A DNA stretch of 64,000 nt from Xestospongia bergquistia (lineage: Eukaryota > Porifera > Demospongiae > Haplosclerida > Petrosiidae), in the NCBI GenBank assembly GCA_963965975.1, contig OZ014417.1, positions 7,188,821 through 7,252,820 of the forward strand, written 5' to 3'. The first letter of the stretch is position 1. Each line of letters opens with the position of its first letter. The position numbers were made by a program, and so were the translations under genes. Positions 1 through 64,000 of the stretch are shown here, piece after piece. The notes beneath the pieces are model-generated. The model saw only the letters and a list, made by a program, of their open reading frames with translations, had not been told where the DNA came from and made no database searches.

Positions 1-1925
1 AAGTTCATGTGTTTTGTAATATAACAACTATATTAATTTTTAAATGGATTGATATAGGGATGGTATAGGGATAAAACACTGATGGATTGATATAAAACAC
101 TAACAGTAGTGACAATAGAACTTCATTCCTATATGATAGCATGAAATCAAGCATATTAATATCAAAGATGATTGACAACAATGATACTGATAGCAGTGTA
201 TTTGGGTGTTATTATTAGAAAGAGACAGATATGACCTAATATTAACCACATAGCTATCATAACACTTCAAGTGTTAAAACTAACAGTTTATAATCCTATA
301 TGAACAATGAATGGTACGTTGTCTCATGATCAGATGTTTATGTGCATGTGTTACTTACATTGAAGGAAAATATCAAGATGATTAATGAAATGAATGCTAG
401 TACATGCCTTTGGTACATGCTAAGGCAGGCAAGGACATAGCTCAAAGACTAGGATGTAATTTGGTACAGGTACGCATGCCTCTGGTTCACATTGCTGAGG
501 CATGGACATGTCCTAATTTGATGCATGTCCAACTGTTGTACCAAAGTATATTCAATTCTTATTTCTATCAGTCTAATAGTTCTTGCCTCTGCATGTACCA
601 GAGCTGTCTGGAAATGATTTGTGTATTATGTAAACAAGAGTAGATTCTGTCTGTGATAGTTGCAGTCTCAGAGTGTCAATGAGTTCAATTGCTTATTTGA
701 ACCCTTGAGAACTATGTCCTAGTCCATGTTCTCACCACGTGCCACAACTACATCCCATTAGATCATTTCATTGTTCTCTCTTACCATTTATTTCATTGAT
801 CGTCCTTACAAGCAATGTCATTAACTATCCATAGCTGACAAAGAGAGACCAAAAATGAAATAACTTGTAAGTGACATTGAGACTAAAGTCATGCAGAGCC
901 AAGAACAGTTTTTTTGGTAGATACAGAGGTAAGAACTAGAACGAAGTTCTCATACATACAGAGGCAAGAGCTAGAATGTATTCTACTCCTGTAAGGAGGA
1001 TCATCAATAAAATAAATTAGAAAGTGTTCAAGTTATGGATGTTTACATATACATACTAGAACAATCTTTTTTGCCTTGGCATGTACCAAAGGCATGAACC
1101 AGAACACAGCATGTATTATAACTATGTCCAGTCATGTATGTGTATGTACCAGATCTATACGTCCTAGTATGTACCAGATCAGTAGAATTATATGTTGCAT
1201 GTATCAGAACTGCATTGGGAAATGAAAGTATGTAAATAAAGGTTGGCTCTGAATGTGATATTTTATGATGACATTGAGTTCATTATCATTGCCTTCCTAT
1301 TTCCTGCTCAATAGCTTGTGGAATGTCAATTAATTCTGTAACAGTCTGTTCCAATGTGACCATGTAAGTCACTTTAATGACTTTATATTGTTTTAATACA
1401 TAACCTTATGTTTGTCCTTACTGTAATAACTTGCTTATGAGTTATACAACTACCTATTTTACTTCAGGAGTGTATAGAAGAGCATTGTACTACTATATAG
1501 TATTTTTCTATACATAACTTAGGAGTTCAATGCTCACTTTCTCACGTATTCCTGCTTATATATATATATATATATATATGAATGTATGCATGTATGTATA
1601 AACTGCACTACATTACAGAGGGTGCTATCATAGTAATTTGGTAGAGAGAATGGGCAATGGTAGACATATTTTTCTCTCTATATAGAAGGACTGAATTCAA
1701 TTTATAGTCCAATTTCATGTTTACCTTATAATATGGAGTAAAATTTATTTCAAAAGTTGATTATTAGCAGCAGTCAAAATAGGTTAATTAAATCACACAA
1801 AAATTAAAGAGCTGACAATAAAAGGATGAAAAGATGCTATAATTAAGTACAAGAGACTCTAATATAAATCTAATAACTATAATGATTGGCATTAGTTTAC
1901 AAAAACTTAATTAAGTTACTTAAAG
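1..1925. other. 3' flank of the giant receptor gene, with short diverged repeats
   Basis: No convincing gene is seen. The stretch carries repeated short motifs around CATGTACCA and its reverse TGGTACATG (for example near 403-420, 596, 1079, 1144, 1175), some in inverted orientation, and a roughly 34-bp imperfect tandem repeat near 921-980 (two versions of 'acagaggtaagaactagaa'). A (TA)n run lies at about 1557-1580. The whole block recurs at 43885-45822. The open frame at 404-643 looks like chance: it is conserved in A' only at repeat level and has no domain. Confidence 0.5.
1744..1749 (-). terminator. Polyadenylation signal AATAAA of the receptor gene
   Basis: AATAAA on the minus strand, about 180 nt after the predicted stop codon (1926-1928). 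The same hexamer is kept in the A' copy at 45641-45646. Position and conservation make it the best candidate; transcript ends are not visible in the sequence. Confidence 0.5.
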
Positions 1926-4900
1926 TTAAATTTTCTTATCTTCATCTTGCATAGCCTCTTCATTAGTGATAATAGTGGGAGACTCTTTAAATTTATCACC
2001 TTTATCCATCATAGTAGTAGTAACATAGCGAGGCTCTTCATCAGACTACAAAAAACAGAAGGTAAACATGTGAATGCATGTGATGTTACTTCTTAATGAT
2101 CATTTAGATGAATGTATGCATAGATGAATGGGATAGACAGTACAATTTGGTGGATCATTGACTTCCTCTAGGTGCAGTCCAAACTTACATCATGCTTTTC
2201 CTCAGTGTTATCTTCAATGTTATTGGTATCAGTCAAGTAGTTTCCAGAGGTATCCAAACCATACTCTTCTTGCTGTGATTGAGTGGTCCTAATTCGCACA
2301 GCTAGTTCATATTTACCAGTACGACCAGTAATACGACCTAAGAGAGTAAGCCAGATCTCACGAGTGTCTTCAGTTCGAACCAAAGTTAGAACAAACAGCA
2401 AGATAGAGTGGATGATAGCCAAGAAACTAAAAATGTATTGGGTTGCAATTGAGACATCACCAGTAATGTTAGCTTGAGTGCCAACTAAAGCAAAGATCCA
2501 GATGACATCAAATACAATTAAAAGAATCATTCCAACAAAGAGATGGGTGACAACAGAGTCTTTCCGGACTTGTTTTTCAGCTGTGGTCATTGATGAAGAA
2601 TGAGCTAGCACAACAGATATGAGATGGAGTATCAAAGAAAGAACAGTCAATACCGCAATAGGAATGACATAGCCATAATAGAATGTAGCCTCCTGAGGTC
2701 GGCAGCTGAATAAGAGAAAGAGAGAGAGAGAGAGATCAATTCCTACAACATCATCTACTAAAACTTACAAAGCATTGTCCACAACATAATACTGATGTCC
2801 AGCAGCAGCAGAGATGATAACAGCCAGTGTAGAAATAACTGTAAAGGAAAGATAAGCAGTAACAGTAACATTAATGGAATCTTTAAAGCACTTTACTCAC
2901 TCAAGTTAGCAATGAGCATGATAGAGAAGTAATAACGTGTAAATGGATTAGATCCAATGCCCATTTTAAGTTTAACAAAATAGAACAGTGCTTCAGTGAA
3001 TAAGAACATAAAGTAGACAATACTGAAGAAGTGAAAGAATCCAGAGAATACACCACAGAATCCTGTAATAAAGGGGAAATTACTATAATCTACTATCAGT
3101 AGTTCAGTAAGCCCTAGACTAGTAAACATCAGGACTTACTACAGTGACCTAAGATAGCTACCACTAATGTCAGTACATACAAGAGTAGCCTATGATAGTT
3201 ACAATTAGTAAGCTCTAAATCAACGTGATGTAGTTACTATATAGTACCTGTTATATCAGTAAATGTTGCTGCAGTGGCAATGATGAACACAACATAGAGA
3301 ACCAAAAGTATCAGATGAGATGCAATGAAGATACGTCCTTCAGGACAATGACGTTGGGAGCTAGAAGGACAAGGCAAATAGATATTACTCTGAAGTTGTG
3401 TTTGACCACATGTCTGATAGATGCCATCAGATCACTTTAGGACATTATATTATAAATATGCTACTTTGCTCTATATTTATTGGCATACTATAACAATTTA
3501 ACTTGATGCTAATGACTATCTTATATTATGAATATTGGATTGGTTGTAGCTCAAACATTTGTTAATATCAGTAATCAGTAACTTTGTAAGCTTAAAACAA
3601 CAACAACCATGTGATTGATCAATAATTGAGCTAATGAGCATTATAACAATAGTAATAATATTATAACTTATTGACTATTACTTAGGTCATCAACAGTTAC
3701 ATTAATAGTATAAGAATGTGTACTAGCCCTCAGTTTATTTTAATACTTGTACATTAACTATCTCTTTTGCTAACTATTCTCTCGGTCCTCACAAAATCTA
3801 CCAATTATTATAAGAATAGACAGTGTTTAATATAACTTACGATGATGCAATGTGACTGATAACTGCCAAGACAATAAAGATAAGTGACAGACCCAGACCT
3901 ATAAACAGGATAACTTGAGCTTCATATTCAAGTTCTTCAGTTGGAGGAGGTACTGTTGTGGGTGTAGGTGCGGGTGTGGGTGTAGCTGTCTCTATATCCT
4001 ATGTACAATTGACAAGTTAAATAGACAAATAACATCACAATGTTTTACAGCATATTTGAGGCATTTAAAGTAATATCTTTGACTATCCATGAACATTAAA
4101 GTAGAGAATACTACATGTAATCTAATGTGGGCTATAGTATTAAGAAGATATTCCCTTACCACAATGATAGTAAAACTTGAGAGATGGTTACATGAACATT
4201 GAATAGTTGTGTCACTTGGATTGCTAGTCATAGCACATCCATCAGTGGACCAATCTAAATCTAAATGTGAAAATAACAAAAGAAGATTTGTAAATATACA
4301 AGAGCAGTGTTTGATTTAAGCAGATATCATCTAGTATCAGTATATCAATACTTACTTGTAATACTCCAATAGACACAACGAGGTGTACCAGCAACATTTG
4401 TATTTCTTTGGAATGATAACTGAATAGAGTCTGACAAACCAGTGACAGTTATACGAGATCCATTTGAATAGACATCAGCAGATATGACAACACTAACTGT
4501 TTGTACTTGATTGGTGGAATTATTTCGTACATATAAATCACTGTCTGTAAAGACACCAAATGACACACGAGCTGAGGCAATTGATCTTCCTTGGAACAAA
4601 GAGTTTGGCAAAGAGAGAGAGCCACTAGGATTGGAAGAATCTCCTGACAGAGAATCATCATCAAGATCACCATTGCTATTCAATTCTACAGAGAAACTAA
4701 GTCCAGTGAAGCTAGATACTTGAACTTGTTGAACTTGTAATGCTAGTTTAGGACGAGTAAATGTAACATTATCTCCTCCTCCAAGATTGACATTAGCTGC
4801 AATATTATCAAGGAAGTCCAAAGCTCTGAAAGAGAATGCAGCACACATCAGGTATTAGATTTGCAGTTAAAAGATTACATAAATTCCTTCTATGTGCATA

Positions 4901-6535
4901 CTCACATAACAAGCAATGCATGTATCTATAATACTAAACAATACGTGTATCTGTAATGCTAAACAATGCATGTATCTATAATGTTGGAAAACCATCTTAC
5001 TTTTGAGGTCCTCCAGTACTTTGTTGACTTCTTTGAAGGGCATCAGAAGGTACATCAAGTAAATTATCAACAGTAGTCAGTAAATCATCTAATATCTACA
5101 TGGAATATAGTGTATAATTATAGAGATGTATATGGAGAGGTTCTTAACTTACATCAGGATTATCAAGTGCATCGTCAGTAAAAGTATCTAGTAGATCAAC
5201 AGTAATGCCAACATCAACATCACTGAAAGATGCAGCACTTGATGAAATAGTTGATAACTGGTCAGCTGCATCAGAAGTATTGGCCACCTAAATAAAGCAT
5301 AAAATGATAATTCCATTTCTATTATCATATTTTCATTTGAGATTTTTTTATGCTATTGTAAATCCTAAAACAAATAATTATTAGTCTTCTTTAATATCTT
5401 TATTCTATTAAAGTTTTTTATTATAATGTTGCATCGATAATCCATTCTCAGGTACTTACATGTCCTCTAAATCCTACTCTAACAACCTCAAACCCATTCT
5501 CATATACCCTTAATTCCATTCTTAACTTACAGTAGAGAGTTCACAGAGGCTTATGGTAGTAGCATCAAATACACACTGAGCAGTATTCGGAGTGGTCCAA
5601 ATACCAATTGATGTAAAGTCACCAGTACAACTTCGAGTAGCAAAGGCACCAAATGCTCTTGTCTGAAAGTAAAAGAAACAATTCACATGAATAAAGAGGA
5701 ATAATAAGGAATACTTGGAATACTGTGAATAACTGAGGAATATTACAGATTAAACAATGGAGAAAGGCTTACAATGTTTCCACATGGACAAGAGACCTGA
5801 ACATTCTCTCCAATTCCAACCTCAGGCCATGTAATAGTGATAGATGTACCAGAAAATATCAGTAATGTTTCAGAAAGACATCCATCTGTAAAAATTAAAG
5901 GATGGACATTGAACCAGTCCACTGTACATATTAGAGTAAAGGTAATAATTAATGTATATATAATACAGTCTGTCCAGTGAAATCTGTTTGACTAGTACAT
6001 TATTTTGCCCTTAAAATTCAGAAATTATTAATACTACTGACCAAATCTGGCTACAGGAGAGAAACTGAGAGAAGGATTTGATTGAGCCACTTCAGAGAGA
6101 ATATTGTCAAGACCACCAGTAATTCCACTTGTATCAGCATCAACAGCAACACGCATAGTGAATATAATCTGAAGTCTACAGTAGAGAAGTTGATTATAGA
6201 CAAGTCATAACACATATACATTGTCTCTCTCTCTCTTACCTAGGCAATGTTAGAGCACTGATGTTATAAACTATCACTCCAGGTGACACTTCTTCATTGA
6301 GGAACATATCTCGTGCCTATAAATAAATTTATTCCTTATAGTACATACAATTTTGATAAATTCATAAAATATTTCTTGTACTTAATAATAGTTACACCTT
6401 AGTCTACTAATAATAGAACAGCAAAAAATGTGTGAAAAGTATAACTTACTTGTTCTACAGCATCTTCTATTGGATTTTGTCTCTTACGACGACTACTTGG
6501 ATTGATGGTCACATTAGACAAGTATTGTCTTACAT
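1926..6535 (-). CDS. Receptor C-terminal part: furin site, HRM, GAIN/GPS, 7TM, tail (15 exons)
   Basis: Exons in translation order: 6450-6535 (contains RRKR at 6480-6491), 6240-6316, 6042-6175 (a short unassigned, possibly SEA-like stretch), 5773-5885 and 5531-5662 (HRM-like: TWPEVGIGENVQVSCPCG, then ATRSC, then W and C), 5153-5287, 5001-5095 and 4356-4825 (GAIN), 4160-4260 (GPS: CVYW from the previous exon, then DGC, CSCNHLSSF), 3841-3998 (Thr/Pro-rich stalk plus TM1), 3248-3360 (TM2), 2901-3062 (TM3, begins GFCGVF with the conserved cysteine), 2769-2838 (TM4), 2189-2705 (TM5-7), 1926-2045 (tail, ends DEDKKI). The intron at 3361-3840 (480 nt) holds nothing recognisable. The HLS tripeptide is the form needed for GAIN self-cleavage, so two cuts (furin-type and GPS) are possible. 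Confidence 0.88.
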
Positions 6536-9500
6536 CTAGCATAAAAGAATAAAATAAAATAATGAGCTTAGTAATAGTAATAATATAGTAATATTGTATA
6601 CCAATCCTTCCTTAACAAGCTATACAATATGAAGTTGTTGTCTTAATGAGAGATTTTCTTATAATCCATTTGTACCAATCCCAGTATTAGTAAGTAATTG
6701 ACATACCTTGAATGGTAACTAGAACATTAGAAGACTGAGCAGTCCCTTCAGAGTTTGTCGCACGACATCTGTATTGGCCACGATCTTCGGGTGTAACTTT
6801 CTCAATAACAAAATAGGGCAAGTTTCGTCCAGTTAAAGTTTGTCCTTCTTTAAGCCATTCTATTCTAGGTTGTGGTGCACCTGTAACTATACAGGTCAAA
6901 TTGATGAGACTGCCAAGTGTGACATTCTGAGGAGTGGGTGGAGTCACGATAGAGGGTGGTGAATTAACAGTTACTATGATCGAGAGAGAAAAGAAATGTT
7001 AAGAGAAAGTGCAAAAGAAGAGTTGCATGTAACGTATTATGGTACATTTATGCTATAATCTTGCCAAAACACACATTTATATAATCATCACAACAAAGTA
7101 GCTTTTAATTATACATCTGATAGCCAATTGGTACAATAGAACCAGTGTTTTTGTGAAATTGAATTTTTCTGAAACCTCCATCAAATTAACATTAAAAAAT
7201 AATTCTTGCATTGGCAGACAGAAGCAATCACATAAATTACAGTATTGCATGCTGTTAGATATTTTTACCAGGTTGATCGCAGTGAGTTCCAATAAAGTCA
7301 GCAAAACATTCACAATAGTAGCTATTGTCTCCATCAACACAATAACCATTGACACAAGGAGTTTGTTGAGTATTAGGTGGATTAATGAGACACTCATTAC
7401 GAACTAACAGAGAAAGAAAAACAATATAATGTATGTTCTTGGAGTGATGAATGATTGTAAGTAATAGCAGTAACTATATGTACTGACGCAATGCTGAAGG
7501 CTGTAACTAATTCTATCTTTAAAATTGCATTTAAATTATATATTAATACAACTACACTTATATAACAACCTTATAATAGAATGTTCTCTAGATTAACCGT
7601 AAACTTACTTTGTACAGTGACATTGAAGGAATCAGTGATTGAGGGAAGTATGGTGTTAACTGGAGGTACAGGAGGAGTACGACATCTATACAAACCACCA
7701 TCTCCTTGAAGTACTTGCTGGATTCTTAGATTGCTAGTGGTAGTGTAGAGGAGTGTAGTTGGGTTTTGTACTGGGGCACCAGTATTGATTTCTACTCCTC
7801 CAGATGACACTAAGAGTTCATTGTCTTTGAGCCATGTTACTGTGAGTCCTGGGAAACTATTCATAACAGCACAACTGAGAGAAAGTTGGTCTCCTTCAAT
7901 GAATGCTGATTGAAGGCCTGTTAAGGCAACTGTTGGAGGAACTGGAAGCAAAAAGAAAGAGATCCATTAAATATCATTATTTCGGTAAACTTACCAAATA
8001 CAGTCAGAGTAGACAAACTGGTGTTAGGATCACCTGCAGAGTTATTACCAGTACACATATAATTTCCACTATTCTGGAAAGTAACACTTGATAAGAACAA
8101 AGTTGTGGTATAACTGTTGTTGCCAATAGAAAAAAGATTGGAGATAGTATACTGTCCACCAGATGTAATAAGTTGAGAACTGCCATTAACAAATATAAAA
8201 TGCCACTGGATTGAAGGCATTGGTTTAGCACGGAAGACACAAGTAAATGAAGCATTGGAGTTTTGTAAGACTGTCACATTTGTTGATGGCTGAACTATGG
8301 CTGGAGGGACTGAATAGCAGAAAAAGAGTACAAAAATAATTGTGTTGACTTAATAGACAATACTAAGTTGTACCTAATTCAATCGTTTACTTTATTTAAC
8401 ACAATAAGCAGTATGAACTTAAATAATAATCAAGTAAAACAATAACAATATTAAAAGAGGCCATTATAGTCAAACATGACTTACTTTGTACTGTCACAGT
8501 AAAGGAATCAGAGATTGAGGAAAGTATGGTGTTTACAGGAGGAACAGGAGGAGTACGACAAGTATATATACCTTCATCTCCTAGACTAACTTGCTGGATT
8601 CTTAGATTGCTAGTCGTAGTATAGAGGAGTGTGCTGGGGTTTTGTACAGGAGTACCAGTACTGATTTCAACTCCTCCAGATGACACTAAAGTATTACTGT
8701 CTTTGAGCCATGCTATTGAGAGTCCTGGGAAACTATCAGTGACTGTACAATTGAGAGAAAGTGAGTTTTCTTCATTAGGTGGTACTTGTGGTCCTGTTAG
8801 AGTAACAATTGGAGGAACTGCAAGCAAAAAGAAGATAATGATCAATTAAATATTATCATTCCAATAAATCTTACCAAATACAGTCAGAGTGGACAAACTG
8901 GTACTAGGATCACCTGCAGAGTTACTACCAGTACACTTATAATTTCCACTATTCTGGAAAGTAACACTTGATAAGAACAAAGTTGTGGTGTAACTGTTGT
9001 TGCCAATGGAAAGAAGATTGGAGATAGTATACTGTCCACCAGATGTAATAAGTTGAGAACTGCCATTAAGGGATATAAAATGCCACTGGATTGAAGGCAT
9101 TGGTTTAGCACGGAAGACACAAGTAAATGAAGCATTGGAGTTTTGTAAGACTGTCACATTTGTTGATGGTTGAACTATGGCTGGAGGGACTGAATAGCAG
9201 AAAAAGAGTACAAAAATAATTGTGTTGACTTAATAGACAATACTAAGTTGTACCTAATTCAATCTTTTACTTTATTTAACACAATAAGCAGTATGAACTT
9301 AAATAATAATCAAGTAGAACAATAACAATATTAAAAGAGGCCATTATAGTCAAACATGACTTACTTTGTACTGTCACAGTAAAGGAATCAGAGATTGAGG
9401 AAAGTATGGTGTTTACAGGAGGAACAGGAGGAGTACGACAAGTATATATACCTTCATCTCCTAGACTAACTTGCTGGATTCTTAGATTGCTAGTCGTAGT

Positions 9501-12500
9501 ATAGAGGAGTGTGCTGGGGTTTTGTACAGGAGTACCAGTACTGATTTCAACTCCTCCAGATGGCACTAATGTATTACTGTCTTTGAGCCATGCTATTGAG
9601 AGTCCTGGGAAACTATCGGTGACTGTACAATTGAGAGAAAGTGGGTTTTCTTCATTAGGTGGTACTTGTGGTCCTGTTAGAGTAACAATTGGAGGAACTG
9701 CAAGCAAAAATGGAGAGAATGATCAATTAAATATTATCATTCCAATAAATCTTACCAAATACAGTCAGAGTGGACAAACTGGTACTAGGATCACCTGCAG
9801 AGTTACTACCAGTACACTTATAATTTCCACTATTCTGGAAAGTAACACTTGATATGAACAAAGTTGTGGTGTAACTGTTGTTGCCAATAGAAAGAAGATT
9901 GGAGATAGTATACTGTCCACCAAATGTAATGAGTTGAGAACTGCCATTAAGAAATATAAAATGCCACTGGATTGAGGGCATTGGTTTAGCACGGAAGACA
10001 CAAGTAAATGAAGCATTGGAGTTTTGTAAGACTGTCACATTTGTTGATGGTTGAACTATTGCTGGAGGGACTGAATAGCAGAAAAAGAGTACAAAAATAA
10101 TTGTGTTGACTTAATAGACAATACTAAGTAGTACCTAATTCTATCTTTTACTTTATTTAACACAATAAGCAGGATGAACTTAAATAATAATCAAGTAAAA
10201 CAATAACAATACTAAAAGAGGACATTATAGTCAAACATGACTTACTTTGTACTGTCACAGTAAAGGAATCAGAGATTGAGGAAAGTATGGTGTTTACAGG
10301 AGGAACAGGAGGAGTACGACAAGTATATATACCTTCATCTTCTAGACTAACTTGCTGGATTCTTAGATTGCTAGTCGTAGTATAGAGGAGTGTGCTGGGG
10401 TTTTGTACAGGAGTACTAGTACTGATTTCAACTCCTCCAGATGACACTAAAGTATTACTGTCTTTGAGCCATGCTATTGAGAGTCCTGGAAAACTGTTGG
10501 TGACTGTACAATTGAGAGAAAGTGAGTTTTCTTCATTAGGAGGTACTTGTGGTCCTGTTAGTGTAACAATTGGAGGAACTGCAAGCAAAAATGGAGAGAA
10601 TGATCAATTAAATATTATCATTCCAATAAATCTTACCAAATACAGTCAGAGTGGACAAACTGGTACTAGGATCACCTGCAGAGTTACTACCAGTACACTT
10701 ATAATTTCCACTATTCTGGAAAGTAACACTTGATATGAACAAAGTTGTGGTATAACTGTTGTTGCCAATAGAAAAAAGATTGGAGATAGTATACTGTCCA
10801 CCAGATGTAATAAGTTGAGAACTGCCATTAAGGGATATAAAATGCCACTGGATTGAAGGCATTGGTTTAGCACGGAAGACACAAGTAAATGAAGCATTGG
10901 AGTTTTGTAAGACTGTCACATTTGTTGATGGTTCAACTATGGCTGGAGGGACTGAATAGCAGAAAAAGAGTACAAAAATAATTGTGTTGACTTAATAGAC
11001 AATACTAAGTTGTACCTAATTCTATCTTTTACTTTATTTAACACAATAAGCAGTATGAACTTAAATAATAATCAAGTAGAACAATAACAATACTAAAAGA
11101 GGCCATTATAGTCAAACATGACTTACTTTGTACTGTCACAGTAAAGGAATCAGAGATTGAGGAAAGTATGGTGTTTACAGGAGGAACAGGAGGAGTACGA
11201 CAAGTATATATACCTTCATCTCCTAGACTAACTTGCTGGATTCTTAGATTGCTAGTCGTAGTATAGAGGAGTGTGCTGGGGTTTTGTACAGGAGTACCAG
11301 TACTGATTTCAACTCCTCCAGATGACACTAATGTATTACTGTCTTTGAGCCATGCTATTGAGAGTCCTGGGAAACTATCGGTGACTGTACAATTGAGAGA
11401 AAGTGGGTTTTCTTCATTAGGTGGTACTTGTGGTCCTGTTAGAGTAACAATTGGAGGAACTGCAAGCAAAAATGGAGAGAATGATCAATTAAATATTATC
11501 ATTCCAATAAATCTTACCAAATACAGTCAGAGTGGACAAACTGGTACTAGGATCACCTGCAGAGTTACTACCAGTACACTTATAATTTCCACTATTCTGG
11601 AAAGTAACACTTGATAAGAACAAAGTTGTGGTGTAACTGTTGTTGCCAATAGAAAGTAGATTGGAGATAGTATACTGTCCACCAGATGTAATAAGTTGAG
11701 AACTGCCATTAAGAAATATAGAATCCCACTGGATTGAGGGCATTGGTTTAGCACGGAAGACACAAGTAAATGAAGCATTGGAGTTTTGTAAGACTGTCAC
11801 ATTTGTTGATGGTTGAACTATGGCTGGAGGGACTGAATAGCAGAAACAAAAAGTATAATATTAATCATGGTGGCTTAGAAAACAAGTCTATTAAATGATA
11901 TTATTGATAGGGTACAGTTAGAATTATAACTAATAATATTAATGCGTTACTAAATATAGAATACTTACATAATACATTGACAGTCTCTGTTGTTGTATTA
12001 AGAACAGTTCTGTCATATCTAAAGTCAGTAATATTGATCATACAAATATACTCTCCAGCATCAGACAACATGAGATTATCAAAATCCAGTACAACTTGAA
12101 TAGCATATAATACATCACTATGACACACATATTGAGAACCATTATAATAGCATGCTGGCCGTGTTAGACTAGTCACATTAATATTATATTGATCAGGAGT
12201 GTTGGTTAGTCTTTGGCCATTTCGATACCAACCAATGGAATTAACAGAGAAGTTACCAACTTGAAGATGTTCAAAATAAGCAGTACAAGTCAGTGAGAGT
12301 GTGTTATCAGGACCATCTATAGCCATACCATCACTTGTACTGTTGAAGAGGACTGCATCAAAGGAGAGATTAGTAAGAGAGAGAAAACAATAAAGATAAA
12401 AATTAGAATGACCAGTAAAATGTACATATAGGCCATAAACAAACTCTTTGAAAACCCTCAAACGTAGCACACAACTTTGCTTATTTAAAATGCTTCAATG

Positions 12501-15500
12501 TAAAATGTTGCCAATCTTTGCTAAAAAAAATAAAAGTGATTTCTATTTACACAAACACACGATGGTAGCAATCCTACATGTACATACAATAGATGGATAC
12601 TTTAAAAATACTATTGGACTCCTGTTGTAAAGTTGATGAAATGATTTATAAGCAACATCTACTATTCTACAAAGATATAGACAAACAAATAGGACATTAC
12701 CAATGACTGGTTCACAAGCAACTGCTGCAGTTTGTTGAGAAGTACAAGAGTTGAGTAAATCCCCGTTAATTGGAGTACAATTAGAGAAGGAACCCTCGGC
12801 TCCATTACATTGTAAACCAGCTAGAACAGGAGGATAGGAGTTGCCACCAAATAAACCAGCTGTCAAATTTTGAGCCACTATAAATGGAATAAATAAATAC
12901 TTGTAAATTAAAACAGTAACAGTTGAAAGTAGTAGTCTGTAATAGATTATTTCCATTTCATTGTTATTTATTAACATTTTGTACATGTATTTATAACACA
13001 GCATTACATATAGGACAACAAATAATACCGAACATTTTATTAAATCAGTTTTAGCAAACTAGCTTGTGGTATTTTAAAGTTCTATCTTTATATGTAAACC
13101 TCTATTATTTTATTATCCACAAATGGTTTATAGCTCACAGTTTCTGTTAAATCCTGCAAGTGCACATGATACTGCAGCATCTTGTTGATCAAAGTTAGTA
13201 CCACAGATAGTTCTCCATTCACCAAAGTAACAGAACTCCACTCTACCAGTATAGTTGTTAGGACCATCTGCTATCCTGACTGTTCCATGTCGACACATAC
13301 GTGGCACTGTAGAATAGATAAATGAATGAATGGATTGATGGAGGGATTATAGATGGATGGATGTAAAAAGTGGGTGGATGAACAGAAGCAATGACATATG
13401 TATCCATTTTCTAACTTACCATCTCTACAGGACAGGAATACTACACCCCCTTGGTTATCACATGTGTTATTACTCATGGACTGAGTGAAGTTACAGTTGT
13501 CATATTGACTGAAGATAGGACAAGTGATACTAGTAGCTACTCTTGTATTCATTGGTGTAGTATAGTTAGCAAGAGTACCAGCTACAGGTCCAAGTGTATA
13601 ATCTATAAGATGACAAAACAATTAGGACAACTTCATTTTGTTTACAATTGAAATAGACATTTTTCTTCCATACTATTATAATTTATTACAATAATAATTT
13701 GCTACAATTCCTCTTCTCAGTTATAATAACTTTATGGTAGTAGTCAAGACATACTTGATATTTTGTTATTATAGCTAGTCACATTACAATTGCATAAAAC
13801 AATGATTCAAACAGCTGATAAAAGAATTATATTTAGTGTACAACTATATATATATAATTATACATATTACTATTAATTACCTATTATATATAATTATATA
13901 TTTTACTATTAATTACCTATTATATATAATTATATATTTTACTATTAATTACCTATTATATATAATTATATACGTTACTATTAATTACCTATTATATATA
14001 ATTATAGATGTTACTATTAATTACCTATTATATATAACTATATATTTTACTATTAAGCTAACACACTTAGGTGGACAATGCCCCTATAATAACTGACCAT
14101 AATATCCTGATCTGGTACAGATATAACGTAGGGAAATGTTACTAGCACCATCTCTACATATTGGTATGTATTCATTATTATCACAGATCTCAATAAAACC
14201 AGATTGGATGTTATCATTGTTTATTTGACCATTTCCACCAGCAGTGAATGTAAGATCACGTTGATAACAGACATAATCTAAAAAAGAGAATAATAATTAA
14301 TAATGTAATGTATGGCCCATGAAGTTAAATCTATGGAATGATTCAAATACTGTTATATTAAGGAAAAGTATCTTTATTGTTATTTACTAGCTTTATAATG
14401 ATATGACATTATACATGTATAATTACACGAGCATTAGATGAATTTTGTTATATTGCATAATTTGAACTATATACTGTATTACTACTGATTACTGTACTTA
14501 CTGTTAATACAAGAGATGATACTATTACCACCATATGCAGAACAAGTTGTATCATTAGTAATTGTAACATTGCAGTTGTCAAGATTACTTCCAGTTATTG
14601 GACAAGTGATGTTTGTAATGACATTCTGTCTAGTATTAATGCCATAGATTTCTGTGTCACCAAAAATGGGATATGGGAACCCAATATAATTTTGACCACA
14701 TACACGATTGACAATTGATGGAGCTTTAGTGGAGAAAGAGAGAGAGAATTAAATGCTTTTATTATTTTTTAGTAACTCACTTAAAGTATTGTTACAGAAT
14801 GAAGCATAGTATTCTTGTCTGCTACTGACACAAACTTCAGGTCGACCAATATTAAAAGAAAAGCCCATTGGATTTCTACCATAGCTACTAAATAAGAACA
14901 TGTTAGTAGAGTACCCAGGACACCTAGTATTATCTGAGTAAGAGTGAGTGAGGAGGGAGAATCATAAGAGAGCAAGTATTCATATCACTTACTTCGACGG
15001 CATTGTAATATGACATCCACTTGTTCATCTACACAGTTTGAAGCATTAGCTGGAACTGCATTGTTAGTACAATCAGATAGTGAATAAGAGTTATTACTAC
15101 ACACAAAGTTAGAGTAGATTCTGTCAGTGTTAGATGACCCATACAAAGTGGAATTATAAGTTAGGAATGTACCATCTGAATATAGAGATAAAAGAGAAAT
15201 AGTTCATTCATCCACCTATCAATTCTTTCCATCCATTTATCTTATTGAATACATACTTCTAAAGTTGTAGTTAATATCAGAACATGCTAAGTCAGCAAAC
15301 TGTTGACTCAAACTACTAGTATTACAGACTGAAGTCCAACGACTATCAATGCACACTTGAAGTAGACCAGACACTAGAGCATCACCATTAGGAAGATAGC
15401 TCACTCTTTGATTGATTATGCGAGCATTACCACTATAACATTCTAGGAAGGAAAAGATAAACAATCAGTTCTAACTAACATCTTTTGTAACATGACTAAT

Positions 15501-18500
15501 GTTTAACTAACAAATGTCCTAAGTAACTTTATCTTATCATAATATTTACTTACCTTCAGTACAGCGTACTGCAACTCGTCCACTGGGGCATTGGTCAATA
15601 GTAGATACGTTATATGTACAACCAGCAAGACTATAGCCACTATTGCGACATGAGACATTAGTAAGGACAATACCACTCTCACTCATGCTATAATGAGATG
15701 ACCATGGCACAATAGAATAGGTAGCACCTAAAAATAGAATATTTCATATAATGAAAATATTTGAAACTATAGTTAGCAGTAGCTTAAACTACAGGACATT
15801 CAAAATTATAACTATTTAGTTTAATTGAATATCTAAGTCTTAATTTAAACATAATAAAATTCTTACTAAAACCTTTAGCTATCAACTAATATGTATCAGT
15901 CATTAATATACTATAAAATTCTCTAACTATAGCTATAATACCTGAAGACAAGTAGTAACCTTGATCTTCACATGCACGAGTCACTAGAGTAGTAATATTC
16001 AGATAATCAGCACAGATATCAACATAGGTCTCATTGTAACATGTAGTCAGGCGCCCAATGGTCTCTCTACCACTAATATAATATCCAATGGAGGAGTAAT
16101 TACTCAGGGAGACAGAATTACTTGAACAGACAGGGGAAGGTGTAGGAACTAAATGAGACATAAAAGGATGGAGGGAAAGAGAAATAAATAAATGTCAATA
16201 GTTGTTATCTTCTTACCTCTTCTACAGGAGAATATAGCAATACCATCATATGTAGAACAGTCAGCTTGAGTGATATTGAATGAGCATGAGCCAATGTAAG
16301 TGCTGAAACAAGAAATGTTAATGACTACATAATCACTGTAGTAAGTAGAGTAATCACTAGGACTTCCTAGTAATGTAGAAAATACTGGCACTGGAGAGAG
16401 AGAAAGAAAGAGAAATTACTTTCCATCGCTCTAACATTAAAGTAAACTGTAATTCTACAGTACATAATGTTATCTATTAAATACCTGAACCAGATGAAAT
16501 ACTATTGCAAAAGAATTGAGCAAATGTGTTGTTATTAATAGCACTCATACACACTGGAGTGTACTGTCTAATTGAAGGACACACCTCTACACGACCAGTC
16601 TCAACATATCCACCATTGTTGAAATAAAAGTAGCTTCTATTACCAAATCGTGCATCATAATTGGAGTAACATGGAGTAGACGGTATTGGAACTATAGGTA
16701 GAAGATAATTGATATCAATTTGGCAACAGTAGAATATTCTTTATAAGTAAGGAACATTGCATCTATGATGCTCTTACCATTTCTGCCAGAACATAGAACA
16801 ACATAGTCTAGTTCTCCAGTATAACATGATAGAGCAGTAGCAAAATTAGCAGTACAATCATTAATACTAGTAGAATATGAAGGACAGCTAAAATTTCTAT
16901 AGTATGGAGTTCTAGGAGGACTGATCCCATAGAGAGATGAATTAGATGGTAAGAGAATACCAACTATACAATGAGAGATACAGTTATGAAGACACACACA
17001 TTAATGTATGAACTTCTAGTAGTAAATAATTCTAATTGTAATACTTACACTGATAGCCTGCATCTCTACAGATATAAAATGGGCTATTAGGATTGTTAGA
17101 TCCATCATTACACAGGGATGCCCAAGACCCCAAAACACAACGTTGTGGAATACCACCAAAAGCACTGCTTCCATTGATAATTGTAGTAAAGTTATTGTAT
17201 AATCTGAAATCACCATCACGACATACTATCAAAAGAATAGAGTAAGTGTAATAGTGTTAGATAGAGAGGAAAAGAAAGAGTGAGAAAGAGATTTCTACAT
17301 ACTTCTTTGACAGGTGATAGTAGCATAGTCTCCTCCATAATTCTTACAACCCATATTACTAGAAACAGTAGTATTAGTACAATTGAAGGAGTCAGAACAA
17401 GTCAGTTGAGTTATTACTGTTGTTATATTTGTGGTATTAGCTAGAGGAGGGGTCATGATACCAGAAGGTGTCCCAACAAATCCATCTAAGAAAACAAATA
17501 CCAGGTAGTAAGAAACAAATATAGAATACATCATCACATCATCTTACTAATTGTATATAATACTTTTTTTTGTTTTACAAGCACTAAGATTCTTGATGCA
17601 ATAACAACACTCAACACCTTATATCTACTACATTCATTATACATCTTACAATTAAAAAAATCTGTTCCTGTATTATAACTGTAACAAATGTTGGATCATC
17701 ATATTGAACAGTGCACAAATTGTAATAAATTTAATTCAAATATATTGTGATACCATAGTATATTCATTAGTTAAAAATATTATTGTTATTTGAAGTTGTT
17801 ACTTACAAAGGAAACCAAAAGATAAACATATTGTGTTGAGTTCTGCTGGTCCAAATGTTGTTGAGTTACAAAGAGGGACAAAGTCTCCATTAAAACATGT
17901 TATGGGACGTCCTGTGAGATAAGAAACATTATTGCTAACAGTTGTATTGATGGCATTGCTGAAATTGAACTGAAGAGGATAGCAGGAAGGGAAATCTAAA
18001 AGAAAGAATGACAGTAAATAGTTAACTGGAATAAACAATTAAGTTAAACAGACAAATGCTCAAACAGTATATGAAGATACAAACTCAAACTACAAACAGA
18101 GAACTCATTACAACAAATAAATGATATATTATAAAAAAACAAGGTACTGGTTTAAAACTAAAACAAATAATTAATTAATAAACTATAAAAACTCAAAATA
18201 AACAAGACAAATAAACTGATATATATATATATTATATATTCCCTTACATGTCACACATTGTATTACTGCTGGTCCACCATATCCAGAACAACTACTCACG
18301 GTATTGACATTATTAGAACATGATGTTAGATTAACAGCACTTGGTGGACAAGTAAAGTTAGAGTAATAAAAATTGTAGAAATTATAAGTTTGACTAACAT
18401 ATTGAGTTGTGACAAAACCAACTATAAAAGAAAAGGATAAATAATTAAATGAAGAGATGGTAGACAAGGTTGATGAATAGATGAGTAAATAAATGAAGAC

Positions 18501-19522
18501 AAAGGTGTTATCTATTGGTTCAGTTACTTACCATGATGTCTATTATACTGACATATTAGGTTTGCTTCATGGTTAGTGAAACCATTTCTACACACTTGAC
18601 CATATGCATTTTTTAAACACAACACAACCTGATAGAAAATACTATATTGAGTAGTCTCATATCGATAGTCAAGATAGTTCAAATTAGGTTGGAATTGTTG
18701 ACATGGTCGTGGTACTAAGAGAGAGAGAGAGATTAATCCTCCACACTACTAATACAAACTTACAGTTCACACATGTGATAACAGGAGTATTAGGAAAGGA
18801 CTGACAGCCATTGGTACTTGAAAACACCTCACGATTACAACTAGAGAGATCATAGTTCAAAACTGGACATGTCAAATTAGATATAACAGTAGTGGCTATA
18901 CTGTTTACACCAAAGTCAGATGTATTACCAATAATAGGATAAGGACGACCACCTATAAAGAAAATAAATTGTTAAAATACAAATGTGTGTTTATAACTCT
19001 ATCTATTACTCCAGATAAAAATGATATACACATATAGTAATCCTATAAATATTATTAATTTAGAGATACTTTTATCTGGCAGTACAGTTTGTAAATGCTC
19101 TAGAAATTTTAAATGCATAATAATATAATTAGTTATATAAAGTCAATGTCTTCTTTAATTTAATGTAAAGTTTAGAAAAGTCTTCTAATTATAATCCAAT
19201 AAATATAATCTGATGTCATTCATTATTTTCTATAACTCAGTTATATAGTATTACTAGACTATAGAGCTAGTCAGTATCTATATAGTATACTACACTAACC
19301 ATAATATCCTCGACTAGAGCCACAGAAAGTCACAGTTTCTGTTTGATTTAAGTCTGTACAGAATGGAGCATAGCTACCATTTACACAAATCTCTGGTCTT
19401 CCAATTATAAAAGATGTACTGTTAAAATATGTTCCATAGCCTTGTTCAGCTAAACGAGTGCTATCAGATGAGCAAGAATCTAGTTGAGAAGCTAAAAGCA
19501 ACAACAAAAAAAACAAAGATAT

Positions 19523-19571
<49 letters not shown>

Positions 19572-20978
19572 TGACATAGAGAGACAAAGAGAGACACAAA
19601 GAGAGACAGAGACTTACAAACACAAGTAATAACAGCAGGTCCTCCATTATTATTACATCCATTAGTACTAGTAGTCAAATTATAAAAGCAACTATAATCA
19701 TTCCAAGAGGTTACACCAGAGTTACAAGAAAGGTTGTACACACCAGTAGAAGTATAGTCATAACGAAATTGATTCCCTTGACCAAACAAAGCATAAGGAT
19801 AGCCTACATAACTACTGCCTAGAGAAGTCTGACAGAGAACATTAGCCACTTCAGCTGTTAGTCCATTATTACAGACATCAGTGTAAGTTCTATTAACACA
19901 AACTTGAACATTTCCAATCTGATAAGTAGTTCCATTAGGGTATTGTCCATTGACATAGGAAGTTGAATAATAGTTGTCACCAAATCTCACACTAGGAGAA
20001 TAGCACGTGTCTCTGGATAAAATTGAAGCTAAAAGAAGTTAAAAATAATTGTTAACCTTTATATTTACAATTCAACCATCTGTTTACTGACCATTCACCT
20101 ATTAATCTATTTACTTATACACTATTATTTATCCATCAATTCATCCATACCATCATAACAATAGAGTACAGCACTGTCCATATTGTTAGTACACAATGTA
20201 TTGTTAAGTTGGATAGAACAAGATGAAGGATCGGAATAAGAGTAGTACTGAGGACAAGAGAGATTCAGGTACATACTAGCATTGCTCATACCACCAGAAG
20301 GATTACTAGAGACAACACTACCATCTATAAAGAAAGTATCAACATCACTACTTAATACAATTGTAGATAAGTATATGATATTCCTTTATCAATGATATAA
20401 TAGAAATGTTTTAATATGCACTTACTTGCATAGCCAAATTGTCGGCAAAATATCATGGCATCCATCTCTGTGATACTTCCACAACAAACTGAGCCCCATC
20501 GTCCTGAATCACAAAATTCTATAAAACCATAAGTTCCTGAAGTGCCATTTTCATAATAGCTAATAGAGGTTTGTGTGAGACGAACTTGACCATAATTTCT
20601 GCATTCTGTAATATATAAGGTACAATTTGTAATTAATAATACAAACTAGTAGTAGTACCAAGTAAATGATAAATGTTTACAATATTAACTAATTATGCTT
20701 ATAATTGTTAATTCTAGTTATAAACTAATATTCAAATTACACAATTTAGGCATTAGATTATATAGAGTCTCATCTCTATAATTATATAGTATAGATATTA
20801 CCTCCTGTACAGTTAACTGTTAAAGGTTGAGCAGTACATTGTCCCATACGGATAGTTTGATTACAATTGAAAGAAGAGAATCCACCACTCCTGGGATCAT
20901 TTTGACAGTAATGAAGCACAACATTAAGATTAGAGTCAGCTGAAGAGTATATTATATTATAAGGGATGATTGTGTAGT

Positions 20979-21028
<50 letters not shown>

Positions 21029-23684
21029 TAAAATACTAGCAACAATAACAACAATGATATCTTACTTGAGATATAAGAACTTTGATCACTGCAGGCTGTA
21101 CTAGTAAAGTATTCAGAATATGATGTATCGCTGCAGACATCAACAAAATTGCTATCAATACAAACTACAACTCGACCAGTATAGGCAAATGGACCCAGAG
21201 GTGACTCATATTGAGAGTAATTAGCTAGAGTAACATAGCTACCACTACATTCAGTATCAGAGGTTCCTAAAACATATTAAGACAATGACATGTCCAGTAA
21301 ATTGACATTAGTCCATCTATCTTGTCTGAAGAACCATTCATCATTTCCTTTGTTCAACTATTCTATCAAATCACTTACCCAACCACTCATTCAATTCATC
21401 CATTAAATCATCCAACCATTCATCACTTTATCATCTCTCTTTCTTACTCATCCACCCAATCACCAATCCATACATCTATAGCCATTCACTTACTCTCAAT
21501 ACAAGTCAGTACAGACTCATCACCATATGAACCACATCCTCCATTACCCATTGTATAGTTACATCCACTAATGTCATTAGCTTCAGGAGAACAAACAATA
21601 TTTGTTATTACTTCATTTTCATATACATAATAGTCTGAGGGCTTTCCAATATATTGACCCCAAAGAACTTGATAATTACCTATAATAGAATATTATATTA
21701 TATACAATAGTTATGGGACATTAATGTTCACTAAAGAAGATATACATAATATTGATGAAACATTATTTTATTCACATATCCATGCATGCTATGCCCCACC
21801 CCCATGATTGCAAAAGCTATCATTGTTAATTAAAAACTAGAGAACCATTCAGCCAAATCTAGAATTTGTTTCAATTAAGAACTTATTCTATTGAAGATTA
21901 AGGCATATATATTTTAAAGGTAAAGTCACAAAAATATCAGCAGACTATGCATTACAAGCACAGCTTGATGTTAATGGGAGAACATGTAATTTTTACTCAC
22001 TACAGTTAGTTAAACAGTACGTTGGTTAGTAAACAATAATTGTCTTCCTATCAATTCTGGTCCTCAATACAACAAAAGAATAGAATATACAACAAAAACT
22101 GTAATGTGTCTATCTGTTACAAATCAAGCAAAGGTGGTAGTATCTGATATACTCATGTGATATCAAAATATAAATATTGTTTTTTTATGTTGGTCAAATT
22201 CTCACCAGAAACAGCATTATCACAAACACCATCCAAGGCCTCTGTGTCTGGTAGGGAACCTCCTGTAGTATTCAATCCTTGGCTACATACTTGATAGAAA
22301 GTATCATTGACACAGACCTCTACACGACCAGTTCGTATTGAAGTATTATTGGAAAATGAGAAAGTACTACTGTTACGAAGAGTAAAGAGACCAGCACAAG
22401 CTGGAGTGACTGAGGAAGGAAGGTTACATCATAATTTTGAATGCAATACATTTATTTAAAATTCAGAATTTAAAGGAGAGCAAAGTTAGGACCATTAATT
22501 AGCTAATTAGTAATGCTAAGAGATAAATGAAAGTTTGTTTAGGTTAAAATGTCAAATACACTCAGCTAGACCCTCCCCTTGGCTGATACATGAGAAGGGT
22601 CTACTGCAATATATCAGAGAACTTATAACAAAGCTTACTTCCTACCACCCACACATATAATCTGAGTAATGAAATCAGATTGGTCAACTTAAATTTAATC
22701 AATCGTGATCTTTGCTAGACCCTTCTCATGCATCAGCAAAGAGGAGGGTATAACTTGTTAGACTACACATACACACACACTCTCTCTTTATATAAATATA
22801 TTTATCTTACTTCGAGTACAAGTGGCATAGATGGTAGAATATTGAGAAGTACATGAGCTGTTATTAGTATTTGTAGTAGTACTGATATTACACATTGGTA
22901 GAAGAGAATAGTTAGATGGACAATTAATGGAATCAATGATAGGACCAGCATTTGATCTAGATGTTGTATAATAGGATGATCCATCTAGTAAAAGGAACAA
23001 AGAAGAGAATTAATTTGGCATACAATGTAAGTGAAGCAATAATATAAGAATAGTAAAACAGATTTGGTAATCAGTAGATTAATCAGTAAAATAAATAATA
23101 TAATTATGTTCCTGGATGACCCAATCAAATTTTAAAAATTTATTTGTTTAATATCAATGCTACAGAGTAATGAGCATTATATTGATACAAATATTAACCT
23201 CAGCTGTCAGGCTCAGCATGAAACTCATAAATTAAATGTACTCTATACAGAGAGGGAATTTAAGTTACACATAAATAATTACCATACAGAGATGATGTAT
23301 ATATTATATTGTACATATATTTGTACATGTATATTATAGTCTACAAACTGCAGTATACAAAGAATATGATGTCTGGTTCTTACTGTAATAGTTCAGTTGA
23401 TGACAGGTAGCATTTACTACAGCAGTAGCATTGAGATTGGCATCACTGTGACCACAGACATAATGATATTCATTGTTATAACAGACCTGCAGATAACCAT
23501 TAATTCTTTGGACACGTCCACGGTAATCAATATTGGAGTTGGTATTGTTGGAAAAAAGTCTAACATCTCCATTACTACAGATTGGAACAGGTATGACTGT
23601 AAGAATAATAAATATGACATTAGAATAAATAGGTTTGTTGCTATTTACTATATTTGTTTGACTGCATGCAAACTCACAGACACA

Positions 23685-23720
<36 letters not shown>

Positions 23721-26700
23721 CTTTTACCTCGTTCACATTGAATGTATAAGGTAGCATTATAACTACTACAGAGACCATCAGTAGTTGTGTTAATAGAACA
23801 ATCAGAGAAGGAGTTAACATTCACAGGACAATTAATGGTATCAATGATGGGATTATTTTGTGATAAAGAAATAGAATAGTAAGTACGAGCTGAAAAGAAA
23901 AGAAAAATTATAAAATCAAATTTGTAACTAAAGTTATATGTTCCAAACGTAAAATTATGCTTATAAAAAAGTACAGAAAGATCTACAGTGTTTGTTAAAA
24001 TTAAATAATTGAGTTGGACTAACAATAAACCCTCATCCAATTATTAAACAATAATTTATCAACATAAATCAATAATGTACATTTACTCTCTATAATACAG
24101 TAACATTATTAAGTATATAACTTACAGCTATAACCTAAGAATTGACAGGCACTCTGTGTTACATTATTTAGATTATAGTTGATATCACTCTGAGCAGCAC
24201 ACACAAAACGATATCGATCATTAGTACATATTCGAAGATATCCATTAATATACTCAACAAGTCCACGAGAATCAGTTAAGTTATAAGTAGAATTGACATA
24301 AAGTTGAATTTGACCATCACTACATGTTTCTATAGCTAAAGAAAGTGATAAAATATGACTCTTTGTGATTTAATATGTCTAACAATGATAAAATATGACA
24401 TGATACATTATGTCTTATATATTACTCATTATGACACATTATGAGATGTTATAGTCATTATGATTATGACTCATCATGACACAATATGACTCTTAAACAT
24501 ATAATACTTACAGTTAAGACATGCTATAATAGCCACATCATCATGAGAAGTACATTCTCCAGTATTTGTAATACCAATACTACAAGAAGATAGATTAGTA
24601 GTAGATTGTGGACAAGAGATAGTGTCAATAATAGTGCCTGGAGAATATGGTCCACTGTTTGGAATAATATAGGCAACTAATAGAGAGAGAATAATACCAA
24701 TAATATTTAGTTGTTAATATTGAATATAATTAATATAATACTGATTCTTTACACATTGACTAAAATCAGCCATCTTTTCAATTCTATTGTAATAGCTATG
24801 CATATTGCTACTAATAATTTAATTCTATATATACATGTGATGTATTCCATATATATTTTATATAATATACATGTGTAATAATAATTATAGCTTTTCCAAT
24901 TTTCCATGTACGTTGGATAAATAACAACACTAACATTATTAATAATAGGAAGAGTACACTTACCATCTCTATATCCCAAGTCAGTACAAACAATTTGTGC
25001 AATTGTATCATCAATAGAAGCAAAGGTATTATTAGCACAGATACTGTAGTATGTTCCATTATAACACACTTGTAGGTAACCACCAAAGCCTTGATATGGA
25101 AAGCCATCACTAGGACGAAGTGATGACTGATATTGTATTCTGTACTGGCCATTGTAGGAGCATTCAGATGGTGATGGAGTGGGGGTAGGTGGAGTAGTTG
25201 AAACTGAGAGAGAGACAGAGAGACAGAGAGAGGGAAAGAATCAATTATTCACATATTTATACTCTCACTTACTACTTGTACAAGAGATAACGGCATCACC
25301 ACCATAACTATTACAGCTATCAGTACTAACAACCATGGCAGTAGCAAAGTTACATGAATAGTATTCAGTACAGTTCAAGAAAATAAGGACTTGTTGAGCA
25401 TTTGTAGAGTTTCCATACATATCTCTAGAACCACCAATAGGATAAGTGTAGATAAATCGATCTATGGTAAGAAATGAAATAATAAAAGTAACTAATAATG
25501 TCATATTATAATGATATTACAATGAACTGCTTTACTAGTTAACTGTTGTTATATGTATGTAATGTACAATTAATACCATTCTTGTTAATTTCCTTTACTA
25601 TAATAGCTAGATATACTACAGTATATATATCAGTAATATTTACTGTTGTATCCATATGAACTGTAGCAGATATATTCAGCTAATGTTTGGTCTAGAGCAT
25701 CATTACACACTGGAGTATAGGTATCATTGATACATACTTCAACACGACCTATGAAAACACGGCTACCATTGTTGAAATATCCAGAGCCAGTGTTAACAAA
25801 TCTAGTTTGAGTCCCAAAACATTGATATGGTTCTGTAGAGTAAGAAAGTCCATAAAATGCATAAAAAAGTTTCATTTCAATTTTAAACTACATATATAGA
25901 AAATATAGATGCAAGAAGTTGTATAAGATAAACTTTAAAGATACATTCTTTCTTTTTAATCCTTACCTTGTCGACATGTGACTATACCAGCTCCATCATA
26001 ACTTTCACAGCCATTACCAGTTTGATATAAACTCTTACAGACACCAAGATTGAAAGCATTCATTGGACAAGTATAGTTATATATGCCATTAGTGGTCAGA
26101 ACAGGAAAATAATCAGTTGTTTCATTGCCAAACAGTGAATAGTTATAAGCTTCTCCAAGATAATTGACTCCACTACATATATCCATAGCTTCAGATGAAT
26201 GTAATATATTTGAACAGATAGCTGCATAAGTGTAGTTTGGAGTACAATATAAAGGATAACCAATGTGATATTGAGTGCCATTAGAATAGGAGATTGTTGC
26301 TTGATCATTTAGGAACACTGATTGACTTGAGTAACAGTTATTGTCAACTGAGAGAAAGAGAGAGAGAGAGAGAGAGAGCTTGTAAACATATGCACATAAA
26401 GGGACACATGTACATTTGTAAATGTTATGCCAATTTGTTCATTGCATAGCTAGTATCCATGCAAAGTACATACATATAACACTAATACACTATGGTACAT
26501 ACATATAATACTAATACATTATGGTACATACATATAATACTAATACATTATGGTACATACATATAATATCAATAAATTATGGTACATATAATACTAATAC
26601 ATTATGGTACATACATATAATACTAATACATTATGGTACATATAACACTAATACATTATGGTACATACATATAATACTAATACATTATGGTACATACATA

Positions 26701-29700
26701 TAATATCAATAAATTATGGTACATATAATACTAATACATTATGGTACATACATATAATACTAATAAATTATGGTACATATATACAATACCAATATATTAT
26801 GGTACATATAACACTAATACATTATAGTATATACATATAATACTAATACATTATAGTATATACATATAATGCCATCCATACCTGCAACACATTGTATGAT
26901 AGCATCAAATTGATGTGAGGTACACAATGGATCATCAGTAAAATTGTAAGAACAATCACTGAAGGAATAGAAGTATGAAGGACAGCTGACATCAATCAGG
27001 ACTTGGTCAGCATCACTACTACCATATGAAGAATCATATTCAAAGAGTGTACCACCTTAAAGAGGAGAAATATATAGCAAAACTCTGTGCATCCTAGTAA
27101 AACGACTAATGATACATTAATTAACTTCAGTAAAATCAGTAAAACATAGCTAACAAATCATATAAGTCAGTATACTAGAAGAGATTAACCACGTGACCTA
27201 CCAGTGTAGCCAAGACCAGAACATGCAGCTTGAATACCCATTAGATCTGAGTCTGTCAAATTACTACCATCATAACATATAGAAGACCATTCTCCATTAA
27301 CACACACTTCAAAAATACCAGCAATAGCTAGTGTACCATTATTTAATTGATAGGTATTGTAGTTCCAAATCCTTGCATTACCTTCAGTACATACTGTGTT
27401 AAAAAGGAGGAAAATGAAGGGAGAAAGAGAAAGTAATAGAATAAAAGAGAGAGGGAAGGAGGGAGGAGAGAGGAAGGGAATAAAAGTGAGAGGAAGTAAG
27501 AGAGAAAAGGAGGGAGTAAGAGAAGAGGGAGAGAAGGAGGGAGGGAGAAGGGAAGAAAGAGAGCAATATTATATGTAAAAGGAGATCAAAGTACTTTTAC
27601 CTTCTCTACATTGCACAATGACTGGTGTACCACTGCAATTACTGGAGATATTATAAGTACAAGAGCCTAAGTAGCCATATGGACAGTCTAAGTTGCTAGC
27701 ATAGAGTCCACTAGAATTGCTACCATAGAGATCACTATTCCAGGGGATGATTGTTGCAATACCTAAAGTTAATAGGATGTAATTACTATTTATGCATCAT
27801 TGAAGAGACATCCATATATATAATAGTTACAGCAAAGAACATGATGGTAGACATTGTATTTAATGTTGCTAATGTACAAAATATGCAACATTAGTGTATG
27901 TAATGGCATATTTATACTGTAAAGAAAAGATCAACACCTTAAAATATCATTTCTATGGAAATTCTATATTATCCATTAATCTCACTGTTTCTGTAGCCAT
28001 CATTATTGCAGGCAAGTGTAGTTAACTGTGTGACATTCAAGCTATCACTGCAGATATCAACATATTGCCCATTATTGTCACAAGCTTCAAGTCTGAATGT
28101 TGTAGTTCGTCTTACAGCATACTCCATAGTAATTTGATAAGATCTTTGGAAATTACCAGGAATACATTGTTGAGCTAGCAAGAGACAGACAGAAAGAAAG
28201 AGAGAGTTATTATAGATATAACTCAACTTGGAATGGTAATTGTGTGTTACTAACCATTAATACATGTGACAACTCCATTAAATCCACTAGGACAGGAACT
28301 AGATACATTGTAAAAACATTGACTGTCAAAATCAGTGATGTTATCAGGATTAATAGGACAAGCAATACTAGTGAATACTATATTATAAGTATAGTTTGTT
28401 AAGTTATAATCTTGGAATTGACCAAACCCAGGAAATGAAAATCCACCACCTGTAAAGAGAATATCGAATACTTTAAATCATCTTAACAATAGAATCATCA
28501 ATGAAAACACTGTAATTACAATGTCACTATTATTATTAACAAAAGTTATTGCAAGGGGCTTCTAGTTTTAAACTCAAAGGTGTACAAGTGGATAACATAC
28601 CATTATATCCAGAGCAAAAGTAATTAACATGATCTTGAGTGATGCCAGACAAACAGGTTGGTTGATAGATATTGTTATAACAGATTTGAGGTACAGCCAC
28701 ATTGAGTGAGCCTCCATTGGGCAAATTAAAGTATGCCTTATTAGCAAGTCTGTAGTCGCCATCATTAGTACAGTAGTATGGGTTAGCAATAACTAAAGAA
28801 AAGAAAAAATGAAAGAATACTGAATAGTCTCCCATCCTCTAAACAGTCCCATTTAATGTTGCTTAACATCAATGATAGCCGAGAGGCTAGACCACTTGGC
28901 TGTCACTGACCTCCTACGATCCTACGTAAGTCTAATTATTGTGTTATAATAATCTCTTACATCTTCTGCATGCTAAATATGCATCACCATTAATGTCACA
29001 TGTACTAGTATCATCCACATCAATGTTACAAGAGCTTAAGCTTGAGTAGCTATAGGTACAATTGATGTAATTGATGATAACAGAATCATCCCGAAATCCA
29101 TAACTTGGTAGCAACAGGGCTCCATCTGTGTATGAGCACGTATATGCATGCACAAATGTGTGAGTGTGTGTGTGTGTGTGTGCGCGTAAGAGAGAGACCA
29201 AGAGACAAAGAGAGACAGAGAAAAAGACAATTAATTATTGTAATATTATCAATCTACTAAATATATAAGGTAGTATGATATGTACAATTCTATTTCACTA
29301 TCAAATCCTGTCATTACATGAATGTCTTAATCTAATAAGAAGTACATTGTACATTATGTGTATTTTAATGCTAACTTAAGCTAATATTAATAACATGTAT
29401 TAATTTTAGGGATTTCCACTAATACAAGATAAGGGTTAAATTTTCTATAGTATAGGCTAAACATTCATTTCATAGATTAGATTGGGCATACCTCAGAATC
29501 AATAAAATAAGTTTGTAGTGAGCTGTTAATCATCAATAACCTTATTATTATTTATTAATGTTATCATTATTCATTATTCATTATAATTTTAATTATGCTT
29601 CAGGAAGTATCCACATAAAAAGCATGTGTTGTTATTATTATAAAAGCATCTACTTTATTCAGTCATCTAGTTAGTTTTATTTCAAAAAGAAAGAAAAGTT

Positions 29701-30092
29701 CTCTTTAGAAATTACACTAAAAGTTAATACATGTACTAGATCTGATAGATTTTAAAAAAGCTTGAAATCAATTAAATTATAATGCAATATATAATAAACT
29801 ATAGTCACTTACCATAATAGCCTAGATCTCTGCAGGCTCTTTCAGCTATATCATTATCAATATAAACATCAGTACCATTCAAACACACATTAATAAATGT
29901 GTTGTTATAGCACAACTCAAGGAGACCATAAACAATTTCATATGAACCATTTAGTCCAACAACTTCAGTGTCCATTTGACGATATTTCAAGTTAACTTGT
30001 CCTTTGTAACTGCAATAACTTTGTGAGTTTGCTAATAGGACATAACTAGTTAATAATAGAGCTATGAAGGTAATCACTAATGAACCCTTCAT
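1926..30092 (-). CDS. Giant adhesion GPCR: signal peptide, 23 SRCR, 12 Ig, EGF, HRM, GAIN/GPS, 7TM
   Basis: Spliced gene of 72 coding exons that I joined by GT-AG sites and frame. Exon lengths sum to 15,201 nt, an exact multiple of three, giving about 5,066 residues. Order: signal peptide (starts MKGSLVITFIALLLTSYVLL, ATG at 30090-30092); SRCR 1-23 (about residues 25-2897); Ig 1 (about 2898-3025); five tandem Ig pairs (to about 4105); EGF (to about 4150); Ig 12 (to about 4239); RRKR (about 4255-4258); HRM-like domain (about 4339-4420); GAIN with GPS (CNHLSS, predicted cut between L4680 and S4681); seven helices; 39-residue acidic tail exon; stop TAA 1926-1928. This is the adhesion (B2) GPCR layout: extracellular recognition modules, self-cleaved GAIN, 7TM signalling in the plasma membrane. 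Ligand and G protein are unknown. SRCR, Ig and EGF introns are almost all phase 1. Exon limits are inferred from splice consensus; alternative splicing of modules is likely but not visible. Confidence 0.88.
6707..7403 (-). CDS. Receptor EGF-like domain and membrane-proximal I-set Ig domain
   Basis: EGF exon 7269-7403: six cysteines in EGF spacing (NEC, TPC, GYC, YYCEC, THC), ending GTHCDQP. Ig exon 6707-6973 begins VNSPPSIVTPPTPQNV and has the I-set hallmarks LTC, IEWLK and DRGQYRCRATN. Both are symmetrical phase-1 exons, 135 and 267 nt. This Ig is diverged from the tandem Ig pairs upstream of it. In the A' copy it differs at two residues (E to G and T to I near GQTL). Confidence 0.87.
7609..11832 (-). 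CDS. Receptor Ig 2-11: five tandem pairs of Ig exons in an 881-bp unit
   Basis: Two Ig exon types alternate. Type A (315 nt: TVLQNSN, SFTCVFRAKPMPSIQW, SGNYKCTG): 11518-11832, 10637-10951, 9756-10070, 8875-9189, 7995-8309. Type B (333 nt: VTLTGPQVPPNEE, LSLNCTV, IAWLKDS, DEGIYTCRTPP): 11127-11459, 10246-10578, 9365-9697, 8485-8817, 7609-7941. The spacing is 881, 881 and 880 bp between the first four units, introns included, and they are nearly identical; the membrane-proximal pair (7609-8309) is clearly older. Each exon has phase-1 ends, so adding or losing a unit keeps the frame. Confidence 0.9.
11969..12352 (-). CDS. Receptor Ig 1, joining SRCR array to Ig array
   Basis: Single 384-nt phase-1 exon. 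Hallmarks: LSLTCTAYFEH, IGWYRNGQRL, DAGEYICMIN. It has an extra CYYNGSQYVCHSD insert with two cysteines between the sheets, which the other Ig domains lack. Acceptor after GATGCAG, donor GTAAGTAT. No close copy elsewhere in the window. Confidence 0.85.
12701..16148 (-). CDS. Receptor SRCR domains 19-23
   Basis: Each domain is made of an 'a' exon and a 'b' exon. SRCR19 15942-16148 and 15554-15727; SRCR20 15257-15442 and 14993-15175; SRCR21 14781-14933 and 14502-14723; SRCR22 14098-14277 and 13420-13602; SRCR23 13139-13306 and 12701-12877. SRCR23a is the most canonical (GTVRIADG, YTGRVEFCYFGEWRTICG, DAAVSCALAGF). In SRCR21 the usual split point is moved: the 'a' exon stops at FCNNTL and the 'b' exon carries VCGQNYIGFPY. 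SRCR22a uses a less usual donor, GTCAGT. The intron 13603-14097 holds a 36-bp minisatellite. Confidence 0.86.
13846..14056. repeat. 36-bp minisatellite in the SRCR22 intron
   Basis: About six tandem copies of a 36-bp AT-rich unit (ATTAATTACC plus TATTATATATAATTATATAT and TTTACT). Because 36 is a multiple of three it yields a false repetitive open frame on the plus strand. Confidence 0.85.
16217..19491 (-). CDS. Receptor SRCR domains 14-18
   Basis: SRCR14 19300-19491 and 18764-18952; SRCR15 18532-18714 and 18248-18421; SRCR16 17807-17995 and 17303-17485; SRCR17 17049-17225 and 16778-16963; SRCR18 16485-16691 and 16217-16390. All are phase-1 exons of 174-207 nt. SRCR17a reads CRDGDFRLYNN then CVLGSWASLCND; SRCR16b reads GFVGTPSG then ATITCQR. 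These two domains are the closest relatives of the start-less SRCR exons at 39755-42228. The intron at 17486-17806 and that at 18953-19299 hold only AT-rich sequence. Confidence 0.86.
19618..23596 (-). CDS. Receptor SRCR domains 9-13
   Basis: SRCR9 23384-23596 and 22811-22984; SRCR10 22206-22409 and 21494-21679; SRCR11 21066-21266 and 20802-20978; SRCR12 20426-20605 and 20151-20324; SRCR13 is one 411-nt exon, 19618-20028, with both halves fused. SRCR12a is canonical (GQVRLTQ, FIEFCDSGRWGSVCCG, DAMIFCRQFGYA). Introns: 21680-22205 and 22985-23383 show no gene; 22410-22810 carries an inverted-repeat element; short (GA)n runs sit beside the acceptors of SRCR11b and SRCR14a. Confidence 0.86.
22567..22750. 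mobile_element. MITE-like element with about 35-bp terminal inverted repeats
   Basis: Left arm 22567-22602 (TAGACCCTCC ... GGGTCT) is inverted at 22717-22750 (AGACCCTTCTCATG ... GAGGGTA) with a few mismatches. Total length about 184 bp, no coding capacity, inside the intron between SRCR10a and SRCR9b. TA dinucleotides at both ends could be a target duplication. Family not recognised. Confidence 0.55.
23728..26347 (-). CDS. Receptor SRCR domains 5-8
   Basis: SRCR5 is one fused exon of 381 nt (25967-26347; begins VDNNCYSSQ, ends IVTCRQG). SRCR6 25644-25832 and 25273-25461; SRCR7 24964-25203 and 24512-24676; SRCR8 24126-24335 and 23728-23889. SRCR7a opens with a Thr/Pro/Ser linker (TTPPTPTPSPSE), the only such spacer seen in the SRCR array, so it may act as a hinge. 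SRCR8b (PIIDTINCPVNVNSFSDC) is the parent-like version of the 3' half of the chimeric exon at 40088-40288. Confidence 0.86.
26460..26870. repeat. 25/29-bp minisatellite in the SRCR5-SRCR4 intron
   Basis: Roughly 14-16 tandem copies of a unit around TAATACATTATGGTACATAC, mostly 29 bp with interspersed 25-bp shortened units. False plus-strand frames (HTYNTNTLWY repeats) arise from it. It fills nearly the whole intron. Confidence 0.85.
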
Positions 30093-30102
30093 GGTGAATG
30101 AG
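26882..30102 (-). CDS. Receptor signal peptide and SRCR domains 1-4
   Basis: Second gene exon 29813-30102 has ten 5' UTR bases (acceptor CTCTCTCTCCTAG), the ATG, a signal peptide ending near LLANSQ, and SRCR1a. Then SRCR1b 28961-29125; SRCR2 28601-28792 and 28255-28449; SRCR3 27986-28174 and 27601-27762; SRCR4 27202-27393 and 26882-27055. The start was chosen because it opens a hydrophobic leader directly after a good acceptor and matches the downstream frame. The intron at 29126-29812 (687 nt) is AT-rich with a (GT)n run at about 29159-29180 and no gene; 26348-26881 is a minisatellite; 27394-27600 is polypurine. Confidence 0.87.
27396..27577. repeat. Polypurine (GA-rich) tract in the SRCR4-SRCR3 intron
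   Basis: About 180 bases almost wholly A and G on the plus strand (so polypyrimidine in the transcript) just 5' of the SRCR4a acceptor. It is interrupted by only a few pyrimidines. It may act as an extended polypyrimidine tract or form triplex DNA; this is inference. Confidence 0.7.
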
Positions 30103-31478
30103 CTAGGAGAGAGAGATAGATTATTACAACTAGTCTTACATCTTTTTGAGTTTATATCCAATTATAGAAATTGTAGGGTTTTGTAAATTAACTTACCACT
30201 CTTTAAATAAGCAGAAAGTGCACAGTATACAACATTAAGTTTTAAGATTTATTTAATATATCAAAAGACATGTTGTTAAAAATACCAGAACATTATATCA
30301 ATTTAGAATGGGGGAGTTACTACTACACCTTTTCATCATATATATAACAGTATACATAAGTTAATCCATCTCAAATCTGAGACATTCTAATAATATTCAT
30401 TAGTCTCAAGGTCAAATGGCAGCTGGTGTTCGTACACATAATTGATGCAACACACAATGGGTTTATAGTACTCCACCATAACATAAGTAAGCAATGTTGC
30501 TGACACCATTAAGTCACAAAATATCAAAACCAATATGAAAGTTAACACTACTACCAACTATTGTATACCCTTACCAATCACTGTTTGATATTCTTTCTTA
30601 CTCTGATTGCACATGGTATAACAATAAAGTTCAATTTGATTTACCAAATATTTGCTATTGTTATTACTGTTGTTACTAACTAACTTTACTGTAATCTATT
30701 ACTACAGTCATTGATCCATTGTATGTAATCTTTCTATTATCCCATGACTGCTAGATAACATATTTGTTAATGCTGTTTTAATTATGTTTTATTCATTCTA
30801 AAAATAAACACTAACTCAATTTTATAACTCTGACTAAGAATGAGCTAGAAAGAAATGGTTTGTACTATGAAAAAGGCCTTACAAGTCATTGGCCAATTAC
30901 ATGTAATCTTTCTATTATCCTATGACTGCTTATTGTATAAATAACATAATTGTAGTTTTGTCTTTAGTTATACTTTGTTTATATTGATAATAAACACTAT
31001 CTCACTGTTATAACTCTGGCTAGGAATGTAGCTAGAGAGAAATGGTTTGTAGTATGAAAAAGGCTTTACAAGTCTGGAAGTTTATCAAAAGATTTGAGTG
31101 CTAACTATTTAGGAAAGTAGCAAATCATAAATCCATATAAAATAAATTGCATTCTTCACATTCCACCATGACCTTATGTCACACATAATTTGCATATTAT
31201 TAACAAGTGCTTATTACAAGTGTTCAATCATTCTTGACATGAACAGAGTATAACTAAAACTAAAACCCTTTTATTTAAGCCTAGTTTTGTTTATTTAACT
31301 AATTATATCTATCTAAAATCATCTGCTGAGAGGACAAGACTAATAATAACTAACTAAAGTTCTGCTAGTTATATTGATACATACAGAAAATGAGCCATAA
31401 TATATTTTGATGATAGAAATGAATAGCTAATTTTGTCAATACTAATCAATAGAACGTAGTAACACATATATACATACA

Positions 31479-31510
<32 letters not shown>

Positions 31511-31530
31511 CATACATATACATACATACA

Positions 31531-31562
<32 letters not shown>

Positions 31563-31594
31563 CATACATACATACATACATATACATACATACA

Positions 31595-31626
<32 letters not shown>

Positions 31627-31654
31627 CATACATACATACATACATACATATACA

Positions 31655-31706
<52 letters not shown>

Positions 31707-33935
31707 TCATTTACAATATCTGTCAGCTAAACACCATACAGTAAATTAGCAGCCATATTGTATCATCTGACTAGTACTATAAAGGGTTAGTATTAGTCAT
31801 TGTTTGTTTGTCTATGATTGCTTTTAGTTAGTATTAGTTAGTTTTAACTTTTTTATGGCCTTTATGATTGCTTATTGTACCAGGGTTTTTACCATCAATG
31901 TGACTTGAGTCAAATGGGCACAAACACAGTAATCTTTGTACATTGATTGCTTTATTCTTTAGAGAACAAAGTGTCAACTAGTCAAAGTGCATTGACAAAA
32001 TGAAAGCTACAATTCTAAGACATTAAAGCTAAACAGGTTGACAATATTGTTACATTACAATTACTACAATACCAATACAGAACACACTGTTACTATCCCT
32101 GACTGGTTTGATAGGATTTGACATCAAAGGACATCACATGACTACTATAGAAGTTACTAAAGAAAAAATACCAATCTTGTAATAGTTATAAAAGTTTCTG
32201 TACAGTCAATATTACCAGTATTATACAGTATAAAAGTTACTAAGCTATCAATATCAATATCACATGACAACTAAAGTATATGTTTCCAAAGGATATACTT
32301 CTTTTTACGAAGATTTAGTCTTTGCCATGAGAAAAATGTGTAAAATTACAAAATTAATTCAGTAATATAGCAGATAAGAAGCAATCAGAAAAATAGAATC
32401 ACACGTAAAGTTCTAATGGCAATTGTTGAGTTTACAAAAAAATAATATATATACAATATATATAGTATATATTATTACTTTGTACAGAGGATATTTGCAA
32501 GTGAAATAGTATTATATTGTTGTAGTAATGTTTCAGTTTTTCTTTTTCACTTTTAGTTGATTATAGTTATATATTGGCCCTTGAACAATGTTTTTAGATG
32601 GCCATAGTTAGTTATTTCTTGTATTATAAATATTTCAGTTATTGTATGTGGTTTTAGTTATAATGTAGATAAAGTGCTGGGAAGAATCACCTAATGAATA
32701 GTCTTAAACTAATAGATTATTCAGTATGCTATAGACCAAGTTATATTGTTTACCAAATAAACCAAACTCTTATTGGATGTATATAACTAGACTAAACTAA
32801 AAGGAATTTAGTTTTAATTATAATTAAATAAAATACCACTATATTACTGACAAAATATTCTTTGTATTTTGATGATATACTAATACCAGTTAAAGAAGAC
32901 TGCATCTTACAAAAACTATCACAAAATATTTTGCTCAATTTATGATATCAACATAAAGTGTCATGAATGCTCCATGAAAAAACAACCTTCTAATAAGTGA
33001 CATAAAATACTACTGTAGAACTTCCCTCCACTTAGCTTGTACAATCTCCAGGTGATCTGATTGGTCAGGAAATCATAAAGCTTTCTTAGCTATTACCAAA
33101 GACATGAAACTATATCTGACCTCAATTAGGATCGTGGACCAATATAGAAATTAAGGTAATTAATTTTAGTTTGCATTTAGTTCCCATTAAACCCACATTA
33201 AGGTTAGGTTTAGTGTTAAAGTCATTGGGGTCAGGATTAGCAACCAATATAGGAGTATTGAGGTTATGCATCTACTTCTTACACACCCACTGGCTCAAAT
33301 AAAGCCCTCCCTCCTCACATCTGTACTCTGGCTTCATAGGATTTGTTAGTAGACTTCTAAATTTCATGATTTCAATACTCTTAACCACCAAATCTTACTT
33401 ATACTGAAGTTATAAAACGATTCATGGCAAATTGACCATACAGGATGTCGTACTTCTGCATGTAACCAGTTACCTAGCAATGTGCCACACAGTTCTATTT
33501 TGATAACCTTATAGGTTTAGGGAATTAAAAACCAGACCAATGAACAAATTTACATCCAAAAGCTGTTGCATCAACTAATATACGATGGTTCATTTAAAAC
33601 CATAAAGAAAATGTGTGGGACACTCACCAATAAGCCTAGCATAGTAATTCTACTCAACACACACACACACACTCTCTCTCTCAAAACCTATGCACACAGC
33701 AAACTATTCAAGCCATACAAATATATCTATACATAAATAAGTGTCTTACTTAAGGCTGCATTATTGCAATTGAATTTTTTAAATTACGATTGCAATTGCC
33801 CACGCTAACTTCAGACTAATAATATATACAGAATGTAAATGAGAAACAGTAGCTGCAGCCAACAGCAGCTGCTAGTAAATTGTAGCCAGCTGCTAACATA
33901 GTATAGGAGTACATTTGTAACTACATCATACTTAC
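30103..33935 (-). other. Intron 1 of the receptor gene (3.8 kb)
   Basis: Lies between the noncoding first exon and the signal-peptide exon. It contains a diverged tandem dimer of about 180 bp (about 30700-30885 and 30890-31080; both share 'gtaatctttctattatcc' and 'gaaatggtttgta'), a TACA/TA simple-sequence block, and the left edge (31194) of the segment duplicated at 52831. No coding sequence was recognised. Confidence 0.6.
31465..31703. repeat. (TACA)n plus (TA)n simple-sequence block
   Basis: About 190 bases of TACA repeats with periodic ATAC interruptions, followed by about 45 bases of TA. It produces false overlapping MYVCMYV frames on the minus strand. The copy at 53102-53338 has one TA unit fewer. 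Confidence 0.9.
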
Positions 33936-34010
33936 ATTTCGTGCTTGCTTTTTTGAGCAGACTTGTCTCGTTAGCAGCACTTCACACACCAAAGAAACAT
34001 CAAAGGGTGA
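33936..34010 (-). other. Noncoding first exon (5' UTR) of the giant receptor
   Basis: Minus strand, ending at a consensus donor (AAAT then GTAAGTATG). Its core, CTAACGAGACAAGTCTGCTC followed by GCAAGCAC, is matched by a second exon at 43384, also directly before a GTAAG donor. Conservation of exon, donor and promoter at two places supports a real first exon. It would splice to the acceptor at 30102. The 5' limit is estimated from the TATA-like box. Confidence 0.6.
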
Positions 34011-34037
34011 ACACTGAGCAACCAGCACTCGCTGTTC

Positions 34038-34081
34038 TTATAACTGACAGCACATTTGAGCTACTATTAGCTCCGCCCACA
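34038..34081 (-). promoter_or_regulatory. Core promoter of the receptor: TATA-like box and GC box
   Basis: TTATAA at 34038-34043 and, about 28 bp further upstream, GTGGGCGGAG (34071-34080), a GC-box type element rare in this AT-rich DNA. The homologous first exon at 43384 has the same pair (TTATAA 43489-43494; CTCCGCC on the plus strand, 43515-43521) at similar spacing. Confidence 0.55.
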
Positions 34082-36064
34082 TTATGTCAATTAACAGTAG
34101 TGTAACAATAATTATGAAAGTGTGTCAATAGCTGGATGGATGAGCAGATGGATAGTTGCATTGAATGATGGATAGATTAAAACCAATTAAAGACAGTCAA
34201 ATTGACATGACTGGATATTGGATATATTAGGCTCTATCCATGATAACGCTTCATGATTCTATACAAACATGTATGAATGAACTCTAAATTTGTAACTAAA
34301 AGTGTCTACCATTACTGTAATAGTGTAGTTCTTTATAGAAGTACAAGTTTCACAGAAAGGTATGTTATGTTTGCAATTAAAAAAAACTGTACTTCAACCT
34401 GTAGTAATACTAACTTTATTAATAGCTGTCACTTCTATTTTTAGCAGCAAAAGGATTTAGTACTATTTATAGAGTATGTGTTGATCACATGGAGTGTAGT
34501 TAACACTTATTCTAATATTAACCATTACCTCATGACTCTTGAAATTAAGAATGTGCTATATACACAGTATAGATTGTAGCTATTGTTGTTCTACTATCAG
34601 TGTACATAAATCTGTCACCGAAAAAGTACATGTACATGTATAGATAATAATGAATACATGTGTGTGCATTTGTCTAGGTCATCAATTAAGAATATTTTAA
34701 TAGGTACATAATTACATGTTAAGTGTTGTTATTAACATTGTATGAGATATGACTAAGATGAGGAGAAGTCATCATGAAGAAGTATTCTTTTTTGTCTACA
34801 TCTCATTTTAGCTACTCTCATTTATGTCATCTTGCTTACACAAACTAAACCACTAAACCCTACAAGATTATAGGGAAGGTAATATACTTGTAGGCAAAAT
34901 GAGAGTAGGAGAAATGAGATGTACACAAAGTGAGAAACACCTATCATGAAATAATTATTATATTAGCAATTGAGTTATAACATGTTCATATACTTATGGT
35001 ACATGTAGCTAGGATTACAATACATAACATATGATATAAATTTTGTGCTAAATTCATTGCTACATTTTACTCACCTAAGACCTACAATGTGACGAAGCTA
35101 TATTAGAATATCCTATGATATTATATAATACACAATTTATATAGATAGTTCATACTTATATATTAAAATGTGGTTTATGTAGGTTAATTTAGTTGTAGAC
35201 AGCTTATTATAGTAATTTTGAGATCATAGCTTCAGCTGGAATCACTACTGAACATTGGTATTTTTCCCACACATTTTACTCACTCCATTGTACATGCATT
35301 TCCTGACACTGATAGTTCATTGATGCTTCAAAAATAATTATATAATTCATAAGTGATATGCATGCACAAAAGATAATAAGCTATATATAAACTCACCTAC
35401 CTTATCATATTAATCACAATTCATTGAGTTTTTGACGACCATTCACAAGCAAAGTTTGCTATTCACTAAAATGTATAATAATTTTAGTTACAATATCATT
35501 ATTGTGAGATAAAATTGAAATTGCTTTTATTAGGTAGACATTAGTACTACCAGTGTAGAGATGGCATAATGTTCTTTCTCTTTTTATGTTTAAAACACCT
35601 TTACTAAAATATTTAGCTATAGTTAAATCACATTAAACTACATTAATGGTTTCATTGATTATCCTCATCATAGAACATGTAAAAATTACTTAATATTGAA
35701 TTGTAGAATATAATTTACTATAAATAGCTACAACAGGAGTAATGTTACTAATTATAGTAAAGTTGACATAGTCGTGTCTAATACTTCATTCATGTAGTTC
35801 ATTATTACAAACTCCAACAACAAAATTTTAATATTCCTAAAGTTGACTTTCTAATCAATATTAATTATATATATATAGTGTTTATGATACGTCCAACCAC
35901 TCTTAGTTCAATATATTAATAATATAGATGTGTATATAATATTATTATATATTTTTTTCTTAGTTCAATAAGAGGTTTCAACAGATAATCAGATGTACTC
36001 TAATATTGTGATAAATAATTATATGTACTAATAATATGTGTTATTTAACAAGAAACAAATGAAA

Positions 36065-36103
<39 letters not shown>

Positions 36104-36687
36104 TATTAAATTGTAACAGATGATTGTTTTGTTATACAATAACATTTTAAGATATTATTGAGAGGTGTAGTAATAACTTAGACCTATGATCTACTAAACC
36201 GTAGACTAAATTGATTTGTAAAATTGTTTGTGAGCCAATCTACCTCCTCACATTGTAGTATAAAGTAAGTGACAAATAACAATTTAAAAATAGTATATTA
36301 AGTACTGTTAAAGGAATGCTATACTTTAATTGGTAAACATTAAAGCCTAACTGTATTAATTTAGCCACTTTTACCAGTACTTAAAACATTACTTTTTGAT
36401 AGTTTATATTTGTGACATAGTTTATATATTAGCACTATATATACTTTATAATATAATATGTACATAAGTACATGTAAATAGGTTGTTTATATGTACATAT
36501 GTACATGTAAATAGGTTATTTATATGTACATATGTACATGATAACATGTATATGTACATAGATACACGATCATACATCATGTGTGTTAAGCTTCACATCT
36601 TTAATAATAAAGCAGGTTTCATCCTGTCTAACATTGTTTTTGTCTGTGATATATCCTTTCACGTTGTCTGTGTCTTTGTACACTTAG
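34082..36687. other. Intergenic stretch without a recognised gene
   Basis: AT-rich sequence between the receptor promoter and the VMP1 relic. It holds an imperfect 32-bp inverted repeat (34792-34823 and 34897-34928) and a (CT)n run at about 36069-36100. N-terminal VMP1 exons were looked for upstream of 36688 and not found. Confidence 0.5.
34792..34928. repeat. Imperfect 32-bp inverted repeat, possible MITE
   Basis: Left arm starts TTGTCTACATCTCATTTTAG; the right arm, read inverted, matches with about four mismatches. The loop is about 73 bp. No coding sequence and no obvious target duplication. Confidence 0.45.
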
Positions 36688-37370
36688 GGACCTCATATAG
36701 CTTCTGTAACATTAGCCGCTTGGACTTGTAATTCTGTGGATTTCCCTGAGCCACCTTACCCTCTGGAGCAAGTAGATTTATTATTATTAGCTAGGATATC
36801 TGTACACATATGCATTCTCTATCTCTCTCACACACATACATACATATGCTAGTATTATATGTCCAGATGAAGAATTCTCTTATGACATAACTCTTTGGAC
36901 AATTATGAGTAAAGTCAGATTGGAGTCATTTATGTGAGTATGAAAAAATTAAATTCCGTCACTATACAAAACTTTAAGCAGCTGCTTTAAGCCATTAATT
37001 AATGTAATACTATATTAATAATTATGTATGTATTAATAACTCTACTATATAAACTATATATATAATATATAGGGCTTAGGTACAGCTCTTGGAGAGTTGC
37101 CTCCATATTTCATGCCATGAGCAGGTCCATTGTGTTCAATATGCATCTAAATTAAGTGGTTAATACCTTTATAGCACGTCTCTCTGGCTCAGAGGAAGAA
37201 GATGAAGAATATGAAGAGTTAGAAGCTGTTTTACACTCACAAAAGAAGGTAGATAGATCTGCTAGATATTGTATGGTATTTAATAGTTTCTTTTATTATA
37301 GGATCCATTAACTCGTGCTAAAAAGGCAGTTCATATATTAGTTGAACGAGTTAGTTTTTTTGGTATTTTG
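36688..37370 (+). pseudogene. VMP1: VMP1 (vacuole membrane protein 1) pseudogene, middle part
   Basis: Four or five exon-like blocks match the conserved centre of VMP1, the ER scramblase-type protein of autophagy. 36688-36771: [20 protein letters not shown] then EPPYP. About 36853-36942: CPDEEFSYDITLWTIMSKVR. 37073-37124: GLGTALGELPPYFM. 37175-37248: RLSGSEEEDEEYEELEAV. 37302-37370: DPLTRAKKAVHILVERVSFF. It is broken: an in-frame TGA at 37118-37120 replaces the residue after FMP, the second block does not join in frame with its neighbours, the N-terminal exons are missing, and homology stops after FFGIL where unrelated DNA begins. Family identity is from memory of the VMP1 core; confident. 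Confidence 0.8.
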
Positions 37371-37372
37371 TT

Positions 37373-37605
37373 GAGAACAACTTGTTCCTCCTATGATACC
37401 AGTGAAAAATGGATAAATAAAACCTTGATCCATTCACTCATTCATTTGTCCATTCCTAATAGAACAAAATAGATCCATACTAACAGCCACACACCCCATT
37501 TTTGCACATGCACCTTGAGGATAGTGAGTTGTTGTTCAGCGGCTCTTTGTATTTCTACAAAATACTTTTTTCTCTTTTAAGTGTTTCTTTAACTTTCTCT
37601 GCCGT
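37373..37605 (-). pseudogene. Broken copy of a coiled-coil gene 3' part
   Basis: About 230 bp closely resemble 39407-39700, including an intron and the exon pair. Relative to that copy, the coiled-coil exon has lost a base in the A run after AAAAGAGA, which shifts the frame into TAG, and the second exon is cut after EQVVL, where VMP1 relic sequence begins. Clearly non-functional. Confidence 0.7.
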
Positions 37606-37782
37606 CATACCTGTTAGTAACGGATACCCTATACCATGTTATAGTTTTAGTACGTCCCTAAGATTATGAGGCGAAATAAAAGCACTGTAATTGTATTATA
37701 TATAATAATATATATTTGTTGCTTCACGTCTTCTTTTCAAACATCAGCAGTGATAAGTTCTTAGTTACCCGTCGAAGAAGAA

Positions 37783-38621
37783 ATGGCTGAAGTTGAGACT
37801 GCTCGACCTACTTTGCGTGACTTATTCGGCAATTACGTGCTCAAAGGCGATATGCGCATCGACATTGATAAACTCGGAGGCGACGGAAAAGTGATCGGCG
37901 TCTACATGCCCGGGCATTCGTCTCCAGATAGCAAGGAATTCACATCAAAATTGACTGAACAGTACGAAGAATTCAAAGAAGGTCGGATTCCCGATAAAGA
38001 CAATTTTGAGATCATATTCGTTAGTTCAGATAAAAACGACTTTGATTTTAAGCGTCATTTCAAGACTATGCCTTGGGCTGCACTACCTTCTGTGGAACGT
38101 GGAAGAAAAGTATGCAATCAGAAAATATAATTTAATATTATTATTTGTTATAATTGCAGCTGTAGGTTTGATTATTAAGTGAGGGCTCTAACAATAATGA
38201 TTGTAACAATATAATTTTTACTAAACTAGTTTTCCTTTAAAAAATAGGATGCATATTATGCAGTTTAATACATAAATTGGTGTCCAGTGCCTACTTCATT
38301 TTTCTTAGCTGTGTACTTTCCACTTAGAAATCTTAATGTGGACAGACTCTATCTTTGTATCTAGTCTTACAATTTATTTTTTAGTACATTTACTAAATAA
38401 TTTATTTTCATTCACATCTCAAATGTGAAATAAATTTCTTTCTGTTTTTCTTTCTTGTCTTTTAGACTATAATTAGCAAAGAATTTAATATATCTAGTTT
38501 TCCAGCACTTGTCATTATTAATGGAGCTAACTGTGAACTGTTTACAAATGATAGACGTTCTATAATCACAGATGTCAATGGAGAAGGCTTCACATGGTTG
38601 ATGGAGACTTTGTTAAAGTAG
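37783..38621 (+). CDS. Nucleoredoxin/tryparedoxin-like protein lacking both active-site cysteines
   Basis: Two exons, 37783-38109 and 38466-38621 (donor AAAA|GTATGC, acceptor CTTTTAG), phase 0, 160 residues, stop TAG 38619-38621. It has the thioredoxin_8 (TryX/NRX) landmarks: VIGVYMPGHS (37-46), FEIIFVSSDKND (75-86), MPWAALP (96-102), FPALVIIN with the cis-proline (about 122). Family members carry WCPPC here; this protein has S-S-P-D-S (46-50), so both redox cysteines are serine and disulfide chemistry is not expected. It may be a binding or scaffold pseudo-enzyme. Codon use in exon 1 is much richer in G and C than the surroundings, as for a conserved expressed gene. A possible ATTAAA signal lies at 38673-38678. 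An identical copy is at 59420-60258. Confidence 0.85.
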
Positions 38622-38974
38622 ACAGCTAGCACTGTAGTACCATATGATGGCATAATGGATTTATTTTGTAATATTAAATAATTCATGTGCTATTTCACAT
38701 CTTTACACTCACTTATTTATCTTATTACCTGCATATTGAGGTTCAGTGCTTTATGAATTAGATATTGATAGTTATTAGTAATGTAATATTAATTAATCTA
38801 AAGATAAATACTGTCAGTACACTTTTAAAGTATTTTAGTATTTGACTAATTGTTCTTTTTCATTTAAACAAACTATTATATATTATATTGATATAATAAT
38901 AACAGATGAATAATTATTGTTTAATTATGTACATTATAGAATGTTATAAAGCTCAATTGTTAGCATTTTTCTTG

Positions 38975-39700
38975 TTAGTCCTCCTCGACTTCTACATACT
39001 CTATTTTTTCTTCTTCTTCAACTATTACCACTGGCTCTGAGCTATTGGTATAGTTAGTGATATAATATAGATGATGTAATTATTAAAGAAGTCATAACTA
39101 GCACTTTAATATATACACTTAATGTACTATTATTGACTATGAACACAAAATGTAGTCTAACAATTAAGAGATGGAGCTTAGTGAGGATTGATCTTCCTAA
39201 ATCTTTTAATAAATTAATAATTATTACACTAATTTAATATTTTTTTCTTGTGACAATTACTGTATTGTTTGTGATGTCACATCTAGTTCTAGTTCTGGTA
39301 GTTCCTCTCCTTCTCTTACTTCACTCAATGATGGTCTAATGATAGGGTCAGAGGACTGTTGATGAGACGATGATGACCCTTGACCTTGATGATGTAATAT
39401 TTGTCTCTCAAGAACAACTTGTTCCGCCTATGATACCAGTGAAAAATGGACAGATAAAACAAAATTGATCCATTCATTCATTTATTTGTCCATTCCTAAT
39501 ACACTAGATATAGTAACAAAAACTGTCAAAACAAATGTAAGCAAATATTACAATGGACAAATAGAATAAAATGGATCCATACTAATGGCCACACCCCTTT
39601 TTGCACATGTCTACCTTGAGGATAGTGAGTTGTTGTTCAGCGGCTCTTTGTATTTCTAAAAGATACTTTTTTTCTCTTTTAAGTGCTTCTTTAACTTTCT
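38975..39700 (-). pseudogene. 3' end of an unrecognised coiled-coil protein gene (5' part missing)
   Basis: Three exons join in frame: 39615-39700 (KVKEALKREKKYLLEIQRAA, coiled coil), 39261-39427 (EQVVLERQILHHQGQG then a Ser/Gln-rich stretch), 38975-39041 (EPVVIVEEEEKIEYVEVEED, stop TAA 38975-38977). The middle exon must use the donor ACA|GTAATT; unspliced it would stop at once. The first exon is cut at about 39700 where an inverted repeat begins, so no start is available. Protein family not recognised. The coding part is otherwise undamaged, so it could be an exon set of a chimeric transcript with the upstream SRCR exons. Confidence 0.55.
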
Positions 39701-39701
39701 T

Positions 39702-39737
39702 GTCAGATGACATTAACAAAAATTAATGTCATCTGAC
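39702..39737. repeat. Perfect 15-bp inverted repeat at a rearrangement junction
   Basis: GTCAGATGACATTAA (39702-39716), six-base spacer, then TTAATGTCATCTGAC (39723-39737). The right arm belongs to SRCR intron sequence that also occurs at about 41774-41788; the left arm is its inverted copy abutting the coiled-coil exon. It looks like a fold-back scar. Confidence 0.75.
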
Positions 39738-39754
39738 TGATCAATTGAACTTAC

Positions 39755-42228
39755 TGATAAGACAAAATCCAGTAGAAAATAGACAAACTCTAGTTAATAC
39801 ATTGTAGTCTAAACTAGTACCATTACAGATAGAGAGCTTGTTTCCATCCACAGACTGTAGGAGTTCCTGTGTAATAACGGACAGAGTTAGAGCTTGGGTT
39901 GACTGTTGTGTTGAAACTCAATTCACCAGGGTAGCAAGAAAGTGTACCTAGAAAAAAAAATGTTCATGAAACATCACCAAATATGACGTGCATCAACTAG
40001 AAATTCTTGTGAATATATCTCTGTTCTACTTATCAAGTGACAATTCTTCTCACTAAAATATTCTAGCTAGGCTAACACTAATCATACCTCGTTCACATTC
40101 AATGTAGAGAGTATCAATATGACTACTACAGAGGCCATCAGTAGTTGTGTTAAAAGAACAATCAGAGAAGGAGTTAACATTCATAGGACAACTAATGGTA
40201 TCAATGATGGGGTAACTTAGAAATGGTATTGGAAAATCAACTACTTTTGTGAACTTGTTGTAGAATCTAAAGTCTCCATCATAATAGACTATTTGGAAAA
40301 GCATACATGTCTTTATAAAATAATAAATGTCTATTGATTGATGGATAACATGAATAGATAGTAAATAAATAAATGGATGGATGGATGGCGAGATAGACAG
40401 ACTGATAAACAAGAATAGTTACATACATCTTCCACAAGTAATGGCAGCATATCCTCCTCCATAAGAACTACAACCAGAAGATCCAGTAGTGTTACTACAC
40501 TCAAACCTATCATTACAAGTTAAGTTAGTAACCACATAGTTAGTATCAGTCAGAGGAGGAGCAGTAACACCAGATGGAGTCCCAATAAATCCAGCTATGA
40601 TAAAATACAGAATTAAGTCAATCAAAATAGTAATAAAATTAAAATGATGAAACTAAAAAAAAAAGGTACACGGTACAAAAAGGACTGACTACAATTGATA
40701 ACACACAATTTATAAACAACTACACAATTAATATTAAATTATTGAGATTGTTACATTCAACATAAACTAATTATTAAAACATGAACTACATCAAACAATA
40801 AAACAGAACAAAAACATATACAAATAGATACTATATTCATCTTACTTTGACCTCCACAATATCATTGTGCATAGCAATATTTAATTTAGTATATGTATCC
40901 ATATAACAAAACATACCAAGATTACACTGTATTATAAAGTCTAGTCCTCCAATATAGCAGTGCTCATCAGCAAATTCACCATTGCATTCTTCTAATGATT
41001 TAGCATCATCAGAACAATTAAAATGATTGTAATAGATTGTTCCAGGTAGAGGAGGTCGAATGTCAATGAGTGGTATATCAGAAGAAAATTGAGTGCCACC
41101 TTTCAAAGAAAAAAGAGGGGATAGTTGAATATGGGAAAGTCAGAAATATTGATAAAAATGACATGACTAGTTCATCAATTAATCAAAGCTCAGAACAGTG
41201 CATATCATGACCTACCTGAGAATCCTGCATTTTTACAAATGATATCTGCTATATTATCACTGTTTGTTCTATCATTACAAACAGCTGCCCAAGCTCCAAA
41301 GCTACAGCCCAGAGGAATGCCAATAATCACATTCTTTCCATCAACTACTGTAGTATAGTTATTGAAGAATGCTCCTTCAGTACAATCTATTGGAGATAAA
41401 CAAATTTCTTTTAAGACCAAAATAACTAAGAAAATAATGTGGATTATTAGTTTGATTAATTAACTAATGAATAAACAACTAGTTACAGATAAAACTCATG
41501 TTGGAGGTGACATACATCTTCCACAAGTAATGGCAGCATATCCTCCTCCATAAGAACTACAACCAGAAGATCCAGTAGTATTAGTACATTCCAACTGATC
41601 GTTACAAGTTAAATTAGTAACCACATTGTTAGTATCAGTCAGAGGAGGAGCAGTAACACCAGGTGGAGTACCAATAAATCCAGCTATGATAAAATGTATA
41701 AGGTTATCAATAAAAGATGAAAATTATATAGACAAATTTGAAGTATTTTTTTAGAGTGAACATTAGCAATGCATTAATGTCATCTGACTGATCAATTGAA
41801 CTTACTGATAAGAGAAAATCCAGTAGAAAATAAAGAAACTCTAGTTACTACATTGTAGTCTAGAATAGTACCATTACAGATAGGGAGCTTGTTTCCATTG
41901 ACACAAACTGTAGGAGTTCCTGTGTAATAACTGACAGAGTTAGAGGTTGTGTTGACAGAAGTGTTGAAACTCAATTGACCAGGATAGCAAGAAGGTGTAC
42001 CTAGAGATAAAATATTTGTATATGTAGCGTAATCAAGTAATTAATCTCTGTCTCTCTTATTAATAAACGATTGTTCAGATTAAAATAATCTATCTAGTCT
42101 AACACTAATCATACCTCGTTCACATTCAATGTAGAGAGTATCAATATGACTACTACAGAGGCCTTCAGTAGTTGTGTTAATAGAACAATCAGAGAAGGAG
42201 TTAATATTCATAGGACAATTAATGAAAA
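39755..42228 (-). pseudogene. Start-less SRCR exon cluster, relic of a second SRCR receptor
   Basis: Eight SRCR half-domain exons in translation order: 42115-42228 (5' end cut off), 41806-42000, 41516-41683, 41216-41386, 40917-41099, 40427-40594, 40088-40288, 39755-39947. All keep phase-1 ends. Sequence is closest to SRCR16-17 and SRCR8b of the giant receptor (FIGTPPGVTAPPLTD, GAWAAVCNDRT, NSFSDCSINTTT). Damage: the first exon runs into unrelated DNA; an 'a' exon is missing before 40427-40594; 40088-40288 fuses the start of an 'a' exon (YYDGDFRFYNKFTKVVD) to the core of a 'b' exon; the last exon has a 2-bp deletion near 39848-39853 that shifts the frame (193 instead of 195 nt). No signal peptide or membrane segment was found. 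Confidence 0.75.
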
Positions 42229-43105
42229 TAGACAAAAAGTTTGCTTGTACTTTAGGCACGAGGTCAAAAAACCTTCATGCATTTGAGATGCTACTGATCA
42301 AGTGCTTTAAGTAGATATTAAAGTAGGTATTGGGATTATTATTCTTTATATAGGAAAATGGACTTGGCAAGATACATAGTACAATAGTGAATAACTCTTT
42401 CCTCTTCTTTATGTGTTTCTGTATATGCAACAGTGATGGCAATGATATGCTGGCATGTTTTGTTCAATCAAGAAAACATGTACACAGGTGTGAGTGGGGG
42501 ACACATACCATTTAACTGGACTAGTATGCTAATTGTATTTCTCAGTTAGCACATGCATTGACCTTAAAATGACCCTTGTACTCTGCTTTTCACACTAATA
42601 ACTACTAAACTATTTAAGTTTATAACTTGCTTTGCATTATTGTTGTTAAAAAATTAGGTCTTTAACATTTATTATATTTCTCCTATATAAATAAAATGTA
42701 ACAATATCATATAAGTGGAAACTTTTAACTGATGAACATATACAGGTTGACACATTATTAGAAATTACCTATTCAAACCAGCATAATTATGTTAACTAAT
42801 ATAATAATATTTGACCAAATTATTAATGTACAGATTCTCATTGCACTATCAATGAGTAAAATACCACTAAGATTGTCTAAGCTTTCCCTCGTGAATATTT
42901 TATTTCATCTCTTTACTCTACACATTACATATAACATAGCCTTCAGGCTATAGTACAAAATTAATAGTAAAAAGATAAAAATTTCAAATTTTGACATTGC
43001 TAAATAAGTAAGGCATGCATTGCATGACATGTGGCCTACAGTGCTGCATAACAAAACCAACTAAAGCCTTAGGAATCAGATGTATAATAATTATCATTAC
43101 AATAA

Positions 43106-43173
<68 letters not shown>

Positions 43174-43383
43174 TAGTGCTGTGATATCATTATTAGTGAG
43201 TTTGAAGCAGAAAGTAATAACTGCTGCAACAACTATGGTGTTTATAATTAGCTGACTACTACCATTGGATTACTAATAGATATTTCTGTGGATCATGTTA
43301 CCAACTGTGCATGTTCAACATTTATTAATGGAAATTAAGAACTGAAATGATTAACTCGAAATTTGTAACTGCGGTATGCTTAC
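42229..43383. other. Sequence between SRCR relic and second first-exon
   Basis: AT-rich, no gene recognised. Contains a (TA)n run at about 43111-43163 followed by CACACACAC. The left edge is a breakpoint inside an SRCR 'b' exon. If the promoter at 43384 is active its intron 1 would start here. Confidence 0.5.
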
Positions 43384-43522
43384 CTTTGGTGCTTGCTTCT
43401 TCGAGCAGACTTGTCTCGTTAGAAGTACTTCGCACACAAGAGAAACTTCAAAGAGTGAAAGGTTACCAATTATCTAAAGTACCAGCTGTTATAAGAGTTC
43501 AGTAGTTGTTTTAACTCCGCCT
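43384..43522 (-). promoter_or_regulatory. Second receptor-type first exon and core promoter
   Basis: Shares CTAACGAGACAAGTCTGCTC and GCAAGCACC with the exon at 33936, ends in a good donor (AAAG then GTAAGCAT), and is preceded by TTATAA (43489-43494) and a GC-box-like CTCCGCC (43515-43521). It faces the SRCR relic, which has lost its signal-peptide exon, so it is probably the promoter of the second receptor gene, now orphaned. Confidence 0.55.
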
Positions 43523-43884
43523 ACTTCAGATAACTATATAGGCTATAGCTGTATATAAACTGTACATAAAGATAACTGTAAAAGTAATAGTTGATGAGAA
43601 TAAGTAGTGCTGGAATAAGTATAGAAGCTATGAGCATAGAACATCTATGGTCAGAGGATTGGTCACTGAATTAATGACTATCGGGATGCCATATGGCCGC
43701 GATGAATAGATGGGTAGATAGAAATGAATTGACAAACAGATAGGCATGATTGGATGATCATGTCATCTTTCATCTCCTGCCTTTGCCATTACAAACTAAA
43801 TCCATCTTACTGGGCACAAGTTAGACTCATTTAGTAAAGAAACTTGTACACCATGTTAGCAATAGATACAAAATTAAATTTAGC

Positions 43885-45822
43885 AAGTTCATGTGTTTTG
43901 TAATATAACAACTATATTAATTTTTAAATAGATTGATATAGGGATGGTATAGGGATAAAACACTGATGGATTGATATAAAACACTAACAGTAGTGACAAT
44001 AGAACTTCATTCCTATATGATAGCATGAAATCAAGCACATTAATATCAAAGATGATTGACAACAATGGTACTGATAGCAGTGTATTTGCGTGTTATTATT
44101 AGAAAGAGACAGATATGACCTAATATTAACCACATAGCTATCATAACACTTCAAGTGTTAAAACTAACAGTTTATAATCCTATATGAACAATGAATGGTA
44201 CGTTGTCTCATGATCAGGTGTTTATGTGCATGTGTTACTTACATAAATGAAGGAAAATGTCAAGATGATTAATGAAATGAATGCTAGTACATGCCTTTGG
44301 TACATCCTAAGGCTGGCAAGGACATAGCTCAAAGACTAGGATGTAATTTGGTACAGGTACGCATGCCTCTGGTTCACATTGCTGAGGCATGGACATGTCC
44401 TAATTTGATGCATGTCCAACTGTTGTAGCAAAGTATATTCAATTCTTATTTCTATCAGTCTAATAGTTCTTGCCTCTGCATGTACCAGAGCTGTCTGGAA
44501 ATGATTTGTGTATTATGTAAACAAGAGTAGATTCTGTCTGTGATAGTTGCAGTCTCAGAGTGTCAATGAGTTCAATTGCTTATTTGAACCCTTGAGAACT
44601 ATGTCCTAGTCCATGTTCTCACCATGTGCCACAACTACATCCCATTAGATCATTTCATTGTTCACTCTTACCATTTATTTCATTGATCGTCCTTACAAGC
44701 AATGTCATTAACTATCCATAGCTGACAAAGAGAGGCCGAAAATGAAATAACTTGTAAGTGACATTGAGACTAAAGTCATGCAGAGCCAAGAACAGTTTTT
44801 TTGGTAGATACAGAGGTAAGAACTAGAACGAAGTTCTCATACATACAGAGGCAAGAGCTAGAATGTATTCTACTCCTGTAAGGAGGATCATCAATAAAAT
44901 AAATTAGAAAGTGTTCAAGTTATGGATGTTTACATATACATACTAGAACAATCTTTTTTGCCTTGGCATGTACCAAAGGCATGAACCAGAACACAGCATG
45001 TATTATAACTATGTCCAGTCATGTATGTGTATGTACCAGATCTATACGTCCTAGTATGTACCAGATCAGTAGAATTATATGTTGCATGTATCAGAACTGC
45101 ATTGGGAAATGAATGTATGTAAATAAAGGTTGGCTCTGAATGTGATATTTTATGATGACATTGAGTTTATTATCATTGCCTTCCTATTTCCTGCTCAATA
45201 GCTTGTGGAATGTCAATTAATTCTGTAACAGTCAATCTGTTTTGTTCCAATGTGACCATGTAAGTCACTTTAATGACTTTATATTGTTTTAATACATAAC
45301 CTTATGTTTGTCCTTATTGTAATAACTTGCTTATGAGTTATACAACTACCTATTTTACTTCAGGAGTGTATAGAAGAGCATTGTACTACTATATAGTATT
45401 TTTCTATACATAACTTAGGAGTTCAATGCTCACTTTCTCACGTATTCCTGCTTATATATATATATATATATATATGAATGTATGTATGTATGTATAAACT
45501 GCACTACGTTACAGAGGGTGCTTATCATAGTAATTTGGTAGAGAGAATGGGCAATGGTAGACATATTTTTCTCTCTATATAGAAGGACTGAATTCAATTT
45601 ATAGTCCAATTTCATGTTTACCTTATAATATGGAGTAAAATTTATTTCAAAAGTTGATTATTAGCAGCAGTCAAAATAGGTTAATTAAATCACACAAAAA
45701 TTAAAGAGCTGACAATAAAAGGATGAAAAGATGCTATAATTAAGTACAAGAGACTCTAATATAAATCTAATAACTATAACGATTGGCATTAGTTTACAAA
45801 AACTTAATTAAGTTACTTAAAG
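43885..45822. repeat. A' copy of the receptor 3' flank
   Basis: Matches 1-1925 nearly base for base with scattered substitutions and small indels (offset 43884 rising to 43897). Homology already exists at base 1 of the window, so the true left edge of the duplicated segment is outside it. The AATAAA is kept at 45641-45646. Confidence 0.85.
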
Positions 45823-48800
45823 TTAAATTTTCTTATCTTCATCTTGCATAGCCTCTTCATTAGTGATAATAGTGGGAGACTCTTTAAATTTATCACCTTT
45901 ATCCATCATAGTAGTAGTAACATAGCGAGGCTCTTCATCAGACTACAAAAAACAGAAGGTAAACATGTGAATGCATGTGATGTTACTTCTTAATGATCAT
46001 TTAGATGAATGTATGCATAGATGAATGGGATAGACAGTACAATTTGGTGGATCATTGACTTCCTCTAGGTGCAGTCCAAACTTACATCATGCTTTTCCTC
46101 AGTGTTATCTTCAATGTTATTGGTATCAGTCAAGTAATTTCCAGAGGTATCCAAACCATACTCTTCTTGCTGTGATTGAGTGGTCCTAATTCGCACAGCT
46201 AGTTCATATTTACCAGTACGACCAGTAATACGACCTAAGAGAGTAAGCCAGATCTCACGAGTGTCTTCAGTTCGAACCAAAGTTAGAACAAACAGCAAGA
46301 TAGAGTGGATGATAGCCAAGAAACTAAAAATGTATTGGGTTGCAATTGAGACATCACCAGTAATGTTGGCTTGAGTGCCAACTAAAGCAAAGATCCAGAT
46401 GACATCAAATACAATTAAAAGAATCATTCCAACAAAGAGATGGGTGACAACAGAGTCTTTCCGGACTTGTTTTTCAGCTGTGGTCATTGATGAAGAATGA
46501 GCTAGCACAACAGATATGAGATGGAGTATCAAAGAAAGAACAGTCAATACCGCAATAGGAATGACATAGCCATAATAGAATGTAGTCTCCTGAGGTCGGC
46601 AGCTGAATAAAAGAAAGAGAGAGAGAGAGATCGATTCCTATAACATCATCTACTAAAACTTACAAAGCATTGTCCACAACATAATACTGATGTCCAGCAG
46701 CAGCAGAAATGATAACAGCTAGTGTAGAAATAACTGTAAAGGAAAGATAAGCAGTAACAGTAACATTAATGGAATCTTTAATGCACTTTACTCACTCAAG
46801 TTAGCAATGAGCATGATAGAGAAGTAATAACGTGTAAATGGATTAGATCCAATGCCCATTTTAAGTTTAACAAAATAGAACAGTGCTTCAGTGAATAAGA
46901 ACATAAAGTAGACAATACTGAAGAAGTGAAAGAACCCAGAGAATACACCACAGAATCCTATAATAAAGGGGAAATTACTATAATCTACTATCAGTAGTTC
47001 AGTAAGCCCTAGACTAGTAAACATCAGGACTTACTACAGTGACCTAAGATAGCTACCACTAATGTCAGTACATACCAGAGTAGCCTATGATAGTTACAAT
47101 TAGTAAGCTCTAAATCAACGTGATGTAGTTACTATATAGTACCTGTTATATCAGTAAATGTTGCTGCAGTGGCAATGATGAACACAACATAGAGAACCAA
47201 AAGTATCAGATGAGATGCAATGAAGATACGTCCTTCAGGACAATGACGTTGGGAGCTAGAAGGACAAGGCAAATAGATATTACTCTGAAGTTGTGTTTGA
47301 CCACATGTCTGATAGATGCCATCAGATCATATTAGGACATTATATTATAAATATGCTACTTTGCTCTATATTTATTGGCATACTATAACAATTTAACTTG
47401 ATGCTAATGACTATCTTATATTAGATTGGTTGTAGTTCAAACATTTGTTAATATCAGTAATTAGTAACTTTGTAAGCTTATAACAACAACAACCATGTGA
47501 TTGATCAATAATTGAGCTAATGAGCCTTATAATAATAGTCATAATAGTATAACTTATTGACTATTACTTAGGTCATCAACAGTTACATTAATAGTATAAG
47601 AATGTGTACTAGCCCTCAGTTTATTTTAATACTTGTACTTTAACTATCTCTTTTGCTAACTATTCTCTCGGTCCTCACAAAATCTACCAATTATTATAAG
47701 AATAGACAGTGTTTAATATAACTTACGATGATGCAATGTGACTGATAACTGCCAGGACAATAAAGATAAGTGACAGACCCAGACCTATAAACAGGATAAC
47801 TTGAGCTTCATATTCAAGTTCTTCAGTTGGAGGAGGTACTGTTGTGGGTGTAGGTGCGGGTGTGGGTGTAGCTGTCTCTATATCCTATGTACAATTGACA
47901 AGTTAAATAGACAAATAACATCACAATGTTTTACAGCATATTTGAGGCATTTAAAGTAATATCTTTGACTATCCATGAACATTAAAGTAGAGAATACTAC
48001 ATGTAATCTAATGTGGGCTATAGTATTAAGAAGATATTCCCTTACCACAATGATAGTAAAACTTGAGAGATGGTTACATGAACATTGAATAGTTGTGTCA
48101 CTTGGATTGCTAGTCATAGTACATCCATCAGTGGACCAATCTAAATCTAAATGTGAAAATAACAAAAGAAGATTTGTAAATATACAAGAGCAGTGTTTGA
48201 TTTAAGCAGATATCATCTAGTATCAGTATATCAATACTTACTTGTAATACTCCAATAGACACAACGAGGTGTACCAGCAACATTTGTATTTCTTTGGAAT
48301 GATAACTGAATAGAGTCTGACAAACCAGTGACAGTTATACGAGATCCATTTGAATAGACATCAGCAGATATGACAACACTAACTGTTTGTACTTGATTGG
48401 TAGTATTATCTCGTACATATAAATCACTGTCTGTAAAGACACCAAATGACACACGAGCTGAGGCAATTGATCTTCCTTGGAACAAAGAGTTTGGCAAAGA
48501 GAGAGAGCCACTAGGATTGGAAGAATCTCCCGACAGAGAATCATCATCAAGATCACCATTGCTATTCAATTCTACAGAGAAACTAAGTCCAGTGAAGGTA
48601 GATACTTGAACTTGTTGAACTTGTAATGCTAGTTTAGGACGAGTAAATGTAACATTATCTCCTCCTCCAAGATTGACATTAGCTGCAATATTATCAAGGA
48701 AGTCCAAAGCTCTGAAAAGAGAATGCAGCACACATCAGGTATTAGATTTGCAGTTAAAAGATTACATAAATTCCTTCTATGTGCATACTCACATAACAAA

Positions 48801-51800
48801 CAATGCATGTATCTATAATACTAAACAATACGTGTATCTGTAATGCTAAACAATACATGTATCTACAATTGTTGGAAAACCATCTTACTTTTGAGGTCCT
48901 CCAGTACTTTGTTGACTTCTTTGAAGGGCATCAGAAGGTACATCAAGTAAATTATCAACAGTAGTCAGTAAATCATCTAATATCTACATGGAATATAGTG
49001 TATAATTATAGAGATGTATATGGAGAGGTTCTTAACTTACATCAGGATTATCAAGTGCATCGTCAGTAAAAGTATCTAGTAGATCAACAGTAATGCCAAC
49101 ATCAACATCACTGAAAGATGCAGCACTTGATGAAATAGTTGATAACTGGTCAGCTGCATCAGAAGTATTGGCCACCTAAATAAAGCATAAAATGATAATT
49201 CCATTTTTATTATCATATTCTCATTTGAGATTTTTTTATGCTATTGTAAATCCTAAAACACATAATTATTAGTCTTCTTTAATATCTTTATTCTATTAAA
49301 GTTTTTTATTATAATGTTGCATCGATAATCCATTCTCAGGTACTTACATGTCCTCTAAATCCTACTCTAACAACCTCAAATCCATTCTCATATAACCTTA
49401 ATTCCATTCTTAACTTACAGTAGAGAGTTCACAGAGGCTTATGGTAGTAGCATCAAATACACACTGAGCAGTATTTGGAGTGGTCCAAATACCAATTGAT
49501 GTAAAGTCACCAGTACAACTTCGAGTAGCAAATGCACCAAATGCTCTTGTCTGAAAGTAAAAGAAACAATTCACATGAATAAAGAGGAATAATAAGGAAT
49601 ACTTGGAATACTGTGAACAACTGCGGAATATTACAGATTAAACAATGGAGAAAGGCTTACAATGTTTCCACATGGACAAGAGACCTGAACATTCTCTCCA
49701 ATTCCAACTTCAGGCCATGTAATAGTGATAGATGTACCAGAAAATATCAGTAATGTTTCAGAAAGGCATCCATCTGTAAAAATTAAAGGATCGACATTGA
49801 ACCAGTCCATTGTACATATTAGAGTAAAGGTACTAATTAATGTATATATAATACAGTCTGTCCAGTGAAATCTGTTTGACTAGTACATTATTTTGCCCTT
49901 AAGATTCAGAAATTATTAATACTACTGACCAAATCTGGCTACAGGAGAGAAACTGAGAGAAGGATTTGATTGAGCCACTTCAGAGAGAATATTGTCAAGA
50001 CCACCAGTAATTCCACTTGTATCAGCATCAACAGCAACACGCATAGTGAATATAATCTGAAGTCTACAGTAGAGAAGTTGATTATAGACAAGTCATAACA
50101 CATATACATTGTCTCTCTCTCTCTTACCTAGGCAATGTTAGAGCACTGATGTTATAAACTATCACTCCAGGTGACACTTCTTCATTGAGGAACATATCTC
50201 GTGCCTATAAATAAATTTATTCCTTTATAGTACATACAATTTTGATAAATTCATAAAATATTTCTTGTACTTAATAATAGTTACACATTAGTCTACTAAT
50301 AATAGAACAACAAAAAATGTGTGAAAAGTATAACTTACTTGTTGTACAGCATCTTCTATTGGATTTTGTCTCTTACGACGACTACTTGGATTGATGGTCA
50401 CTTTAGACAAGTATTGTCTTACATCTAGTATAAAAAAATAAAATAAAATAATGAGGTTAGTAATAGTAATAATATAGTAATATTGTATACCAATCCTTCC
50501 TTAACAAGCTATACAATATGAAGTTCTTGTCTTAATGAGAGATTTTCTTATAATCCATTTGTACCAATCCCAGTATTAGTAAGTAATTGACATACCTTGA
50601 ATGGTAACTAGAACATTAGAAGACTGAGCAGTCCCTTCAGAGTTTGTTGCACGACATCTGTATTGGCCACGATCTTCGGGTGTAACTTTCTCAATAACAA
50701 AATAGGGCAAGTTTCGTCCAGTTAAAATTTGTCCTCCTTTAAGCCATTCTATTCTAGGTTGTGGTGCACCTGTAACTATACAGGTCAAATTGATGAGACT
50801 GCCAAGTGTGACATTCTGAGGAGTGGGTGGAGTCACGATAGAGGGTGGTGAATTAACAGTTACTATGATCGAGAGAGAAAAGAAATGTTAAGGGAAAGTG
50901 CAAAAGAAGAGTTGCATGTAACGTAGTGTGGTACATTTATGCTATAATCTTGCCAAAACACACATTTATATAATCATCACAACAAAGTAGCTTTTAATTA
51001 TACATCTGATAGCCAATTGGTACAATAGAACCAGTGTTTTTGTGAAATTGAATTTTTCTGAAACCTCCATCAAATTAACATTAAAAAATAATTCTTGCAT
51101 TGGCAGACAGAAGCAATCACATAAATTACAGTATTGCATGCTGTTAGATATTTTTACCAGGTTGATCGCAGTTAGTTCCAATAAAGTTAGCAAAACATTC
51201 ACAATAGTAGCTATTGTCTCCATCAACACAATAACCATTGACACAAGGAGTTTGTTGAGTATTAGGTGGATTAATGAGACACTCATTACGAACTAACAGA
51301 GAAAGAAAAACAATATAATGTATGTTCTTAGAGTGATGAATGATTGTAAGTAATAGCAGTACCTATATGTACTGATGCAATGTTGAAGGCTGTAACTAAT
51401 TCTATCTTTAAAATTGCATCTAAATTATATATTAATACAACTACACTTATATAACAACCTTATAATAGAATGTTCTCTAGATTAACCGTAAACTTACTTT
51501 GTACAGTGACATTGAAGGAATCAGTGATTGAGGGAAGTATGGTGTTAACTGGAGGTACAGGAGGAGTACGACATCTATACAAACCACCATCTCCTTGAAG
51601 TACTTGCTGGATTCTTAGATTGCTAGAGGTAGTGTAGAGGAGTGTAGTTGGGTTTTGTACTGGGACACCAGTAATGATTTCTACTCCTCCAGATGACACT
51701 AAGAGTTCATTGTCTTTGAGCCATGTTACTGTGAGTCCTGGGAAACTATCCATAACAGCACAACTGAGAGAAAGTTGGTCTCCTTCAATGAATGCTGATT

Positions 51801-52832
51801 GAAGGCCTGTTAAGGCAACTGTTGGAGGAACTGGAAGCAAAAAGAAAGAGATCCATTAAATATCATTATTTCGGTAAACTTACCAAATACAGTCAGAGTA
51901 GACAAACTGGTGTTAGGATCACCTGCAGAGTTATTACCAGTACACTTATAATTTCCACTATTCTGGAAAGTAACACTTGATATGAACAAAGTTGTGGTGT
52001 AACTGTTGTTGCCAATAGAAAGAAGATTGGAGATAGTATACTGTCCACCAGATGTAATAAGTTGAGAACTGCCATTAAGAGATATAAAATGCCACTGGAT
52101 TGAAGGAATTGGTTTAGCACGGAAGACACAAGTAAATGAAACATTGGAGTTTTGTAAGACTGTCACATTCATTGATGGTTGAACTATGGCTGGAGGGACT
52201 GAATAGCAAAAAAAGAGTACAAAAATAATTGTGTTGACTTAATAGACACTACTAAGTTGTACCTAATTCAATCTTTTACTTTATTTAACACAATAAGCAG
52301 TATGAACTTAAATAATAATCAAGTAAGACAATAACAATATTAAAAGAGGACATTATAGTCAAACATGACTTACTTTGTACTGTCACAGTAAAGGAATCAG
52401 AGATTGAGGAAAGTATGGTGTTTACAGGAGGTACAGGAGGAGTACGACAAGTATATATACCTTCATCTTCTAGACTAACTTGCTGGATTCTTAGATTGCT
52501 AGTCGTAGTATAGAGGAGTGTGCTGGGGTTTTGTACAGGAGTACCAGTACTTATTTCAACTCCTCCAGATGACACTAATGTATTACTGTCTTTGAGCCAT
52601 GCTATTGAGAGTCCTGGGAAACTATTGATGACTGTACAATTGAGAGAAAGTGAGTTTTCTTCATTAGGTGGTACTTGTGGTCCTGTTAGTGTAACAATTG
52701 GAGGAACTGCAAGCAAAAAGGCGAGAATGATCAATTAAATATTATCATTCCAATAAATCTTACCAAATACAGTCAGAGTGGACAAACTGGTACTAGGATC
52801 ACCTGCAGAGTTACTACCAGTACACTTATAAT
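45823..52832 (-). pseudogene. 5'-truncated second copy of the giant receptor (Ig to 7TM)
   Basis: Exons match the main gene: tail 45823-45942; TM5-7 46086-46602; TM4 46664-46733; TM3 46796-46957; TM2 47143-47255; TM1 47727-47884; GPS 48046-48146; GAIN 48242-48711, 48889-48983, 49041-49175; HRM 49419-49550, 49661-49773; 49930-50063; 50128-50204; furin-site exon 50339-50424; Ig12 50596-50862; EGF 51158-51292; Ig 51498-51830, 51884-52198, 52374-52706; and 69 nt of one more Ig exon (52764-52832). Every exon present is open with intact splice sites. The N-terminal Ig units, all SRCR domains and the signal peptide are missing because the copy is joined inside an Ig exon to intron-1 sequence. Most amino-acid changes are extracellular. 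Called pseudogene for the missing 5' part; an assembly or haplotype artefact is a real alternative. Confidence 0.75.
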
Positions 52833-53101
52833 ATTATTAACAAGTGCTTATTACAAGTGTTCAATCATTCTTGACATGAACAGAGTATAACTAAAACTAA
52901 AACCCTTTTATTTAAGCCTAGTTTTGTTTATTTAACTAATTATATCTATCTAAAATCATCTGCTGAGAGGACAAGACTAATAATAACTAACTAAAGTTCT
53001 GCTAGTTATATTGATACATACAGAAAATGAGCCATAATATATTTTGATGATAGAAATGAATAGCTAATTTTGTCAATACTAATCAATAGAACGTAGTAAC
53101 A

Positions 53102-53115
53102 CATATATACATACA

Positions 53116-53147
<32 letters not shown>

Positions 53148-53167
53148 CATACATATACATACATACA

Positions 53168-53199
<32 letters not shown>

Positions 53200-53231
53200 C
53201 ATACATACATACATACATATACATACATACA

Positions 53232-53263
<32 letters not shown>

Positions 53264-53291
53264 CATACATACATACATACATACATATACA

Positions 53292-53338
<47 letters not shown>
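53102..53338. repeat. (TACA)n plus (TA)n block, B' copy
   Basis: Copy of 31465-31703 with one TA unit fewer. Confidence 0.9.
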
Positions 53339-53341
<3 letters not shown>

Positions 53342-55572
53342 TCATTTACAATATCTGTCAGCTAAACACCATACAGTAAATTAGCAGCCATATTGTATCA
53401 TCTGACTAGTACTATAAAGGGTTAGTATTAGTCATTGTTTGTTTGTCTATGATTGCTTTTAGTTAGTATTAGTTAGTTTTAACTTTTTTATGGCCTTTAT
53501 GATTGCTTATTGTACCAGGGTTTTTACCATCAATGTGACTTGAGTCAAATGGGCACAAACACAGTAATCTTTGTACATTGATTGCTTTATTCTTTAGAGA
53601 ACAAAGTGTCAACTAGTCAAAGTGCATTGACAAAATGAAAGCTACAATTCTAAGACATTAAAGCTAAACAGGTTGACAATATTGTTACATTACAATTACT
53701 ACAATACCAATACAGAACACACTGTTACTATCCCTGACTGGTTTGATAGGATTTGACATCAAAGGACATCACATGACTACTATAGAAGTTACTAAAGAAA
53801 AAATACCAATCTTGTAATAGTTATAAAAGTTTCTGTACAGTCAATATTACCAGTATTATACAGTATAAAAGTTACTAAGCTATCAATATCAATATCACAT
53901 GACAACTAAAGTATATGTTTCCAAAGGATATACTTCTTTTTACGAAGATTTAGTCTTTGCCATGAGAAAAATGTGTAAAATTACAAAATTAATTCAGTAA
54001 TATAGCAGATAAGAAGCAATCAGAAAAATAGAATCACACGTAAAGTTCTAATGGCAATTGTTGAGTTTACAAAAAAATAATATATATACAATATATATAG
54101 TATATATTATTACTTTGTACAGAGGATATTTGCAAGTGAAATAGTATTATATTGTTGTAGTAATGTTTCAGTTTTTCTTTTTCACTTTTAGTTGATTATA
54201 GTTATATATTGGCCCTTGAACAATGTTTTTAGATGGCCATAGTTAGTTATTTCTTGTATTATAAATATTTCAGTTATTGTATGTGGTTTTAGTTATAATG
54301 TAGATAAAGTGCTGGGAAGAATCACCTAATGAATAGTCTTAAACTAATAGATTATTCAGTATGCTATAGACCAAGTTATATTGTTTACCAAATAAACCAA
54401 ACTCTTATTGGATGTATATAACTAGACTAAACTAAAAGGAATTTAGTTTTAATTATAATTAAATAAAATACCACTATATTACTGACAAAATATTCTTTGT
54501 ATTTTGATGATATACTAATACCAGTTAAAGAAGACTGCATCTTACAAAAACTATCACAAAATATTTTGCTCAATTTATGATATCAACATAAAGTGTCATG
54601 AATGCTCCATGAAAAAACAACCTTCTAATAAGTGACATAAAATACTACTGTAGAACTTCCCTCCACTTAGCTTGTACAATCTCCAGGTGATCTGATTGGT
54701 CAGGAAATCATAAAGCTTTCTTAGCTATTACCAAAGACATGAAACTATATCTGACCTCAATTAGGATCGTGGACCAATATAGAAATTAAGGTAATATTAA
54801 TTTTAGTTTGCATTTAGTTCCCATTAAACCCACATTAAGGTTAGGTTTAGTGTTAAAGTCATTGGGGTCAGGATTAGCAACCAATATAGGAGTATTGAGG
54901 TTATGCATCTACTTCTTACACACCCACTGGCTCAAATAAAGCCCTCCCTCCTCACATCTGTACTCTGGCTTCATAGGATTTGTTAGTAGACTTCTAAATT
55001 TCATGATTTCAATACTCTTAACCACCAAATCTTACTTATACTGAAGTTATAAAACGATTCATGGCAAATTGACCATACAGGATGTCGTACTTCTGCATGT
55101 AACCAGTTACCTAGCAATGTGCCACACAGTTCTATTTTGATAACCTTATAGGTTTAGGGAATTAAAAACCAGACCAATGAACAAATTTACATCCAAAAGC
55201 TGTTGCATCAACTAATATACGATGGTTCATTTAAAACCATAAAGAAAATGTGTGGGACACTCACCAATAAGCCTAGCATAGTAATTCTACTCAACACACA
55301 CACACACACTCTCTCTCTCAAAACCTATGCACACAGCAAACTATTCAAGCCATACAAATATATCTATACATAAATAAGTGTCTTACTTAAGGCTGCATTA
55401 TTGCAATTGAATTTTTTAAATTACGATTGCAATTGCCCACGCTAACTTCAGACTAATAATATATACAGAATGTAAATGAGAAACAGTAGCTGCAGCCAAC
55501 AGCAGCTGCTAGTAAATTGTAGCCAGCTGCTAACATAGTATAGGAGTACATTTGTAACTACATCATACTTAC

Positions 55573-55718
55573 ATTTCGTGCTTGCTTTTTTGAGCAGACT
55601 TGTCTCGTTAGCAGCACTTCACACACCAAAGAAACATCAAAGGGTGAACACTGAGCAACCAGCACTCGCTGTTCTTATAACTGACAGCACATTTGAGCTA
55701 CTATTAGCTCCGCCCACA
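55573..55718 (-). promoter_or_regulatory. Receptor first exon and core promoter, B' copy
   Basis: Identical to 33936-34081 (donor at 55572, TATA-like box at 55675-55680, GC box at 55708-55717). As assembled, its next downstream receptor exon is the broken Ig exon of A', so a transcript from here would have no signal-peptide exon. Confidence 0.5.
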
Positions 55719-57701
55719 TTATGTCAATTAACAGTAGTGTAACAATAATTATGAAAGTGTGTCAATAGCTGGATGGATGAGCAGATGGATAGTTGCATTG
55801 AATGATGGATAGATTAAAACCAATTAAAGACAGTCAAATTGACATGACTGGATATTGGATATATTAGGCTCTATCCATGATAACGCTTCATGATTCTATA
55901 CAAACATGTATGAATGAACTCTAAATTTGTAACTAAAAGTGTCTACCATTACTGTAATAGTGTAGTTCTTTATAGAAGTACAAGTTTCACAGAAAGGTAT
56001 GTTATGTTTGCAATTAAAAAAAACTGTACTTCAACCTGTAGTAATACTAACTTTATTAATAGCTGTCACTTCTATTTTTAGCAGCAAAAGGATTTAGTAC
56101 TATTTATAGAGTATGTGTTGATCACATGGAGTGTAGTTAACACTTATTCTAATATTAACCATTACCTCATGACTCTTGAAATTAAGAATGTGCTATATAC
56201 ACAGTATAGATTGTAGCTATTGTTGTTCTACTATCAGTGTACATAAATCTGTCACCGAAAAAGTACATGTACATGTATAGATAATAATGAATACATGTGT
56301 GTGCATTTGTCTAGGTCATCAATTAAGAATATTTTAATAGGTACATAATTACATGTTAAGTGTTGTTATTAACATTGTATGAGATATGACTAAGATGAGG
56401 AGAAGTCATCATGAAGAAGTATTCTTTTTTGTCTACATCTCATTTTAGCTACTCTCATTTATGTCATCTTGCTTACACAAACTAAACCACTAAACCCTAC
56501 AAGATTATAGGGAAGGTAATATACTTGTAGGCAAAATGAGAGTAGGAGAAATGAGATGTACACAAAGTGAGAAACACCTATCATGAAATAATTATTATAT
56601 TAGCAATTGAGTTATAACATGTTCATATACTTATGGTACATGTAGCTAGGATTACAATACATAACATATGATATAAATTTTGTGCTAAATTCATTGCTAC
56701 ATTTTACTCACCTAAGACCTACAATGTGACGAAGCTATATTAGAATATCCTATGATATTATATAATACACAATTTATATAGATAGTTCATACTTATATAT
56801 TAAAATGTGGTTTATGTAGGTTAATTTAGTTGTAGACAGCTTATTATAGTAATTTTGAGATCATAGCTTCAGCTGGAATCACTACTGAACATTGGTATTT
56901 TTCCCACACATTTTACTCACTCCATTGTACATGCATTTCCTGACACTGATAGTTCATTGATGCTTCAAAAATAATTATATAATTCATAAGTGATATGCAT
57001 GCACAAAAGATAATAAGCTATATATAAACTCACCTACCTTATCATATTAATCACAATTCATTGAGTTTTTGACGACCATTCACAAGCAAAGTTTGCTATT
57101 CACTAAAATGTATAATAATTTTAGTTACAATATCATTATTGTGAGATAAAATTGAAATTGCTTTTATTAGGTAGACATTAGTACTACCAGTGTAGAGATG
57201 GCATAATGTTCTTTCTCTTTTTATGTTTAAAACACCTTTACTAAAATATTTAGCTATAGTTAAATCACATTAAACTACATTAATGGTTTCATTGATTATC
57301 CTCATCATAGAACATGTAAAAATTACTTAATATTGAATTGTAGAATATAATTTACTATAAATAGCTACAACAGGAGTAATGTTACTAATTATAGTAAAGT
57401 TGACATAGTCGTGTCTAATACTTCATTCATGTAGTTCATTATTACAAACTCCAACAACAAAATTTTAATATTCCTAAAGTTGACTTTCTAATCAATATTA
57501 ATTATATATATATAGTGTTTATGATACGTCCAACCACTCTTAGTTCAATATATTAATAATATAGATGTGTATATAATATTATTATATATTTTTTTCTTAG
57601 TTCAATAAGAGGTTTCAACAGATAATCAGATGTACTCTAATATTGTGATAAATAATTATATGTACTAATAATATGTGTTATTTAACAAGAAACAAATGAA
57701 A

Positions 57702-57740
<39 letters not shown>

Positions 57741-58324
57741 TATTAAATTGTAACAGATGATTGTTTTGTTATACAATAACATTTTAAGATATTATTGAGA
57801 GGTGTAGTAATAACTTAGACCTATGATCTACTAAACCGTAGACTAAATTGATTTGTAAAATTGTTTGTGAGCCAATCTACCTCCTCACATTGTAGTATAA
57901 AGTAAGTGACAAATAACAATTTAAAAATAGTATATTAAGTACTGTTAAAGGAATGCTATACTTTAATTGGTAAACATTAAAGCCTAACTGTATTAATTTA
58001 GCCACTTTTACCAGTACTTAAAACATTACTTTTTGATAGTTTATATTTGTGACATAGTTTATATATTAGCACTATATATACTTTATAATATAATATGTAC
58101 ATAAGTACATGTAAATAGGTTGTTTATATGTACATATGTACATGTAAATAGGTTATTTATATGTACATATGTACATGATAACATGTATATGTACATAGAT
58201 ACACGATCATACATCATGTGTGTTAAGCTTCACATCTTTAATAATAAAGCAGGTTTCATCCTGTCTAACATTGTTTTTGTCTGTGATATATCCTTTCACG
58301 TTGTCTGTGTCTTTGTACACTTAG

Positions 58325-59007
58325 GGACCTCATATAGCTTCTGTAACATTAGCCGCTTGGACTTGTAATTCTGTGGATTTCCCTGAGCCACCTTACCCTC
58401 TGGAGCAAGTAGATTTATTATTATTAGCTAGGATATCTGTACACATATGCATTCTCTATCTCTCTCACACACATACATACATATGCTAGTATTATATGTC
58501 CAGATGAAGAATTCTCTTATGACATAACTCTTTGGACAATTATGAGTAAAGTCAGATTGGAGTCATTTATGTGAGTATGAAAAAATTAAATTCCGTCACT
58601 ATACAAAACTTTAAGCAGCTGCTTTAAGCCATTAATTAATGTAATACTATATTAATAATTATGTATGTATTAATAACTCTACTATATAAACTATATATAT
58701 AATATATAGGGCTTAGGTACAGCTCTTGGAGAGTTGCCTCCATATTTCATGCCATGAGCAGGTCCATTGTGTTCAATATGCATCTAAATTAAGTGGTTAA
58801 TACCTTTATAGCACGTCTCTCTGGCTCAGAGGAAGAAGATGAAGAATATGAAGAGTTAGAAGCTGTTTTACACTCACAAAAGAAGGTAGATAGATCTGCT
58901 AGATATTGTATGGTATTTAATAGTTTCTTTTATTATAGGATCCATTAACTCGTGCTAAAAAGGCAGTTCATATATTAGTTGAACGAGTTAGTTTTTTTGG
59001 TATTTTG
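58325..59007 (+). pseudogene. VMP1: VMP1 pseudogene, B' copy
   Basis: Copy of 36688-37370 with the same in-frame TGA (58755-58757) and the same truncation after FFGIL. Confidence 0.8.
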
Positions 59008-59009
59008 TT

Positions 59010-59242
59010 GAGAACAACTTGTTCCTCCTATGATACCAGTGAAAAATGGATAAATAAAACCTTGATCCATTCACTCATTCATTTGTCCATTCCTAATAGA
59101 ACAAAATAGATCCATACTAACAGCCACACACCCCATTTTTGCACATGCACCTTGAGGATAGTGAGTTGTTGTTCAGCGGCTCTTTGTATTTCTACAAAAT
59201 ACTTTTTTCTCTTTTAAGTGTTTCTTTAACTTTCTCTGCCGT
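59010..59242 (-). pseudogene. Broken coiled-coil gene fragment, B' copy
   Basis: Copy of 37373-37605 with the same frameshift. Confidence 0.7.
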
Positions 59243-59419
59243 CATACCTGTTAGTAACGGATACCCTATACCATGTTATAGTTTTAGTACGTCCCTAAGA
59301 TTATGAGGCGAAATAAAAGCACTGTAATTGTATTATATATAATAATATATATTTGTTGCTTCACGTCTTCTTTTCAAACATCAGCAGTGATAAGTTCTTA
59401 GTTACCCGTCGAAGAAGAA

Positions 59420-60258
59420 ATGGCTGAAGTTGAGACTGCTCGACCTACTTTGCGTGACTTATTCGGCAATTACGTGCTCAAAGGCGATATGCGCATCGAC
59501 ATTGATAAACTCGGAGGCGACGGAAAAGTGATCGGCGTCTACATGCCCGGGCATTCGTCTCCAGATAGCAAGGAATTCACATCAAAATTGACTGAACAGT
59601 ACGAAGAATTCAAAGAAGGTCGGATTCCCGATAAAGACAATTTTGAGATCATATTCGTTAGTTCAGATAAAAACGACTTTGATTTTAAGCGTCATTTCAA
59701 GACTATGCCTTGGGCTGCACTACCTTCTGTGGAACGTGGAAGAAAAGTATGCAATCAGAAAATATAATTTAATATTATTATTTGTTATAATTGCAGCTGT
59801 AGGTTTGATTATTAAGTGAGGGCTCTAACAATAATGATTGTAACAATATAATTTTTACTAAACTAGTTTTCCTTTAAAAAATAGGATGCATATTATGCAG
59901 TTTAATACATAAATTGGTGTCCAGTGCCTACTTCATTTTTCTTAGCTGTGTACTTTCCACTTAGAAATCTTAATGTGGACAGACTCTATCTTTGTATCTA
60001 GTCTTACAATTTATTTTTTAGTACATTTACTAAATAATTTATTTTCATTCACATCTCAAATGTGAAATAAATTTCTTTCTGTTTTTCTTTCTTGTCTTTT
60101 AGACTATAATTAGCAAAGAATTTAATATATCTAGTTTTCCAGCACTTGTCATTATTAATGGAGCTAACTGTGAACTGTTTACAAATGATAGACGTTCTAT
60201 AATCACAGATGTCAATGGAGAAGGCTTCACATGGTTGATGGAGACTTTGTTAAAGTAG
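59420..60258 (+). CDS. Nucleoredoxin-like protein without catalytic cysteines, B' copy
   Basis: Exons 59420-59746 and 60103-60258 encode a protein identical to that at 37783-38621, including S-P-D-S in place of C-P-P-C. Whether this is a second gene or the same gene assembled twice cannot be told from the sequence. Confidence 0.8.
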
Positions 60259-60611
60259 ACAGCTAGCACTGTAGTACCATATGATGGCATAATGGATTTA
60301 TTTTGTAATATTAAATAATTCATGTGCTATTTCACATCTTTACACTCACTTATTTATCTTATTACCTGCATATTGAGGTTCAGTGCTTTATGAATTAGAT
60401 ATTGATAGTTATTAGTAATGTAATATTAATTAATCTAAAGATAAATACTGTCAGTACACTTTTAAAGTATTTTAGTATTTGACTAATTGTTCTTTTTCAT
60501 TTAAACAAACTATTATATATTATATTGATATAATAATAACAGATGAATAATTATTGTTTAATTATGTACATTATAGAATGTTATAAAGCTCAATTGTTAG
60601 CATTTTTCTTG

Positions 60612-61337
60612 TTAGTCCTCCTCGACTTCTACATACTCTATTTTTTCTTCTTCTTCAACTATTACCACTGGCTCTGAGCTATTGGTATAGTTAGTGATAT
60701 AATATAGATGATGTAATTATTAAAGAAGTCATAACTAGCACTTTAATATATACACTTAATGTACTATTATTGACTATGAACACAAAATGTAGTCTAACAA
60801 TTAAGAGATGGAGCTTAGTGAGGATTGATCTTCCTAAATCTTTTAATAAATTAATAATTATTACACTAATTTAATATTTTTTTCTTGTGACAATTACTGT
60901 ATTGTTTGTGATGTCACATCTAGTTCTAGTTCTGGTAGTTCCTCTCCTTCTCTTACTTCACTCAATGATGGTCTAATGATAGGGTCAGAGGACTGTTGAT
61001 GAGACGATGATGACCCTTGACCTTGATGATGTAATATTTGTCTCTCAAGAACAACTTGTTCCGCCTATGATACCAGTGAAAAATGGACAGATAAAACAAA
61101 ATTGATCCATTCATTCATTTATTTGTCCATTCCTAATACACTAGATATAGTAACAAAAACTGTCAAAACAAATGTAAGCAAATATTACAATGGACAAATA
61201 GAATAAAATGGATCCATACTAATGGCCACACCCCTTTTTGCACATGTCTACCTTGAGGATAGTGAGTTGTTGTTCAGCGGCTCTTTGTATTTCTAAAAGA
61301 TACTTTTTTTCTCTTTTAAGTGCTTCTTTAACTTTCT
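60612..61337 (-). pseudogene. Coiled-coil gene 3' end, B' copy
   Basis: Exons 61252-61337, 60898-61064 and 60612-60678 repeat those of 38975-39700 without visible change. Confidence 0.5.
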
Positions 61338-61338
61338 T

Positions 61339-61374
61339 GTCAGATGACATTAACAAAAATTAATGTCATCTGAC
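61339..61374. repeat. 15-bp inverted repeat, B' copy
   Basis: Copy of the fold-back scar at 39702-39737. Confidence 0.75.
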
Positions 61375-61391
61375 TGATCAATTGAACTTAC

Positions 61392-63865
61392 TGATAAGAC
61401 AAAATCCAGTAGAAAATAGACAAACTCTAGTTAATACATTGTAGTCTAAACTAGTACCATTACAGATAGAGAGCTTGTTTCCATCCACAGACTGTAGGAG
61501 TTCCTGTGTAATAACGGACAGAGTTAGAGCTTGGGTTGACTGTTGTGTTGAAACTCAATTCACCAGGGTAGCAAGAAAGTGTACCTAGAAAAAAAAATGT
61601 TCATGAAACATCACCAAATATGACGTGCATCAACTAGAAATTCTTGTGAATATATCTCTGTTCTACTTATCAAGTGACAATTCTTCTCACTAAAATATTC
61701 TAGCTAGGCTAACACTAATCATACCTCGTTCACATTCAATGTAGAGAGTATCAATATGACTACTACAGAGGCCATCAGTAGTTGTGTTAAAAGAACAATC
61801 AGAGAAGGAGTTAACATTCATAGGACAACTAATGGTATCAATGATGGGGTAACTTAGAAATGGTATTGGAAAATCAACTACTTTTGTGAACTTGTTGTAG
61901 AATCTAAAGTCTCCATCATAATAGACTATTTGGAAAAGCATACATGTCTTTATAAAATAATAAATGTCTATTGATTGATGGATAACATGAATAGATAGTA
62001 AATAAATAAATGGATGGATGGATGGCGAGATAGACAGACTGATAAACAAGAATAGTTACATACATCTTCCACAAGTAATGGCAGCATATCCTCCTCCATA
62101 AGAACTACAACCAGAAGATCCAGTAGTGTTACTACACTCAAACCTATCATTACAAGTTAAGTTAGTAACCACATAGTTAGTATCAGTCAGAGGAGGAGCA
62201 GTAACACCAGATGGAGTCCCAATAAATCCAGCTATGATAAAATACAGAATTAAGTCAATCAAAATAGTAATAAAATTAAAATGATGAAACTAAAAAAAAA
62301 AGGTACACGGTACAAAAAGGACTGACTACAATTGATAACACACAATTTATAAACAACTACACAATTAATATTAAATTATTGAGATTGTTACATTCAACAT
62401 AAACTAATTATTAAAACATGAACTACATCAAACAATAAAACAGAACAAAAACATATACAAATAGATACTATATTCATCTTACTTTGACCTCCACAATATC
62501 ATTGTGCATAGCAATATTTAATTTAGTATATGTATCCATATAACAAAACATACCAAGATTACACTGTATTATAAAGTCTAGTCCTCCAATATAGCAGTGC
62601 TCATCAGCAAATTCACCATTGCATTCTTCTAATGATTTAGCATCATCAGAACAATTAAAATGATTGTAATAGATTGTTCCAGGTAGAGGAGGTCGAATGT
62701 CAATGAGTGGTATATCAGAAGAAAATTGAGTGCCACCTTTCAAAGAAAAAAGAGGGGATAGTTGAATATGGGAAAGTCAGAAATATTGATAAAAATGACA
62801 TGACTAGTTCATCAATTAATCAAAGCTCAGAACAGTGCATATCATGACCTACCTGAGAATCCTGCATTTTTACAAATGATATCTGCTATATTATCACTGT
62901 TTGTTCTATCATTACAAACAGCTGCCCAAGCTCCAAAGCTACAGCCCAGAGGAATGCCAATAATCACATTCTTTCCATCAACTACTGTAGTATAGTTATT
63001 GAAGAATGCTCCTTCAGTACAATCTATTGGAGATAAACAAATTTCTTTTAAGACCAAAATAACTAAGAAAATAATGTGGATTATTAGTTTGATTAATTAA
63101 CTAATGAATAAACAACTAGTTACAGATAAAACTCATGTTGGAGGTGACATACATCTTCCACAAGTAATGGCAGCATATCCTCCTCCATAAGAACTACAAC
63201 CAGAAGATCCAGTAGTATTAGTACATTCCAACTGATCGTTACAAGTTAAATTAGTAACCACATTGTTAGTATCAGTCAGAGGAGGAGCAGTAACACCAGG
63301 TGGAGTACCAATAAATCCAGCTATGATAAAATGTATAAGGTTATCAATAAAAGATGAAAATTATATAGACAAATTTGAAGTATTTTTTTAGAGTGAACAT
63401 TAGCAATGCATTAATGTCATCTGACTGATCAATTGAACTTACTGATAAGAGAAAATCCAGTAGAAAATAAAGAAACTCTAGTTACTACATTGTAGTCTAG
63501 AATAGTACCATTACAGATAGGGAGCTTGTTTCCATTGACACAAACTGTAGGAGTTCCTGTGTAATAACTGACAGAGTTAGAGGTTGTGTTGACAGAAGTG
63601 TTGAAACTCAATTGACCAGGATAGCAAGAAGGTGTACCTAGAGATAAAATATTTGTATATGTAGCGTAATCAAGTAATTAATCTCTGTCTCTCTTATTAA
63701 TAAACGATTGTTCAGATTAAAATAATCTATCTAGTCTAACACTAATCATACCTCGTTCACATTCAATGTAGAGAGTATCAATATGACTACTACAGAGGCC
63801 TTCAGTAGTTGTGTTAATAGAACAATCAGAGAAGGAGTTAATATTCATAGGACAATTAATGAAAA
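61392..63865 (-). pseudogene. Start-less SRCR exon cluster, B' copy
   Basis: Exons 63752-63865, 63443-63637, 63153-63320, 62853-63023, 62554-62736, 62064-62231, 61725-61925, 61392-61584 repeat those at 39755-42228 with the same chimeric exon and 2-bp deletion. Confidence 0.75.
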
Positions 63866-64000
63866 TAGACAAAAAGTTTGCTTGTACTTTAGGCACGAGG
63901 TCAAAAAACCTTCATGCATTTGAGATGCTACTGATCAAGTGCTTTAAGTAGATATTAAAGTAGGTATTGGGATTATTATTCTTTATATAGGAAAATGGAC

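Follow-up and report, generated by a model that had tools for sequence, protein, structure and literature searches.

A giant adhesion GPCR with SRCR and Ig arrays in a sponge, its tandem relatives and a strongly conserved membrane-proximal SRCR domain

Adhesion GPCRs with SRCR repeats and the product of gene 1

DMBT1/SALSA and other SRCR arrays are secreted or single-pass proteins, and it is in its tandem SRCR domains that DMBT1/SALSA resembles the protein described here. ADGRV1 resembles it in being a very large adhesion GPCR (about 6.3k residues in human), although its ectodomain consists of Calx-beta. V1 is named as the largest adhesion GPCR in a 2026 review (PMC13197933), the searched portion of which mentions neither SRCR nor sponge, and in a survey of choanoflagellate GPCRs (PMC12716839) neither SRCR nor scavenger occurs. 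The C-type-lectin adhesion GPCRs of placozoans are likewise a non-bilaterian fusion of a recognition domain with an adhesion GPCR, but they carry a CTLD where the present protein has SRCR and Ig domains (excerpts of PMC6321704). In Amphimedon, Aq712029 and Aq715659 are described as adhesion GPCRs with multiple SRCR repeats in excerpts of Krishnan et al. 2014 (PMC4302439), and gene 1, which encodes an adhesion GPCR with many SRCR domains, can be likened to that type by description. Novelty in kind is thus rejected, and the original prediction, which had presented the locus as an undescribed system, does not hold on this point.

The window (the whole stretch analysed) comprises 64,000 nucleotides of the Xestospongia bergquistia contig OZ014417.1. 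Gene 1 lies on the minus strand, with 72 exons between 30092 and 1926, every intron being GT-AG, and its product is a single frame of 5,066 residues with a lone stop at its end. The starting point was a splice model made by dynamic programming, with 71 exons and 4,958 residues including the stop; the start ATG and the splice donors of exons 19 and 35 were then corrected locally and a TM3 exon was added. Thus rebuilt, the model agrees exactly with the 72 exons and approximately 5,066 residues originally predicted, and bears out a single frame from signal peptide through 7TM and tail. Its parts are:

29813..30092, minus strand: exon 1, with start ATG, signal peptide and first half of SRCR1 (splice model)
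12701..30092, minus strand: exons 1-44, array of 23 SRCR domains, residues ~25-2898 (splice model, cysteines, PF00530)
12701..13306, minus strand: exons 43-44, SRCR23, membrane-proximal, the most conserved segment (cross-species identity)
11969..12352, minus strand: exon 45, Ig1 (Pfam)
7609..11832, minus strand: exons 46-55, Ig2-Ig11 (tandem two-Ig units, ~880 bp each)
7269..7403, minus strand: exon 56, EGF-like domain (homologue identity 42-56%; Pfam alone not significant)
6707..6973, minus strand: exon 57, Ig12 (Pfam)
6042..6535, minus strand: exons 58-60, no domain assigned; furin-like RRKR at residue 4255
5531..5885, minus strand: exons 61-62, HRM-like domain (under Pfam cut-off; homologue identity)
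4160..5287, minus strand: exons 63-66, GAIN region and GPS, H4679-L4680/S4681 (GPS 49.3 bits)
2189..3998, minus strand: exons 67-71, P/T-rich stalk, seven transmembrane helices and start of tail (7tm_2 34.3 bits; PDB matches)
1926..2045, minus strand: exon 72, end of cytoplasmic tail and stop (splice model)

The order is therefore signal peptide, 23 SRCR, 11 Ig, EGF-like, Ig, furin-like site and HRM-like domain, followed in the same frame by GAIN/GPS with H-L-S, a long P/T-rich stalk, 7TM and tail; one paralogue and two proteins of other origin share this order. SRCR domains usually occupy two exons each, exons 9 and 24 holding one whole domain apiece, and the most divergent two-Ig unit is that with exons 54-55.

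The predicted domain numbers stand: eight invariant Cys columns align in 23/23 SRCR domains and 12/12 Ig domains are supported. Scored singly against PF00530 at E<=0.01, 16 of the 23 SRCR domains match and seven do not; profile matches and conserved cysteines together place them in the SRCR superfamily. AlphaFold gave a mean pLDDT of 30.8 for two single-exon SRCRs, so that the fold of the divergent domains rests on cysteines and profiles. In the joined protein GPS (PF01825) and 7tm_2 (PF00002, cut-off 20.6 bits) exceed the Pfam cut-offs, whereas HRM (19.2 vs 26.2 bits), EGF (E 0.19 in this protein alone) and GAIN, for which no Pfam GAIN model matches, do not. Compared with the two homologues, these three segments show identities of 50-56%, 42-56% and 28-34%, respectively, and the EGF segment of one homologue does score as EGF. 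All 14 sequences matched in a PDB sequence search with GPS and 7TM are adhesion GPCRs, the best being ADGRG2 (E 2.5e-14), ADGRG6 and ADGRL3; with the seven-helix 7tm_2 and a GPS of the H-X-S/T form, this supports assignment to the adhesion GPCRs (class B2), as predicted. The stalk is shorter in the ADGRG2 alignment than in the gene 1 product, and the ectodomains of the three receptors are unrelated to that of gene 1 and far shorter. Of the proposed self-cleavage, the H-L-S motif is present, but by itself it does not guarantee cleavage, and ADGRB2, an HLS receptor, can remain uncleaved (excerpts of PMC13062082).

A protein search with the 916-aa C-terminus gave 10 matches, nine to Ig proteins and one to a tardigrade GPCR at 25%. 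The same architecture, which was to be sought in other sponges, was found in Amphimedon queenslandica, where its presence also contradicts the claim of an undescribed system. LOC109583711 (P0012), a partial RefSeq prediction of 2,469 aa annotated 'uncharacterized protein', has SRCR, Ig, EGF-like, Ig, HRM-like, GAIN/GPS (HLS), P/T stalk and a partial 7TM, and is 43% identical to gene 1 across 70% of the scored region; for SRCR23 the value is 74%. It differs in having far fewer SRCRs, and an extra SRCR-Ig1-Ser/Thr block in front. The JGI sequence P0011, probably a sponge transcript, encodes SRCR, four Ig, EGF, HRM-like, GPS, 7TM and tail in one uninterrupted frame (2,119 aa on a 9,582-bp contig; 42% identity over 88%). 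Its six SRCRs, two of them detected by Pfam, match SRCR18-23, and a signal peptide is not evident; perhaps it is 5'-incomplete. Both homologues have H-L-S and a 40-residue stalk, with a strict furin motif, RQRR, in P0011 and a basic RKR cluster in P0012.

Tandem paralogues, duplication and selection

Two paralogues, gene 2 and gene 3, lie in tandem beside gene 1. The approximate model of gene 2 was hand-cleaned, with nine exons removed and some others merged or reinstated by homology, and has 7,808 aa, 16 Ig and ~42 SRCR domains, the last number being 336 cysteines divided by 8; at about 7.8k residues it would be larger than human V1. Gene 2 contains, in unchanged order, counterparts of all 62 exons of gene 1 that lie outside the Ig repeats, with 0 stops in the compared codons and gaps that are multiples of three or self-compensating. 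Of 72 matches, 64 extend to both exon ends with AG/GT kept, and the 10 Ig-repeat exons also match, although not paired one to one. Over the 62 exons dN/dS is 0.57 (231 nonsynonymous, 115 synonymous, p 3e-6), falling to 0.05 in 7TM and tail (1 vs 6, p 9e-4); the 7TM of gene 1 vs gene 3 gives 0.45 (p 0.005). These ratios indicate purifying selection on the 7TM. The SRCR array has 0.49-0.67, its middle third (p 0.059) being not clearly <1, and exons 56-66 have 0.44 (p 0.15); in dN/dS there is no sign of positive selection on the array.

For gene 3 the evidence consists of coordinates and one 3.5-kb stretch (L051). Its identity with gene 1 is 96% in exon 1, 96% in exon 24, 95% in the GAIN exon and 88% in exon 71, the values for gene 2 being 85%, 84-90%, 97% and 99%, and gene 3 accordingly looks mosaic relative to gene 1. 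Its 70% Ig match suggests a gene without the recent Ig repeats; we rejected divergence as the meaning of that match, since gene 1's own exon 55 gives 72% with the same query. The SRCR head of gene 1 also begins a Kunitz-tailed left neighbour (exon 1 identity 78%), and SRCR23 recurs next to a distant 7TM at C7:1.31 Mb. Two further features were found:

31194..52832, no strand assigned: unit 1 of a tandem duplication of 21.6 kb (unit 2 at 52831-74469, 99.977% identity)
45823..52832, minus strand: truncated extra 3' half (Ig, EGF, HRM, GAIN, 7TM), from the tandem duplication

The window thus ends within the second unit. The truncated half, absent from the original prediction, arose through this duplication and breaks mid Ig exon at 52832. 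Scanning the window for Rfam families and tRNAs gave 0 matches.

SRCR23, the distal array and their possible ligands

In three species pairs SRCR23 is 71.3, 73.9 and 77.2% identical, compared with 49-58% for the 7TM (two pairs use a partial 7TM) and 34-52% for SRCR18-22. By this measure no other segment is as conserved as the membrane-proximal SRCR23, whose high conservation is a new observation. Identity of SRCR23 among the tandem genes may reflect recent exchange (exon 45 and bases 2-168 of the 168 of exon 43 are 100% identical DNA in genes 1 and 2), and the claim of constraint therefore rests on the cross-species values. The SRCR array has 103 N-glycosylation sequons vs 55.1 +- 6.7 in shuffled sequences, with a sequon at Cys5 in 11/23 domains. 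The distal part is rich in glycosylation sites and variable in copy number, with about 42 SRCRs in gene 2.

The explanation that we favour, and hold as a whole to be reasonably probable, is a giant adhesion GPCR acting as one unit, with partner binding by SRCR23, activation by a tethered agonist and modular tandem evolution. The ectodomain would extend far from the cell and SRCR23 would bind a conserved partner (host matrix, a neighbouring cell or its own family), while the distal, sequon-rich and copy-variable array may set reach or individual specificity. Binding and a pull on the ectodomain would free or expose the tethered agonist, starting S-S-F-T-I-I-V at the GPS, which would activate the 7TM and through it G proteins. 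The family would evolve by tandem duplication, change in repeat number and swapping of phase-1 modules from one body to another.

One may also consider a microbe-sensing scavenger GPCR, in which the array would bind bacterial or polyanionic ligands calcium-dependently and report to the 7TM. In the sponge A. aerophoba, microbial molecules do elicit a response of SRCR and GPCR genes (excerpts of PMC6208332), and there are many SRCR matches in the genome among the matches listed. However, the acidic cation site proposed as a general SRCR ligand site and used by SALSA (excerpts of PMC7043408) is incomplete in gene 1. Equivalents of SALSA D1019, D1020 and E1086 (site 2) were located by counting from cysteines, and the acidic triad is complete in 0/23 domains (still 0/23 with N and Q counted), as is the aspartate pair. 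Among five control SRCRs, a biased choice of the top-scoring ones of the genome, three have the pair and two the full triad, and motifs of the W/L-L-D-[DN]-V-x-C type occur in SRCRs of L001, L004, L005 and L008. One SRCR of the Amphimedon homologue, in favour of microbe sensing, has the aspartate pair but lacks the third residue. The Cys5 sequons speak against it, as does the location of the highest conservation in one membrane-proximal domain, which is more like a fixed-partner site. We regard microbe sensing as unlikely, and the scavenger-type recognition originally proposed is weakened, its SRCR array being present but without a complete cation site.

A diversifying allorecognition (self/non-self) family, made up of mosaic genes in tandem whose distal arrays vary, would fit the different SRCR and Ig numbers of genes 1 and 2 and the mosaic look of gene 3. 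Yet this evidence comes from one genome only, dN/dS is <1, and the main text of an Amphimedon grafting transcriptome (PMC5450542) is without scavenger receptor, GPCR, G-protein coupled and immunoglobulin, so that we give this alternative rather little credence.

Integrity of gene 1 and significance for sponges

The SRCR, Ig and GPCR parts could also be two or three adjacent genes (a secreted SRCR protein, an Ig protein and a short adhesion GPCR) that splice phases allow one to join on paper. Exons e2-e57 enter in phase 1 in 56/56 cases, with lengths that are multiples of 3, and many joins are thus possible; moreover, the left neighbour bears the same SRCR head with no GPS or 7TM nearby among the matches listed, so that the head is able to occur on its own. 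The model by its construction keeps internal exons open; of the other frames of these 70 intervals, however, only 7/140 are open, and of the opposite-strand frames 8/210, and the open frame exceeds chance. A retrained gene finder kept 67/72 exons and passed the stop (75 exons, 5,031 aa), and is by itself not exact. The longest of the 71 introns is 687 bp, and boundary introns of 348 (SRCR/Ig), 205 (Ig/EGF), 295 and 171 bp leave little space for a terminator, promoter and signal-peptide exon. A hydropathy scan gave no above-threshold segment from the signal peptide to residue 4694, and two homologues carry these domains in one protein. Separate genes are therefore rejected as very improbable, and the claim of one gene is strongly supported.

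A pseudogene or assembly join is hardly credible either: although the window contains a nearly identical tandem repeat and a truncated copy, gene 1 is open across 72 exons, its non-repeat exons keep their order in gene 2, its 7TM is under purifying selection, and the repeat begins 1.1 kb upstream of its ATG.

Sponges are highly specific in sorting cells and microbes, yet few links from receptor to signal are known in them. In the single-unit adhesion GPCR that we favour, recognition modules and a G-protein-coupling core share one polypeptide, in the same order here, in Amphimedon and in P0011. SRCR23, a strongly conserved domain of 115 residues, is usable as bait for its partner, and sister genes with 23 vs about 42 SRCRs offer a natural test of variation between individuals in array length or sequence. 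The incomplete cation site is a caution against equating each SRCR expansion with pathogen recognition. A bolder proposal, which we make with considerable doubt, is a modular recognition-to-signalling system in which SRCR23 would read a fixed partner, distal arrays would diversify by copy number and gene conversion, and heads would be swapped between bodies, the array start having moved onto a Kunitz/TIL protein and SRCR23 onto the distant 7TM. If true, self/non-self or symbiont discrimination in sponges would be GPCR-based. The size of these receptors, their tandem copies and their one unusually conserved domain provide a handle on how early animals sensed neighbours or microbes.

Architecture of the receptor gene

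Gene 1, the giant adhesion GPCR gene of the window, was rebuilt as a splice model of 72 exons and 5,066 residues on the minus strand (30092 to 1926), the same figures as in the original prediction. All introns are GT-AG, and their sizes range from 49 to 687 bp with a median of 151, as computed on the model version preceding the shift of two donors by 30 and 18 bases. The model requires its internal exons to be open in the chosen frame; for the same 70 intervals, 7 of the 140 remaining frames are open, as are 8 of 210 on the opposite strand. Since the introns at domain boundaries are short (SRCR/Ig 348 bp, Ig/EGF 205 bp, EGF/Ig 295 bp and Ig/next 171 bp), there is little room for separate genes, and the prediction of a single gene is further borne out by a tandem paralogue that repeats the exon order and by homologues sharing the architecture.

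The protein starts with a signal peptide, and a hydropathy scan exceeded its threshold solely there and in the 7TM region. The predicted 23 SRCR and 12 Ig domains hold up: the former align with exactly eight invariant cysteine columns (16 of the 23 match PF00530 at E<=0.01 when searched singly), and Ig models match all 12 Ig exons. Among the other modules expected in the joined protein, GPS (49.3 bits) and 7tm_2 (34.3 bits) exceed the Pfam cut-offs, while HRM scores under its cut-off, EGF lacks significance when searched alone and no Pfam GAIN model matched in the profile search. GPS plus 7TM match adhesion GPCRs of solved structure, with ADGRG2 scoring best (E 2.5e-14). The GPS reads C-N-H-L-S-S-F, and from S4681 a P/T-rich stalk of 35 residues leads to TM1 (window 4160-3841, exons 66-67). 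It is 40 residues long in each of the homologues P0011 and P0012, and in all three proteins an extended P/T-rich stretch separates the tethered agonist from TM1.

These homologues were the two proteins retrieved with the GAIN-7TM part of gene 1, and in both SRCR, Ig, GPS and 7tm_2 are each above cut-off. P0012, the partial Amphimedon prediction LOC109583711 (43% identical to the gene 1 protein), places the architecture in another sponge; the identity is too low for the window to come from Amphimedon. P0011, a JGI protein, is a single frame of 2,119 residues on a 9,582-bp contig, and because its gene 1 counterpart, exons 33-72, contains 39 introns (31 without eight extra Ig exons), this uninterrupted frame is probably a transcript.

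Tandem copies and selection

Features surrounding gene 1 (window numbering unless marked C7, the contig carrying the window at 7188821-7252820 in a 146.46-Mb assembly of 21 contigs)
31194-52832 and 52831-74469 (past the window end): tandem duplication, 21.6 kb, 99.977% identity
45823-52832: second 7TM copy, a truncated fragment broken within an Ig exon
37783-38127, duplicate 59420-59764, plus strand: Thioredoxin_8 (nucleoredoxin-like) exon, 50 bits in the first copy
39.7-42.3 kb and 61.3-63.9 kb, minus strand: orphan SRCR exons, similar to those in the array of the left neighbour
-3463 to about -29990, minus strand: left neighbour, an SRCR-Kunitz/TIL gene (gene-finder model)
C7:7317375-7342633: gene 3, third tandem paralogue, based on sequence matches only

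Within the 21.6-kb unit, the spacer upstream of gene 1 meets the 3' half of the neighbouring paralogue, gene 2, which is why the second 7TM copy is a broken fragment; the repeat is either a recent duplication event or an assembly error. No C-x-x-C motif was visible by eye in its Thioredoxin_8 exon (37783-38127).

In gene 2 (67460-111853), the 62 exons that lie outside the Ig repeats appear again in gene 1 order, and the 10 Ig-repeat exons also match, without one-to-one pairing. Exons 16-32 are present as two copies, of which one was used. No stops occur in the compared codons, gaps are multiples of three or offset one another, and the match spans both exon ends with AG/GT kept in 64 of 72 cases. 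A hand-cleaned model gives gene 2 approximately 42 SRCR and 16 Ig domains in about 7,808 residues. Between the two genes dN/dS is 0.57 over the 62 exons (p 3e-6), 0.60 in the SRCR array (thirds 0.58, 0.67 with p 0.059, and 0.49), 0.44 in exons 56-66 (p 0.15) and 0.05 in the 7TM plus tail (one nonsynonymous and six synonymous changes, p 9e-4); for the 7TM of genes 1 and 3 it is 0.45 (p 0.005). As dS drops from 0.08 to 0.02 over the length of the gene, parts of genes 1 and 2 appear to have been exchanged at differing times. The N-terminal exons of gene 3 are nearer to gene 1 than those of gene 2; its TM5-7 exon is more distant from gene 1 (88%), its GAIN exon similar (95%), and it gave a single match to the Ig-repeat query.

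A conserved SRCR domain and possible module exchange

Pairwise comparison of 14 segments in gene 1, P0011 and P0012 singles out the last, membrane-proximal domain, SRCR23, as the most conserved (71.3, 73.9 and 77.2% identity), against 34-52% for SRCR18-22, 36-47% for Ig1, 53-57% for Ig12, 43-56% for HRM, 28-34% for GAIN and 49-58% for the 7TM (partial in P0012). SRCR1-17 match the homologues weakly (24-39%) and in no consistent order. Exon 43, which belongs to SRCR23, is identical in the three tandem genes. This may reflect recent exchange, since genes 1 and 2 have identical DNA both in exon 43 and in the adjoining exon 45. A further copy lies elsewhere on the contig:

C7:1305923-1306440, plus strand: fourth SRCR23, 89% and 92% identical by exon

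Downstream on the same strand, up to C7:1312472, come an Ig exon (71%, a value comparable to that of exon 55 in gene 1 itself), then a GAIN exon (28%), and finally a GPS and a 7TM exon (27%). This locus keeps the gene 1 domain order, joined to a strongly divergent signalling half, possibly by a head swap between receptors.

The left neighbour begins with a gene 1-type signal peptide and SRCR exons (exon 1 78%), continues into a long SRCR array in similar units of about 3.35 kb, and then carries domains of Kunitz (75.8, 73.0 and 68.8 bits) and TIL (25.3 bits) type. Among the matches listed, no GPS or exon-71 (TM5-7) match lies nearby, and no 7TM was found near it. The orphan SRCR exons are probably relics; by eye, some appear damaged (a lost cysteine, fused halves).

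At least 145 GPS matches (among 150 scored candidates) indicate a large adhesion-GPCR repertoire in this genome. Many stand in tandem clusters, on contigs C1, C2, C3, C4, C5, C7, C8, C10 and C15. SRCR matches near the 145 listed GPS lie upstream on the same strand, downstream or on the other strand in 8, 0 and 0 cases within 5 kb, 12, 2 and 3 within 15 kb, and 16, 9 and 4 within 30 kb, all lower bounds from the best 150 of 163 SRCR matches and 150 of 4,312 candidates, window SRCRs being absent. From this same-strand upstream excess, SRCR-adhesion GPCRs seem to be a recurring type, though 10 of the 12 upstream loci at 15 kb are on C3 and are probably tandem relatives, hence non-independent.

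Proposed ligand recognition and signalling, and precedent

With 103 N-glycosylation sequons, the SRCR array carries more than its shuffled versions (55.1 +- 6.7), and both homologues are likewise enriched (20 against 11.8 +- 2.8; 21 against 12.2 +- 3.1). In SALSA (DMBT1), mutating the SRCR cation site abolishes ligand binding (PMC7043408). In contrast to SALSA, when this site was placed by counting from the cysteines, it was complete in none of the 23 domains of gene 1, even with N and Q permitted, and the aspartate pair occurred in none. Five control SRCRs, the top-scoring of the genome, had the pair in three cases and the full triad in two; among five pattern-readable SRCRs in each homologue, one P0012 domain had the pair, with the third residue absent. 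The SRCR array originally proposed is present, but the incomplete cation site weakens its reading as scavenger-type recognition. A fixed protein partner appears likelier than classical calcium-dependent scavenging.

Sequence anatomy, conservation and selection form the established basis for gene 1. The receptor would sit on the cell surface, SRCR23 would bind a partner, and force or binding would expose the Stachel, the tethered agonist starting at the GPS, leading to G-protein signalling; an H-L-S motif is insufficient to ensure cleavage (PMC13062082).

The gene is not new in kind, because two sponge adhesion GPCRs bearing SRCR repeats were described in Krishnan 2014 (PMC4302439), and the suggestion of an undescribed system is therefore not supported. 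The legend of Figure 4 in that paper lists the domains SRCR, Ig, EGF and HRM, and the gene 1 domain order may already be drawn there. In the portions covered of the later literature (text of open journal articles, including PMC6208332, PMC8242945, PMC12723187 and PMC7308585), neither the SRCR-Ig order nor the conserved SRCR23 nor the tandem family was found to be described. Gene 1 thus represents a known type of receptor, yet one whose features deserve follow-up.
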